NCBI RefSeq assembly: GCF_900637185.1
Contig: NZ_LR134352.1
Coordinates: 3,338,001-3,402,000, forward strand
Origin: Nocardia asteroides
Lineage (GTDB): Bacteria; Actinomycetota; Actinomycetes; Mycobacteriales; Mycobacteriaceae
DNA: 64,000 nucleotides
Reading direction: 5' to 3'
A program made the translations under genes and the position numbers. Positions 1 to 64,000 of this stretch are shown in pieces. Numbering within the stretch: position 1 is the first letter of the stretch; each line of letters starts with the position of its first letter. Under the pieces are notes generated by a model. That model did not search any database, was not told where the DNA came from, and saw nothing but the letters and a program-made list of their open reading frames with translations.

Positions 1-322
1 CGACGTCACTGGTGGTCGCGACCCCGAGCAGGCTGCTCGGGCCGGCCGCGGTGATCAGCACCATGCCGTCGTCGTATTCGGTCATGTTCTGGCGCACCGC
101 GTTTCCGGGCGCGCCGCAGAACTCGCCGAGCGCCTTGCCCAGCGACCGCAGACCCGAGGCGGCGGCGGCGAAGCGCTCGGCGTCGTCGCGGGAGATGCCC
201 GCGGAGTGGGCCAGCCGCAGGCCGTCGTCGGAGAGCAGGACCGCGAAGCGGACTCCGGCCAGGTCGAGGTCGTCGAGCAACCAGGCGAGGCGATTGGCGC
301 TGTCGGCGATCGGAGTGCTCAT
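1..322 (-). CDS. Roadblock/LC7 domain protein, conservon CvnB-like (cut by the window edge)
   Basis: The first 107 codons are present; the 3' end lies outside the window. The product begins MSTPIADSANRLAWLLDDLD and continues with a hydrophobic strand (VRFAVLLSDDGLRLAHS) typical of roadblock/LC7 dimers. In conservons these proteins bridge a sensor-kinase-like protein and a small Ras-like GTPase. The start ATG overlaps the stop of the upstream sensor gene (ATGA), so translation is probably coupled. The DUF742 and GTPase partners would be expected just outside the window. Family assignment is from sequence pattern and context. Confidence 0.8.
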   Translation of the reverse strand, partial: MSTPIADSANRLAWLLDDLDLAGVRFAVLLSDDGLRLAHSAGISRDDAERFAAAASGLRSLGKALGEFCGAPGNAVRQNMTEYDDGMVLITAAGPSSLLGVATTSDV

Positions 323-1737
323 CGGATGTCCTGTCCTTCCGTCGAATGCGCGGCCGCGGCGCGACCGTGCCGGGAACCGCTGTGCCAGGCGGCGGCGAGT
401 TCGGGCCTGCCCGGTTGTTCGGCGGTGTCCGCGCGGTCGTCGGCCGGGGCCACCTGCCGACGTCTGCGCTTGGGGAGCCCGCCGGTGGTGCGGTCGAACT
501 CGGCGGGATCGGGGTCGGGCTCGGCGAGGGCGATCGCGGGCCGGTGCCTGCCGGTCGTCTCCGCGGCCACGGGCTCGGCCGGGAGCAGTTCGCGCGCGGG
601 CGGTTCCGCGGCCGGGAGCTCCGGCTCGGGGGCGACCGGTTCGGTCGTCGCGACCAGCAGCGCGGCCGGGATGAAGACCATCGCCCTGGTACCGCCGTAG
701 ATGTTGGGTCCGTCGACATAGGCGGCGAACCCGTAGCGGCGGGCCAGCGCCGCGACACCGGGGAAGCCCACCCGGGGCGAGGGGCCCAGCGTGTTGATGT
801 CCACCGCGCGTTCGCCGGACAGGATCTGGCGCGCCTCCTCCATCTGCTCCTGGCTCATGCGCACGCCCGCGTCGTCGATGATCAGGGTGACGCCGTGATG
901 GCCTTGCTGAAAGGAGATGTCGACGAACGAGGACGGCGGCGAGTAGCGCAGCGCGTTGTCGAGCAGGGTGGCCACGGTGTGCACCAGCGGCTCGACCGCC
1001 CGGCTGACGACGACCTGTTCGCAATGGCCCACCTGGACGCGCAGGTAGTCGCGCACCCGGCTGGTGGCGCCGCGGACCACCTCGCCCACGGTCTGCTGCG
1101 GCCAGCGCCTGCCCGGCAGGCCGCCGGAGACGATCACATAGGACTGGGCCTGCCGGATCATCTGCTGCACCGTGTGGTCGATCCGGCTGAGCACGGCGTA
1201 GACCTCGTCGTTGCGGTTCTCCCGCAGCGCGGTGCTCACCACCTGCCCGACGTCGGCGCCCAGGCTCACCACGGTGGTGCCGAACGCGCGCACCGCGCTG
1301 TTGGTCGCGGCCCGCGCGTCGGCGGCCACCTGGGCGCGCGCGGCCGCTTCGGCGGCCTCGATCTGCGCGGCGGCCCGCTCCGCGCAGGCGGCCTCGGTCG
1401 CGAGTTCGGTCTCGTGCCGGAGCTGGCTCAGGTCGGCGGCGTGGGTCAGCGCGATCCGGGCGACCTTCTGCGCGAACGGTGAATCCTGCAGGACGGCGGG
1501 CACTTCCGCGGTGATCTCGGGTTCCAGGTGCTGGCGGACCGCGTCACTGATCCGGGGCAGGGTGAGCTCGGTGAGCCGGGTCATCGCCTCCTCGGTGGCG
1601 TAGAGCGCGCGCTCGGCCCGATCCAGGCGCCTGCGCAGCCGGCGTTCGTTGCGCAGCGCCAGCACCGCGACCGTGACCGCGCCCAGCAGGACGAGAGTGG
1701 CGATACAGAACAGGAAGACCGCGAGTGTCGGCGTCAT
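319..1737 (-). CDS. Conservon sensor histidine-kinase-like protein (CvnA-like)
   Basis: A 472-aa protein with one N-terminal membrane helix (about residues 4-28), a coiled-coil region, then a GHKL ATPase domain. The N box is visible as VATLLDNALRYSPP, followed by LIIDDAGVRMS and a glycine-containing segment near GFPGVAALARRYGF. The C-terminus is a long Pro/Glu/Ala-rich tail. No clear phospho-acceptor His box was seen, as is common in conservon CvnA proteins, so kinase activity is uncertain. The start at MTPTLAV is preferred over an ATG 11 codons upstream because AAGGA lies just before it. It overlaps the roadblock gene by 4 bp. Confidence 0.8.
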   Translation of the reverse strand: MTPTLAVFLFCIATLVLLGAVTVAVLALRNERRLRRRLDRAERALYATEEAMTRLTELTLPRISDAVRQHLEPEITAEVPAVLQDSPFAQKVARIALTHAADLSQLRHETELATEAACAERAAAQIEAAEAAARAQVAADARAATNSAVRAFGTTVVSLGADVGQVVSTALRENRNDEVYAVLSRIDHTVQQMIRQAQSYVIVSGGLPGRRWPQQTVGEVVRGATSRVRDYLRVQVGHCEQVVVSRAVEPLVHTVATLLDNALRYSPPSSFVDISFQQGHHGVTLIIDDAGVRMSQEQMEEARQILSGERAVDINTLGPSPRVGFPGVAALARRYGFAAYVDGPNIYGGTRAMVFIPAALLVATTEPVAPEPELPAAEPPARELLPAEPVAAETTGRHRPAIALAEPDPDPAEFDRTTGGLPKRRRRQVAPADDRADTAEQPGRPELAAAWHSGSRHGRAAAAHSTEGQDIR

Positions 1738-1972
1738 CGGTTCCTTCGTCGTCACCGACCGAAGAACCATGTGGCCGGCACCCCGCCGGTCCCTCCGACG
1801 AGCCGCGTCACCGGGTCCGATATTCGAAGTGGTTGTACCGCTGCACCATTCGAGACGAACGTGTCCGAGCCCGGTTCCTGCCCGAGCTCGCTAACCTGCG
1901 CTATCCGGCGATCCCGGACACCCTAGCAGTGCCCGCGCCGCCGCGTCGAAAGAGCTTGGTGTGGGCCGCTAT

Positions 1973-3691
1973 TCACCCGGCCGGCCAGATCGGCAGGCGC
2001 AGCGCGCCCGGGGCGGCGGCGGGGACCACCGGGTTCCGGGGCGCCACCGGCGCGATCCGGCGGTACGGGTCACCGGCGGCCGGGCGCGGATCGGCCTCAC
2101 CCTTGTTGGGCCACAGCGAGGCCGCCCGCTCGGCCTGGGCGGCGATGGTGAGCGAGGGGTTGACCCCCAGATTGGCGGAGATGGCCGACCCGTCGACGAT
2201 GCTCAGGCTCGGGTAGCCGTGCACCCGGTGGAAGGGGTCGACCACCCCGGTGGTGGCGTCGGCGCCGATCACGCAGCCGCCGATGAAATGCGCGGTGACC
2301 GGCACGCCGAACACGTCGGGCCAGGTGCTGCCCGCGGTGGCGCCGAGCGCGTCGGCGACCCGGCGGGTGGCCTCGTGACCCGCCGGGATCCAGGCCGGAT
2401 TGGGTTCGCCGTAGCCCTGTCGGCTGGTGAACCGGCGGCCGAACAGGCCGCGGCGGGTGTAGGTGGTGATCGAGTTGTCCAGGCTCTGCATCACCAGCAG
2501 GATCAGGGTCCGCTCGCTCCAGCGCCCGGTACGCAGCAGCCGGGGCGTCAGGATCGGATGCCGGGCCGCGGTGCCGAGCACGCGCAGCCACCGGGGCAGC
2601 CGGTGACCGCCGTCCACCAGATAGGTCTGCAGCAGGCCCATGGCGTTGGAACCCTTGCCGTAGCGCACCGGCTCGATGTGGGTGTCGGGCGTCGGGTGGA
2701 ACGAGGACGTGATCGCCACGCCCGCGGTGAGATCACGCTCGGGGTCCACGGTGGTGCGGCCCGCGCCGAGGATGGCTTCGGAGTTCGTGCGGGTCAGCAC
2801 GCCCAGGCGATCCGAGAGGCCGGGCAGCACCCCGGTGTCGCGCATCCGGAACAGCAGGTTCTGGGTACCCCAGGTGCCCGCGGCCAGCACCACGTGCCGG
2901 GCCGACAGGGTGGCGCGCCGGGGTCGCGTCCACGCGCCGGTGCGCCGGGTGTCGACCAGCCAGCTGCCGTCCGGCTGCGGCCGGATCGCGGTCACCGTGG
3001 TCAGCGCCAGCACCTGGGCCCCGGCCCGTTCGGCGAGCCCGAGATAGTTCTTGACCAGCGTGTTCTTCGCGCCGTGGCGGCAGCCGGTCATGCATTCCCC
3101 GCACTCGACACAGCCGGTGCGCTCGGGACCGGCGCCGCCGAAGTACGGATCGGCGACCGTGCGTCCCGGTTCGCCGAAGTAGACGCCCACGGGGGTGGGG
3201 ACGAAGGTGTCGCCGACGCCCATGTCCTCGGCCACCGCCCGGATGACGGTGTCGGCCGGGGTGAGGTGCGGATTGGTGACGACGCCGAGCATCCGCCGTG
3301 CCTGGTCGTAGTGCGGGCCGAGTTCGGCCGACCAGTCGGTGATGCCTGCCCACTGCCGGTCGCCGAAGAACGCCGGACCCGGCCGGTAGAGGGTGTTGGC
3401 GTAGTTCAGCGAGCCGCCGCCGACCCCGGCGCCGGCCAGGATGAAGCAGTCGCGCAACCGGTGGATGCGCTGGATCCCGAAGCAGCCCAGCCGCGGCGCC
3501 CACAGATAGCGGCGCAGATCCCAGTTCGTGGTGGCGAAGTCGGCGTCGGCGAAGCGGCGGCCCGCCTCCACGACGGTGACCCGGTATCCCTTCTCCACCA
3601 GCCGCAGCGCCGTGACGCTGCCGCCGAAACCGGAACCGACGACCAGCACATCCACATCGAACCGGCCGTCCTCGGCGCTCTGCTCCACCAC
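1973..3691 (-). CDS. choD: GMC-family oxidoreductase, ChoD-type (putative cholesterol oxidase)
   Basis: A 572-aa flavoprotein starting with GTG. The FAD dinucleotide-binding motif GSGFGG is at residues 19-24, AGAGVGGGSLNYANTLY follows, a Cys-rich stretch CVECGECMTGC lies near residues 190-202, and the C-terminal GMC motif TAHFIGGCVIG and NPSLTIAAQAERAA are present. From memory the whole protein resembles M. tuberculosis ChoD (Rv3409c), both in length and in long identical blocks. That family was named cholesterol oxidase, but its physiological substrate is disputed. It is divergent from a TetR/ABC1 pair with about 200 bp between them. Confidence 0.85.
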   Translation of the reverse strand: MVEQSAEDGRFDVDVLVVGSGFGGSVTALRLVEKGYRVTVVEAGRRFADADFATTNWDLRRYLWAPRLGCFGIQRIHRLRDCFILAGAGVGGGSLNYANTLYRPGPAFFGDRQWAGITDWSAELGPHYDQARRMLGVVTNPHLTPADTVIRAVAEDMGVGDTFVPTPVGVYFGEPGRTVADPYFGGAGPERTGCVECGECMTGCRHGAKNTLVKNYLGLAERAGAQVLALTTVTAIRPQPDGSWLVDTRRTGAWTRPRRATLSARHVVLAAGTWGTQNLLFRMRDTGVLPGLSDRLGVLTRTNSEAILGAGRTTVDPERDLTAGVAITSSFHPTPDTHIEPVRYGKGSNAMGLLQTYLVDGGHRLPRWLRVLGTAARHPILTPRLLRTGRWSERTLILLVMQSLDNSITTYTRRGLFGRRFTSRQGYGEPNPAWIPAGHEATRRVADALGATAGSTWPDVFGVPVTAHFIGGCVIGADATTGVVDPFHRVHGYPSLSIVDGSAISANLGVNPSLTIAAQAERAASLWPNKGEADPRPAAGDPYRRIAPVAPRNPVVPAAAPGALRLPIWPAG

Positions 3692-3890
3692 GCCCCGACA
3701 CTAGGAGCCCGGCGATCCGGTGACGCGGATCGTCACAGGTGGTTGGACGAACTCACCACACCGGCCCGCCGGTTCTGTCACGTGCAACAGTGCCGCCGTC
3801 ATCGGCCCCGCGGACCCGGTCCGCGGGTGGCCGGGTTCTCCTATTGTGGGGAGCGCTGCAAGCTCACGGGCGCAATGTTTGGAGGTTCCG

Positions 3891-4565
3891 GTGCCGCCCA
3901 AGGCCACCTACCGACGGAAGCAGCCGAATCAGGCGCGACGCAGGCCCTCACAGGACCGGGCGAAGGAGACGCGGGATCACATCCTCGACACCGCGGCCGA
4001 GCTGTTCGGCTCGCACGGGGTCGCCCAGATCTCGACCAATCGCATCGCCGCCGAGGCCGGGGTCAGCATCGGCACGCTGTACCGCTACTTCGCCGACCGG
4101 TCGGTGATCGTCGACGAACTGCTCGACCGGCTGCTGGCGGACCTGGAACGCGGGTTCACCGCGCGGGCCTTCGAGTTCTCGGGGGCGCGGGTCGACGCGT
4201 CGGTCGAGTACTGCACCGGGATCGTCGGCGAGATCCTCGGCGTCTTCAGCGGCATCCTGACGGCCAACTCGGCGCTGCTGCGGGCGCTGATCGGGGGCGT
4301 GCAGTTCTACAGCACCGGGCTGCCGCAGTTCGAGCAGCGGCTGCGGTTGATCGTCAAGGTCGTGCTGATCCAGGGCCTCGGCCCGGCCGACGACCGCTAC
4401 CTGGACACGGTCGCCTTCGTGTTCATCAATACCGGGTTCGCCGCCGTGGTCCGGGCCGCGGCCGAACAGGTGTCCGATGCCGAACGGGCCGACGCCATCG
4501 CGATGACCTCGCGCATGATGGGCACCTGGCTGGCAGCCGAAGTCGCGACGCGGTCGCCGGCGTAG
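3891..4565 (+). CDS. TetR-family transcriptional regulator
   Basis: A 224-aa protein with a basic N-terminal arm (PPKATYRRKQPNQARRR) and a TetR helix-turn-helix, ISTNRIAAEAGVSIGTLYRYF. The GTG start at 3891 is chosen because GGAGG sits 5 nt upstream; the frame stays open to 3720 but that part looks non-coding. The gene is 10 bp upstream of the ABC1-kinase gene, so the two probably form an operon. The ligand-binding domain gives no clue to the inducer. The divergent choD promoter region is the natural target. Confidence 0.85.
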   Translation: MPPKATYRRKQPNQARRRPSQDRAKETRDHILDTAAELFGSHGVAQISTNRIAAEAGVSIGTLYRYFADRSVIVDELLDRLLADLERGFTARAFEFSGARVDASVEYCTGIVGEILGVFSGILTANSALLRALIGGVQFYSTGLPQFEQRLRLIVKVVLIQGLGPADDRYLDTVAFVFINTGFAAVVRAAAEQVSDAERADAIAMTSRMMGTWLAAEVATRSPA

Positions 4566-4575
4566 AGGAGAGAAC

Positions 4576-5955
4576 GTGGCAGACAAGCGGGTACCGACGG
4601 GCCGGGTGTCGCGGGGAACGCGGCTGGGCAGACTGGCCGCCGGGCAGGCGGCGCGCGGGGTGGGTACCCGGCTCGCGATGATCGGGCGCACCGAACAGGC
4701 GCGCTCGGTGCTGGCGCAGAAATCCTCGATGCGCACCGCCCAGCAGATCGTCACCGTGCTCGGTGGCATGAAGGGCGCGGCGATGAAACTGGGCCAGATG
4801 GCCACGGTCCTGGATCTGGAGCTGATCCCCGATCAGTACCGGGAGATGTTCCGGACCAAGCTGGCCGAACTGCTAGACAGCGCGCCGCAGGTGCCCTTCG
4901 CCGAGATGCGGGCCGTGATCGAGGGCGACCTGGGCCGGCTGACCACGGTGTTCGCCGAGTTCGATCCGGAACCGGTGGCCTCGGCGTCGATCGGGCAGGT
5001 CTACCGGGCGCGGTTGCACGACGGCCGGGTCGTCGCGGTGAAGGTGAAGTACCCCGGCGTCGACCGGGCGGTGCACGCCGACATGCGCAATCTGCAGTTC
5101 TTCAGCGGGCTGTGGAAGGCGTTCCTGCCCACCGCGGGCGACAGCGATGTGCTCGAGGAGATCGCCAGGAACATCACCGCCGAGCTGGACTACCGGCGCG
5201 AAGCGCGCAACCAGCACCGGGTCGCGCAGCGCTATCGCGATCATCCGCTGATCCTGGTCCCCGACAGCATCGGTGAGTTCTGCACCGACAACGTGCTGGT
5301 CACCGAGTTCGTGGAAGGCCGGTCGCTGCAGCAGATCCGGGACCTGCCCCCGGCCGAGCGCGATCGCATCGGCGAGCTGGTCTACCGCTTCTACATCTCG
5401 GGCATGTTCGTCGACGGCGAGTACTGCGCCGATCCGCATCCGGGCAACATCATCCTGGCCGACGACGGCCGGGTCGGGTTCGTCGACTTCGGGCTCTATC
5501 ACCGGATCGATCGCGAGCACCTGGAGCTGGAGCGGCAGGTGCTGTGCGCGGCCGCCGACTACGACGCCGAGGAGGTGTACCGGTTGTGGGCCGGCCAGGG
5601 CATCGTCGACCGCGCCTCGGCGGTCGGCCCGCAGGAATGCCTCGAGTACGTGTGGTCGGTGACCGGCTGGCATCTGCTCGACGAGGACGTCACCGTCACC
5701 CCGGAGATCGCGACCAGCGCCGTCGTGCTCGCCACCGATCCGCGGGCCGCCGAGCACCGGCACGTGCGGCACCTGCTGTTGCCGCCCGAGCACGTGTTCT
5801 CCCGGCGCACCGACCTGTTCACGCTCACCGCGCTCGGCCAGATCGAGGCCACCAACAACTGGCACCGGCTGGCCAGGGAATGGCTCTACGGCGACCCGCC
5901 GGTCACCGAGATCGGCCGGCGGATCGCCGCGTGGACCGCGGCCGACGCCGGATAG
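4576..5955 (+). CDS. ABC1/UbiB-family atypical protein kinase-like protein
   Basis: A 459-aa protein starting at GTG with GAGGAG upstream. It shows the diagnostic ABC1 features: KxGQ as MKLGQMATVLD, the alanine-rich loop VASASIGQVYRARL, the nucleotide-binding Lys in VAVKVKYPG, the catalytic-loop equivalent ADPHPGNI and the DFG metal-binding triad. Relatives such as UbiB and Coq8 support isoprenoid-lipid (quinone) metabolism as ATPases. No membrane anchor is obvious here. Actinobacterial paralogues are poorly characterised, so the substrate is unknown. It forms an operon with the TetR gene upstream. Confidence 0.85.
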   Translation: MADKRVPTGRVSRGTRLGRLAAGQAARGVGTRLAMIGRTEQARSVLAQKSSMRTAQQIVTVLGGMKGAAMKLGQMATVLDLELIPDQYREMFRTKLAELLDSAPQVPFAEMRAVIEGDLGRLTTVFAEFDPEPVASASIGQVYRARLHDGRVVAVKVKYPGVDRAVHADMRNLQFFSGLWKAFLPTAGDSDVLEEIARNITAELDYRREARNQHRVAQRYRDHPLILVPDSIGEFCTDNVLVTEFVEGRSLQQIRDLPPAERDRIGELVYRFYISGMFVDGEYCADPHPGNIILADDGRVGFVDFGLYHRIDREHLELERQVLCAAADYDAEEVYRLWAGQGIVDRASAVGPQECLEYVWSVTGWHLLDEDVTVTPEIATSAVVLATDPRAAEHRHVRHLLLPPEHVFSRRTDLFTLTALGQIEATNNWHRLAREWLYGDPPVTEIGRRIAAWTAADAG

Positions 5956-5961
5956 CGGCGC

Positions 5962-6588
5962 TCAGGCGGCGCGCATGGCGCGATAGACCGCGGCCCCGAC
6001 GAACTCGCCGAGGTCGTCGGGGTCCCATGCGGACCCGTCGGCGAACAGGGTGCGCACCGCGCCCTCGCCCGCCGAGACCCACAGCTCCACCAGGGCGGGG
6101 AGCTTGCGTTCGGCGTCGGTGACGCCCCAGGCGTGCAGGGTCGGGCGCAGCAGTTCGGTGCAGCGCGCGACCGCCAGGCTCCGGCCGCGCCCGAACGAGC
6201 CGGCGACCGCCGGATCGGGATTGCCGTAGAGCAGGCGCCAGGCCGAAGGACGGCCCGCCACCTTGTGCAGCAGGGCGCGGAAGCCCTCGACGAAGACCGT
6301 CTCGTCGGCGTCGGTCGTGCGCGGCGGGAGCACATCGAGCACACCCGAGATGAGGAAGGCCTCCTCGCGCTCGATCAGCGCGTCGATCAGCTGGACCCGG
6401 TCGGGGAAGCAGGCGTAGACGACGGGCCTGGTCACCGCCATGTGATCGGCCACGGCGCCCATGGTGACCGCCGCGATGCCCTCCTCGGCGGCGATGGACA
6501 GCGCGGCGTCGAGCACCTGCGGCCGCCGGCGCTCCGGCCCGAGATGTGCCGCTCGTGCTCGCCGCCGCACGGCCGAATCGCTACCCAT
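5962..6588 (-). CDS. TetR-family transcriptional regulator
   Basis: A 208-aa protein with a TetR helix-turn-helix, VTMGAVADHMAVTRPVVYACF, and an all-alpha C-terminal domain. It is divergent from an acyl-CoA dehydrogenase gene and the 106-bp gap holds two inverted repeats (6619-6652). Autorepression together with control of the dehydrogenase is therefore the simplest reading. Its 3' end abuts the convergent ABC1 gene with 6 bp between them. Confidence 0.85.
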   Translation of the reverse strand: MGSDSAVRRRARAAHLGPERRRPQVLDAALSIAAEEGIAAVTMGAVADHMAVTRPVVYACFPDRVQLIDALIEREEAFLISGVLDVLPPRTTDADETVFVEGFRALLHKVAGRPSAWRLLYGNPDPAVAGSFGRGRSLAVARCTELLRPTLHAWGVTDAERKLPALVELWVSAGEGAVRTLFADGSAWDPDDLGEFVGAAVYRAMRAA

Positions 6589-6618
6589 CCGACCACGATA
6601 GCAACCCGGACCTACTTC

Positions 6619-6652
6619 CTACATGCTTGTAGAAAAATGCTACATTCATGTA
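6619..6652. promoter_or_regulatory. Twin inverted repeats, probable TetR operator
   Basis: Two adjacent AT-rich dyads lie between divergent genes: CTACA-TGCT-TGTAG (6619-6632) and TACAT-TC-ATGTA (6641-6652). They share the TACA/TGTA half-site and are centred 21 bp apart, about two helical turns. They stand out against the GC-rich background and probably bind the TetR protein encoded at 5962-6588. Confidence 0.6.
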
Positions 6653-6694
6653 TGAAACGTCCGGCGTCGCCGGACACCCGGACGAGGAGCGACG

Positions 6695-8617
6695 ATGCCT
6701 CAGGCCCTGTTCAACCCGAAGACCTGCGATTTCGCCCAGTTCGACACCGAGACCCGCAGGCTGCTGCGCGCGGTCGTCGACTGGTTCGAGCAGCGCGGCA
6801 AGACCCGGCTGATCCAGGACGACAACGAGCGCGTCTGGCCCGCGGATTTCCTGGACTTCGCCAAACGGGAACGGCTGTTCGCGACCTTCCTCACGCCGGC
6901 CGCGGAGGCGGGCGGCGACCCGGACAAGCGCTGGGACACCGCCCGCAACGCCATGCTGAGCCAGATCCTCGGCTTCTACGGGATGACCTACTGGTACGTC
7001 TGGCAGGTCACCATCCTCGGGCTCGGCCCGATCTGGCAGAGCGGCAACAGCGCCGCCAAGCGGAAGGCTGCCGCCCAGCTCGACTCCGGCGAGATCTTCG
7101 CCTTCGGCCTGTCGGAGAAGGAGCACGGCGCCGACGTGTACTCCACCGACATGATCGTCGACCCGCAGCCCGGCGGCGGCTACACCGCCACCGGCGGCAA
7201 GCACTACATCGGCAACGGCAACCTGGCCTCGATGGTCTCGGTGTTCGCCCGCCGCTCCGACAAGCCGATCATCGACAGTGCCAAGGCGCTGACCGCCAAG
7301 CCGACGACAGCCGATTACGAGGGGTATCTGTTCTTCGTCGCCGACAGCCAGCACGCGGCGTACAAGCTGCGCCGCAATGTGGTCAACAGCCAGATCTATG
7401 TCGCGGCCTTCGATCTGGACAACTATCCGGTCGCCGAGGAGGACATCCTGCACCGCGGCGAGGACGCCTTCCACGCGGCGATGAACACCGTGAACGTGGG
7501 CAAGTTCAACCTCGGGTTCGGCGCGGTGGGCGCCTGTGAGCACGCCTTCTACGAGGCGATCGACCACGCCGAGAACCGGATCCTGTTCGGGCATCGGGTG
7601 ACCGAGTTCCCGCAGGTTCGCTCGCTGATCGCCGATTCCTACGCACGGATCGTGGCGATGAAGCTCTACAGCGAGCGCGCGATCGACTACATGCGCTCGG
7701 CCGCGCCGGACGATCGCCGCTACCTGCTGTTCAACGCCATCGAGAAGATGTCGGTGACCCGGCAGGGCCAGCGCGTCATCGAAGATCTCGCCGACGTGAT
7801 CGCCGCGCGCGGCTTCGAGAACGACATGTACTTCCCGATCGCGATGACCGCCATGTTCGGCCTGCCCCGGCTCGAGGGCACCGTGCACGTGAACATGGCG
7901 CTGTCGCTGAAGTTCATGGCCAACTACATGTTCCATCCCGCCGACGCGGGACTGGCCGCGCTGCAGTCGATTCCGGGTGCGGCCGTCGCCCCGGCCGGTG
8001 CCGCGCGGGCGGTCACCGGCGCGCTGAGCTGGACCAGTCGCAAACTGGCGCCGCGCCTGGGCGCCGTCGTGAAGCCGCTGCGCGCCGAATTCGCCAGTGC
8101 CGGTTACGCTCCCGTGCCCACCCGGCGCGACGCCGCCGACGACGAGTTCCTGTTCCGGCAGGGCCCGAGCAGCGGGCTGGGGCGCATCCGGTTCGCCGAC
8201 TGGCTGCCGGTGTTCGAGGACTTCCGGCAGGTGCCCAATGTCGCGGTGTTCCTCGAGCAGGTCCGCGCGCTGCAGGGGCTGCTGGCCGCCGCGGCGCCGA
8301 CGCCCGCCCAGCGCGCCGACGTGGACTTCCTGTTCGCGGTGGGTGAGTTGTTCACCGCCGTGCCCTACGCTCAGCTGATCCTGGAGCAGGCGCGCATCGA
8401 GGGCACCGACCCGGCGGTGCTCGACCAGATCTTCGACGGATTCGTGCGCGCGTTCTCCGCGAACGCGGTGGCCCTGCACAACAAGCCGACCGCCACGCCG
8501 GCCCAGCAGCGCCGGGCACTGGACCTGGTGCGCAGGCCCGCGGTGGATCGGTCCCGGTTCGAGCGAGTGCTGGCCGAGGCGCGGGCGCAGGCCGGAGTGT
8601 ATGCGATGAACCCCTAG
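6695..8617 (+). CDS. Acyl-CoA dehydrogenase family protein (large form)
   Basis: A 640-aa protein with the acyl-CoA dehydrogenase fold. The substrate/FAD-binding region FGLSEKEHGADVYSTDM is followed by a middle beta domain (TATGGKHYIGNGNLASMVSVF) and a C-terminal helical domain including GHRVTEFPQVRSLIADSYAR. It is longer than the usual 380-400 aa because of an extra C-terminal region of about 180 residues. It probably oxidises acyl-CoA in beta-oxidation or a related catabolic route; substrate not determined. The flanking TetR gene and operators suggest ligand-controlled expression. Confidence 0.85.
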   Translation: MPQALFNPKTCDFAQFDTETRRLLRAVVDWFEQRGKTRLIQDDNERVWPADFLDFAKRERLFATFLTPAAEAGGDPDKRWDTARNAMLSQILGFYGMTYWYVWQVTILGLGPIWQSGNSAAKRKAAAQLDSGEIFAFGLSEKEHGADVYSTDMIVDPQPGGGYTATGGKHYIGNGNLASMVSVFARRSDKPIIDSAKALTAKPTTADYEGYLFFVADSQHAAYKLRRNVVNSQIYVAAFDLDNYPVAEEDILHRGEDAFHAAMNTVNVGKFNLGFGAVGACEHAFYEAIDHAENRILFGHRVTEFPQVRSLIADSYARIVAMKLYSERAIDYMRSAAPDDRRYLLFNAIEKMSVTRQGQRVIEDLADVIAARGFENDMYFPIAMTAMFGLPRLEGTVHVNMALSLKFMANYMFHPADAGLAALQSIPGAAVAPAGAARAVTGALSWTSRKLAPRLGAVVKPLRAEFASAGYAPVPTRRDAADDEFLFRQGPSSGLGRIRFADWLPVFEDFRQVPNVAVFLEQVRALQGLLAAAAPTPAQRADVDFLFAVGELFTAVPYAQLILEQARIEGTDPAVLDQIFDGFVRAFSANAVALHNKPTATPAQQRRALDLVRRPAVDRSRFERVLAEARAQAGVYAMNP

Positions 8618-8667
8618 GGTTCGGTTGAATTATGTTGCTGTGCAACATTATTGGTAGAGTTCCCGGC

Positions 8668-8713
8668 GGTGGTGTGGCGGACGGATCCCGCAGACCTGTT
8701 GCGCCGCACCACC
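8668..8713. terminator. Stem-loop between convergent genes
   Basis: Arms GGTGGTGTGGCG (8668-8679) and CGCCGCACCACC (8702-8713) pair with a single mismatch around a 22-nt loop. The structure sits between the converging acyl-CoA dehydrogenase and diguanylate cyclase genes and could end both transcripts. There is no T-tract, as is usual in high-GC actinobacteria. Confidence 0.45.
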
Positions 8714-8730
8714 TCTGGGGAGGCTGCTGA

Positions 8731-9957
8731 TCAGGATCCGCTGGGTACCGGGTCCCAGCGGCGCAGGATCCAGCGATTCTTGCCCAGCCCCTTCGCCGCG
8801 TAGAGGCAGTTGTCGGCCGCGGTGAGCAGTTCCCGCGGCGTGCCGCCGGTCAGATGCGACACGATCGCACCGAGGCTGATGGTGATCCGGATATCGTGCT
8901 CGGCCACCCGGAAGGGCGCTGCCACGGCGGCGCGGAGCAGGTCGACGACACCCTCCACGCCCGCCTCGTCGGCGGGCGGGGGCAGCACCACGATGAACTC
9001 GTCGCCGCCGATCCGGGCCAGCAGATCGGTCTCGGGATCCAGGCACGCCTGCAGGCGCGCGGTGACCTCGATGAGCAGGCTGTCGCCCACGGTGTGGCCG
9101 TACGCGTCGTTGATGTCCTTGAAACCGTCCAGGTCCAGCGCGCAGATCGCGGCCCGGTCGGCCGGCCCGGCCTCGTCGATCAAGGCGTCGAGCCGGGCGC
9201 GCAGTTGCCTGCGGTTGGCCAGGGCGGTCAGCGGATCGTGGTGGGCCTGCCAGTGCAGCAGGTCGGTGGTGGTGCGGTGCTCGGTGGTGTCCTCGCCGAA
9301 ACCGAGCAGGTAGAGGGTGCCGGAGGCGGAGACGCACCGGGTCACCGTCCAGGTCGCCCAGCCGTCGGTGCCGTCGGGGCGCTGGAACTCGCTCTCGATG
9401 CGGACCGTGCCGGTCTCGGAGCGTTCCAGCCCGCCGTGCACCATCTCCCTGGCGCTGTGCACGTCGATATCGGCCAGGTCGAATCCGGAGGTGCCCTGGA
9501 GTTCGGCCAGCGACTTGCCGGTGAGCCGTTCGAAGGCGGGATTGGCGTTGATGATGTTGCCGTTGGCGTCGCCGATGGAGATGGCGATGGAGGCGTGCCG
9601 GAAGGCCGCCTCCAGGCCCTCGGTGGCCGGTGCCGTCGCGGTGGCGGCGCGCGCGAAACCCTCGCCGAAGCCGCCCGCGACGGTGCCGAACGCCGCGGCA
9701 TCGGCGCCCGCTGTCTCGCTCAGCTCCCGCAGCGGCGGCATGGACCGGGCGATGGCCGCCGGGTCGGTACAGCCGAGGCGGTAGAGGGCGGTGGCGGCCC
9801 CCACGGCGACCTCGGGATCCGGCGTCGGGGTCGCGAGGGTGGCGCGCAGCCGATCCGCCCAGGGTTCCAGGAACGACGCGAGCTGATCCGGCGCGACCGT
9901 GCCCGGAGCGAGATCGCGCAGCCGCGCCGCCCAGCGCGCGGCGATTCCGGGTGACAT
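8731..9957 (-). CDS. PAS-GGDEF diguanylate cyclase
   Basis: A 408-aa protein: an N-terminal helical region (about 1-110), a PAS domain (about 120-250, including ISIGDANGNIINANPAFERL), and a GGDEF domain with an intact GGDEF at residues 317-321. It should make cyclic di-GMP. The residues where a product-inhibition RxxD site would lie read PETD, so feedback inhibition may be absent. No EAL domain and no membrane segments are seen. The ATG at 9957 is chosen because AGGAGG lies upstream; the open frame extends further but without coding character. Confidence 0.88.
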   Translation of the reverse strand: MSPGIAARWAARLRDLAPGTVAPDQLASFLEPWADRLRATLATPTPDPEVAVGAATALYRLGCTDPAAIARSMPPLRELSETAGADAAAFGTVAGGFGEGFARAATATAPATEGLEAAFRHASIAISIGDANGNIINANPAFERLTGKSLAELQGTSGFDLADIDVHSAREMVHGGLERSETGTVRIESEFQRPDGTDGWATWTVTRCVSASGTLYLLGFGEDTTEHRTTTDLLHWQAHHDPLTALANRRQLRARLDALIDEAGPADRAAICALDLDGFKDINDAYGHTVGDSLLIEVTARLQACLDPETDLLARIGGDEFIVVLPPPADEAGVEGVVDLLRAAVAAPFRVAEHDIRITISLGAIVSHLTGGTPRELLTAADNCLYAAKGLGKNRWILRRWDPVPSGS

Positions 9958-10213
9958 GTCGGCAGACCACCTCCTCGCCGCACGCTCTCGGCCACCAGCT
10001 ACATGCAGGCAATCGAAACTACCACCCGGACGCGGACGCCCCGGTGGGATCGGGTGCGCGGTGCCGCCGGACAAACAGGCCCGCCGAATCGGCCCGTCGG
10101 GCTGTGAGTGCGCACAGCGTTGCGGCGTTGTGCGGGCGGGCGCGGGGGAGCGGGCCGATCGTGGGAGGGGCGGGCGACATGTCCGCGCACCATCGCAGTA
10201 CTGGGGAATCGCA

Positions 10214-10891
10214 ATGAACACACCGGGTGACGACCACCTCGAGACCACCGCGCAGGGCTGCGCGCCGCGTGTCGCGCGTCGCGACATCGACCTCTATGTC
10301 TGGTCGGAGGTGTCGCGAATCCACGAGAACTGGCTGGGCCGCGAGGTTTCCGCGTCGACGCCGGCGCGACGCCACGCGCGTGTCGACGCCGAGGCCGCCG
10401 ACCTCACCGCCCGGATCCGCGCCGCCGAAGCCACCCTGCTCGCCGAGCTGCGCGCCACCTGGCGTGACCTGCACGGCACGCAGCTCCCGACCCCGGAGAC
10501 GGTCGCCCGTTTGCGCCGGACCGCGCGCGAGGACGCGCGCCACGCGGTGCTGTGCGCTCACCTGTATTCGCGGGTGCCCGCCGAGCTGATCGCCGAACGC
10601 CGCGGGGCCGAGTACACCGCCGCCGAGCAGCGGCTGTTCGCGGCGGTCTTCACCGACCTGCAGCGCTGGCGCCGCCGGGCGGTCCGCCCGACGGCGCTGA
10701 CCCGGTCGATCGTGGTGCGCACGTGGGGCACCGTCCGCTCCACCGAGTTCCTGGTGCTCGCGCACGCGCTGATCCAAGCCCGTATCGAGGACGGGCTACC
10801 CCTGCCGGTGACGCCGCTGGACCCGCTGGCGGCGGCACTGGCCGAGACGATCCGCGATCAGCTGGTCGCCGACGGGCTGCTGCCGGTCTGA
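10214..10891 (+). CDS. Hypothetical protein, unknown function
   Basis: A 225-aa, Arg/Ala-rich, probably all-helical soluble protein with a GGGGAA-type ribosome site just before the ATG. No signal peptide, membrane helix or recognisable motif was found. It is divergent from the diguanylate cyclase, and its last 34 bp overlap the 3' end of the convergent PucR-type regulator gene. A helical sensor or regulator is possible, but nothing in the sequence establishes it. Confidence 0.6.
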   Translation: MNTPGDDHLETTAQGCAPRVARRDIDLYVWSEVSRIHENWLGREVSASTPARRHARVDAEAADLTARIRAAEATLLAELRATWRDLHGTQLPTPETVARLRRTAREDARHAVLCAHLYSRVPAELIAERRGAEYTAAEQRLFAAVFTDLQRWRRRAVRPTALTRSIVVRTWGTVRSTEFLVLAHALIQARIEDGLPLPVTPLDPLAAALAETIRDQLVADGLLPV

Positions 10892-12084
10892 GCCGACGGC
10901 CTGCCGGTGCGTGGCGGCCGGGTGTCGACACTGCGCGCGATCATCGCCGAGCGCAGCTGCCAGAGCCCGGACCCCTGCGTCGGGTCCAGCCCGGTGAGCT
11001 GGGCGACCCGGCGCAGCCGGTAGTCGACGGTGTTGGTGTGGATGTGCAGCAGCCGCGCCGTGTGCTGACGGTTCATGTTGTTGGCGATGTGCACCCGCAG
11101 CGTCTCGTACAGCTCGGGATGAGCGTCCAAGGGGCGCAGCAGTTCTCCCAGCGTCGCGCGGCCCGGTCCGGGGCGGGTCAGCTGGTATTCCAGGGCGAGA
11201 TCGGTGAACCGGTAGAGACCGGGCGCCCAGTCGAGCCGCTCCACCATGTCCAGCAGTTCGTGGGCCCGCTGGGCCGCCGCCGGGATCTCCTCGGTGCGCG
11301 CGGGGACCAGGGCCGCGGTGATGTCGGCGCGGGCCGCGCGGGCGAGGGCGCCGACGAGCGCGTCGAGCTCGGCCTCGGGCGGGCGCTGGGCCGGGATCAG
11401 CAGGGTGCCGCCGTCGACCGAGAGCAGCGCGAGCGCCTGGTCACCGCAGTGCTGGGCCAGCGCGGCCTGCACGCGGCGCAGCGCGCGGCGGGCCACGACG
11501 GTGGCGTCCATCCGGGCGTCGCGCCCGTCGGGGTGCTCGTGGATCCACAGCGCCAGCACCGAATACGACTCGGCGACGACGATGCCGCGATCGCGGGCCA
11601 GGAGACCGGCGGGCGTGCCGGCCAGCAGCGCCGAGGCCACCGCGTGCACGGCGGTGTGCCGGGTGCCCGCGACCTCGCGGTGCTCGCGGATGTAGGCCTT
11701 GGTCGCGGTGGCGCACATCCGGTCGGAGGCGACCACGGCGCGGCGGAACTCGTCGCGCAGACCGGCGCGATCGCGCGGCACCGCGGTGCGGTCCAGCGCC
11801 TGGCGCAGTCCGTCGTGGATGGCGTGCAGCACGGTGTCGATCGGGATCTCGTCGTGGGCCCAGCCCGCGGCGGCGACGGCGAGCTGGTTCAGGACGGTGA
11901 CCTCGTCGTCGCCGTCCAGCAGCGCGCGCACGGTGGCCAGGCACTGCCGCGATACGGCGGCGTGCTCGGCGGGCGGGGTCCGGCGGGCGGTGGTGTCGGC
12001 ACGCCGGCCGACGAATTGTCCGGTGTGTGTCCGGGTCTCGCGCATCGGTCGCGCGGTCGCCGGGCGGTCCAGCTGGATCGTCAT
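10858..12084 (-). CDS. PucR-type transcriptional regulator
   Basis: A 408-aa protein with the C-terminal PucR/CdaR helix-turn-helix (VHIANNMNRQHTARLLHIHT then NTVDYRLRRVAQLTGLDP). The N-terminal two-thirds is a helical sensory region of the RsbRD/GGDEF-like type found in actinobacterial PucR proteins. The ATG at 12084 is preferred over one 10 codons upstream because GGAGGAG precedes it. It is divergent from the mycolyltransferase-like gene and could regulate it, but no paired operator was identified. Confidence 0.82.
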   Translation of the reverse strand: MTIQLDRPATARPMRETRTHTGQFVGRRADTTARRTPPAEHAAVSRQCLATVRALLDGDDEVTVLNQLAVAAAGWAHDEIPIDTVLHAIHDGLRQALDRTAVPRDRAGLRDEFRRAVVASDRMCATATKAYIREHREVAGTRHTAVHAVASALLAGTPAGLLARDRGIVVAESYSVLALWIHEHPDGRDARMDATVVARRALRRVQAALAQHCGDQALALLSVDGGTLLIPAQRPPEAELDALVGALARAARADITAALVPARTEEIPAAAQRAHELLDMVERLDWAPGLYRFTDLALEYQLTRPGPGRATLGELLRPLDAHPELYETLRVHIANNMNRQHTARLLHIHTNTVDYRLRRVAQLTGLDPTQGSGLWQLRSAMIARSVDTRPPRTGRPSAQTGSSPSATS

Positions 12085-12413
12085 CGTTGACTCCTCCGTG
12101 TTCACTGTTGCCACGACTGTAGGTTGAGCGACTGCTCACCTTCTACTCCTCTTTGAAACCGTGCCCGGACTGCGGTTCTGAGCGTCTCACCTGCGGAAAT
12201 GTGAATTCACTCGCGTGGATGCGCGGCGCGGGTGGACATTTCGGAAGGCGACGCTCAGTTTTTCGGCGGCGGCCGGGACTGTGCGGGGCACCAGCGCGTC
12301 CCCGGCCGTTCTGGGCGGTGCCCAGACTGCGCGGAAACCGTGCCGGGCGACCGGGTCCGGGGTCCTACCGTTGCGGCGAATCGCCGTTCTCGCAGCCGAT
12401 GACGAGGTGCCGT
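12085..12413. other. Divergent intergenic region, PucR-type regulator / mycolyltransferase
   Basis: This 329-bp gap holds a perfect 10-bp palindrome, GTGAATTCAC (12201-12210), and two copies of GAAACCGTGCC about 180 bp apart. No convincing sigma-70 promoter or RNA gene was found. Confidence 0.4.
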
Positions 12414-13505
12414 ATGGAGATCGAGATCGCCGCGCGACTGCGCGGCTGGGCGGCGCGGATGGTGGTGCCGCCGGTGGTCGCGGTGCTGGCCGTCGCCGGT
12501 GGCACCGCCGCCGCGGCGCCCGAGGACGACCCGGCCGCCCCCATGCCCACGCGCGCGGTGACCGACGCCCGGCCCGCCGCCAACGGGTCGCGGCTGGTGA
12601 GCGCGCGGCAAGGTCCGGGCAGGCTCGTCGACATCGCGGTGCACTCCGAGTCGATGAACCGGCCGATCACCGTGCAGGTGCTGCCCGCGCCGGACAGCTC
12701 GCGGCCCGCGCCCACGCTGTACCTGCTCAACGGTGTCGACGGCGGCACCGACACCGGCGACTGGACCGACGGCAGCAACTGGCTCACCAAGACCGACGTG
12801 CGCACCTTCTTCGCGGACAAGCAGGTCAATGTCGTGATGCCGGTCGGCGGCGGTGCGAGCTTCTATACCGATTGGCACAGCGACGATCCCCGGCTCGGGC
12901 GGCACCGCTGGACCACCTTCCTCACTCGCGAGCTGCCGCCGGTGCTCGACTCCGCGTTCCGCACCACGGGGGTGAACGCGGTGGCCGGGCTGTCGATGGC
13001 GAGCGCGGCGGTGTTCCAGCTGGCCATCGAGGCGCCGGGACTGTTCCGCGCGGTCGCCGCCTACAGCGGGTGCGTGCGCACCAGCGACGCGAGCGGGCAG
13101 GCGCTGGTCGACGCCGTGGTGATCGGGCGCCAGGGCAATCCGCTGAACATGTGGGGCCCGCCGAGCGATCCGCGCTGGCGCGCCAACGACCCCTACCTGC
13201 GGGCGGCCGAACTACGCGGCACCGAGGTCTATGTGGCCACCGGCAACGGCTGGCCCGGCTCGCTGGACACCCTGGACGGGCCGGATGTGCGGGGCAATCC
13301 GGTGAAGCTGGCCGACCAGCTGCTCATCGGCGGCGTCCTGGACGCGGTGGCCTATCGCTGCACCCTGCAACTGCGAGACCGGTTGCGGGAGCTCGACATT
13401 CCGGCGACCTTCGACCTGCGTCCCAGCGGCACCCATTCCTGGGGCTACTGGGAGCAGGACCTGCACCGCTCGTGGCCGATGCTGGCGGCGGCGCTCACCC
13501 GGTGA
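12414..13505 (+). CDS. Antigen 85-like mycolyltransferase/esterase
   Basis: A 363-aa exported alpha/beta hydrolase. An N-terminal hydrophobic segment (MVVPPVVAVLAVAGGTAAAA, ending near residue 36) is a signal peptide. The nucleophile elbow GLSMAS places Ser at residue 194, and GTHSWGYW places the catalytic His at 341; both motifs are characteristic of Ag85/Fbp enzymes, which transfer mycolates to trehalose or arabinogalactan. GAGG lies 6 nt before the ATG. It converges with the GT39 gene, ending 1 bp from its stop. Transferase rather than simple esterase activity is inferred from family. Confidence 0.85.
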   Translation: MEIEIAARLRGWAARMVVPPVVAVLAVAGGTAAAAPEDDPAAPMPTRAVTDARPAANGSRLVSARQGPGRLVDIAVHSESMNRPITVQVLPAPDSSRPAPTLYLLNGVDGGTDTGDWTDGSNWLTKTDVRTFFADKQVNVVMPVGGGASFYTDWHSDDPRLGRHRWTTFLTRELPPVLDSAFRTTGVNAVAGLSMASAAVFQLAIEAPGLFRAVAAYSGCVRTSDASGQALVDAVVIGRQGNPLNMWGPPSDPRWRANDPYLRAAELRGTEVYVATGNGWPGSLDTLDGPDVRGNPVKLADQLLIGGVLDAVAYRCTLQLRDRLRELDIPATFDLRPSGTHSWGYWEQDLHRSWPMLAAALTR

Positions 13506-13506
13506 G

Positions 13507-15075
13507 TCACCGCGCCGGTCGCGCGGTCCCGTCGACGAACCCGAGCGTGCGCAGTGCCGGCCACAGCGCCGCCCAGGTGACGTGCGGTGTGCGGCACAGC
13601 CACACCCCGACAGCGCGATTCACCCCGGGGTGGCCGAGTGGTTCGTCGATCCGGGCGAGCATCGTGGTGTCCGCGCACGCGACGCCGAGCACCACCCCCG
13701 GGTGGTCCACGCCGACGTACAGGACGGCGCCGGTGTCGTCCGGCGGCGCGGCGAAATAGCCGTACCCGCGATTCGGGCTGTACACGGCGGGCAGGCCCCG
13801 CGCGGGGCCGAAGTACTCCAAAGCCGCTGCCTGCCAATAGTTCTGGGTGACCAGGACGAGCCCGTTTCGGCCCTCGGCCGGCAGTGCGCGGTACGCGCCG
13901 TCCACCGTGGACACCAGTTCGGACCAGCCGCCCTGGCCGAAATACTTGCTGCGCGCGTCGTTGTCGGCGTAGTCGTCGGTGGGCCGGGTCAGCCGGGACT
14001 GCGGCAGCGGCAGCGCCAGGACCAGGACCAGGCAGGTCGCGGCGGCGATGCCGGTGAGCAGTCCGCCCGCGATCCGGCCGCGCCGGGCGAGCCCGACTTC
14101 GGTCAGATGGACCGCGCCCGCGGCGAAGAGTCCGGGAAACGCGCCCGCCACGAAGTAGGGCCGCAGCCCGCCGAGCGCCACCCCGCCCAGCCCGAGCGCG
14201 ATCATCGGGATCAGGAAGTAGTAGGGCCGCAGGCGTGGCGAGCGCAGCCCACCCCACATCCCCACCAGCAGCAGCACGCCCAGGGCACCCGTGATCTGGA
14301 TCATCGTCCACGGCACCATGATCGGGCTCGCGGTGGCGAGCTGTTCGGCGCGCACGACGGCACCCATCGACACCTGCGGCCAGCCGCGCTCGTGCTGCCA
14401 CCACAGCACCGGAACGGCCGCGCCCAGCAGTAGCGCGGACCCGAGCCACCAGGCCGGGCGGCGCAACATCGCGCGCGGACCGAACAGCAGCACGCCGAGG
14501 GTCAGGCCCGCCCACACGATCGGGATCAGCCATTTGACGTGGAAGTCCAGCGCCGCCACCAGCCCGGCCGCCACCAGCAGCGAATCGGCGCGGGTCCGCA
14601 CCCACCGGATCAGCAGCCACGCGACCACGGCCGTGAGGGTGACGTCGAGGGCGAAGGTGCTGAGCATCGCCGACTGCATCACGGCCAGCGGCGTGGTCGC
14701 GTAGGCGAGCGCCGCCACCGTCTGCGGCAGTCTGCCGCCACCGAACTCCCGGGCGAGCACGGCACTGAGCACCACCGCCGCCAGCGTGCACAGCACCGCG
14801 GGCAGGCGCAGCATCGTGGTCGATCCGGGAGCGAGGTGATCGGCCAGCGCGGCCAGCAGCGGAACCACCGCGCCCTGATCGGCGTAGCTCACCGAGGGGC
14901 GGTGCCCCGCGGCGACGAAATACAGTTCGTCGCCACCGATCCGGTAGCGGTCCAGCCGCAGCAGGAACAGCGTGGCCGCGACCGCGACGACGACCGTCAC
15001 CTCCCGCCAGGCGAACGGTGGCAGTTCGGCGGGCGGGGCCGGACGCACGTCCGGTACCGGGGCTCGGTGGGTCAT
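13507..15075 (-). CDS. GT39-type membrane glycosyltransferase (GT-C fold)
   Basis: A 522-aa polytopic membrane protein with about 10 hydrophobic helices and a C-terminal soluble domain. The first loop has the acidic motif GGDELYFVAAG followed by SYADQGAVVPLLAAL, typical of actinobacterial GT39/ArnT-like enzymes that use polyprenyl-phosphate sugars outside the membrane. The start ATG overlaps the MmpL stop (ATGA), so the two are translationally coupled. In this locus it may glycosylate an exported lipid or a wall polymer; the acceptor is not known. Confidence 0.82.
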   Translation of the reverse strand: MTHRAPVPDVRPAPPAELPPFAWREVTVVVAVAATLFLLRLDRYRIGGDELYFVAAGHRPSVSYADQGAVVPLLAALADHLAPGSTTMLRLPAVLCTLAAVVLSAVLAREFGGGRLPQTVAALAYATTPLAVMQSAMLSTFALDVTLTAVVAWLLIRWVRTRADSLLVAAGLVAALDFHVKWLIPIVWAGLTLGVLLFGPRAMLRRPAWWLGSALLLGAAVPVLWWQHERGWPQVSMGAVVRAEQLATASPIMVPWTMIQITGALGVLLLVGMWGGLRSPRLRPYYFLIPMIALGLGGVALGGLRPYFVAGAFPGLFAAGAVHLTEVGLARRGRIAGGLLTGIAAATCLVLVLALPLPQSRLTRPTDDYADNDARSKYFGQGGWSELVSTVDGAYRALPAEGRNGLVLVTQNYWQAAALEYFGPARGLPAVYSPNRGYGYFAAPPDDTGAVLYVGVDHPGVVLGVACADTTMLARIDEPLGHPGVNRAVGVWLCRTPHVTWAALWPALRTLGFVDGTARPAR

Positions 15076-17231
15076 GGCGTCTCCGGGAGGTGTCGGGTGC
15101 GGTGCAGACGGGTCAGCCACGCGGGCGCCCACCAGCAGGATTCGCCGAGCAGGGCCATGGTCGCCGGGACCAGCAGTACGCGCAGGACGGTGGCGTCGAT
15201 CAGCAGCGCCGTGACGAGGCCGAAGGCGATGTACTGCATCATCAGCAGGTCCGACCAGGCGAAGGCGCCGGTGACGACCAGCAGGATCAGCGCGGCCGCG
15301 GTGATGATCCGGCCGGTGCGGGCCACGCCGTCGCGCGCGGCCGCCGTGGTGGTGGCGCCGTGCGCGCGGGCCTCGACGATGCGCGACAGCAGGAACACCT
15401 CGTAGTCGGTGGACAGGCCGTAGATCACCGACACGATCACCACCAGGATCAGCGCCATGATCGGTTGCGGGGTGAAACCGATCAGCTCCGCGCCGTGCCC
15501 GCCGACGAAGATCCAGGTGAGGATGCCGAGGGTGGCGCCGAGTCCGAGCAGATTGAGCGCGGCGGCCTGCAACGGCAGGATCAGCGATCCGAAGGTGAGC
15601 GCGAGCAGCACGGTGGTGGCGAGGAAGACCAGCGCGATCATCCATGGCAACCGGGCGACCAGCGCGTCGATGCTGTCCTGCTCGACCGCGGGCTGACCGC
15701 CCACCAGCAGCGTCGTCCCGCCGGGTACCGGCATCGAGCGCAGGAAGTCGATGGTCGCCGCGGCGTCCGCGGACCGCGTGAGCACCGTCTGGGTGGTGAG
15801 CACCTGCGGCTGGAACGGCGAGCGCAACAGCGCGGGGAACGGCGCGGCCAGACCGGGCGCGGAATTGGCGGTAGCCAGCACGGTGTCGGCCGCCCGGGCG
15901 TCGAAGGTGACCACGACCAGATCGACCGGGTCGATCCGGCGCAGCGGGAACAGCGCGTCGAAATGCTGCTGCGCCACCCGTTGCGGATGCTGCGGCGGCA
16001 GGAACCGCTCACTGATCGAGCCGAAGGCCAGCTCCCGCATCGGCAGGATCAGCAGCAACAGGCCGATACAGATCGGAATCGCCACCGCGAGCGGTCGTTT
16101 CATCGCCGCCCCGGCGATCCGGCCCCACCGGTTCGCGGCCACCTGTTCCGGCGGGGGAACCCGGCGGAACCAGTCGACGCCGAACCGGTCGACCCGCCGT
16201 CCGAGTACCGCGAGCAGGGCGGGCAGCAGGGTGACCGAGGTCAGCGCGGCCAGGGAGATGGTGATGATGGCGCCGTAGGCGAACGAGCGCAGGAATCCCT
16301 GCGGGAACACCAGGATGGCCGCGGCCGCCACGGCGACGATGGTCGCCGAGAACAGCACGGTGCGTCCCGCCGTCGCCACCGCCCGGCGCACCGCCGCCTC
16401 GACCTCGTGCCCGGCGGCGAGCTCCTCCCGGAACCGGCTCAGCACGAACAGCCCGTAGTCGATGGCCAGGCCGAGCCCGATCATCGACACCACCGGGGAG
16501 ACGAAGGAATTCACCTCGGTCACCAGGGTGAGCACACGCAGCAGCCCCCACGCGCCGAGCACGGTGAGCCCGCCGACGAGCAACGGCAGCGCCGCGGCCA
16601 CGACCCCGCCGAAGAGGAAGAACAGCAGCACCGCCACCGCGGGCACCGCGATCAGCTCCACCCGCCGCTGATCGTGGGCCATGGTGTCGGTGAGGGCGGC
16701 GGCCACCGGCTGCCCGCCCGCGACCTCCACATCGAGACCGGGAAAGACCAATTCGTCCGCCACCGCGCGGTAATTCCGCAGCTGTGTCGTCGCGTCCGAA
16801 CCGGCGACGGCGACGGAGGCGAACGCGTGCGCGCGGTCGGTGGAACCGAAGATATCCGGCAGCGCCAGGCCGGTGGCCGTCGGCCAATACGCGCCGTTGA
16901 TCTTGGATATCCGGTCCGGAAACCGGTGCGGCAGGGCATCGAGCTGTGTGACCACCCGGCCGGCGAATTCCGGATCGTCGATCGTCTTTCCCGCCGGGGC
17001 GTGGAACAACAGAATGAGGTCGCCGCTGTGATCACGCCCGAACGTCCGGTCGCGTAATTCCGCCGCGCGCACCGATTCCGACGACGGATCGTCCCAGCCG
17101 GCAGAACTCAACCGCTCGCCGAGGCCGAGTCCGTACCCGCCCAGTGCGAGCAGACCGGCCACCGTCACCACGATCACCAGATAGCGGCGCCGCACCACCA
17201 CCTCGGCCCACTGCGTCAACTCGGCGAACAC
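15072..17231 (-). CDS. MmpL/RND-family lipid transporter
   Basis: A 719-aa protein with the MmpL layout: one N-terminal helix, a periplasmic domain, five helices, a second periplasmic domain and five more helices. The paired Asp-Tyr motifs of the proton relay are visible in GLAIDYGLFVLSRFREE and GLSTDYEVFLLSR. GGGAGG lies 5 nt before the GTG at 17231, favouring it over an upstream ATG. Being divergent from a MAS-type polyketide synthase and PapA-like gene, it probably exports their lipid product, as MmpL7, MmpL8 and MmpL10 do in mycobacteria. The substrate is inferred from context only. Confidence 0.88.
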   Translation of the reverse strand: MFAELTQWAEVVVRRRYLVIVVTVAGLLALGGYGLGLGERLSSAGWDDPSSESVRAAELRDRTFGRDHSGDLILLFHAPAGKTIDDPEFAGRVVTQLDALPHRFPDRISKINGAYWPTATGLALPDIFGSTDRAHAFASVAVAGSDATTQLRNYRAVADELVFPGLDVEVAGGQPVAAALTDTMAHDQRRVELIAVPAVAVLLFFLFGGVVAAALPLLVGGLTVLGAWGLLRVLTLVTEVNSFVSPVVSMIGLGLAIDYGLFVLSRFREELAAGHEVEAAVRRAVATAGRTVLFSATIVAVAAAAILVFPQGFLRSFAYGAIITISLAALTSVTLLPALLAVLGRRVDRFGVDWFRRVPPPEQVAANRWGRIAGAAMKRPLAVAIPICIGLLLLILPMRELAFGSISERFLPPQHPQRVAQQHFDALFPLRRIDPVDLVVVTFDARAADTVLATANSAPGLAAPFPALLRSPFQPQVLTTQTVLTRSADAAATIDFLRSMPVPGGTTLLVGGQPAVEQDSIDALVARLPWMIALVFLATTVLLALTFGSLILPLQAAALNLLGLGATLGILTWIFVGGHGAELIGFTPQPIMALILVVIVSVIYGLSTDYEVFLLSRIVEARAHGATTTAAARDGVARTGRIITAAALILLVVTGAFAWSDLLMMQYIAFGLVTALLIDATVLRVLLVPATMALLGESCWWAPAWLTRLHRTRHLPETP

Positions 17232-17567
17232 GCACGCCTCCCACCTGTCGTCTGCGGCTGGGCGCACCGGATCACGGTGCGCGTCCAGGCGAAGATGGCA
17301 GCATCGGGGGCGCACCGCGACGGCGAAACGGCAAGGTTCCGGCCGATCACAATGAATTCCGGAACGGCGTTGTGACTATTACCCGGCGGTGCCGGAGCAG
17401 CCCGTCGAACGGCATTTGGGCAGCGTCACAACAGTTTCCGGAAACACCCGTCGGAGTTTCCAGACGTCGCAATTCGCGCCGTCGGCGCGACGGCGTCCTC
17501 CTACGTTGGGCAGCGGCGGTCGCCGGAGGGTGATCGCGGCAACGGACTGGGACGCCGGGAGGAATTC
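17232..17567. promoter_or_regulatory. Divergent control region, MmpL / polyketide synthase
   Basis: This 336-bp gap contains a perfect palindrome GTTTCCGGAAAC (17434-17445) with a further GTTTCC half-site starting at 17453 and a related TTCCGGAA near 17355. These may be operator sites for coordinated control of both transcripts. A good ribosome site GGGAGGAA ends just before the polyketide synthase GTG. No RNA gene was seen. Confidence 0.35.
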
Positions 17568-23966
<6,399 letters not shown>

Positions 23967-23984
23967 GTACGACGGGGTGACGCT

Positions 23985-25382
23985 GTGGTCGACTTCGGAC
24001 TGATCGACGAATGGGAGCCCGCACCGGGCAGACTGGTGACCTGGGTCGCCACCCCGCACTCGCTGGCGCGCGCGGCGGCGGCGCCGGTCCATCCGGCCCC
24101 GCCGTCGCTGCAACAGGAGCAGTACCTGCGGCAGGCGGACCGGCACTCCGGCGCGGACTTCCGCTTCTCGGGCCTGTGCCTGGTCACCGCGCGCATCCCG
24201 GCCGCGAACCTGGACCGCGACACCATGACCCGGGTGATCACGGCATTCCTGCTGCGCCACGACACCTTTCGCACCTGGTTCGCCATCGGACCCGACGGCA
24301 CCGTGCGCAGGCACCTGGTCCCGGCCGACGCGGTGGAGTTCGCGCCGATCGACTACGGCCGCGTCGACGACCCGGCCGCCATCCGCAGCCATGTCGAGAA
24401 GACCACGCCCGGCCCGTTCCAGTGGGACTGCTTCACCTTCGGCGCGATCGAGCACGGCGACGCGACCACCGTCTACCTCGCCGTCGACCACCTGCACACC
24501 GACGGACTCGGCCAGTACCTGTCCGCCTCGGACTTCGCCCAGCTCTACGCCGCCGAGTTGTGGGGTGAGGCGGAGCCGCCGCCACGGGCCGCGAGCTACC
24601 TGGACTACTGCGTCGCCGAACGCGCGCACAGCGATCGGCTCACCCTCACCTCGCCCGGCGTGCGCAAGTGGCTGGAACTGGTGCGCGGCAACGACAACCG
24701 GCTCCCGGCGTTCCCGCTCGACCTCGGCAGGCGCACCGACGGCTACCACCGCAGCGCGCACCGCGGCATCACCCTGCTCGATCCCGAGGCCGGTGATCGG
24801 TTCGAACAGGTCTGCCGGGCCTACGGCGCCGAATTCGCCGGGGGCGCCTTCGCCGCGGCGGCGCTGGCCGAACGCGAACTCACCGGGGCCGACTACTACT
24901 TCGGCATGACGCCGATCAGCACGAGAACCACGGCGGCGGAGGCGGTGTCGGTCGGCTGGTACGTCACGCTGGTGCCCGTGGCGTTCCCGCTCGGCGCCCG
25001 AACGACGATCCCGCGGGTGCTGACCCTGGCCCAGCGTGCCTACGAGAACGGGCTCCGCCTGGCGCCCACCTCGTTTCACCGGGTGCTCGAGCTGCTACCC
25101 GCGGACTCCGAGATCAAGGCCGAACCCGGGTGGGTGACACCGATGATCTCGTTCGTCGACGCCCGCGACTTCCTCGGCCACGAACTCTTCGACGAGGTCG
25201 GCGCCGGTGTCTTCGCCAACCGGGCCGCCTCCGAGGAGGTCCTCATCTGGATCAACCGCCTGCCCTCGGGCACCTCGCTGAGCGTCATCTATCCCGGCAC
25301 CGCCGTCGCGCACGCCTCGGTGGAGCGCTATCTCACCACGGTGGCGGCGATGTTCGCCGCCATCGCCGCGCACCCCTGCTGA
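23985..25382 (+). CDS. PapA-like acyltransferase (condensation-domain superfamily)
   Basis: A 465-aa protein with the HxxxDG catalytic motif (DHLHTDGLG; His169, Asp173) of the condensation/PapA/CAT superfamily, and a later SVGWYVTLVP segment in the position of the structural DFGWG-like motif. PapA enzymes take a polyketide acyl chain from its carrier protein and esterify it to a sugar or diol. The GTG start lies 18 bp after the polyketide synthase stop. The gene order PKS-PapA-exporter mirrors mycobacterial sulfolipid and polyacyltrehalose loci. The acceptor is unknown; a GT39 enzyme is nearby. Confidence 0.88.
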   Translation: MVDFGLIDEWEPAPGRLVTWVATPHSLARAAAAPVHPAPPSLQQEQYLRQADRHSGADFRFSGLCLVTARIPAANLDRDTMTRVITAFLLRHDTFRTWFAIGPDGTVRRHLVPADAVEFAPIDYGRVDDPAAIRSHVEKTTPGPFQWDCFTFGAIEHGDATTVYLAVDHLHTDGLGQYLSASDFAQLYAAELWGEAEPPPRAASYLDYCVAERAHSDRLTLTSPGVRKWLELVRGNDNRLPAFPLDLGRRTDGYHRSAHRGITLLDPEAGDRFEQVCRAYGAEFAGGAFAAAALAERELTGADYYFGMTPISTRTTAAEAVSVGWYVTLVPVAFPLGARTTIPRVLTLAQRAYENGLRLAPTSFHRVLELLPADSEIKAEPGWVTPMISFVDARDFLGHELFDEVGAGVFANRAASEEVLIWINRLPSGTSLSVIYPGTAVAHASVERYLTTVAAMFAAIAAHPC

Positions 25383-25396
25383 CCCGAGGAGTCTTC

Positions 25397-26086
25397 GTGC
25401 ACACCGTCTTTCGTGATCCGTTCATTCCCGACGGCGAGAAATCGGTCTACACCGTCGGCCTGGCCGGGCAGCCGCACGGCATCGAACTGACCCACGTGGT
25501 CACCCGGGAGAAGGGCGGCTACCGCACCCTGCTGGAGGCCAGGCCCGGGTCCGGCCACCCGCCGCTGACCCTCACCATCGAGCAGCGCTTCGGCCGCGTC
25601 GGCGGGCGGTTGCGGGCCGAGCGGTACCGGGCCGAGACCCGCTCGGGCACGACCGTGGTCTCGCGGGAGGAGGCGAACTTCGTCGACACCGTGCACCTGC
25701 CGTTCGGCGGCGTGCCCGGGCCGTTCCCCGCCGACGTGATGCCCGTCGCCGGCGGGCTGACGCTGCTGCGCGGTCTGGCCTTCGCCGAGGGCCTCACCGA
25801 GACGATCGAGGTATGGCTGGCGTTCTCGGTGTGCTGGCCGCTGGTCGCGCGGGTGGAGAAGCGGACGACGGTCGAGCTGGCCACCGGCGCGGTGCCGTGC
25901 TGGCAGGTGCGGTTGCGGCCCGGGTTCGGACAGGTGAACGCGTTGCTGGACAAGGTGATCGGCACGGTGCTGCCGCCGTTCGTCGCGCACTTCGAGGAGG
26001 CGGCCCCGCACCGGCTGGTGCGGCTGAGCTTCCCGACCCAGCTCTCGCTCACCGCGCAGCGCGCGGTGCTGGAGCTGCGGCCGTGA
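25397..26086 (+). CDS. Hypothetical protein in polyketide-lipid operon
   Basis: A 229-aa, mainly beta-strand protein with no signal peptide or membrane helix. GAGGAG lies 5 nt before the GTG, and the gene lies 14 bp after papA and overlaps the exporter gene by 4 bp, so it is firmly inside the operon. The alternating pattern (HGIELTHVVTREKGGYRTLLE, RLRAERYRAETRSGTTVVSREE) suggests a lipid-binding beta barrel or half-barrel, but I do not recognise the family. A role in product handling or modification is inferred from position only. Confidence 0.7.
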   Translation: MHTVFRDPFIPDGEKSVYTVGLAGQPHGIELTHVVTREKGGYRTLLEARPGSGHPPLTLTIEQRFGRVGGRLRAERYRAETRSGTTVVSREEANFVDTVHLPFGGVPGPFPADVMPVAGGLTLLRGLAFAEGLTETIEVWLAFSVCWPLVARVEKRTTVELATGAVPCWQVRLRPGFGQVNALLDKVIGTVLPPFVAHFEEAAPHRLVRLSFPTQLSLTAQRAVLELRP

Positions 26087-27504
26087 GCCGGGTCGACGCG
26101 CCCGCCGCCGTCGCGAGCGTCGTCACCGCGGTCCGGGCCGACCTCGCCGCGTGGGTGTCGTTCGCGGCCTGCGCGCTGGCGGTGTTCCTGCAGATGATCG
26201 ACGTGACCATCGTCAACACCGCGCTGCCGGAGCTGACCGCCGACCTGCGCGCCTCGCGGTCGGCGCAGCTGCTGGTGATCTCGGCGTACTCGCTCGCCTT
26301 CGCCTGCACGCTGCTCACCGCGGCGCGCATCGGCGCGATGGTCGGCAGGCGGACGATGTTCCTGGCCTCGGTGCTGGCCTTCACCGCCGCCTCGGTGTGG
26401 TGCGGCCTCGCCGGAAGCGCCACCGAACTGGTGCTGGCCCGGGTCGTCCAGGGCGCCGCGGGCGCGGGCATGGCCGCGCAGACGATCGCCATCCTGACCG
26501 CGAGTTTCCCGCGTGGGCGGCATCCGCTGGTGTTCGCGCTCTACGGCGCGGTCGCCGGATTCGCGGGGATGCTCGGCCCGATCGTGGGCGGTGTCCTGCT
26601 CACCCTGGACCTCGGTGGCTGGGGTTGGCGGTCGGTGTTCCTGATCAATCTGCCTGTCGGGGCGGTCGCGTTCGCGCTGGCCTGGCGCTTCCTCGCGGCG
26701 CCGAAACCCGAACGGCGCCAACGCCTGGACCTCGGCGGCGCGGCTCTCTCGGCCTGCGGGCTGTTCGCGCTGATCGCCGCGCTCACCGAGATCCAGCAGC
26801 GCGGCTGGCGCGCCGAGTTGATCGTCTGCGCCTGCGCCGGACTCGCGGTGACGGCGCTGTTCGTGGTCCAGCAGCGCGCACGCGCGCGGCGCGGCACCGA
26901 TCCGCTGCTGCGCCTGGACCTGTTCGCCGACCCCGGCTTCCGGCTCGGTGCGGTGCTGGTCGGGGCGTTCTTCGGGCTGTTCACCGCCTTCGTCTTCGCC
27001 GCCTCCGTCACCCTGCAGGACGTGCTCGGCTACTCGCCGCTGGTCACCGGGCTGGTGATGACGCTGTTCGCGCTCGGCGCCGGCACCGGCGCCGCGAGTT
27101 CGCTGATCCTGGTGGCGCGCTGGGGTGTCCGTGCCATGGCGGCCGGCATCGCGCTCTACGGCGGCTGTATGGCGGCCGGCGCGATCTACCTGACCCTCAC
27201 CGCGGGCGCGGTGAACCCGTGGCTGACCGTGGGCCCGGTGTTCCTCGCGGGGTTCGGGGTCGGCCTGTTCGGGGTCCAGTTGCAGCCCCTCATGCTCGCC
27301 GGGCTCGACGGGGACCGGATGGCCGAGGCCTCCGGGGTGCTGCCGACCGTCGAACAGGTCGGCAACGCGGTCGGCCTGACCGTGCTGACCACGGCGTTCT
27401 TCGCATCGCACACCCTCGGCGGCAGCATCACCATGATGGCGGCCGTCGCGGTGGTCGCCCTGATCCTGGCGGTCGCGACGACCGCCATGCCGGAACGCGC
27501 GTGA
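26083..27504 (+). CDS. MFS transporter, DHA2 type (14 helices)
   Basis: A 473-aa polytopic protein starting at a GTG that overlaps the previous stop. The first helix carries the DHA2 signature FLQMIDVTIVNTALPEL, and the antiporter motif C appears as GFAGMLGPIVGG. DHA2 members are proton-driven drug or lipid exporters. In this operon it may export the lipid product or a precursor alongside MmpL, or give resistance; the substrate is not evident from sequence. Confidence 0.85.
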   Translation: MSRVDAPAAVASVVTAVRADLAAWVSFAACALAVFLQMIDVTIVNTALPELTADLRASRSAQLLVISAYSLAFACTLLTAARIGAMVGRRTMFLASVLAFTAASVWCGLAGSATELVLARVVQGAAGAGMAAQTIAILTASFPRGRHPLVFALYGAVAGFAGMLGPIVGGVLLTLDLGGWGWRSVFLINLPVGAVAFALAWRFLAAPKPERRQRLDLGGAALSACGLFALIAALTEIQQRGWRAELIVCACAGLAVTALFVVQQRARARRGTDPLLRLDLFADPGFRLGAVLVGAFFGLFTAFVFAASVTLQDVLGYSPLVTGLVMTLFALGAGTGAASSLILVARWGVRAMAAGIALYGGCMAAGAIYLTLTAGAVNPWLTVGPVFLAGFGVGLFGVQLQPLMLAGLDGDRMAEASGVLPTVEQVGNAVGLTVLTTAFFASHTLGGSITMMAAVAVVALILAVATTAMPERA

Positions 27505-27596
27505 GCCGTCGCGGCCGTCGGATACCGTGGCTGTACCACAACGGTGTGGTGCGGTCACGGGCGACGAGGCCCCGGCCGAGAAGGAGGCATCCGACG

Positions 27597-28430
27597 ATGC
27601 GACAGCTGGATTTTCGCGGCACCGCGATCGCCTACGACGAGGCGGGCTCGGGCCCACCGGTCGTCTTCCTGCACAACCTCGGCGGCGACCGGTCCATCTG
27701 GCGCAACCAGGTCGACGACCTGCGGCACGCGCACCGCGTCGTCGCGATCGACCTCATCGGCTACGGCGACTCCGACGCCCCCGACGACGGCTACACCCTG
27801 GAGAACTATCTCGCCATGGTCGAGACGGTGTTCCAGGAACTGGACCTGCGCGAGGTGACCCTGGTCGGGCACTGTTTCGGCAGCGCGCTGTCACTGCTGT
27901 TCGCCCGCGCCCACCCCGAGCTCGTGCGCTCGCTGGTGCTCAGCAGTCCGCTCACCCCGAACACGCTGCGCCCGACCCGGACCGGCTGGGCCGCGCAGCT
28001 GGGCAGGCACCTGCGCATCGACTCGCTGCTGTCGGCGGTGCGGATCCCCGGCCCGCTGGCCGGTCTCATCGTCACCGAACAACTCGGGGCGGGCGGCGCG
28101 CACACCCGGGACGTCGTCGCGGACCTGCGCACCCGCTGGACCGAACGCCGCAGGCTGATGGTGACCGCCGCGATCTCCCGCCAGATCCCGCGTCTGGCCG
28201 AGCTGGACAGCTTCGTGCCGCCGCCGGACTTCCCGCCGATCACCACCGTCTGGGGCGGCCGCAACCGGGTGCTGTCGGCCCGGGCGGGCGCCACGCTGGA
28301 CCAGACCCTGCACCCGGTGCGTGCCATCATCGTCGAGGACGCGGGGCACCTCGTGATGGTGGAGGCGCCCGAGACCGTGACCACCGCCATCCTGTCCGCG
28401 ATCGACCACGCGAGAGGACGTCCACGATGA
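27597..28430 (+). CDS. Alpha/beta hydrolase with Cys nucleophile and Asn in the acid position
   Basis: A 277-aa alpha/beta-hydrolase fold protein: oxyanion HNLGGDRSIW, strand AIDLIGYGDSD, nucleophile elbow GHCFGS with Cys93 in place of Ser, the acid region VWGGRNRVLS with Asn223 where Asp is usual, and the base His251 in DAGHLVMVE. AAGGAGG precedes the ATG. The altered triad suggests a weak or non-hydrolytic enzyme, or a thioester-handling activity. It lies 92 bp after the exporter gene and overlaps the VOC gene by 4 bp. Confidence 0.82.
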   Translation: MRQLDFRGTAIAYDEAGSGPPVVFLHNLGGDRSIWRNQVDDLRHAHRVVAIDLIGYGDSDAPDDGYTLENYLAMVETVFQELDLREVTLVGHCFGSALSLLFARAHPELVRSLVLSSPLTPNTLRPTRTGWAAQLGRHLRIDSLLSAVRIPGPLAGLIVTEQLGAGGAHTRDVVADLRTRWTERRRLMVTAAISRQIPRLAELDSFVPPPDFPPITTVWGGRNRVLSARAGATLDQTLHPVRAIIVEDAGHLVMVEAPETVTTAILSAIDHARGRPR

Positions 28431-28888
28431 GCCGCCACGTCCAGATCACCTTCGACGCGCACGACCCCCGCGCCCTGTCGACCTTCTGGCGCGACGTCCT
28501 CGGCTACGTCCACCCCGGCCCGCCGGGCGTGGAACTGCCCGCGGGCGCCGATCCGCTGGCCGCCTGGGACGAGTTCCTCGCCCGGGTCGGCGTGCCCGCG
28601 GATCAGCGCAACACCCGCTCGGCCATCGAAGACCCCGACGGCCACGGCCCCCGGGTGTTCTTCCAGCAGGTACCCGAGGACAAGGTGGTCAAGAACCGGG
28701 TCCACCTCGACGTGCGGGCCGCGCCCGGGCTGGCGGGGGAGGAGCGGATGGCGGCACTCGAGGCCGAGTGCGCGCGGCTGGTCGCCCTCGGCGCCACCCG
28801 GCTGCGCCGCTTCGAACCCGAACCGCCGATGAGCCTGGGTTTCCTGGTGCTGGCCGACCCCGAGGGCAACGAGTTCTGCCTGGACTGA
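28427..28888 (+). CDS. VOC (glyoxalase/bleomycin-resistance fold) protein
   Basis: A 153-aa protein with the VOC pattern: N-terminal strand HVQITFDAHDPRALSTFWRD, central HLDVRAAP, and the C-terminal strand FLVLADPEGNEFCLD ending in a typical metal-ligand Glu. These proteins bind a divalent metal and act as dioxygenases, isomerases or binding proteins. The ATG overlaps the hydrolase stop (ATGA), so the pair is co-translated. The substrate is unknown. Confidence 0.82.
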   Translation: MSRHVQITFDAHDPRALSTFWRDVLGYVHPGPPGVELPAGADPLAAWDEFLARVGVPADQRNTRSAIEDPDGHGPRVFFQQVPEDKVVKNRVHLDVRAAPGLAGEERMAALEAECARLVALGATRLRRFEPEPPMSLGFLVLADPEGNEFCLD

Positions 28889-28901
28889 GCGCGTCCGGCG
28901 C

Positions 28902-29297
28902 TCAGCCGGTGACCGCGGGCGCGGTCAGCGCCGCCTGCATCGCCACCCCGTCCACATAGGTGTGCTTCGCCTTGACCGCGCCGTTCTCGACGAACACCAC
29001 GTCGGCGATGTCGACAGCCACGGCGCCGCCGGTGACCGAGGTGCCCGACAGGGTCCACTGCACCACCCAGAAGTCCTCGCCGACGCGCAGGTTCACCAGC
29101 GTGAAGGTCAGATCCGGGACCAGGGCGAAGGTTTCCGCCGCGGCGGTGCGGATCTCGGCGGGCCCGTGCGCGGGCGCGCCGCCGGAGTGCAGGTGGAAGA
29201 CCGAATCGGGAGTGTGCAGGGCGGCGATCCGGTCGGGGTCGCGATCGGCCCAGCAGGCGTGATAGCGCTCGAACAGATCCTTGGTGGCATCGGACAT
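28902..29297 (-). CDS. NTF2-like / SnoaL-type small protein
   Basis: A 131-aa protein of the cone-shaped NTF2/SnoaL superfamily: DLFERYHACWADRDPDRIAA, then LHTPDSVFHLHSGG and the C-terminal strands VVQWTLSGTSVTGG and ADVVFVENGAVKAKHTYVD. Members are ester cyclases, isomerases or ligand-binding proteins. It is divergent from a TetR gene, and a short dyad lies between them, so it is the likely TetR target. Function otherwise unknown. Confidence 0.78.
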   Translation of the reverse strand: MSDATKDLFERYHACWADRDPDRIAALHTPDSVFHLHSGGAPAHGPAEIRTAAAETFALVPDLTFTLVNLRVGEDFWVVQWTLSGTSVTGGAVAVDIADVVFVENGAVKAKHTYVDGVAMQAALTAPAVTG

Positions 29298-29322
29298 GGC
29301 CTGCAGCCCTTCGTAGATACAA

Positions 29323-29335
29323 ACAGGATGACTGT
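29323..29335. promoter_or_regulatory. Short dyad, candidate TetR operator
   Basis: ACAG-GATGA-CTGT lies in an AT-richer stretch between the divergent SnoaL-like and TetR genes. The arms are only 4 bp, so the call rests mainly on position. Confidence 0.35.
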
Positions 29336-29422
29336 ATGTTCCTCGGTCGCGGTGGCGCGGTCAAGGGCCGAACGGCCCTCGGCGGAAGCGGGGCCGGTCC
29401 TGCCCTAGACTTCGCAGTCGGT

Positions 29423-30031
29423 ATGAATCCTGATCGCCGCACCCAAGCCGAACGCTCGGCCTCGACCCGGGCCGCGGTGATCCGCGCCGGTCGGGAGTTG
29501 TTCGGGCGCAACGGATACGGCGCGGTGAGCACCATCGCGGTGGCCGAGGCGGCCGGGGTCAGCCGGGGCGCGCTCTATCACCAGTTCAGCGAGAAGCGCG
29601 ACCTGTTCGAGGCGGTCTTCGAGGATCTGGAGCGCGACCTGGTGCAGGTGATCGCGAGCGCGGTGGGTGCGGCCAGGGCCGCGGACCCGATCGCGAGCCT
29701 GATCGTCGGCTGCCTGGCCTGGTTGCAGGCCTCGACCGCGCCCGAGGTGCGCCGGATCGCCCTGCTGGACGCGCCCGCGGTGCTGGGCTGGAGCCGGTGG
29801 CGCGAGATCGAACTGCGCCACACCATCGGCCTGGTCGAGAACGCCCTGTCCGGCGCGATGGCCGCGGGACGGGTGCGGACCCAGCCGGTGCGGCCGCTCG
29901 CGCTGATCGTCGTCGGCGCGCTCGACGAGGCCGCGCAGTTCCTGGCGAATTCCGACGACGACGTCGCCGACATGGCCGCCGTGCGCGCCGTGATCGAGCA
30001 GCTCATCGCCGGTCTCGCCGTCGACAGCTGA
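29423..30031 (+). CDS. TetR-family transcriptional regulator
   Basis: A 202-aa protein with the helix-turn-helix VSTIAVAEAAGVSRGALYHQF and a helical effector domain. The ATG at 29423 begins MNPDRRTQAERSASTRAAV, the usual distance before the DNA-binding domain, and is favoured over an upstream ATG. It is divergent from the SnoaL-like gene. The siderophore-interacting gene follows in the same direction but has its own iron box. Confidence 0.82.
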   Translation: MNPDRRTQAERSASTRAAVIRAGRELFGRNGYGAVSTIAVAEAAGVSRGALYHQFSEKRDLFEAVFEDLERDLVQVIASAVGAARAADPIASLIVGCLAWLQASTAPEVRRIALLDAPAVLGWSRWREIELRHTIGLVENALSGAMAAGRVRTQPVRPLALIVVGALDEAAQFLANSDDDVADMAAVRAVIEQLIAGLAVDS

Positions 30032-30044
30032 CCCGGCCGATCGG

Positions 30045-30063
30045 ATAGGTTAGCCTTGCCTAA
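30045..30063 (+). promoter_or_regulatory. IdeR/DtxR iron box overlapping a leaderless start
   Basis: The 19 bp ATAGGTTAGCCTTGCCTAA match the IdeR consensus TTAGGTTAGSCTAACCTAA at 16 of 19 positions. The box ends on the first base of the downstream ATG and includes a -10-like TAGGTT 11 nt before it. Binding of iron-loaded IdeR would cover the -10 and the start site, so expression should rise when iron is scarce. Confidence 0.8.
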
Positions 30064-30938
30064 TGGCAAGCCCGACTGTGCAACGCCCGACCATGGCCTA
30101 CGCGCCGCTGCGGGTCAGCCGCGCCGTGCGGTTGACGTCCCGGATGGTCCGGATCACCCTCACCTGCCCCGACCCCGCCGCGTTCGCCGACGCGGGCCCT
30201 GACCAATACACGAAGCTGTTCTTCCCGCTGCCGGGCAAACGGCGCCCCGACGTGCCGCCTGCGCCCGCGGCCGACGCCGACGTCATGAGCTGGTACCAGC
30301 GGTATCTGGCCATGCCCGACGACGTCCGGCCGCCGATGCGCACCTACACCATCCGGGCGCGACGGCCCGAGCTCGGCGAACTGGACATCGATTTCGCGCT
30401 GCATCCCGATCACGCGGGCCCCGCGTCCGACTGGGCCTCGACCGCCGCGCCCGGCGACGAGATCGGCCTGCTCTGCCCACCACGGTCGCTCTACGCACCG
30501 CGGCCGGACACGGCCTGGCAGTTGCTCGTGGGCGACGAGACCGCGATCCCGGCGATCGGGGCCATCCTCGAGCGCCTCGATCCCGCCGTTCCCGCGCGCG
30601 TGTTCCTCGAGGTCGCCGGACCTGCGGACGAGCAGCACTTCGCGACCGGCACCGACGTGCGGATCCACTGGGTGCACCGCGGCCCGCGTCCGCATGGCGA
30701 GGCGGTGGTCGAGGCCGTCTGCGCGGCCGAATTCCCCAGCGGCGCACCGTATTCCTGGATCTCCGGCGAAGCCGAGCTGGTGAAGTTGACCCGCAGGCAT
30801 CTCGTGCGCGACCGGGGTGTCGACAAGCGCGCGATCACCTTCACCGGCTACTGGCGGCGGGGTCGCACCGAGGAGGAGAACGGCCGCGAGAAGGTGCGCC
30901 GGGCCGCCGCCGGGGAGCCGCTCGTCGACGAGGACTGA
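30063..30938 (+). CDS. Siderophore-interacting protein (FAD-dependent ferric-siderophore reductase family)
   Basis: A 291-aa protein of the SIP/ViuB family. The N-terminal flavin-binding domain includes MRTYTIRARRPELGELDIDF with the RxYT FAD motif. The C-terminal domain has LLVGDETAIPAIGAIL and SWISGEAELVKLTRRHL. These enzymes release iron from imported siderophores in the cytoplasm. The ATG at 30063 abuts the iron box and has no ribosome site, so a leaderless transcript is likely; an internal ATG at codon 11 also lacks one. Confidence 0.88.
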   Translation: MASPTVQRPTMAYAPLRVSRAVRLTSRMVRITLTCPDPAAFADAGPDQYTKLFFPLPGKRRPDVPPAPAADADVMSWYQRYLAMPDDVRPPMRTYTIRARRPELGELDIDFALHPDHAGPASDWASTAAPGDEIGLLCPPRSLYAPRPDTAWQLLVGDETAIPAIGAILERLDPAVPARVFLEVAGPADEQHFATGTDVRIHWVHRGPRPHGEAVVEAVCAAEFPSGAPYSWISGEAELVKLTRRHLVRDRGVDKRAITFTGYWRRGRTEEENGREKVRRAAAGEPLVDED

Positions 30939-30961
30939 CCGCCCGCGCCGCGACTGTGACG

Positions 30962-30993
30962 CCACTAATAGTTAACGCACTAACTATTAGTGG
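30962..30993. promoter_or_regulatory. Perfect 13-bp inverted repeat, OhrR/MarR operator
   Basis: The arms CCACTAATAGTTA (30962-30974) and TAACTATTAGTGG (30981-30993) are exact reverse complements with a 6-bp spacer. It is an AT-rich island just upstream of the OhrR-like gene and overlaps the likely promoter, so autoregulation is expected. Confidence 0.8.
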
Positions 30994-31021
30994 TTTAATG
31001 GTGTGCGGACGAAGGGACGGT

Positions 31022-31489
31022 GTGGACGTGCAGGAACTCGACGACCCGCTGCGGCTGGATCGGCAGGTGTGTTTCGCCCTGGCGGTGGCCAACCGCTCGG
31101 TGCTGGCGGTCTACCGCCCGCTGCTCGAACCCCTCGGGCTCACGCATCCGCAATACCTGGTGATGCTGGCGCTGTGGGGGGAGGCGCCGATGTCGGTGAA
31201 AGCGGTCGCCGAGGCGATCCAGCTGGACTCGGCGACACTGTCGCCGCTGCTCAAACGGCTCGAATCGGCCGGCCTGATCACGCGCCGCCGCGACCCGCAC
31301 GACGAGCGCACCCTGCACATCGACCTGACGCCGGCCGGGCGCGCGCTGCGCGCCGAGGCCGAGAAGATCCCGCCCGCGGTGGTTTCGCGTCTCGGGGTGA
31401 GCCTGGCCGACCTGGAAGAACTACGCGACGTCCTCGGCCGGGTCAACGCGGCCGCGCGACGCGCATCGCAGACGAGGGAGCTCGCATGA
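31022..31489 (+). CDS. OhrR-like MarR-family regulator
   Basis: A 155-aa winged-helix protein. RLDRQVCFALAVANRSVLAV and GLTHPQYLVMLALW correspond closely to the OhrR signature, including the conserved N-terminal Cys that senses organic hydroperoxides. The recognition region is LDSATLSPLLKRLESAGLIT followed by the wing RRRDPHDERTLHIDL. The start is uncertain: GTG 31022 (AAGGGA upstream) is chosen, with GTG 31028 and ATG 30998 in the same frame. The downstream gene, overlapping by 4 bp, is not an Ohr peroxidase, so the regulated defence gene may lie elsewhere. Confidence 0.82.
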   Translation: MDVQELDDPLRLDRQVCFALAVANRSVLAVYRPLLEPLGLTHPQYLVMLALWGEAPMSVKAVAEAIQLDSATLSPLLKRLESAGLITRRRDPHDERTLHIDLTPAGRALRAEAEKIPPAVVSRLGVSLADLEELRDVLGRVNAAARRASQTRELA

Positions 31490-31863
31490 CCGCCACCACC
31501 CCCAACCTCTGGCAGCGCATCCGCTACGTCACCGGCGGCACCCTGCCGCCGTCGATGCGCGACTGGGTCCTGGCCGACCTGACCGGCCCCGGCGCCACCC
31601 GCCGCTACCTCATGCGCTTCCTGCTGCCCGTGCTCCCGGTGCTGTGCCTGTTCCTGCTGGTCCCCGGGCCGCTGTGGATGGGGCTGTCGATGATCGCGCT
31701 GCTCTACATCCCGCTGATCTACTTCACCGTCGCGCTGGTCTACGTGTACCGGCGGCATCGCCTGGTGAGCCACGGATTCGATCCGGAACTGGCCGACGCG
31801 GCCGAGCGCGAGCGCGCCGAGGCCGAGCGTCGCGCGTACGAGAGCCGCCACCACCGCGGGTGA
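31486..31863 (+). CDS. DUF5313-like small membrane protein
   Basis: A 125-aa protein with two adjacent membrane helices (about residues 44-60 and 65-85) and a charged C-terminus (ADAAERERAEAERRAYESRH). The segment IRYVTGGTLPPSMRDWVLAD is a family hallmark in mycolic-acid actinobacteria, as I recall it. The function is unknown. The ATG overlaps the OhrR-like stop, suggesting co-translation and control by the same operator. Confidence 0.72.
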   Translation: MTATTPNLWQRIRYVTGGTLPPSMRDWVLADLTGPGATRRYLMRFLLPVLPVLCLFLLVPGPLWMGLSMIALLYIPLIYFTVALVYVYRRHRLVSHGFDPELADAAERERAEAERRAYESRHHRG

Positions 31864-31870
31864 TTGCGGC

Positions 31871-32446
31871 CTAGCGTGCGGTCGCGGTGCCGAGCAGGGT
31901 CGCCAGTTCGGCGATGACGTCGTCGAGCGGCCGGGTGGTCCGCTGCACCCGGCACAGGATGACCGCGCCCTCCACCGACGCGATCGCCATCGTGGCCAGC
32001 CGCCCCGCGCGCGCGGGCTCGACGCCCTCGGCGGTGAGCGTGGTGGTGAGTGCCTGCCGCCAGCGGTCGAAGATCTCCGCGATGCCGGGTTGCAGATGCC
32101 GGTCGTCGGGGGCGCCGCCCACCGCCACCGAGACCACCGGGCAGCCCGCGTCGAAATCGGAGTCGTGCAGGATCGCGGTCCAGAACTCGCCGATGCGCTG
32201 GATCGCCCGGTCCGGGCCCTGGGTGGCCGCCTCGTCGATGATGGCGCCGATCGCGTCGCCGGCCAAGGTGAGCGACTCGGTCATGATCTGCGCCCGCCCG
32301 CCGGGGAAGTGGTGATAGACCGATCCGCGCGGCGCCCCGCTGCGGGCCAGGACGGCATCCACCGTCACCCCCGCGGCGCCCCGCTCGCGCAGGAGTTCCA
32401 CCGCGCTGTAGAGCATCTTCTGCCGGGTGTTGGTGCGGGCTCCCAC
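31871..32446 (-). CDS. TetR-family regulator (LmrA/YxaF-like)
   Basis: A 191-aa protein with the helix-turn-helix VTVDAVLARSGAPRGSVYHHFPGGR, characteristic of the LmrA/YxaF subgroup, and a C-terminal domain containing DAGCPVVSVAVG. The GTG at 32446 (AAGGAG upstream) is preferred over an in-frame TTG at 32482 and gives the usual short arm before the DNA-binding domain. It is divergent from the molybdopterin oxidoreductase, with a clear dyad between them. Confidence 0.82.
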   Translation of the reverse strand: MGARTNTRQKMLYSAVELLRERGAAGVTVDAVLARSGAPRGSVYHHFPGGRAQIMTESLTLAGDAIGAIIDEAATQGPDRAIQRIGEFWTAILHDSDFDAGCPVVSVAVGGAPDDRHLQPGIAEIFDRWRQALTTTLTAEGVEPARAGRLATMAIASVEGAVILCRVQRTTRPLDDVIAELATLLGTATAR

Positions 32447-32505
32447 GGCGCGTGCACTCCTTCGGGTTTCGGTGACTGGCAACAGTCATCGTAGGCGGCC
32501 ACCAT

Positions 32506-32526
32506 TATGCTATGTTGCCTAGCATA
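32506..32526. promoter_or_regulatory. TetR operator TATGCTA-N7-TAGCATA
   Basis: A perfect 7-bp inverted repeat with a 7-bp spacer lies in an AT-rich stretch between the divergent TetR and molybdopterin oxidoreductase genes. The position suggests repression of both promoters by the TetR protein encoded at 31871-32446. Confidence 0.65.
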
Positions 32527-32572
32527 CTACTCGGTGTGGCGGCGAGGTCGCCACCGCGGCGAAGGATGTCCC

Positions 32573-35062
32573 ATGGTGGAAACGCAGCCGAAGGCGACCG
32601 CGTGTGTCCTGTGTGAGTGCAACTGCGGCATCACCGTCGAGCTCGACGGGCGCCGCTTCGCCAAGATCCGTGGCGACAAATCGCATCCGGCGTCGGCGGG
32701 ATACACCTGCGAGAAGGCCATGCGCCTCGACCTCTACCAGAACGGGCCCCACCGCCTCACCAGCCCGCTGAAGCGGCAGCCCGACGGCACCTACCGCGAA
32801 ATCGACTGGGACACAGCGCTCGACGAGATCACCGCGCGGCTGGTCGCGCTGCGCGCCGCGCACGGTGGCGAGTCGATCTTCTTCTACGGCGGCGGCGGAC
32901 AGGGCAACCACCTGGGCTCGGCCAACGCGCTCGCGCTGCGCGGCGCGCTCGGATCGGTGTATCACTCGAACGCGCTGGCGCAGGAGAAGACCGGCGAGAT
33001 CTGGGTGGACGGGCGCCTCTACGGTGGGCACACCAAGGGCGATTTCGAGCATGCCGAGGTGCTGGTGTTCGTCGGCAAGAACCCGTGGCAGTCGCACAGT
33101 TTCCCGCGCGCCCGGCCGGTGCTCAAGGAGGTCGCGGCCGATCCGGCGCGGTCGATGGTGGTGATCGACCCGCGGGTCAGCGAGACCGCGGCCATGGCCG
33201 ATTTCCACCTGCAGGTCGCGCCCGGTCGCGATGCCTGGCTGATGGCCGCGCTGGTCGCGGTGATCATCCAGGAGGATCTGGTCGACGCCGAGTTCCTCAC
33301 CGCGCACACCGCGGGCTACGACGAAGTGCGGACCGCGTTCCGCGACATCGACATTCCCGCCTTCGCCACCATCAGCGGCGTCGACGTGGACCGGATCAGG
33401 GCCGCCGCCCGGCGGATCGCCGCCGCCGCGAGCGTGTGCGTGTACGAGGACCTCGGCATCCAGCAGGCGCCCAACTCCACGCTGGTCTCGTACCTGAACA
33501 AGCTGCTGTGGATCGTGACCGGCAATTTCGGGCGGCCGGGGACGATGTTCCTGCACTCGTCGTTCGCGCTGCTGGCCGGTGGGTCGGGCGGTGGATCCGG
33601 TGCTCCGCGCCGACGGTCGAGCGGGGCGGCCCGGCTGCGCAAGCGGGTGCTCGCCCGCACCGTCACCGCGGCGGCGGCGACCGTGGGCGCCGCGCTGCCC
33701 GCGCTGGCCCGGGTGGACGCGCTGCGCCCCGGTGTCGAAGCGGGCGCCTCCGCGCTGCTCGACGCGGTGGTGCCGCTGGCGGGCGGGCTGCTCGGCGGAG
33801 GCGGGGGTGGGGGCGGTAACCGGGTCACGCCGGTCACCGGGGCGAAGATCATCGGCGGGCTCGTACCCTGCAACTCCATCGCCGACGAGATCCTCACCGA
33901 TCATCCGAACCGCTTCCGCGCCTTGTGGATCGACTCCTCCAATCCCGCGCACTCACTGCCGGACTCGGGGCGGTTCCGTGACGCCATGCGCGCCACCGAG
34001 TTGTCGGTGGTGATCGACGTGGCCTTCACCGAGACCGCGCGCCAAGCCGACTACGTGCTGCCCGCGGCGAGCCAGTTCGAGAAGCCCGAGGCCACGTTCT
34101 TCAATTTCGAGTTCCCCCGCAATGTCTTCCACCTGCGTAAGCCGCTGCTCGAGCCGTTGCAGGGCACGCTGTCCGAGCCGGAGATCTACGCGCGGCTGCT
34201 GCGCAGGCTGCGGGTCGTCGACGACGCGACGATCACCCGGTTGCGGCGCGCGGCCGAGACCGGGCGGGACACCTTCGGCGCGACCTTCCTCGCGACGGTG
34301 GCCGCCGATCCCGGCCTGGCGAAGGTCGTGCCGTTCCTGCTGTACGAAACCCTCGGCGCCACACTGGATCCCGCCGTGCGCGGCGCGGCGGTGCTGTGGG
34401 GTGTCAGTCAGCTGTGCGCGCTGTCGAACCCGAAGGCGGTGGGGCGCGCCGGCTTCACCGGGCGCGGGCTGACCCCGGGCAACAAGCTGTTCGACGCCAT
34501 CGTGGCGTCGCCGACGGGGGTGGTGTTCACCGACGACACCTGGGACGACGTGTGGCAGTACGTCAAGCGCGCGGACCGCCGCTTCACCCTCGACGTCGAC
34601 ACGCTGCTCGCCGAGGTCCGTGCCCTTCCCACGGCCCGGACGCAGTGGACCACGCCGGAATTCCCGCTTGTCCTGGCGGCGGGCGAACGCCGCTCCTTCA
34701 CCGCGAACACCATCTTCCGCAATCCCGACTGGCGCCGCCGTGACCGCGAGGGCCACCTGCGCGTCAGCGCCGCCGACGCCGCGACGGCGGGCCTGTCCGA
34801 CGGGGACCCGGCTCGCCTGGTCACCGCGACCGGCGCCGCGACCGTCACCGTCGAGATCAGCGACATGATGCGCCCCGGCAACATCGCCCTCCCCAACGGC
34901 CACGGCCTCGACTTCCCCCACCCCGACGGCACCACCACCACCGGCATCGCCCCCAACGAACTCACCAGCACCACCCACAAAGACGCCTTCGCAGGCACCC
35001 CGTGGCACAAACACGTCCCCGCCCGCCTCGAGCGCGTCCAGTCCGCGGCGAACGCCCCTTAG
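32573..35062 (+). CDS. Molybdopterin-dependent oxidoreductase (formate dehydrogenase-like)
   Basis: An 829-aa cytoplasmic protein. An N-terminal [4Fe-4S] motif uses Cys11, Cys14, Cys18 and Cys46. Bis-MGD enzyme segments follow (FFYGGGGQGNHLGSANALAL, VLVFVGKNPWQSHSFPRARP, DYVLPAASQFEKPEATFFN), and a C-terminal MGD-binding domain includes PNGHGLDFPHPDG. No signal peptide is present. A Gly-rich and Ala-rich insertion of about 80 residues (near 345-420) interrupts the core. GAAGGA precedes the ATG. The substrate is not determinable. The stop overlaps that of the convergent HNH gene. Confidence 0.85.
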   Translation: MVETQPKATACVLCECNCGITVELDGRRFAKIRGDKSHPASAGYTCEKAMRLDLYQNGPHRLTSPLKRQPDGTYREIDWDTALDEITARLVALRAAHGGESIFFYGGGGQGNHLGSANALALRGALGSVYHSNALAQEKTGEIWVDGRLYGGHTKGDFEHAEVLVFVGKNPWQSHSFPRARPVLKEVAADPARSMVVIDPRVSETAAMADFHLQVAPGRDAWLMAALVAVIIQEDLVDAEFLTAHTAGYDEVRTAFRDIDIPAFATISGVDVDRIRAAARRIAAAASVCVYEDLGIQQAPNSTLVSYLNKLLWIVTGNFGRPGTMFLHSSFALLAGGSGGGSGAPRRRSSGAARLRKRVLARTVTAAAATVGAALPALARVDALRPGVEAGASALLDAVVPLAGGLLGGGGGGGGNRVTPVTGAKIIGGLVPCNSIADEILTDHPNRFRALWIDSSNPAHSLPDSGRFRDAMRATELSVVIDVAFTETARQADYVLPAASQFEKPEATFFNFEFPRNVFHLRKPLLEPLQGTLSEPEIYARLLRRLRVVDDATITRLRRAAETGRDTFGATFLATVAADPGLAKVVPFLLYETLGATLDPAVRGAAVLWGVSQLCALSNPKAVGRAGFTGRGLTPGNKLFDAIVASPTGVVFTDDTWDDVWQYVKRADRRFTLDVDTLLAEVRALPTARTQWTTPEFPLVLAAGERRSFTANTIFRNPDWRRRDREGHLRVSAADAATAGLSDGDPARLVTATGAATVTVEISDMMRPGNIALPNGHGLDFPHPDGTTTTGIAPNELTSTTHKDAFAGTPWHKHVPARLERVQSAANAP

Positions 35063-36525
35063 ATTCGAGCGCCCTTCTCGAGATTGCATCGCCGACAGAG
35101 GATCTGAAGGTTGGCGGCGCTGGTCGCCCCGCCCTGGCTGATCGGGATGATGTGATCGAACTCGAGGTAGTGCGCATCGTCGCACTGGCAGCATCGACCG
35201 CCGTCACGTTGCCAGACCTCGGCTTTCACATGTTGCGGAATCGAGCGGGTATCGCGCTGACCGGGGGCGAGGACCAGCCGCTTGGCGACGCGCAGCGCCC
35301 CTTCGAGTACCGCGGCCACATATTCGGCGTCCCGTACGCCGTAGCTGCCACCGCCGCGCGCTGTGGTGGCCGAGACGACGACGGTCTCGTACTCGCATGC
35401 CACGGAGACGACCTTCGCCCACTGGAGTTCGGCGCCCGTACCAGACCCGACGAACCGCAGCTTCTTGCTGCTGCCGATCAGCCGCCCCGGCGTGCGGCGA
35501 GGACCACTGGCCAGGTACTTGATCTGCGTCGCCTCGACGTCGAGGTAGAGAATCTCGTCCGGCTCGAGGTGCAGGTTGCTTCGCGATTCCCGCGGCAGGT
35601 CACCACCGCGAACCCGGGTGAGCGCCCGCCCACGCTCCATCCGCTCCCGCAGCTTCATGATGTGCGCGGCTGCGGGACCGAGATCGGCCGCCGCCTGCAG
35701 AATCGACGAGAAACGGTGGAAATTGTCGAGTTCGTCCTGCTCGATCTCGTCGTCGGCAAAGGCGAACGCCACCACGCGTTCGAGAAAGGCCACCGCGAGG
35801 GGCCGCATGACTGCCCGGCCGGTCGTGAGATCGATGCGTTGGTAGCGCAGGGCGGTCCACAGGCCCTCCCAGGCATGCCCCTGCGGGCCGTCGGTGGTGA
35901 GTACCTGCCACGCCTGATCGTGCCAGCTCCGCAGGAATCCGTGGACGTCGGTCTCGCACCAGCGACAAGGCGCGACGCCACCGAAATGGTGTGTGCGCAG
36001 CGGGCGGGCGCAGCGTCCGCACAGCCCGGACGCGGCGGGAACGACGGGGGAGGTGTCGCCCGACCAGCGTTCCCCGTCCCACCAGCGCAGCAGCGCGGGA
36101 TCGGTCGCGTCGGCGTACCAGTCGGCGGGCCGGGCCGCGGGTGCGCCCGCACGATGTGCCGGTGCGGCCGACGGTGTCTCGGCCGCTGCCGCCGGAACGG
36201 GGTCGTCGTCCACGCTGACGCCGAATTCCTCGGCGAGACCGCGCAATCCGCTGCTCCATCCCTGGGCGACATTGCGGAATTTCCATCCTCCGCCGCGCCG
36301 ATAGAACTCACCGAAGACGATGGCGGAGACAGGTTCCAGTCCGGACAGCTCCACGGTGATCGGCGCGCGTTCCGGGTCACGGACGGTCAGCTGAAGATCG
36401 GGGACGTCGGGGAAGGCGCCGGTATCCACCGAGCCGGTGATCACGATCCGGTCGACAGCCGGCTCGATCGCCCCGAGCGTCAGCTCGATCCTGGCGCGGC
36501 CTGTGGCCGGCTCCTCGATGCGCAC
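35059..36525 (-). CDS. HNH endonuclease-domain protein with partial TerD and DUF2510 domains
   Basis: A 488-aa multidomain protein. Residues about 10-105 match the C-terminal half of TerD (ELTLGAIEPAVDRIVITGSV, FGEFYRRGGGWKFRNVAQGW). A DUF2510-like segment follows (WYADATDPALLRWWDGERWSG), then a CxxC...CxxC zinc ribbon, a helical region, a PH-like beta domain (about 350-430) and a C-terminal HNH nuclease (CCQCDDAHYLEFDHIIP, LCRRCN). The Ca-binding first half of TerD is missing; its remnant lies upstream in another frame. It is probably a stress- or phage-related nuclease; its true 5' end is uncertain. Confidence 0.75.
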   Translation of the reverse strand: MRIEEPATGRARIELTLGAIEPAVDRIVITGSVDTGAFPDVPDLQLTVRDPERAPITVELSGLEPVSAIVFGEFYRRGGGWKFRNVAQGWSSGLRGLAEEFGVSVDDDPVPAAAAETPSAAPAHRAGAPAARPADWYADATDPALLRWWDGERWSGDTSPVVPAASGLCGRCARPLRTHHFGGVAPCRWCETDVHGFLRSWHDQAWQVLTTDGPQGHAWEGLWTALRYQRIDLTTGRAVMRPLAVAFLERVVAFAFADDEIEQDELDNFHRFSSILQAAADLGPAAAHIMKLRERMERGRALTRVRGGDLPRESRSNLHLEPDEILYLDVEATQIKYLASGPRRTPGRLIGSSKKLRFVGSGTGAELQWAKVVSVACEYETVVVSATTARGGGSYGVRDAEYVAAVLEGALRVAKRLVLAPGQRDTRSIPQHVKAEVWQRDGGRCCQCDDAHYLEFDHIIPISQGGATSAANLQILCRRCNLEKGARI

Positions 36526-36544
36526 GGTGCCACTCGGGTGCCGC

Positions 36545-36625
36545 GGATCCCCACTCGAGTTCCGCCGTTACGGTGGTCGTGGCGACCGGCACATTGCCGC
36601 CCCTGGACAGAGTGGGATCGCCATT
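36545..36625 (-). pseudogene. Remnant of TerD N-terminus in a shifted frame
   Basis: Read on the minus strand, this stretch encodes PTLSRGGNVPVATTTVTAEL then EWGS, matching the start of a TerD domain. It lies one frame away from the HNH gene, whose upstream codons (DPRHPSG) correspond to a point about 25 residues further into TerD. A deletion of roughly 75 bp plus a frame change would explain this. No start codon with a ribosome site is in frame except a bare GTG at 36592. Confidence 0.5.
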
Positions 36626-36694
36626 CCTCTTGGGACGGAAGGGTTTACGAGGGTGCTGGTGATGTGGCCGTCGGGTGCTTCGGGCTGCGGGGAA

Positions 36695-37507
36695 TCAGGG
36701 GATGCGGGCTACGCCGCAGAGCATGGAGACGGCTTCCTTGCGGGGGTGGGGGCGCCAGGTGGTGGGACGCCAGTCGATGACCGAGGTGATGCCGGGGGAG
36801 ACGAGGTCCAGGCCCTCGAAGAAGCGGGTGAATTCGGCGGTGGAGCGTAGTCGGAAGGGGACACCGCTGCGTTCGTTGGCGGCCACGATGGCCTCGAGGT
36901 CCTCGGCGGAGAGATGGTCGTCGGTGGCGTGGGTCATGGTGAGGTAGCTGCCAGGGGGCAGGGCGGCGCACAGCTCGGCGACCACGTCGTAGGGGTGCAT
37001 CTCGTCGGGGAGGAAATGCAGGACCGCGCAGAGCATGAGGGCGACGGGCCGGTCGAGATCGAGGGTGCCGCGCAGCGCGGGGTGTTCCAGGATCGAGGCG
37101 GGCTCGCGCAGGTCGGCGTCGATGTAGGCCGTGGCGCCCTCGGGGGAGCTGTCGAGCAGGTCGCGGGCGTGATAGAGCACGATCGGGTCGTTGTCGACGT
37201 AGACCACGCGCGATTCCGGCGCGCGGTCCTGGGCGATCTCGTGCACGTTGCCCGCCGTCGGGAGCCCGGTGCCGATGTCGAGGAACTGGCGGATGCCCGC
37301 GGTGTCGACCAGGTACGGGATGGCGCGGCGCAGGAAACTGCGGTTCTCCAGGACGGCGAAATGAATCGACGGGAACGCCGCGGCGACCGCGTCGGCCGAC
37401 TTGCGATCCGCTTCGAAGTGGGCACTGCCGCCCAGCCAGTAGTCGTACCGGCGGGCCGGGTGTGGCTTGGTGACATCCACACGGTCAGCAGCCGCTTCGA
37501 AGTCCAC
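36695..37507 (-). CDS. SAM-dependent methyltransferase, DUF574 family
   Basis: A 270-aa protein typical of the actinobacterial DUF574 group: TKPHPARRYDYWLGGSAHFEADR at the N-terminus, motif I as QFLDIGTGLPTAGNVHEIAQ, the acidic strand VVYVDNDPIVLYHAR, and LMLCAVLHFLPDEMHPY. AAAGGAAG precedes the GTG. The substrate is unknown; the family is greatly expanded in actinomycetes. It is divergent from a P450 gene with 100 bp between them. Confidence 0.85.
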   Translation of the reverse strand: MDFEAAADRVDVTKPHPARRYDYWLGGSAHFEADRKSADAVAAAFPSIHFAVLENRSFLRRAIPYLVDTAGIRQFLDIGTGLPTAGNVHEIAQDRAPESRVVYVDNDPIVLYHARDLLDSSPEGATAYIDADLREPASILEHPALRGTLDLDRPVALMLCAVLHFLPDEMHPYDVVAELCAALPPGSYLTMTHATDDHLSAEDLEAIVAANERSGVPFRLRSTAEFTRFFEGLDLVSPGITSVIDWRPTTWRPHPRKEAVSMLCGVARIP

Positions 37508-37607
37508 GGCGCACTTCCTTTCTCTCGACTACGGTCGTCCCTGTCAGCCCGACGACTCGAGACCGGTGGTGGCGTTGGCTTGTCCCGCCGCCGCGAAAGG
37601 CACGGCC

Positions 37608-38786
37608 ATGCCCCTGCAGTTCAGCCCCTACGACTTCGCTGTCCATGCCGATCCGTATCCGTACTATGCCAGGTTGCGCACCGAAGCCCCCGTCTACCGC
37701 AACGACACCGACGACTTCTGGGCGCTGTCGCGGCACGCCGACGTGAAGGCGGCGCTGCGCGACTCGGACCGTTTCTCCAGTGCCAACGGGCTGCGGATGG
37801 AGCCGGCGTTCTGGGGCCCGCAGGCCGAGCAGTTCTTCTCCTTCGTGGCCATGGACCCGCCCAAGCACACCCGGATGCGGGAGCTGGTGGTGCGCGCGTT
37901 CACCCAGCGCCGGGTGCAGACCATGGAGTCGCGGCTGCGCGAGATCGCCCGGCGCACGCTGGCGCCGCTGCTGGAACGCGGCAGCTTCGACCTGATCGCC
38001 GACTTCGCCGGCCCCTTCCCGACCGACGTGATCGCCGAGCTGGTCGGTGTGCCCGAACAGGATCGGGAACTGCTGCGCAAGCTCGGCATGGAGATCATGT
38101 ACACCGACGCGGAGTCGACCGATCTGCGCCCGGAGGCCGTGCAGGCGATCGGCGCGCTCATCGGGTACTACACCGAGCTGACCATCGCGAAGAGCCGGGA
38201 GCGCGGCGACGACCTGCTCTCCGGTCTGCTCGACGCGGCCGACGGCGACGACCGGCTGACGCCGGAGGAGATCGTCGGCGTGCTGATCCTGCTGATCGGC
38301 GCGGGCATCGAGACGGTGATGCTGTCGCTGGGCAACGCCTGGCACACCGCCGCGCTGCATCCGGACCAGCGCCGCGCCGCCTTCGACGGCCGCGTCGACG
38401 ACTGGATCGCCGAGTCGATGCGCTACGACCCGGCCACCCAGGGCCAGCTGCGCACCACCACGGTCCCGGTCGAACTGCACGGGGTCGAGATCCCCGCGCA
38501 GTCGCGGATCCTGCTGCTGACCGGGGCGGCCCATCGCGACGAGACCGTCTTCGAGAACCCCGACGTCTTCGATCTCGACCGCGACACCGGCGCGTCGCTG
38601 GCTTTCGGCGCGGGCCGCCACCACTGCCTCGGCATGAACCTGGCGCAGCTGGAGATGCGGGTGGCGTTGCAGGAGATCGTGGCCGCGGTCGCCGACTACG
38701 AGATCGATACCGACAATCTGGTGCGGATCCACTCCTCCAACAATCGCGGTTTCGCCTCGCTGCCCACCACGGTGACGCTGCGTTGA
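37608..38786 (+). CDS. Cytochrome P450
   Basis: A 392-aa soluble bacterial P450. The I-helix oxygen-activation motif is GAGIET, the K-helix ExxR is ESMR, and the haem-thiolate loop is FGAGRHHCLG. GAAAGG precedes the ATG at 37608; the frame is open 47 codons further upstream but without coding sense. No ferredoxin or reductase is adjacent. The substrate is unknown. Confidence 0.9.
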   Translation: MPLQFSPYDFAVHADPYPYYARLRTEAPVYRNDTDDFWALSRHADVKAALRDSDRFSSANGLRMEPAFWGPQAEQFFSFVAMDPPKHTRMRELVVRAFTQRRVQTMESRLREIARRTLAPLLERGSFDLIADFAGPFPTDVIAELVGVPEQDRELLRKLGMEIMYTDAESTDLRPEAVQAIGALIGYYTELTIAKSRERGDDLLSGLLDAADGDDRLTPEEIVGVLILLIGAGIETVMLSLGNAWHTAALHPDQRRAAFDGRVDDWIAESMRYDPATQGQLRTTTVPVELHGVEIPAQSRILLLTGAAHRDETVFENPDVFDLDRDTGASLAFGAGRHHCLGMNLAQLEMRVALQEIVAAVADYEIDTDNLVRIHSSNNRGFASLPTTVTLR

Positions 38787-38791
38787 GCCCC

Positions 38792-38826
38792 GCCGGGCCG
38801 TGACCGGACTCCGGTGGCGGCCCGGC
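38792..38826 (+). terminator. Stem-loop after the P450 gene
   Basis: The outer arms GCCGGGCC and GGCCCGGC enclose an inner stem ACCGG-act-CCGGT, a strong nested hairpin starting 5 bp after the P450 stop. It fits intrinsic termination without a T-tract. Confidence 0.6.
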
Positions 38827-38965
38827 TCCATGCCCGGACCAGCGAATATGTGAGTGCTCCCAATATCGCGGGACGGAGGTTGCGCTCGGCCGCCGCGCCA
38901 CCGAAGGTGAATACCTGGGAAGATCAGTCCCACACACCAGTCGGTCGGACGACATCGGAGTCGGT

Positions 38966-39391
38966 ATGAACGCTGTGTTCGAGTGTCACCACGGATGGGT
39001 CGTCGACGTCGTCGCCGACGACAGCACCACCGCGATCGGCTGGCGGGCGCACTGCTCGTGCGGCCGATGGCGCGGACGCCCCTGGTGGCGCTCCACGCAC
39101 CCGCTCGGTCACGCGCCCACCGACCGGCGGCTCTACTGCCCGGGCGGCCCCCTCGACCCCGTCCTCACCGGCGTGGTGCTCGACGACTGGGAGTGCCACC
39201 GGGCCGAGATGCAGGCGCTGATGCCGGTGCTGCTGGCCTGGCAGGACTCCGAGTCCGCCCGGCAGCGGCTGGTCGAGGCCGTCCGCTTCGTCCGCGCGAC
39301 GGGCACGTCCTGGGAGTCGATCGGCCACGCCCTCGGCACCGATTCCGCCGAGCTGGCCGAGCAGCGGTTCGGGTCCGGCGCGGCGGTCTGA
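38966..39391 (+). CDS. Hypothetical protein, unknown function
   Basis: A 141-aa soluble protein. The N-terminal half is rich in Cys, His and Trp (FECHHGWVVDVV, AHCSCGRWRGRPWWRSTHPL) and could bind metal. The C-terminal half is helical and ends in TSWESIGHALGTDSAELAEQ, which resembles a helix-turn-helix. I do not recognise the family. The next gene starts 20 bp downstream. Confidence 0.6.
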   Translation: MNAVFECHHGWVVDVVADDSTTAIGWRAHCSCGRWRGRPWWRSTHPLGHAPTDRRLYCPGGPLDPVLTGVVLDDWECHRAEMQALMPVLLAWQDSESARQRLVEAVRFVRATGTSWESIGHALGTDSAELAEQRFGSGAAV

Positions 39392-39411
39392 GGCGGGCCT
39401 ACCCTCGAGGT

Positions 39412-39753
39412 ATGGCCGTCCGCGAGCGCCGGATCAGCGGTGTCGTCGTGCTGGGACCGGAGTGTCCGGTGACGACGGCGCGGATCGCCGTCGAACTGCG
39501 CGATGTCACCTATGCCGACGGCCCGGCTCCGCTGGTGGCCGAAATGATCGCCCGCGAGGTCGCGATCGGGCCCGGCGCCCGCATCCCGTTCACGTTGCGC
39601 GCGCCGGCCGGGACCGGGCTTGGCCTGGCCGCTCACGTGGACCGCGCCGGCGACGGCGTGCTCGCCCCCGGGGATCTGGTGTCCACGCAGGCGATTCCGG
39701 TACCCGCCGACGGCGCGGTGACCGATGTGGTCATTCCCGTGCGCCCGGTGTAG
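39412..39753 (+). CDS. YbaY/YscW-family-like small protein
   Basis: A 113-aa all-beta protein. The pattern RISGVVVLGPECPVTTARIAVELRDVTYAD...IPFTLRAP followed by a gapped repeat corresponds to the YbaY / type III secretion lipoprotein chaperone family (PF09619). Unlike many members it has no lipoprotein signal. The function is unknown. Confidence 0.65.
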   Translation: MAVRERRISGVVVLGPECPVTTARIAVELRDVTYADGPAPLVAEMIAREVAIGPGARIPFTLRAPAGTGLGLAAHVDRAGDGVLAPGDLVSTQAIPVPADGAVTDVVIPVRPV

Positions 39754-39768
39754 GCCGGCCGTCATCGG

Positions 39769-39812
39769 GTAGCGCGCTACGCGTGCCCCGCCGCGGCCAC
39801 CGGGTCGAAACT
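39769..39812 (+). promoter_or_regulatory. Regulon promoter A (astacin-propeller gene)
   Basis: GTAGCGCGCTAC (39769-39780) continues as GCGTG; 26 nt later is the -10-like GAAACT (39807-39812). Predicted transcription start near 39819, leaving a leader of about 57 nt before the ATG at 39876. Confidence 0.7.
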
Positions 39813-39875
39813 TCCCGCACAGACCACCGATCTCCGCGTGTGCGCGGCACCGCGGACGGACAGGAAGCGCGGCCC

Positions 39876-41747
39876 ATGATCATCGACGACACCGCCCCGG
39901 TCGCGACCGGGACCGACGACACCGGCGAATTCCGCTCCGGCACCGGCGCGGGCACGACCCCGATACCCACCGCCACCCACGGCCTGCGCGAGGTCACCTA
40001 CGCGATCGTGGACGATCTCGCCGTCTTCGAAGGCGACATCGTGCTGGGGACCCTGGACGAGATCGCGGCGCGGCAGGGCGCGGAGGGCATCGCCATCACC
40101 GGCGCGAACTTCCGCTGGCCGAACGCGGTGATCCCCTACGAGGTCGATCCGGCGCTGCCGGGCAAGCAGCGGGTCAACGACGCGGTGGCACACTGGAATT
40201 CACGCACCCGGCTGCGGTTCGTGCCGCGCACCCCGGTGCACGGCGACTACATCCGGTTCGTGCCGAGCACCGCCAGCCGCTCGCCGGTGGGCAGGCAGGG
40301 CGGCATGCAGACGATCGAGCTCACCGGCTCCGCGCCCACCGGCACCGTGGTGCACGAGATGGGGCACGCGATCGGGCTCTGGCACGAGCAGAGCCGGGAG
40401 GACCGGGAACGGTTCGTCGAAGTGCGCCTGGCCCAGGTGAGCGCGGGGGACCGGCACAATTTCGCCCAGCACGTCACCGACGGTGACGATGTCGGCGGCT
40501 ACGACTTCGGGTCGATCATGCATTACCCGGCAACGGCTTTCAGCACCACCGGCCAGGACACCATCGTGCCGCGCGTCGCGCTGCCGCCCGGCGTCACCAT
40601 GGGCCAGCGCACGGCGCTCTCGGCGGGCGACGTCGCCGCCGCGCACGCCATCTACCCCGACTGGTCCGGCGTCGGCGACCGCTGGCGGAACATCGGCGGG
40701 GTCTTCCCCCGCACCGCGCCGGTGTCGGCGACCGCGCGGCGCACCGACCACCTGGACCTGTTCGTCACCGGCAACGACGGCCGGGTGTACACGTCGTGGT
40801 GGCACGCCGGGACGGAATGGTCGGGAATCGGCGACCGGTGGCGGAACATCGGCGGCGTCTTCCCGGCCGGCGCCACGGTCGCCCCGGTGGCGCGCACCGC
40901 GGACAACCTCGACCTGTTCACCGTCGGCAACGACGGGCGGGTGTACACGTCGTGGTGGCAGGCGGGTGCGGACTGGTCCGGGATCGGGGATCGGTGGCGG
41001 AACATCGGTGGCGTATTCCCGCGCACCGCACAGGTTTCCGTGACCGCGCGCCGGTCCGATCATCTGGATCTGTTCGTCACGGGCAACGACGGGCGGGTGT
41101 ACACGTCGTGGTGGCACGCGGGGTCGGACTGGTCCGGGATCGGGGACCGGTGGCGGAACATCGGTGGGGTGTTCCCGACGCGCGCGGCTGTCGCGGCGGT
41201 GGCCAGGACGGCGGACAATCTGGATCTGTTCGTCACCGGCAACGACGGGCGGGTGTACACCTCGTGGTGGCAGGCGGGGACGGACTGGTCCGGTATCGGG
41301 GACCGCTGGCGCGGTATCGGCGGCGTCTTCCCGGCAGGCGCGCCGGTGACGGTGGTCGCCCGCGGGCCCGATCATCTGGACCTGTTCATCACCGGCAACG
41401 ACGGCTGCGTCTACACCTCCTGGTGGCAGCAGGGCAGCGACTGGTCGGGCATCGGGAACCGATGGCGCAACATCGGCGGCGTCTTCCCGCCGGGCGCCCG
41501 GGTCGCCGCCGTGGCGCGCACCCGCGACAACCTCGACCTGTTCGTCACCGGCAACGACGGGCGGGTGTACACGTCGTGGTGGCAGGCGGGCTCGGACTGG
41601 TCCGGGATCGGGAACCGGTGGCGGAACATCGGCGGCGTCTTCCCCGCCGGCGGACCGGTGGCGGCTGTGGCCCGCACGGCGGGTGAGCTCGACGTGTTCG
41701 TCACCGCCAACGACGGACGGATCTCCACCTCGTGGTGGGAGCGGTAG
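39876..41747 (+). CDS. Astacin-family metalloprotease with C-terminal seven-bladed propeller
   Basis: A 623-aa protein. The protease domain (about 70-260) has the zinc motif HEMGHAIGLWHEQSR and the Met-turn SIMHYPATAF of M12A astacins. Seven 52-residue repeats follow, each built on WSGIGDRWRNIGGVFP and LDLFVTGNDGRVYTSWW, resembling DUF346/PLL-lectin propeller blades; seven copies would close one propeller, which may bind glycans. No Sec or Tat signal peptide is visible, so secretion would need another route or the protein acts inside the cell. It is preceded by a regulon promoter. Protease family certain, target unknown. Confidence 0.87.
   Translation: MIIDDTAPVATGTDDTGEFRSGTGAGTTPIPTATHGLREVTYAIVDDLAVFEGDIVLGTLDEIAARQGAEGIAITGANFRWPNAVIPYEVDPALPGKQRVNDAVAHWNSRTRLRFVPRTPVHGDYIRFVPSTASRSPVGRQGGMQTIELTGSAPTGTVVHEMGHAIGLWHEQSREDRERFVEVRLAQVSAGDRHNFAQHVTDGDDVGGYDFGSIMHYPATAFSTTGQDTIVPRVALPPGVTMGQRTALSAGDVAAAHAIYPDWSGVGDRWRNIGGVFPRTAPVSATARRTDHLDLFVTGNDGRVYTSWWHAGTEWSGIGDRWRNIGGVFPAGATVAPVARTADNLDLFTVGNDGRVYTSWWQAGADWSGIGDRWRNIGGVFPRTAQVSVTARRSDHLDLFVTGNDGRVYTSWWHAGSDWSGIGDRWRNIGGVFPTRAAVAAVARTADNLDLFVTGNDGRVYTSWWQAGTDWSGIGDRWRGIGGVFPAGAPVTVVARGPDHLDLFITGNDGCVYTSWWQQGSDWSGIGNRWRNIGGVFPPGARVAAVARTRDNLDLFVTGNDGRVYTSWWQAGSDWSGIGNRWRNIGGVFPAGGPVAAVARTAGELDVFVTANDGRISTSWWER
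40659..41744 (+). repeat. Seven in-frame tandem repeats of 156 bp
   Basis: Six complete 156-bp units and a seventh of 150 bp encode the propeller blades, starting with the GAC of DWSG. Segments such as ACGACGGGCGGGTGTACACG recur nearly unchanged, showing recent duplication or gene conversion. The alternation of HAG and QAG blade ends in the first four copies suggests duplication of a two-blade unit. Confidence 0.9.
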
Positions 41748-41755
41748 TCACCGCA

Positions 41756-41807
41756 CCCGGTGCCTGACCGGAATTCGAGTGGTCGGCTACTCGTGTCAGG
41801 CACCGGG
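41756..41807 (+). terminator. Hairpin enclosing a regulon operator
   Basis: The perfect 13-bp arms CCCGGTGCCTGAC (41756-41768) and GTCAGGCACCGGG (41795-41807) flank a 26-nt loop that contains operator F. It lies 8 bp after the astacin stop and upstream of the predicted start site of the next gene, so it probably terminates the astacin transcript. Confidence 0.6.
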
Positions 41808-41822
41808 GCGGGCGCCCACGCT
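41779..41822 (+). promoter_or_regulatory. Regulon promoter F (protease-hydrolase gene)
   Basis: GTGGTCGGCTAC (41779-41790) followed by TCGTG; 26 nt later lies CACGCT (41817-41822) as -10. Predicted start near 41829, with a 33-nt leader before the ATG at 41862. Confidence 0.65.
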
Positions 41823-41861
41823 GAGCACACCAGCTGCATCCTTCTCCGGGCGAGGTGACCC

Positions 41862-43853
41862 ATGGATACCGAAAGCGAAACCCGCACCGCCGCATGGCGT
41901 GAACAGATGGACGCCGCGTCGCGCCGCTTCGCCGCCAGCGCCCGCGCGCGCGACGAGGTCCAGCGCCGGCGCGAGGCGACCGAGTCCGACGTCGTCGACA
42001 CCCAGGAGCAGATCATCGCCCGCGCCGACCGTCTGCTCGGCACCGGCGAAGTGCCCGCCCAGGCGGTGATCGAACTGGGCAGGCAGGACCCGCTCGACAG
42101 CATCGGCGCGCTGGAACGGGTGATCGGCTTCGCCAACGACCTGCAGGCGGTCAACTTCCTGACCCGCGGCACCCGCGCGGCCGCCGCGGTGGCGCGGATC
42201 TCGCTGGCGCACAACGGCCGTGAGGTGCCGATGGGCACGGGGTCGCTGGTGTCACCGCACCTGCTGCTCACCAACAACCACGTGCTGCCCACCGTGGACC
42301 GGGCCGAGTCGGTGGTCGTCGAGTTCGCCGCCGAGGCGGGCATCGACAACGTTCCCACTCCGACCGTGCGCTTCCGGCTCGCCCCGCACGACTTCTTCGT
42401 CACGTCCAAGCATCTCGACTACACCCTGGTGCGGGTGGCGGACGGGGCGGACGGACTCGCGCCCGGCGCGAGCTTCGGCTGGAATCCGCTGATCGCCGAG
42501 CCGGGCAAGATCGTCATCGGCGAGGCGATGAACGTCATCGGGCATCCGCTGGGCAGGCTCAAGGAGATCTCGATCCGCGACAACCGGCTCGACCTGCAAC
42601 TCGACGAGTTCCTGCACTACACCTCCGACACCGAGCCGGGGAACTCCGGTTCACCGGTCTTCAACGACCAGTGGGAGATCGTCGCGCTGCACCACGCCGG
42701 CGTGCCGAAGAAGGACGCCGAGGGCGGGGTCCTGCGCAAGGACGGCAAGCTGTGGCAGACCGGCGACGGCGACGACGCGATCTGCTGGATCGCCAACGAG
42801 GGTGTCCGGGTGAGCGTGCTGCTGCGCGATCTCGGCTCCCGCGCCTTCGCACCGGCCCAGCGGTCGCTGCTCGACGAACTCGGCGCGGCGGCGGGCCTGA
42901 GCGCGCCCGCGCCGGTCGAGACGATCGTCGTCGCCGCGCCTGCGCCCGTGCCGGTCCCGGCCGCCGAGAGCGTCGCGCGTGGCGTGACCGGCAGGCCGAC
43001 GGCGTTCGGTGGCCGCCGCAGCGTGGTCTTCCTGCACGGGCGCGGCCAGCAGAACCGCGACCCCGTCGAGCTGCGCCGCACCTGGACGGCGGGCCTGAAC
43101 AAGGGCTTGACCCTGGCCGGGCTGCCGCCGATGGATCCCGCCGACATCCACTTCCCGTACTACGGCAACCAGCTCGTCGCCGGACTCGGGGCGCGCGAAG
43201 CGGTCGTCGACACCGGGTCGGCGCTCTACGAGAACCTGGTGGCCGAAGCCGCCCAGCGCGCGGGCATGCCCAGCGCCGAGAGCCTGCCCGCCGCACTGCC
43301 CACCGAGGAGGGCTTCGCCTTCGGCTCGGTCGTGCTGGGCCGGGTGCGCGATCAGCTGGGCTGGATCGCCGCGCGCAGCGGCCTCGACTCGCTGCTGATC
43401 GGCGCGATCTTCAAGGACGTCGCCGCCTACCTCGACGACGAGCAGGTCCGCAAGAGCGTGCTGGACACCGTCCTGACCGACATGCCGACCAGCGGCGAGC
43501 TGATCCTGGTCAGTCACAGCCTCGGCACCGTGGTGGCCATGGACCTGCTCACCCAGCTGCCCCGGGAGGTGACGGTCCGGCTGCTGGTCACCGCGGGCAG
43601 CCCGCTGGGCCTGGATGCCGTGCACACCAAGCTGCTCGCCGGCGGCCCGCGCAGGCCCGACCGCGTCGGCGACTGGCTCAACACCTGGTACGCCGGCGAT
43701 CCGATCGCCATCGGCTGCCCACTGCGTCCCACCTGGGGCCCGGACCTGCGCGAACTCCCGGTCGACAACCCCAAGGAGCGCGCGCACGACATCCCCGAAT
43801 ATCTCGCCCACGCGGCGGTGGCGGCGACGATCGGGCAGGCCGCGGCCGGCTGA
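41862..43853 (+). CDS. Trypsin-like serine protease fused to an alpha/beta hydrolase
   Basis: A 663-aa two-enzyme fusion. After a helical N-terminal region, a trypsin-like domain has His140 (LLTNNHVL), Asp186 (KHLDYTLVRV) and Ser262 (PGNSGSPVF). A Pro/Ala linker (about 350-375) leads to an alpha/beta-hydrolase domain starting SVVFLHGRGQQNRD, with the nucleophile Ser553 in VSHSLGTVVA and a late DIPEYLAHAAV that may supply the His. No signal peptide or membrane anchor is seen, so a cytosolic effector is likely. It converges on the metacaspase gene with a strong hairpin between them. Confidence 0.88.
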   Translation: MDTESETRTAAWREQMDAASRRFAASARARDEVQRRREATESDVVDTQEQIIARADRLLGTGEVPAQAVIELGRQDPLDSIGALERVIGFANDLQAVNFLTRGTRAAAAVARISLAHNGREVPMGTGSLVSPHLLLTNNHVLPTVDRAESVVVEFAAEAGIDNVPTPTVRFRLAPHDFFVTSKHLDYTLVRVADGADGLAPGASFGWNPLIAEPGKIVIGEAMNVIGHPLGRLKEISIRDNRLDLQLDEFLHYTSDTEPGNSGSPVFNDQWEIVALHHAGVPKKDAEGGVLRKDGKLWQTGDGDDAICWIANEGVRVSVLLRDLGSRAFAPAQRSLLDELGAAAGLSAPAPVETIVVAAPAPVPVPAAESVARGVTGRPTAFGGRRSVVFLHGRGQQNRDPVELRRTWTAGLNKGLTLAGLPPMDPADIHFPYYGNQLVAGLGAREAVVDTGSALYENLVAEAAQRAGMPSAESLPAALPTEEGFAFGSVVLGRVRDQLGWIAARSGLDSLLIGAIFKDVAAYLDDEQVRKSVLDTVLTDMPTSGELILVSHSLGTVVAMDLLTQLPREVTVRLLVTAGSPLGLDAVHTKLLAGGPRRPDRVGDWLNTWYAGDPIAIGCPLRPTWGPDLRELPVDNPKERAHDIPEYLAHAAVAATIGQAAAG

Positions 43854-43863
43854 GCCGACAGCG

Positions 43864-43898
43864 GCGAGGCGGGGACGGTGTCACCGTCCCCGCCTCGC
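43864..43898. terminator. Perfect 16-bp stem terminator between convergent genes
   Basis: The arms GCGAGGCGGGGACGGT and ACCGTCCCCGCCTCGC pair perfectly around a 3-nt loop. Located between the protease-hydrolase and metacaspase stops, it can end transcription in both directions. Confidence 0.8.
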
Positions 43899-43905
43899 GT
43901 GCCGC

Positions 43906-44760
43906 TCACGGGGTGAACGGGCGCTGGTCGAGGAACGCGGCGTCGGCATGGAGGGTGAACAGGTTCGGCACCTGGTCCGGCGGCATGATCGCCATGATCC
44001 GGCGATGGAACTGCGCGTAGCCGCCGGTGAACGCGCCGTCGTCCCACACCTCGAGCAGAGCGCCGGTGAACTGCCCGTGGCCCGGCCCGTCGTAGGACAG
44101 CTGCGAATCCTGGCAGCCCGACAGCAGCACGACACCCGCCTCGAGCACCGCGCGTGACTGCGGCCCGCTCAGCTCCTGGACGAACGAATACAGCTGGGCG
44201 CGGCGCTTGTTGTCCTCGGCCTGTACGTCCAGCGGCATGGCCTTGGCGCTGCCGTGGACGACCGTGCCGAGGCCGTCCGCGCCCGCCTCGGCCAGGCCGG
44301 CGATCGCGGTTCTGGCCTCGCGGGTGAACGCGTCGCGGGTGACGGTGCCGCTGTGGCAGCTGTCCGAGCACACCACGACCCGCACGCCCGCCGCGAACCG
44401 CGACCACATCCGGTACAGCTCGTCGTCGACGATCTGGCGGTCGAACGCCACCCAGGTCTCGTCCTGGCGGTCGTCCTCCTCGCCGTCCACGTCCGGAGTC
44501 TGGGCGCCGTGGCCGGAGTAGCTGATCAGCACCAGATCGCCCGCCCGCGCCGTCCTGGCCAGCCGGGCGATCTCGCCGATGATCGCGAACGAGGTCGCCG
44601 CCGCGTCGAGCAGGACCCGCGGGGCGGCGAAGCCCTGCGCGGCCGCGAGGGCGGCCATGGCCTCGGCGTCGTTGACGCAGCCGGCCAGCGCGCCGTCCCA
44701 GCCGTGATAGGCGGCGGGATCGACCCGGTTCAGTCCGATGTGCAGGGAATATCCACTCAT
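43906..44760 (-). CDS. Metacaspase-like cysteine protease (C14 family)
   Basis: A 284-aa caspase-fold protein with no added domains. The catalytic dyad is clear: His84 in ISYSGHGAQ and Cys135 in CSDSCHSG. The N-terminal strand SLHIGLNRVDPAAYHG and a metal-binding-like acidic loop (DVDGEEDDRQDE) are typical of type-I metacaspases and related bacterial caspases, which cleave after basic residues. No prodomain is present, so activation must depend on a partner or calcium. Promoter E lies upstream. A role in regulated proteolysis or cell death is inferred. Confidence 0.9.
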   Translation of the reverse strand: MSGYSLHIGLNRVDPAAYHGWDGALAGCVNDAEAMAALAAAQGFAAPRVLLDAAATSFAIIGEIARLARTARAGDLVLISYSGHGAQTPDVDGEEDDRQDETWVAFDRQIVDDELYRMWSRFAAGVRVVVCSDSCHSGTVTRDAFTREARTAIAGLAEAGADGLGTVVHGSAKAMPLDVQAEDNKRRAQLYSFVQELSGPQSRAVLEAGVVLLSGCQDSQLSYDGPGHGQFTGALLEVWDDGAFTGGYAQFHRRIMAIMPPDQVPNLFTLHADAAFLDQRPFTP

Positions 44761-44818
44761 GTCCTCGTCTCCGTCCGGGATGACCGATCAGTTGGGCCGG
44801 GCGATCCGGCGCACCTCG

Positions 44819-44861
44819 ATCCTGCGGCGGCGGTGGACATCTCGATAGCGTGGTCGACTAC
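44819..44861 (-). promoter_or_regulatory. Regulon promoter E (metacaspase gene)
   Basis: Read on the minus strand, GTAGTCGACCAC (44861-44850) is followed after 25 nt by CAGGAT (44824-44819). Predicted start near 44812, leaving a 52-nt leader before the metacaspase ATG. Confidence 0.65.
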
Positions 44862-44892
44862 TCCACTCGCGGGGCCCGGCGGTCCAGGTGGG

Positions 44893-44935
44893 GTAGTGCC
44901 TTACTCGTTCGCTGCCGTGGCATTCGCGCGACGAT
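44893..44935 (+). promoter_or_regulatory. Regulon promoter H (33-codon ORF)
   Basis: GTAGTGCCTTAC (44893-44904) continues TCGTT; 25 nt later lies GACGAT (44930-44935). The distance to the GTG at 44942 is exactly that seen between promoter B and the patatin ATG. It is the least conserved palindrome of the set. Confidence 0.55.
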
Positions 44936-44941
44936 GGATCC

Positions 44942-45043
44942 GTGGAATTCACCGCACCGGCCGAGCCGGACTTCGCGACAACGGCGTCGCGATCAGGGGA
45001 TCCGGACCCCGGGCACGACTCGGCCCGCCGCACAACTTCATGA
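44942..45043 (+). CDS. Possible 33-aa leaderless peptide
   Basis: The GTG-started reading frame encodes MEFTAPAEPDFATTASRSGD followed by 13 more residues and TGA. It has no ribosome site. Its start lies 6 nt after the -10 of promoter H, the same spacing as at the patatin gene and the gene at 47838-48593. The peptide is polar and disordered-looking and has no membrane helix. It may be a real small protein, a leader, or chance; the promoter spacing is the only support. Confidence 0.35.
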   Translation: MEFTAPAEPDFATTASRSGDPDPGHDSARRTTS

Positions 45044-45076
45044 TCGTCACAGTCGACCGATCGGTCTGCGATCCGG

Positions 45077-45119
45077 GTAGCGCACTACGCGTGTCGGCGT
45101 CGCCACGCGACCGTATCGT
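45077..45119 (+). promoter_or_regulatory. Regulon promoter B (patatin gene)
   Basis: GTAGCGCACTAC (45077-45088) followed by GCGTG, the same extension as site A. The -10 TATCGT (45114-45119) follows after 25 nt and the patatin ATG comes 6 nt later, so the transcript should be leaderless. Confidence 0.7.
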
Positions 45120-45125
45120 CGGTAC

Positions 45126-47837
45126 ATGACCGCGGCAGAGCAGCACGCCGGCTCGCCCGTGCGGGCGAGTGGGGACCACGTCACCTCCGGCCTGGCGACC
45201 ATCGAACAGGTCGGGCGTGGCCGGGTCTTCGCGGCCACCACCGGGATCGTGGTCTTCCTGGTGGCGGTGCAGGCGACGATGGCGTTCCCGCTCGGCGTGC
45301 GCACGCCGCAGGAATGCCACACGGCCGGGCTGCTCGGGCTGCTGGTCGGCGCCATGATGGCGCTGGCGGCGCCCACCGCGACCTACCGGTACTACGTCTA
45401 CATCTATTCGCTGCGCCTGGACCGCAAGTACGCCAGGTTCGCCCGGCAGGTCTTCGCGTGCTCGCTGCTGCTCTCGGTGATCGACGGCGTGGCCGACCTG
45501 CTGCTGGCGCTGCGGCTGCGTGCCGAGCCGCCCTCCTGCACCGGCGCCACCGTCACCCTGTTGCGCGTCCAGGCCGGTCTGCACCTCGGCTTCCTGCTGC
45601 TCGCGCTGGTCGTCACCGCCGCCATCTGGTATTTCGGCACCAGGAACCGGCTGGCCGGCGAACATCCGTCGCAGGCCCACTACGCCGAGACCACCGCCGC
45701 CCCGGCCGACCGTGACGGGCTGATCATCTGCTGCTCGGGCGGCGGCATCCGGTCGGCCTCGTTCTGCCTGGGCGCGTTGCAGGTGCTGCGTGACCGCGGC
45801 CGGTACCAGAGCGCCGGCGCGGTCGTCGGGGTGAGCGGCGGCGGCTACATCGCCGCGGCCATGCACATCGTGGGACGCACCTTCCCCGACCGCCCCTACT
45901 CGCTGGACTCCACCGAACTGGCCTATCTGCGCCGGCGCACGCGGTATCTCATGCCGCGCGGCACCGACAAGTTCCGGGCCGTGTTCTCGCTGCTGTACGG
46001 CATCGCGGTGAACGCCACCCTGATCGGCATCTCGCTGGTGGCGGTGTCGTGGTGGCTGGGCTGGCTGCTCGACGACATCGACATGCTCACCCGCACCGGC
46101 GACACCCTGCACCTGCACCTGGTCCCCGCGGGCGGCTACTGGTACCTCGCGATCGCGCTGGGCCCGTTCGTGCTCGCGCTGGCCGCGTTCGTGGTGGAGA
46201 AGGCGTGGGACCGGCTGACGATGGTGCCCGACCGGATGCGCAACATCTTCACCAAGGCGTCGCGGCTGCTGCTGGGCATCGGCGTCCCGCTCGCGCTGCT
46301 GCTCGTCGGTGTGCCCATCGCGCTGTACTGGCTGAGCCGGGCGCAGGAACGCAACGGCGCGCTGGCCACTCTCGTCGGCGGACTCGTCGACCCGGGTGGG
46401 CGCGGCACCGTCGCCTTCGGCGCGACCCTGCTGGCGCTGATCGGGCTCGGGCGCTCGGCCTGGAAGGGGCTGCACGCCGGCACCGAATCCGGCGGCTGGA
46501 CCGGCCGGATCCGGCAGCTGGTGCGCAAGCAGATCGCGCCGTGGCTGGGCAGCGCGCTCATCGTCGCGGTGGTCGTGGTGCTGCTGCTGCGCTGGACCAC
46601 CGTCTTCGCCACCGAACCGGCCGCGCGCTCGAACTGGACGCTGGCCTGGTGGCTCATCGGCATCGCGATCGCGATCAAGCTGTTCACCGACGCCAACCGC
46701 ACCTCGCTGCACACCTACTACCGCGAAGCGCTGTCGAAAGCCTTTCTCGTGGAGAAGGATCCACGGTCCCGGCAGGCGGTGCCGCTGCCGTACAGCACCC
46801 CGCTGCGGTACTCCGAGTACGGGCGGCCGGTCGACGGCGGACCACGCCTGGTCATCGCGGCCGCCGCGAACGCCGACGACGACGCGTTCGTGCCCACCCG
46901 CCGCGGCTGTGTGCCGTTCATCTTCGATCCGGACCGGATCGGGGTGGTGGGCGACCGCGCGCTCACCCAGGACGGGCGCCGCGTCACCGCGACCTACGAG
47001 CGGCAGGCCGACTTCCGGTACCGCGACGTGACCGTGCCCGCGGCCATGGCCATCAGCGGCGCCGCGTTCAGCCCGCTCACCGGCCGCGAGAGCGCGCGCA
47101 CCCGCCCGGTCCGCATCCTGCTCGCGCTGCTCAACGCGCGACTCGGGGTGTGGCTGCCGAACCCGTACTGGCAGCCGGTGCCGCAGGGCCGGGTCGGGGC
47201 GAAGATCCCGGCGGTGTGGAGCTGGGCGGACAAGCCGGGGCCCTACCGGCTGCTGCGCGAGGCGTTCGGCAATCCGTCGCTCTACGACCGGTGGCTCTAT
47301 GTCACCGACGGCGGCCACTACGACAATCTCGGCCTCGTCGAGGCGCTGCGCCGCCGCCCGGCCGCGGTGCTGGTGCTCGACGCCAGCGGCAGCCCCGACG
47401 ACCGGTTCTGCGCGCTGGCCGAGGCCATCGCGACCGCGCGCATGGACCACTGCATCGAGATCTGCGTCGACCTGCGCCCGATCTCGCGGGGCGACCGGAA
47501 ACGGGCTGCCCAGGCCTGGACCCGCGGCGTGGCCACCCATCTCGACGGCACGACGACCACCATCTACTACCTGCGCTCCCAGCTCATCGGCGGGCTCAGC
47601 TGGGACGTGGAGAACTACAGCACCACCCACCCCGACTTCCCCTACACCTCCACCGGCGACCAGCTCTACAGCGAATGGGACTTCGAGGCCTATCGGGCGC
47701 TGGGCCACGATGTGACCACGCGGGCACTGGCGGACCCGCCGTTCGCCGAACTCCTCGACGACGAGGCGGCCACGGGGGCGCCGGAGTCCAACGGAGACCA
47801 GGACCGGCCACCGCCGCTCGTGGCCCCGCGGTCGTAG
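45126..47837 (+). CDS. Membrane-embedded patatin-like phospholipase
   Basis: A 903-aa protein. The patatin oxyanion loop CSGGGIRSASFCLG (about 203-216), the nucleophile elbow VGVSGGGYIAA (Ser237) and the catalytic Asp of VTDGGHYDNLGL (Asp728) are all present. About four helices precede the catalytic domain, and at least six more (about 280-530) lie between Ser237 and Asp728, so the active site is split around a membrane domain. It probably deacylates membrane phospholipids. Without a ribosome site, it appears leaderless from promoter B. It converges with the next gene with no gap. Confidence 0.87.
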   Translation: MTAAEQHAGSPVRASGDHVTSGLATIEQVGRGRVFAATTGIVVFLVAVQATMAFPLGVRTPQECHTAGLLGLLVGAMMALAAPTATYRYYVYIYSLRLDRKYARFARQVFACSLLLSVIDGVADLLLALRLRAEPPSCTGATVTLLRVQAGLHLGFLLLALVVTAAIWYFGTRNRLAGEHPSQAHYAETTAAPADRDGLIICCSGGGIRSASFCLGALQVLRDRGRYQSAGAVVGVSGGGYIAAAMHIVGRTFPDRPYSLDSTELAYLRRRTRYLMPRGTDKFRAVFSLLYGIAVNATLIGISLVAVSWWLGWLLDDIDMLTRTGDTLHLHLVPAGGYWYLAIALGPFVLALAAFVVEKAWDRLTMVPDRMRNIFTKASRLLLGIGVPLALLLVGVPIALYWLSRAQERNGALATLVGGLVDPGGRGTVAFGATLLALIGLGRSAWKGLHAGTESGGWTGRIRQLVRKQIAPWLGSALIVAVVVVLLLRWTTVFATEPAARSNWTLAWWLIGIAIAIKLFTDANRTSLHTYYREALSKAFLVEKDPRSRQAVPLPYSTPLRYSEYGRPVDGGPRLVIAAAANADDDAFVPTRRGCVPFIFDPDRIGVVGDRALTQDGRRVTATYERQADFRYRDVTVPAAMAISGAAFSPLTGRESARTRPVRILLALLNARLGVWLPNPYWQPVPQGRVGAKIPAVWSWADKPGPYRLLREAFGNPSLYDRWLYVTDGGHYDNLGLVEALRRRPAAVLVLDASGSPDDRFCALAEAIATARMDHCIEICVDLRPISRGDRKRAAQAWTRGVATHLDGTTTTIYYLRSQLIGGLSWDVENYSTTHPDFPYTSTGDQLYSEWDFEAYRALGHDVTTRALADPPFAELLDDEAATGAPESNGDQDRPPPLVAPRS

Positions 47838-48593
47838 TCATTCGCTCCACGCCGGGCCGGCCATCGCCGACGCCGTGAGCACCTGTTCGGTCTTGGTCAG
47901 CTCGGTCGCGACGGCCAGGCCGTGCGCGCGTACCGCGTCGTGCAGCCGCTGCTGCGTGACCAGCGCGCGCGCCCGCAGAGCCTCGGCGGGCTCGCCGGGC
48001 GCCGGCGCCACGGTCAGCGACAGATCGAACAGGTCGAGGCCGCCGACGGCCCAGCGTTCGGCGTCGACGGTGAAGTCGCCGAGCACGACGCCGGTCCATG
48101 CCGTCGCGGCGATGGGGCCCACCGCGCGCAGGTGGTCGACCGCCACCCCCGGCGGGGTGCAGCTCACCAGGAACTGGCGCTGCGCCGAATCCAGCACCTC
48201 GGTCAGATCCTCGCCGCGCAGTGCCGCGACCCGCAGGGTGCCGGGCGGGCGGCTGCTGCGCACGGCGGCCGACAGTTCCCGCCTGCCACCGCACCAATCC
48301 CCGGCTATCCGGTAGCGAACCCCCTCGTCGGTGAACGGCGCCGCCCAGCGCCCCACCAGCTGGGCGGGCAGACAGGGCCGCAGCGTGACGGTGACGTCGT
48401 CGTGGTCGCCGCTGCGCAGCCGGATGGCGATGCGGTCGGCCAGCAGCGTCGGCGGGCCGCCCACGCCGGGCAGCCGGGGCTCGGCGAACCAGACGTCGCG
48501 GCCCACCGCGGCGGCGTTGGTGCACCCGAGGCGGGCCTGGGCGTCGACGAGATCGCCGTCGAGATTGACCTTGATGTCGATCGGAGTAGTCAC
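47838..48593 (-). CDS. Hypothetical protein of the regulon, CYTH-like pattern
   Basis: A 251-aa soluble protein without signal or membrane segments. The early segment (DVWFAEPRLPG, then ADRIAIRLRSGDHDDVTVTL) loosely recalls the strand order of CYTH/triphosphate-tunnel proteins, and the C-terminal third is helical, but key CYTH residues are not clear and I do not claim the family. GTG 48593 is chosen because it lies 6 nt after the -10 of promoter G; no strong ribosome site exists, so it is probably leaderless. Its stop abuts the patatin stop. Confidence 0.65.
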   Translation of the reverse strand: MTTPIDIKVNLDGDLVDAQARLGCTNAAAVGRDVWFAEPRLPGVGGPPTLLADRIAIRLRSGDHDDVTVTLRPCLPAQLVGRWAAPFTDEGVRYRIAGDWCGGRRELSAAVRSSRPPGTLRVAALRGEDLTEVLDSAQRQFLVSCTPPGVAVDHLRAVGPIAATAWTGVVLGDFTVDAERWAVGGLDLFDLSLTVAPAPGEPAEALRARALVTQQRLHDAVRAHGLAVATELTKTEQVLTASAMAGPAWSE

Positions 48594-48599
48594 CTCTGC

Positions 48600-48643
48600 A
48601 GGGTTACCCACGCACCCGCCCCGGGACGCGCGTAATTCGCTAC
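48600..48643 (-). promoter_or_regulatory. Regulon promoter G (47838-48593 gene)
   Basis: On the minus strand, GTAGCGAATTAC (48643-48632) is followed by GCGCG and, after 26 nt, AACCCT (48605-48600). The start codon follows 6 nt later. Confidence 0.55.
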
Positions 48644-48695
48644 TCGATTGCCGGACGAGGCGGGTACGCCGATCGTTATCCGGGCGTGGCCTGAC

Positions 48696-48738
48696 GTAGT
48701 CCACTACTCGTGACACCGCCGGGGGCGGGGCGGAAACT
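48696..48738 (+). promoter_or_regulatory. Regulon promoter D (peroxidase operon)
   Basis: The perfect palindrome GTAGTCCACTAC (48696-48707), extended by TCGTG, is followed after 25 nt by GAAACT (48733-48738). A -35-like GTGACA lies just after the palindrome. The centre of the palindrome is about 43 bp before the predicted start, a position typical for activators. Confidence 0.72.
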
Positions 48739-48795
48739 GATCTTCGACCAGTTCTCGTACGCCGCGGTTCGAGCCAGCTACGTGGAGGTTTCCCG

Positions 48796-50607
48796 ATGGT
48801 CGAGGCACACCCGAGTCCGTCCCCGTCGTCACCGCACCGGTCACCGGTCGCCCGCCTCGCGGTCGCCGCCGCCGAGGCCCTGGACCGGCGCTTCGGCTGG
48901 TTCCGCCTACCGACCCCGCTCGGCCTGGCCGTGCTGGTCGGTCTGCGCAGCCGGTTGCGCGCGGAGAATCTCTTCGACACCGGACGACATCCGGGCGAGC
49001 CGCTCCCGCCGGACGAGACCGGCGCGCACCGGGCCGCCCGCACCGTCGACGGGTCCTACAACAGCCTCGACGATCCGCGCACCGGCTCGGTCGGCTGCCG
49101 CTTCGGCCGCAATGTCGCCCTCGCGGGCACCTTCCCCGAGGACGCCGACCGGATCATGACGCCCAACCCGCGCCTGATCAGCAGCGTACTGCTCGCGCGC
49201 GACCGGTTCGTGCCCGCCACGACGCTGAATCTGCTGGCCGCGGCCTGGATCCAGTTCGAGGTGCACGACTGGTTCAGCCACGGCAAGACCGAGACCGCAC
49301 CGTTCCGGGTGACCCTGGACGCGCGCGACCCGTGGCCGGAACGGCCGATGACGATCCCGCGCACCGCCACCGTCCCCGGTGCGGCGCCCGGCGATCCGCC
49401 GACCTATGTCACCGAGGACTCGCACTGGTGGGACGCCTCCCAGATCTACGGCAGCACACCGGAATTCGCGGCGGCGCTGCGGTCGGGCAAGAACGGTGAA
49501 CTCGTCGTCGACGAACTGGGCCTGCCGCCGCTGGACGCGGAGAGCCTGCTGGCGCTCTCGGACGCGGCCGCCAACGCCTGGGTCGGGCTGGCGCTGCTGC
49601 ACTCGCTGTTCCTGCGCGAGCACAACGCGATCTGCCGCCGCCTCGCGCGCCGCTACCCCGACCTCGACGACCAGCAGCTCTACGACACCGCCCGGCTGAT
49701 CAACGCGGCGCTGATCGCGAAGATCCACACCGTCGACTGGACCCCGGGCATCATCGCGCACCCCACCACCGTCGCGGCCATGCGCGCCAACTGGTTCGGC
49801 GTGCTCGGCGAGCGGATCGCGCGCCGCTTCGGCAGACTCGTCGACAACGAGGTGCTGTGCGGCATCCCGGGGTCGGCCACCGACGACAGCGGCGTGCCGT
49901 ACTCGCTGACCGAGGAGTTCGTCTCGGTCTACCGGATGCACCCGCTCGTCCCCGACACCCTCGTCGTACGCAGCCTCGCCGACGACCGGGTGCTGGCCGA
50001 GCATCCCTTTCCCGACCTGGGCGTCGTGCACATCCGGGAGCGGCTCGCCGAGACGCCCATGGACACCCTGTTCTACTCCTTCGGGCGGGCTCACCCCGGC
50101 GCGCTGACGCTGCACAACTACCCGCGTCATCTGCAAGAGCTGGACCGCCCCGGACACCCGCTGCTCGACCTCGCCACCGTCGACATCCTGCGGGTCAGGG
50201 AGCGGGGCGTGCCGCGCTACAACGACTTCCGGCGTCAGCTCCGGCTGCCTCCGGTGACCTCCTTCGAGCAGCTGACCGACAATCCGGACTGGGCCGGGGA
50301 ACTGGCGCGCATCTACGGCGACGTCGACGCCGTCGACCTGATGATCGGCCTCTACGCCGAACCCAAACCACCGGGATTCGGCTTCAGCGACACCGCGTTC
50401 CGCGTGTTCGTGCTGATGGCCTCGCGCCGCCTGTCGGCCGACCGGTTCTTCACCACCGACTTCCGCCCCGAGATCTACACCGAAGCGGGCATGGCCTGGG
50501 TGCGGGACAACTCCATGCGCAGCGTGCTGCTGCGCCACTTCCCGACGCTGGCGCCCGCGCTGCGCGGCGTCGCGAACCCGTTCGCGCCGTGGAGGGCACC
50601 GCGATGA
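48796..50607 (+). CDS. Animal-haem-peroxidase family protein, fatty-acid alpha-dioxygenase-like
   Basis: A 603-aa haem protein. The distal His157 lies in WIQFEVHDWFSH, and SVYRMHPLVPD supplies Tyr379, the position of the substrate-oxidising tyrosine of alpha-dioxygenases and cyclooxygenases, with the proximal His382 three residues on. SHWWDASQIYG and FLREHNAICRRLARRYPDLD followed by AKIHTVDWTP closely resemble plant alpha-DOX. Such enzymes oxygenate fatty acids with a Tyr radical rather than reduce peroxide. No signal peptide or EGF domain is present. It overlaps the catalase-like gene by 4 bp. Activity is inferred from residues, not proven. Confidence 0.85.
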   Translation: MVEAHPSPSPSSPHRSPVARLAVAAAEALDRRFGWFRLPTPLGLAVLVGLRSRLRAENLFDTGRHPGEPLPPDETGAHRAARTVDGSYNSLDDPRTGSVGCRFGRNVALAGTFPEDADRIMTPNPRLISSVLLARDRFVPATTLNLLAAAWIQFEVHDWFSHGKTETAPFRVTLDARDPWPERPMTIPRTATVPGAAPGDPPTYVTEDSHWWDASQIYGSTPEFAAALRSGKNGELVVDELGLPPLDAESLLALSDAAANAWVGLALLHSLFLREHNAICRRLARRYPDLDDQQLYDTARLINAALIAKIHTVDWTPGIIAHPTTVAAMRANWFGVLGERIARRFGRLVDNEVLCGIPGSATDDSGVPYSLTEEFVSVYRMHPLVPDTLVVRSLADDRVLAEHPFPDLGVVHIRERLAETPMDTLFYSFGRAHPGALTLHNYPRHLQELDRPGHPLLDLATVDILRVRERGVPRYNDFRRQLRLPPVTSFEQLTDNPDWAGELARIYGDVDAVDLMIGLYAEPKPPGFGFSDTAFRVFVLMASRRLSADRFFTTDFRPEIYTEAGMAWVRDNSMRSVLLRHFPTLAPALRGVANPFAPWRAPR

Positions 50608-51698
50608 CATACCTGCGTTTCCGTGAGGACCTGGAACAGCCGCGCCCCGACGAGGAGCGCGACATCGACAAGATCATCGCGGTCCTGCGCGACAACAACG
50701 AACGCGCCTACCGCAAATACAAGCGCGGACTGCGCGACGCGCACGCCAAGAGCCACGGCATCCTGCGCGGCGAACTGACCGTGCCCGCGGGCCTGCCCGC
50801 CGAACTGGCCCAGGGCATGTTCGCCACCCCGAAGACGTATCCGATCATCGCCCGGCTGTCGAGCACGTCCGGGGTGATCCGCAGCGACCAGCTGCGCGGT
50901 GTGCGCGGACTCGGCATCAAGGTACTGGGGGTGGAGGGGCCGCGGGCGCTGCCCGACGACGACGCCACCACCCAGGACTTCATCATGGTCACCCACCGCG
51001 AGTTCCTGTTCGCCGACGCGCACGCCTACCTCACCCGCGGCATGCCCACGGCCTGGGTGCTGGCCCGGCTGCCCGACCCGGTGCTGCAGGCGGGCAGCGA
51101 CCTCGTGGCGGCCGTGGACAAGCACGTGCTGCGCCGGATCGGCAAGCAGGTGCCGGACAACCTGGGCGTCTTCGTCGCGCCCAACACCCACATCCTCGGT
51201 GAGACCTTCTACAGTTCGGCGCCGTTGCGGCACGGCGACTACGTCGCCAAGCTGCTCTACGCGCCGGTGTCGCCGGAAGTGGTTGCGCTGCAGGGTCAGC
51301 CGGTGAGCCCGGACGCGGGGGTGAACGCGCACCAGGATCTGGTCGTCGACTTCTTCGCCGCGCACAGCGCCACCTACGAGCTGCGCGCCCAGCTGTGCAC
51401 CGACAGCGGCACCATGCCGATCGAGGACGCGACGGTGCCCTGGCCGGAACCGGAATCCGCGCACGTCACCATCGCGACCATCCGGTTCGACATCCAGGAC
51501 CCCTACACCCCGCAACGCCGCGCCTACGGTGACGACGTGCTCTCGTTCAACTCCTGGCGGGGACTGGACGCGCATCGCCCGCTCGGCTCGATCAACCGGC
51601 TCAAGAAGCGGGTGTACGAGGCGTCGAGCAACTACCGGCACGACGTGAACAACGCGCCGCGGCTGGAACCACGGGACGCGACCGAACTGCCATCATGA
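50604..51698 (+). CDS. Catalase-like haem protein
   Basis: A 364-aa protein of the small catalase-like group, shorter than true catalases at about 480-750 aa. A distal His is offered by AKSHGILRGELTVPAGL, and the C-terminus has the family stretch SWRGLDAHRPLGSINRLKKR followed by VYEASSNYR. Relatives include catalase-related allene oxide synthases, which act on fatty-acid hydroperoxides made by a partner dioxygenase. Its 4-bp overlap with the alpha-DOX-like gene supports such a partnership. The proximal Tyr could not be assigned with certainty. Confidence 0.78.
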   Translation: MTYLRFREDLEQPRPDEERDIDKIIAVLRDNNERAYRKYKRGLRDAHAKSHGILRGELTVPAGLPAELAQGMFATPKTYPIIARLSSTSGVIRSDQLRGVRGLGIKVLGVEGPRALPDDDATTQDFIMVTHREFLFADAHAYLTRGMPTAWVLARLPDPVLQAGSDLVAAVDKHVLRRIGKQVPDNLGVFVAPNTHILGETFYSSAPLRHGDYVAKLLYAPVSPEVVALQGQPVSPDAGVNAHQDLVVDFFAAHSATYELRAQLCTDSGTMPIEDATVPWPEPESAHVTIATIRFDIQDPYTPQRRAYGDDVLSFNSWRGLDAHRPLGSINRLKKRVYEASSNYRHDVNNAPRLEPRDATELPS

Positions 51699-51714
51699 CC
51701 ACCGCTCAGGTTCG

Positions 51715-51743
51715 TTGTGAGGGAGGCGGGCGGGAACTAGAAT
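51715..51743 (+). promoter_or_regulatory. Internal sigma-70-type promoter for the LuxR-type regulator
   Basis: TTGTGA (51715-51720), a 17-bp spacer and TAGAAT (51738-51743) give a good housekeeping promoter. The ATG at 51752 lies 8 nt after the -10, so a leaderless transcript is likely. It would give basal regulator independent of promoter D. Confidence 0.6.
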
Positions 51744-51751
51744 TTTGGTGC

Positions 51752-54334
51752 ATGGGCGAACTGTGGCGACTGCTGGATCGCCCCGTCGAATACGACGCCG
51801 TCCGTGCCGCTTTGACGAACGGTGGCGCCGGTGGTGTCGTGCTCGTCGGCGCCGCCGGAATCGGTAAGACCACCCTGGCGCGGCTGGTCGGCTCGCAGCT
51901 GCCCGCGCCGGTGCGCTGGGTGGCCTGTACCGCGTCGTCCCAGGCGATTCCGCTGGGCGCGTTCGCCCCCTGGATCGCCGCCTCGGCCTCCCGTGACCCG
52001 CTCGCCCTGCTGCATTCGGCGCGGGAGAACATGCTCGACCGGCCCGGCACCGTGATCGGCGTCGACGACGCCCATCTGCTCGACACCCTGTCCGCGACCC
52101 TGGTGCACCAGATCGCCGTCGACCGCAGCGCCCGCATCGTGGCCACGGTCCGGAGCGGGGAACCGGTTCCCGACGCGATCACCTCACTGTGGAAGGACGG
52201 GTTCCTCGAACGGGTCGAACTGGAACCGCTGACCAAGCGCCAGTGCGTCGCCCTCGTCGAGACCGTCCTCGGCGGCACGCTCGAGGGACTCAGCGCCGAT
52301 GTGATGTGGGAGTCCTCCGGCGGCAATCCGCTGTTCCTGCGCAACATGGTCGAGGGCGCCGTGGAGGCGCGCACGCTCACCGACGTGCACGGGGTGTGGC
52401 AGCTGCGCGGGCCCACCGCGGTGCCGTCGGGGCTGGTCGATCTGCTCGACGAGCGCCTCGCCAGGGCGGGCGAGCCGGTGCTGTCCGCGCTGCGGATGCT
52501 GGCCGTCTACGAACCGCTCGACATCGACATCCTCACCGAGCTGGTGGGCGTCGAGGCCGTCGACGCCGCCGAGCTCACCGGCCTGATCCGGGTGTGCAGG
52601 CACGGACCCGCCGTCGACGTGCGATTCAGTCATCCGCTGCTGGGCGAGGTGATCCGCCGACGGGCAGGCACCGCGGCGGCCCGCAAGCGGCGTGGCCGCA
52701 TCGTCGAGACCCTGCGCGATCGCAGCCTCGACACCCCGGCGGACCGGATCCGGTTGGCGCAGCTGTGCGTCGACAGCGACCAGCCGATCGACATCGTGCT
52801 GCTGATCAACGCCGCCAAGGACGCCGTCGCCCTGGCGAACCTGCCGCTCGGTGAACGGCTCGCGCGCGCGGCCTGCGAGCGCTGCGGTGGCCTGCGGGCG
52901 GCCGAACTGCTCGCGCGGGCGCTGCTGTGGCAGGGCAGACCGCAGGAGGCCGACGAGATCCTGGCCCGGTTCGATCCGGACCGCCTCGACCAGTTGCAGC
53001 TGGTGCAGTGGGGGCTGTTGCGCGCGTCGCTGCAGTTCTGGTCGCTCGGTGACGTGGCGCGCGGCCATGAACTCATCGACCTGCTGGTGGCCCGGGTGCA
53101 GCATCCGGCGGCCCGGCTGACCGTCGACGCCTTCCGGGCGGCCATGGCGGTGCACGAGAACCGGCTCGACGTCGGGGTCGCGGAGTCCGAGCGGGTGATC
53201 GCCGACCCGAACTCGCCCCGCCAGGCCGTCGACTTCGCGGCGTTCGCGCTCGGGCTCGCGCTGCCCTACGTCGGCCGCGGCGCCGAGGTCGGCGCCATCG
53301 CGGCCCGGATCAGGGCCGAACAGAAATCCACCGACGGCATCGTCCGGGTGATGGTGCGCTACGGGGACGTGCTGGCGCTGACGATGATCGGTGAGCTCGA
53401 CCAGGCCGAACAGCGCGCCTCGGAGTACCGGGAGTTCTCCTCGGCCGGGCAGTTCGTCGGCTGGGCGATCGCCCGCATCGCGATCGGGGTGGTGGCGACC
53501 TGTCGCGGCCGCTTCCGGGCTGCGATCGCCGCCTTCGAGCAAGCGCTGGCCGCCCTCAACGCCGAGAACACGCTGCCCTGGCAGCTGCCCGCCCGGCTGG
53601 TCCTGGCACGTGCGTACGCGGCCCTGGGTGAGGCGGACCAGGCCGAACGGGTGCTCGCCGATGCCGAGGAGCACAGCGGGCCCTACATGGCGCTGCACGA
53701 GCCACAGCGGCTCATCGCGCGCGCCTGGGTGGCCGCCGCCGAACACAGTCAGCACGCCGCCATCGACCTGGCGCGCAAGGCCGCCGACCTCGCGCACCGC
53801 ACCGGCCAGTTCGCGCAGGAGGCCGAGGCGCTGCACCACGCGACCCGCTTCGGCGACCGCACGCTGGCGCCCCGGCTCGCGGCCGTCGCCACCCGCCTGC
53901 AGGGGCCCGCCGCGGCGATCTACGCCCGGCACGCCGCGGCGCTGGCGCACTCCGACACCGCCGCGCTGGCCGCCGTCAGCGTGGAATTCGAGAACCTGGG
54001 CATGCTGCTGGCCGCCGCCGACGCCGCCGCCCAGGCGGTCCCGATCTTCGATCACGCCGGCCGGCGCAGGCCCAGCGCGGAGGCGGCGGCCCGCGCGGTG
54101 GCGCTGGCGGCCCGCTGCGACGGGGCCGGCTCGCCGGCGATCACGGCGGCCGCCCGCCCGCTGCCCATCACCGAACGGGAACGGGAGATCGCCGCGCTCA
54201 TCGGGCGCGGGCTGTCCAACCGGGCCATCGCCGAGCGGCTGTGCGTCTCGGTGCGGACCGTGGAGGGCCACATCTACCGGGCCTGCATCAAACTCGACGC
54301 CTCCGATCGCGATCAGCTGTCCAAACTGATCTGA
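51752..54334 (+). CDS. Large ATP-binding LuxR-family regulator (LAL-type)
   Basis: An 860-aa protein. The N-terminal AAA/STAND-like ATPase has Walker A GAAGIGKTTL (about 33-42) and Walker B VIGVDDAHLL (about 105). A long helical, TPR-like middle region follows, and the C-terminus is a GerE/LuxR helix-turn-helix, ITEREREIAALIGRGLSNRA then IAERLCVSVRTVEGHIYRAC. LAL proteins are ligand-gated activators. It is the third gene of the operon under promoter D, making it the prime candidate to bind the repeated palindromes. An alternative ATG at 51695 overlaps the catalase-like stop; 51752 is preferred for its own promoter. Confidence 0.87.
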   Translation: MGELWRLLDRPVEYDAVRAALTNGGAGGVVLVGAAGIGKTTLARLVGSQLPAPVRWVACTASSQAIPLGAFAPWIAASASRDPLALLHSARENMLDRPGTVIGVDDAHLLDTLSATLVHQIAVDRSARIVATVRSGEPVPDAITSLWKDGFLERVELEPLTKRQCVALVETVLGGTLEGLSADVMWESSGGNPLFLRNMVEGAVEARTLTDVHGVWQLRGPTAVPSGLVDLLDERLARAGEPVLSALRMLAVYEPLDIDILTELVGVEAVDAAELTGLIRVCRHGPAVDVRFSHPLLGEVIRRRAGTAAARKRRGRIVETLRDRSLDTPADRIRLAQLCVDSDQPIDIVLLINAAKDAVALANLPLGERLARAACERCGGLRAAELLARALLWQGRPQEADEILARFDPDRLDQLQLVQWGLLRASLQFWSLGDVARGHELIDLLVARVQHPAARLTVDAFRAAMAVHENRLDVGVAESERVIADPNSPRQAVDFAAFALGLALPYVGRGAEVGAIAARIRAEQKSTDGIVRVMVRYGDVLALTMIGELDQAEQRASEYREFSSAGQFVGWAIARIAIGVVATCRGRFRAAIAAFEQALAALNAENTLPWQLPARLVLARAYAALGEADQAERVLADAEEHSGPYMALHEPQRLIARAWVAAAEHSQHAAIDLARKAADLAHRTGQFAQEAEALHHATRFGDRTLAPRLAAVATRLQGPAAAIYARHAAALAHSDTAALAAVSVEFENLGMLLAAADAAAQAVPIFDHAGRRRPSAEAAARAVALAARCDGAGSPAITAAARPLPITEREREIAALIGRGLSNRAIAERLCVSVRTVEGHIYRACIKLDASDRDQLSKLI

Positions 54335-54346
54335 CACGATGGGGGC

Positions 54347-55441
54347 ATGCCGACGTCCCGTACCCGGCTGGGTGCGCTGCTGATCGCCCTCGCGGCGAGC
54401 GTGGCGACCGCGTGCGCGCGCGAGGAGGGACCGCGGCCGCCGATCGCGACGTCCACCGCGGCGAGCAGCCCGGCAGGCCTGCCCGATCTGGGCGCGCCCG
54501 AGGAGATCGCGCGCGGCCTCGACGTCCCCTGGGGACTGGCCTTCCTGCCCGACGGCACGGCCCTGGTGGCCGAGCGGGATTCGGGCCGCATCCTGCGGGT
54601 CGCGGCGGGGCGCGCACCGGAGCCGTTCGCGGAGGTGCCCGGGGTCGCCGCGCGCGGTGAGGGCGGACTGCTCGGCCTCGCCGTCGCCGCGGACCACGCC
54701 GAGAACCCGTGGGTCTACGCGTATCACACCGCGGCCGAGGACAACCGGATCGTCCGGGTGCGGCCGGGGGAACCGGCCCAGGTCGTGTTCGCCGGCATCG
54801 CGAAGGCGGGCAACCACAACGGTGGCCGGATCGCGTTCGGACCCGACGGGATGCTCTACGCCGGCACCGGCGACGCGGGGGACACCGCGCGCTCCCAGGA
54901 CCCCGCGAGTCCCAACGGCAAGATCCTGCGCCTCACCCCCGACGGCGCGCCCGCGCCGGGCAATCCGGTCCCCGGATCCCCGGTGTTCAGCCTCGGCCAC
55001 CGTAATGTGCAGGGCCTCGCATGGGACGGCACGGGCCGGTTGTTCGCCGCCGAGTTCGGCCAGAACCGGTGGGACGAGGTCAATCTCGTCGAGCCGGGGC
55101 GCAACTACGGGTGGCCCGTCGTCGAGGGAGCCGGGGGCGCGGAGCGGGGTTATGCCGACCCGCTGCTCACCTGGTCCACCGCCGAAGCCTCGCCGTCGGG
55201 TCTGGCCATCTCGGGCGACACGCTGTATCTGGCCGCACTGCGCGGCGAAAGACTGTGGACGGCAACGCTGTCCGAGGGTCACGCGTCGAATCCGGTAGCG
55301 TTCCTGGACAATTCGTACGGGCGATTGCGGACCGTGGCCGTGGCGCCGGACGGCGCGCTCTGGCTGACCACCTCGAACACCGACGGCCGCGGCGACATCC
55401 GCGACGGCGACGACCGCATCCTGCGATTCCCGGCGCGCTGA
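54347..55441 (+). CDS. PQQ-dependent sugar/aldose dehydrogenase-like lipoprotein
   Basis: A 364-aa beta-propeller protein of the soluble glucose dehydrogenase / YliI family: GLDVPWGLAFLPDGTALVAE, GGLLGLAVAADHAEN, KAGNHNGGRIAFGPDGMLYAGTG and SLGHRNVQGLAWD are typical. The N-terminus is a short signal peptide ending in VATAC, a plausible though weak lipobox, so it would be anchored outside the membrane. It lies 12 bp after the LuxR-type gene. The substrate and cofactor use are inferred from family. Confidence 0.82.
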   Translation: MPTSRTRLGALLIALAASVATACAREEGPRPPIATSTAASSPAGLPDLGAPEEIARGLDVPWGLAFLPDGTALVAERDSGRILRVAAGRAPEPFAEVPGVAARGEGGLLGLAVAADHAENPWVYAYHTAAEDNRIVRVRPGEPAQVVFAGIAKAGNHNGGRIAFGPDGMLYAGTGDAGDTARSQDPASPNGKILRLTPDGAPAPGNPVPGSPVFSLGHRNVQGLAWDGTGRLFAAEFGQNRWDEVNLVEPGRNYGWPVVEGAGGAERGYADPLLTWSTAEASPSGLAISGDTLYLAALRGERLWTATLSEGHASNPVAFLDNSYGRLRTVAVAPDGALWLTTSNTDGRGDIRDGDDRILRFPAR

Positions 55442-55540
55442 TCGTCGCGGTGGCCGCTTCGCGGGCGGCGGCTCGCCCGGTGCCCGCGGACGGCGGGCCC
55501 GGCGCCGTAGCCATCCGTTCGGAACCGGAGCGCTGACCCG

Positions 55541-55579
55541 CACCCCCGGGCCGGTCGGCGCACGGTCGGCCCAGGGGTG
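55541..55579. terminator. Hairpin between convergent genes
   Basis: The arms CACCCCCGGGCCGGTC and GGTCGGCCCAGGGGTG pair with one mismatch and wobbles around a 7-nt loop. It can end both the dehydrogenase operon and the thioredoxin transcript. Confidence 0.6.
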
Positions 55580-55584
55580 TCGGC

Positions 55585-55908
55585 TCAGTACGCGCCGGAC
55601 AGTTCGTCCAGCAGACGCCGCTTGGATCGCGCGCCGACGAGCGTCCGCACCGGCGCGCCGTCGCGGAACAGCATCAGCGTCGGCATCGACAGCACCGCGT
55701 AGTCGGCGGTGGTCCGGGGATTGGCGTCCACATCGAGCCGCACGATCCGCAGGCCGGTCTCCGCGCGCGCGATGTCGTCGAGCACCGGCTCGATCATCTT
55801 GCACGGCGGGCACCACGTGGCCGTGAACTCCACGAGCACCGGCCCTTCCGCGGCGAGTACCGCCGTCGCGAACGTCGCATCGCTCACCGCGCCGACAACC
55901 TCGCTCAT
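55585..55908 (-). CDS. Thioredoxin-like protein with WCPPC active site
   Basis: A 107-aa thioredoxin-fold protein: VLVEFTATWCPPCKMIEPVL contains the redox pair, here CPPC instead of the usual CGPC. The cis-Pro loop MPTLMLFRDGAP and LDVDANPRTTADYAV are canonical. The ATG at 55908 follows a GAAGGGAGAG ribosome site; a GTG six codons upstream is less likely. CPPC tends to alter redox potential. It is probably a cytoplasmic disulfide reductase. Confidence 0.88.
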   Translation of the reverse strand: MSEVVGAVSDATFATAVLAAEGPVLVEFTATWCPPCKMIEPVLDDIARAETGLRIVRLDVDANPRTTADYAVLSMPTLMLFRDGAPVRTLVGARSKRRLLDELSGAY

Positions 55909-56061
55909 GCTCTCTCCCTTCGTCACCGGGGCAGTCCCGCCCCTGTCACCGGCACGCTAGGGATTGACGCCGAGGTCAAGGCAAGCCCCGAGCCATCGGC
56001 CTGTCCGGAATGCCACGGCCGTGAATCCGCGCTGTCGCCGTGCGCCTCGGCCCGGAGGCGA

Positions 56062-56105
56062 GTAGTTCACTACGCTCGGCCCGCGCCGCCTCGCCCGGCG
56101 AGACT
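56062..56105 (+). promoter_or_regulatory. Regulon promoter C (56163-56825 gene)
   Basis: The perfect palindrome GTAGTTCACTAC (56062-56073), followed by GCTCG and 26 nt later GAGACT (56100-56105). Predicted start near 56112, with a 51-nt leader as at promoter D. Read on the minus strand there is no suitable -10, so it faces this gene and not the thioredoxin. Confidence 0.7.
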
Positions 56106-56162
56106 GGGCACAGCCGCCGGTTACGGCGGACATCCAGCTCGGGACGAGGATCGGCGAGGCCG

Positions 56163-56825
56163 ATGACGGACACAGCGACGACAACGCCACACGACGACGC
56201 GAGCGAAGACAGCCCCCGGTCGACGGCAGACCTCGAACGCGAGGTCAGGACGGCCACCCGCAACGGCCGGTACGCGCTGATCGCGGCCCTGTGCGCGGCG
56301 GTCATCTCCAGCGGGGTCTCGGCCGGATCGGCCATCTACGTGAGTCAGCATCAGCTCGACCGCACGCAGCGGGTCGAAGCCGTCCAGATGCTGCGCGACA
56401 ACAGGCAGGCGGCCTACACCGAACTCGTGGCCGCGCTGACCGCCTACGTCTATGGTCTCGGCGCGCTGATCGGGGAACTGAACCAGTCGATTCCCGACGT
56501 GGAGGAGATCCGCGCGCAGGTGGCCGATTTGTTCGGGGAGCGATGGATGCGCTTCGGGCGGGCGATGACCGGGGCGGAGCTGGTCGGCACGGAAGAGCTC
56601 GCGGGGGCGATCGACGAATTCGGCGGAACCGTCACGAAGTTCCTCACCGATCATCTGCAGCCGTTCGTCCGGCGGAATCTCGCTGAACCCGGCACGAGCG
56701 TGGACGATCTGCGGCGCGACGGCCCGTCGCTGGTCACCGCGGTCGAACAGATGGCCGCCGAGGCCGAGGACTTCACGCACACCATCGTCGAACAAGGCCG
56801 CAGGGACCTCGGGATCGGCCCGTGA
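56163..56825 (+). CDS. Single-pass membrane protein of unknown function
   Basis: A 220-aa protein: a polar Thr/Asp-rich N-terminus, one membrane helix (about residues 37-60, YALIAALCAAVISSGVSAGS) and a mostly helical C-terminal domain (ELVAALTAYVYGLGALIGEL, VTAVEQMAAEAEDFTHTIVE). The C-terminal domain may form a helical bundle outside or inside the membrane. GGCGAGG precedes the ATG. No family was recognised. The regulon promoter links it to the protease/patatin/dioxygenase set. Confidence 0.68.
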   Translation: MTDTATTTPHDDASEDSPRSTADLEREVRTATRNGRYALIAALCAAVISSGVSAGSAIYVSQHQLDRTQRVEAVQMLRDNRQAAYTELVAALTAYVYGLGALIGELNQSIPDVEEIRAQVADLFGERWMRFGRAMTGAELVGTEELAGAIDEFGGTVTKFLTDHLQPFVRRNLAEPGTSVDDLRRDGPSLVTAVEQMAAEAEDFTHTIVEQGRRDLGIGP

Positions 56826-56990
56826 CTACTCCACCTTCCCCGGCGCGAGCGGGCGAAATTCTCCTATACGTGCCGGTAACCCTCTGACGCTGTTCCCATA
56901 TAACCAAGACAGGTGCAGACTGCCCTGGAACCGGAGTTCGAATTCGTATCCGTCCGGGCCACGTCCTTGGTAATGGAAAGGAGTCGGCGA

Positions 56991-62453
<5,463 letters not shown>

Positions 62454-62468
62454 TTCCGCCCGGCACCC

Positions 62469-62502
62469 GACCGCCCACCCCGGTATTCCGGGGTGGGCGG
62501 TC
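62469..62502 (+). terminator. Strong intrinsic terminator
   Basis: A perfect 15-bp stem, GACCGCCCACCCCGG and CCGGGGTGGGCGGTC, with a 4-nt TATT loop, begins 15 bp after the carboxylase stop. Confidence 0.85.
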
Positions 62503-62590
62503 GCGTCGGTGCCCCTGGCTTTCGCCGGTGATCGGGAGGACACTGCTCGGGGAGGCATTCCTGCTCGGTCCGGCCGGAGAAGGGTGCGCG

Positions 62591-62632
62591 ATGACCGAAC
62601 GGCAGACGATCACCCCGGGCGCGGCGCGGTGA
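62591..62632 (+). CDS. Possible 13-aa leader peptide
   Basis: The short frame MTERQTITPGAAR is preceded by AGAAGGG at good spacing and its TGA overlaps a GTG (62629) in frame with the LLM oxidoreductase. It may couple or control translation of that gene; it is too short to be a protein of known type. Confidence 0.35.
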   Translation: MTERQTITPGAAR

Positions 62633-63786
62633 GGCGCACGCGCGGCGGCATGCGGGCCGGGATCGCCGACCCGAGCCTGCGCAGCCGGGGGATACCGGAC
62701 TTCACGCAGCGCAACGCGCGCGTCCTCGCGGCCATGACCGGCGCCGATTCACTGTGGACCGTCGACCATCTGATCGGCCTGTTCCCGGCCTCGATCTGGC
62801 GGCCCGCGCACCTCGGCGGGGCCAGGGTCGTTCCGCATGCCGACGCCTATTTCGAACCGTGGACGATGCTCGGCTACGCCGCGGCCAAGAACCGATGGCG
62901 CGGGCTCCGCTTGGGCGTGGGTGTCACCGACACCGGCCGCAGGCATCCGGCGGTCACCGCGCAGGCCGCCGCGACCCTGCACCTGCTCACCCGGGGGCGC
63001 GCGATTCTCGGGATCGGGCCGGGCGAACGGGAGAACAACGCGCCCTACGGTGTCGACTGGCAGCGCCCGGTGGCGCGATTCGAAGAGGCGATCGCGACGA
63101 TCCGGGCACTGTGGGATTCGCACGGCGAGCCGATCTCCCGCGATTCGGAGTTCTTCCCGCTGCGGGACGCGGTGTTCGCGCTGCCGCCGTATCGAGGAAC
63201 CCGGCCGGAGCTGTGGATGGGCGCGCACGGCCCGCGGATGCTGCGGATCACCGGCCGCTACGCCGACGCGTGGATGCCCGCCTTCACGACCACCCCGGCC
63301 GACTACCGCGCCAAACTCGACACCATCCGAGGCGTCGCCGCCGACGCCGGGCGCGACCCGGCGTCGGTACGCGCGGCCGCCTGGCTGTTCGTGGTCACCG
63401 CCCGCACGCCCGCGATCGTCGAGGAGATCCTCGACTCGGCGGCGGTTCGCGCCTACGCCCTGACGGCCTCGGCGCAGACCTGGGCGAAGCACGGCGTCGA
63501 GCATCCGATGGGGCCGGCGTTCACGGGCGCGCAGGACATCCTGCCGCAGACCATCGACGAGGCCACCGCGCTGGCCCACGGGCGACGCGCGCCCCTTGGC
63601 CTGCTGCGCGACTACCTCCTGGCGGGTACTCCCGCCGAGGTGCTCGACCAGCTCGCCGAGCGCCGCGACCACGGCCTCAGCTATCCGGTGCTGGTCGATC
63701 TCGGCGGTTGCCATCCCCGGCTGAGCACGGGGATGCGCACGTCGGCTTCCTTCGCGGCGGTGGTGCGCGGCGTGCGCAAGCTGTGA
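62629..63786 (+). CDS. LLM-class F420-type oxidoreductase, phthiodiolone ketoreductase-like
   Basis: A 385-aa TIM-barrel oxidoreductase. Blocks such as HADAYFEPWTMLGYAAAKNR, GRRHPAVTAQAAATLHLLTR and LPPYRGTRPELWMGAHGPRM match, from memory, mycobacterial Rv2951c, an F420-dependent phthiodiolone/phenolphthiodiolone ketoreductase, along almost the whole length. The start may be GTG 62629, overlapping the 13-codon frame, or ATG 62650. No other phthiocerol genes adjoin it. It may reduce a ketone on a different lipid, possibly one linked to the polyketide locus at 17-28 kb; that link is inference. Confidence 0.82.
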   Translation: MRRTRGGMRAGIADPSLRSRGIPDFTQRNARVLAAMTGADSLWTVDHLIGLFPASIWRPAHLGGARVVPHADAYFEPWTMLGYAAAKNRWRGLRLGVGVTDTGRRHPAVTAQAAATLHLLTRGRAILGIGPGERENNAPYGVDWQRPVARFEEAIATIRALWDSHGEPISRDSEFFPLRDAVFALPPYRGTRPELWMGAHGPRMLRITGRYADAWMPAFTTTPADYRAKLDTIRGVAADAGRDPASVRAAAWLFVVTARTPAIVEEILDSAAVRAYALTASAQTWAKHGVEHPMGPAFTGAQDILPQTIDEATALAHGRRAPLGLLRDYLLAGTPAEVLDQLAERRDHGLSYPVLVDLGGCHPRLSTGMRTSASFAAVVRGVRKL

Positions 63787-63796
63787 AGGCGCGCGC

Positions 63797-64000
63797 TCAG
63801 TCCTTGCCGAGCGCGTGCGCGAGCTGCTTCTTGTTCATCTTCGAGCGGCCCTCGATATTGCGATCCTTGGCCTCTTCGTAGAGCTGGTCGCGGGTCAGGC
63901 CACGCGGTCCCTTGCGGTGCGCGCGCTGACCGCCGCGCTTACCCGAGGACATGTCCGTCCGGGACAGCTTGCTCGAGGTCTTCGACTCGCCCTTGCGGGC
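63797..64000 (-). CDS. Small basic protein, Rho-N/plasmid-stabilisation-like (5' end outside the window)
   Basis: The last 67 codons and stop are visible. The sequence is Lys/Arg-rich: SSGKRGGQRAHRKGPRGLTR followed by DQLYEEAKDRNIEGRSKMNK and KQLAHALGKD. The C-terminal part resembles the Rho N-terminal-like helix-extended-loop motif in short actinobacterial proteins often labelled plasmid stabilisation protein. It may bind nucleic acid. It converges with the LLM gene, 10 bp away. Confidence 0.7.
   Translation of the reverse strand, partial: ARKGESKTSSKLSRTDMSSGKRGGQRAHRKGPRGLTRDQLYEEAKDRNIEGRSKMNKKQLAHALGKD

What the first reader, a model, noticed from the sequence alone, without database searches (positions are those of the whole stretch)
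39769..56105. Eight-site regulon built on a GTAGT-NN-ACTAC palindrome with fixed promoter spacing
The 12-bp dyad or a variant occurs at 39769, 41779, 44850 (minus), 44893, 45077, 48632 (minus), 48696 and 56062. Most copies continue with [G/T]CG or close variants. In all eight a NANNNT hexamer starts exactly 25 or 26 nt after the dyad, pointing at the adjacent gene. The dyad centre lies about 43 bp before the predicted start, a classic activator position. The genes are an astacin-propeller, protease-hydrolase fusion, metacaspase, small ORF, patatin, unknown protein, alpha-DOX/catalase/LuxR/dehydrogenase operon and a membrane protein. Such regular geometry over 16 kb is hard to explain by chance.
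Basis: partly seen in the sequence, partly recalled or inferred. Interest (0 to 1): 0.93.

Follow-up and report, generated by a model that had tools for sequence, protein, structure and literature searches.

The report
LuxR-controlled self-digestion regulon in Nocardia
A conserved DNA switch in Nocardia, most likely read by a large signal-sensing LuxR-type activator, sits at the same distance before genes for proteases, a nuclease, a lipase, cell-wall enzymes and immune-like proteins, as if one regulator could fire a cell-digesting arsenal at once.

Summary
All eight sites exist, each with a NANNNT hexamer 25 or 26 nt after the dyad. A matrix trained on 72 sites from other genomes, scanned over 904 kb of this genome, ranks the eight window sites and five others first (scores 20.8-42.7; next 18.2). 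The full operator is about TCGRGTAGTNNACTACTCGTG and predicts a class II activator position (centre about -43.5/-44.5).

The cognate regulator is very probably the 879-aa STAND/LAL-type LuxR protein (51695-54334). Operator and hexamer precede its operon in 32 of 36 loci of Nocardia, Gordonia and mycobacteria, whichever gene comes first. LuxR-linked alpha-dioxygenase genes carry the site (14 of 15); unlinked ones do not (0 of 13). Six genomes without the LuxR hold 1 motif match, 53 with it hold 114.

The regulon reaches far beyond the window: DNA/RNA endonuclease, trypsin- and subtilase-like genes, peptidoglycan-hydrolase-like and LysM proteins, a TIR-WD40 protein, an 8xMP membrane protein. Several effectors show no obvious signal peptide, so I favour a transcriptionally fired self-digestion or defence programme. 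The regulation is strongly supported by sequence comparison; DNA binding was not tested and the purpose is inferred. The paper searches named listed no description of this operator or regulon.

The parts
39769..39812 (+). Site A: dyad 39769-39780 and -10 hexamer 39807-39812 (GAAACT)
   Evidence: matrix score 29.9
39876..41747 (+). Astacin metalloprotease with beta-propeller lectin region, HExxHxxGxxH present
41779..41822 (+). Site B: dyad 41779-41790 and -10 hexamer 41817-41822 (CACGCT)
   Evidence: score 36.7
41862..43853 (+). Trypsin-like protease with a C-terminal hydrolase-like region (hydrolase part by inspection only)
   Evidence: Trypsin_2; GNSG motif
43906..44760 (-). Caspase-family peptidase (C14), YSGHG and DSCHSG motifs present
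44819..44861 (-). Site C: dyad 44861-44850 and -10 hexamer 44824-44819 (CAGGAT), minus strand
   Evidence: score 20.8, the weakest of the eight
44893..44935 (+). Site D: dyad 44893-44904 and -10 hexamer 44930-44935 (GACGAT); probably a relic promoter of hyp132, a gene not found in the window
   Evidence: score 30.0
45077..45119 (+). Site E: dyad 45077-45088 and -10 hexamer 45114-45119 (TATCGT); a start 7 nt after the hexamer would fall on the ATG at 45126 (leaderless)
   Evidence: score 29.6
45126..47837 (+). Patatin-like phospholipase with hydrophobic stretches (by inspection)
   Evidence: E 5e-4, below the Pfam cut-off; GGGIR and GVSG motifs
47838..48593 (-). CYTH/triphosphate-tunnel fold protein, conserved beside the LuxR operon
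   Evidence: site with hexamer upstream in 19 of 19 relatives tested
48600..48643 (-). Site F: dyad 48643-48632 and -10 hexamer 48605-48600 (AACCCT), minus strand
   Evidence: score 28.0
48696..48738 (+). Site G: dyad 48696-48707 and -10 hexamer 48733-48738 (GAAACT), promoter of the LuxR operon
   Evidence: score 42.7, best in the 1.70 Mb scanned
48796..50607 (+). Fatty acid alpha-dioxygenase
   Evidence: An_peroxidase E 3e-104; PDB 4kvj E 1e-120, 4hhr E 1e-110
50643..51698 (+). Catalase-related fold protein (g7); start approximate
51695..54334 (+). STAND/LAL-type LuxR regulator: ATPase with Walker A, TPR, C-terminal LuxR HTH (about 54167-54319)
54347..55441 (+). Glucose/sorbosone dehydrogenase-like, 13 bp after LuxR; no site of its own in relatives tested (0 of 2)
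56062..56105 (+). Site H: dyad 56062-56073 and -10 hexamer 56100-56105 (GAGACT)
   Evidence: score 27.8
56163..56825 (+). 220-aa protein with one hydrophobic stretch by inspection, no confident family
   Evidence: sequence

Best explanation
The sites are operators of one autoregulated activator, the STAND/LAL-type LuxR protein at 51695-54334. When its sensor is triggered it is expected to oligomerise and bind TCGRGTAGTNNACTACTCGTG as dimers just upstream of, and overlapping, a weak -35 element. From there it would recruit RNA polymerase to a NANNNT -10 box 25-26 nt downstream (class II activation). Its own operon (alpha-dioxygenase, catalase-related protein, LuxR) is a target, giving positive feedback. 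The other targets form a set of digestive and immune-like effectors: astacin, trypsin-like, subtilase-like and caspase-family proteases, a patatin, a DNA/RNA endonuclease, LysM and M23-type proteins, a TIR-WD40 protein and membrane proteins. Several of these show no obvious signal peptide, so I infer that the programme digests the producing cell, as a defence or suicide response. Shown here by sequence: operator, geometry, conservation, linkage to LuxR, regulon members. Inferred: DNA binding, activation rather than repression, transcription starts, trigger, purpose. The confidence given is for the regulatory account; I put the self-digestion or defence purpose at about 0.5.
For: Matrix from 72 foreign sites ranks the eight window sites and five others first in 904 kb of this genome; the best scores of three shuffled replicates are 20.1, 12.9 and 11.3. 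A further 800 kb gives one hit above 11.1, at 4543333 (26.0). Offset peak at 25/26. Operator plus hexamer before the LuxR operon in 32 of 36 loci at score 7.5 or more, 30 of them at 8.5 or more: before alpha-dioxygenase in Nocardia/Gordonia, directly before the catalase-related gene in mycobacterial loci without alpha-dioxygenase, directly before LuxR in N. jinanensis L070. Background rate for random 260-bp stretches of these loci: 1.8% at 8.5, real sites included. Site with hexamer before the CYTH-fold gene in 19 of 19, hyp132 6 of 6, trypsin 4 of 4, astacin 3 of 3, caspase 3 of 4, patatin 1 of 2 (threshold 9). Alpha-dioxygenase genes next to the LuxR carry the site in 14 of 15, unlinked ones in 0 of 13 (threshold 8.5). 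LuxR-present genomes: 114 matches in 53 (control 31); LuxR-absent: 1 in 6 (control 1); permutation p 0.0001, Fisher p 0.0003. Of 21 exact GTAGTNNACTACTCGTG matches in 59 Nocardia genomes (reversed control 0), 20 have the hexamer at 25/26. Recognition helix nearly the same in both LuxR clades. Nuclease genes behind a site recur in other genomes (L129, L181), as do LysM proteins (L186; own L239, L254).
Against: No expression or binding data; activation is inferred from position. The core pattern is not enriched genome-wide, and the longer pattern gives 20 rows against 15 for its reversed control. The matrix training required the hexamer. One strong operator half (3591762, 27.9) has no hexamer and scores 18.2 in all; L078 has a perfect 18-bp operator before alpha-dioxygenase but no hexamer at 25/26. 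L065 and L091 lack a site before LuxR and L095 could not be assessed (contig end). Five of 53 LuxR-positive genomes have no match at one mismatch; the six LuxR-negative genomes may be related to each other, and the unlinked alpha-dioxygenases are more diverged (45-53% identity), so both contrasts are partly confounded by descent; the loci overlap. Some sites in other genomes precede genes that do not look like effectors by inspection: a TetR-like protein (L127), an ABC-transporter-like ATPase (L194), a DUF4097 protein (L190), a carboxylase-like ORF (L060 17144). Proteins tested give only single-gene matches to known defence models. No signal-peptide predictor was run, and catalytic motifs of the subtilase-like and second trypsin-like proteins were not all found by my simple patterns.
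Confidence: 0.87

Rival explanations
1. The sites are read by a different transcription factor encoded elsewhere, and the LuxR is merely one target.
For: No binding data; two assessable LuxR loci (L065, L091) have no site before LuxR; two LuxR clades with nearly the same helix exist, so either might act.
Against: Site tracks the LuxR operon through changes of its first gene; motif scarce in genomes without the LuxR; alpha-dioxygenase genes not linked to LuxR lack it.
Confidence: 0.09
2. The regulon is an envelope- or lipid-stress response, comparable to the IniR-iniBAC system of mycobacteria: alpha-dioxygenase and the catalase-related protein process fatty acids or hydroperoxides, and the hydrolases recycle damaged material, without killing the cell.
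For: IniR is described as a signal transduction ATPase with a LuxR-like DNA-binding domain tied to envelope stress (PMC5760070: title and start of abstract in a search listing, and passages). Alpha-dioxygenase and catalase-related fold are clear; LysM, M23 and PG-binding domains are in the regulon.
Against: Match to the IniR model is to the HTH only (23.2 bits against a cut-off of 750). Caspase, TIR, endonuclease and several proteases fit conflict effectors better than repair (inference).
Confidence: 0.25
3. The regulon makes weapons against other organisms (competitors, grazing eukaryotes or hosts), released by secretion or lysis; the astacin resembles LegP and carries a lectin-like propeller.
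For: NCBIfam LegP match at 299.6 bits (cut-off 300) and beta-propeller lectin matches below their cut-offs.
Against: The N termini looked at show no obvious signal peptide, except a lipoprotein-like one (L255); no phage-sheath protein (contractile injection) found in the genome.
Confidence: 0.25
4. Chance matches in a GC-rich genome.
For: The core pattern alone is no more frequent than its reversed control.
Against: Independent matrix, offset peak, cross-genus conservation.
Confidence: 0.01

Closest known systems
MalT/LAL-type STAND LuxR activators
   Same: ATPase with Walker A, TPR region and C-terminal LuxR HTH in one long protein; activator-like operator position.
   Different: Operator GTAGTNNACTAC and a target set of proteases, nuclease, TIR and alpha-dioxygenase; of 10 papers listed (of 37), most concern antibiotic production in Streptomyces (titles and abstract starts only).
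IniR-iniBAC of mycobacteria
   Same: Signal transduction ATPase with LuxR-like DNA-binding domain (PMC5760070, passages).
   Different: [quoted passage not shown] similarity here is limited to the HTH.
NucA-trypsin conflict systems of eLife 2020 (PMC7159879, section 32 read and passages)
   Same: Endonuclease_NS, trypsin-like and S8 peptidases occur together; nuclease and trypsin-like genes adjacent in L056.
   Different: There they share operons or polypeptides, in some with STAND or EAD1 components, mostly in alphaproteobacteria; here they are scattered genes joined by a shared operator. The paper's one hit for LuxR is in its reference list.
Quorum-sensing LuxR and lux box (recalled)
   Same: Operator near -42 overlapping -35, autoregulated operon with an enzyme that could make a small molecule.
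   Different: STAND/TPR sensor; no LuxI-like synthase seen; no signal shown.

Membership tests
LAL/MalT-type STAND LuxR regulator | N-terminal ATPase with Walker A | tested here: met
   AAA_22 match, GAAGIGKT at residue 52
LAL/MalT-type STAND LuxR regulator | TPR sensor region | tested here: met
   TPR_19 above and TPR_12 below cut-off
LAL/MalT-type STAND LuxR regulator | C-terminal LuxR (GerE) HTH | tested here: met
   residues 825-875
LAL/MalT-type STAND LuxR regulator | Inducer-dependent oligomerisation | not testable with these tools
   needs protein
Class II activator promoter | Operator centred near -42 and overlapping -35 | tested here: inconclusive
   Centre -43.5/-44.5 if the hexamer is the -10 box; starts not mapped
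IniR | Full-length match to the IniR model | tested here: not met
   23.2 bits against cut-off 750, HTH only
NucA-trypsin conflict system | Endonuclease_NS and trypsin-like peptidase encoded together | tested here: inconclusive
   both in the regulon but about 47 kb apart in this genome (41862-43853 and L059:7263-8168); adjacent in L056; EAD1 not tested
Known anti-phage defence system (PADLOC) | Regulon proteins forming a complete described system | tested here: inconclusive
   17 protein submissions gave single-gene matches only, best caspase 54.4, HEAT-ARM_XIII 39.7, SAVED_TIR 33.5 bits; no system-level caller was run
Fatty acid alpha-dioxygenase | Full-length similarity to solved alpha-dioxygenases | tested here: met
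   4kvj, residues 25-601, E 1e-120
CYTH/triphosphate tunnel enzymes (251-aa protein) | Tunnel fold | tested here: met
   predicted fold matches 6yp4, 3sy3, 5a68 with probability 1.00, TM-score (query) 0.45-0.54; catalytic residues not tested

The most novel reading that the evidence does not exclude
An oxylipin-autoinduced death circuit: the alpha-dioxygenase and catalase-related protein make a fatty-acid oxylipin that the STAND-LuxR senses; positive feedback commits the cell, and all effector promoters fire together, so a bacterium executes a caspase/TIR/nuclease/lysin death programme by transcription rather than by post-translational triggering. A second, genus-wide LuxR clade with nearly the same recognition helix would place a small structured RNA under the same switch.
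Probability: 0.15. Interest if true: 0.92.

Novelty: new variant of a known kind. Interest (0 to 1): 0.72.

Why it matters
Caspase, TIR, trypsin and nuclease effectors in bacteria are usually thought of as parts of separate, self-contained defence operons that are switched on at protein level (established view, recalled). A single operator that joins many such genes across a chromosome, beside the gene of its probable activator, would show that an actinobacterium can deploy them as one coordinated programme. It gives a concrete list of genes, a DNA site and a regulator to test, and a way into the unknown role of bacterial alpha-dioxygenases.

Tried and rejected
Contractile injection payloads: LysM/phage-tail-X-like proteins suggested it, but no phage sheath (PF04984) is found in the genome. 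IniR membership: only the HTH matches. Recognition by an alternative sigma factor: not excluded by experiment, but the left half of the palindrome is conserved about as strongly as the right, which fits a dimeric regulator better. Known RNA family for the hairpin transcript: no Rfam match at gathering threshold in window, L096 and L100. Profile search of g7 against PDB sequences: no match; its fold was found by structure instead. Papers: none of the held papers has all of IniR, iniBAC, LuxR and 'binding site', none has three of metacaspase, patatin, LuxR, astacin; searches listed nothing on this operator or regulon, seen as listings and abstract starts except the two papers named. Candidate sites not counted as sure: 3591762 (no hexamer, 18.2), 1969596 (24.4, before a DUF6875 gene, doubtful), window 32530 minus (2 mismatches). 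L125 was dropped from the hairpin alignment (18 candidates, 17 aligned) because only its loop sequence matched.
Full report
WHAT WAS CLAIMED AND WHAT IS THERE. The genome (G000, one contig of 6.98 Mb; window 3338001-3402000) is most likely a Nocardia: the nearest named loci, up to 88% identical in the LuxR, are titled Nocardia. The core alone is not enriched genome-wide: 333 matches with up to two mismatches against 432 for the reversed pattern.

IS IT MORE THAN CHANCE. In 16 Nocardia loci (window included) 108 site-orientations score 10 or more; the hexamer stands at offset 25 in 22 and at 26 in 28, and at no other offset from 0 to 49 in more than 8. I built a matrix from 72 distinct sites of other genomes, none from G000, and scanned 904 kb of G000. 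The 13 best hits are the eight window sites and 596062, 3429159, 3477812, 3700395 and 3700406 (scores 20.8-42.7; next 18.2; best of three shuffled replicates 20.1, 12.9, 11.3). The training rule required the hexamer, which favours hits having one; the operator part alone scores 14.4 or more in all 13, but 3591762 reaches 27.9 on the operator and has no hexamer. A further 800 kb gave one hit above 11.1, at 4543333 (26.0). A longer pattern (20 letters, 17 specified) over the whole genome at up to two mismatches gave 20 rows, 15 for its reversed control; scored with the matrix it added 2624310 (35.4), 5130490 (29.7), 1425772 (24.8) and 1969596 (24.4). That makes 18 promoter-like sites above 20; other sites in the 5.3 Mb not scanned with the matrix may have been missed.

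THE OPERATOR. Consensus about TCGRGTAGTNNACTACTCGTG; the dyad extends symmetrically by CGR/TCG, the final TG is right-hand only and may belong to a -35 element. If the hexamer spans -12 to -7, the dyad centre is at -43.5 or -44.5.

WHO READS IT. The LuxR protein is a STAND/LAL type: ATPase, TPR, LuxR HTH. Of 36 loci with its relatives in Nocardia, Gordonia and mycobacteria, 32 have operator and hexamer before the LuxR operon at score 7.5 or more (30 at 8.5 or more). L078 has a perfect operator without the hexamer, L065 and L091 have none before LuxR, L095 ends in the gene. Random 260-bp stretches reach 8.5 in 1.8%. The first gene changes (alpha-dioxygenase, catalase-related gene or LuxR itself) but the site stays. 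In 251 family genomes 28 alpha-dioxygenase genes were found; of the 15 next to the LuxR, 14 carry the site at 8.5 or more, of the 13 unlinked none does (best 8.0) (linkage read from the coordinates). Among 59 Nocardia genomes, 53 have a LuxR relative at E 1e-40: these hold 114 matches to GTAGTNNACTACTCGTG at one mismatch (control 31; 5 of 53 have none), the six others hold 1 (control 1). Descent partly confounds both contrasts, and some loci occur in more than one of these sets.

A SECOND CLADE. Most of the 59 genomes carry a relative about 50-53% identical; in L096 it lies beside an adenylosuccinate-synthetase-like gene (by inspection). Its recognition helix is nearly the same, VSVRTVEGHLYRA against VSVRTVEGHIYRA. 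Ten of 20 fetched loci show a site; for seven of the other ten (G002, G010, G012, G022, G035, G037, G040) an exact 17-base match lies within 10 kb of the gene but outside the fetched stretch. Of 21 exact 17-base matches in 59 genomes (control 0), 20 have the hexamer at 25/26 and 11 precede a short sequence with a hairpin GACCGC...CGAGGGGU...GCGGUC. In 17 aligned copies 3 of 11 predicted pairs show a both-sided change. No Rfam family matched in the three sources searched.

WHAT IS REGULATED. In the window: astacin with lectin-like propeller, trypsin-like protease, caspase-family protease, patatin, CYTH-fold protein, the alpha-dioxygenase/catalase-related/LuxR operon, a protein with one hydrophobic stretch. 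Outside: Endonuclease_NS (3429159), 8xMP membrane protein (596062), trypsin-like and subtilase-like genes sharing one palindrome (3700395/3700406), M23 with a glycoside-hydrolase-like domain (3477812), LysM proteins (2624310, 4543333), TIR-WD40 (1425772), a glycine-rich lipoprotein-like protein (5130490), perhaps a DUF6875 protein (1969596). In other genomes sites precede further nucleases (L129, L181), a LysM protein (L186) and a papain-family protease (L065), but also genes that do not look like effectors (L127, L190, L194, L060 17144). The alpha-dioxygenase matches solved plant enzymes over its length; g7 has a catalase-related fold; the 251-aa protein a CYTH fold.

HOW IT MOST LIKELY WORKS. 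Activated STAND-LuxR binds the palindromes, recruits polymerase at class II promoters, amplifies itself and turns on the effectors. I put 0.87 on this regulatory account. For the purpose, self-digestion or defence is my first choice (about 0.5), with envelope stress and weapons against others as rivals. N termini of several effectors printed show no obvious signal peptide; no predictor was run. Gene content around the LuxR varies among relatives while sites persist before the genes that remain, which fits conflict genes.

COMPARISON WITH THE KNOWN. eLife 2020 (PMC7159879; section 32 read, and passages) describes NucA with trypsin and S8 peptidases as a conflict system; its one hit for LuxR is in the reference list. 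IniR (PMC5760070, passages) is a described signal transduction ATPase with a LuxR-like domain in a related genus, but matches only in the HTH. The operator and regulon were not in the listings of searches.

Noticed in passing
L116:1545-1614 and 16 further loci: Short conserved hairpin transcript candidate behind the same promoter in many Nocardia genomes, convergent with a membrane-peptidase-like gene (by inspection) in L096; possible small RNA.
   Followed up: partly
L247:1583-3019 (G000 about 1425.8 kb): TIR-WD40 protein with a hydrophobic stretch between, behind a site; weak similarity to TIR defence models.
   Followed up: partly
L254:281-1444 and L122:640-1431: LysM-LysM protein with an esterase-like C-terminal part that looks like a phage LysB-type lysin (by inspection, no Pfam match for that part); L122 appears related.
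   Followed up: no
window 45114-45126: The patatin promoter predicts a leaderless transcript starting at the ATG.
   Followed up: no
L094: A mycobacterial metagenome contig with six sites in 13 kb, including before a 51% LuxR and before a cyclase-AAA protein.
   Followed up: partly
L016 (G000 3700392): One palindrome with -10 boxes at offset 25 on both strands serves a divergent trypsin-like/subtilase-like gene pair.
   Followed up: partly
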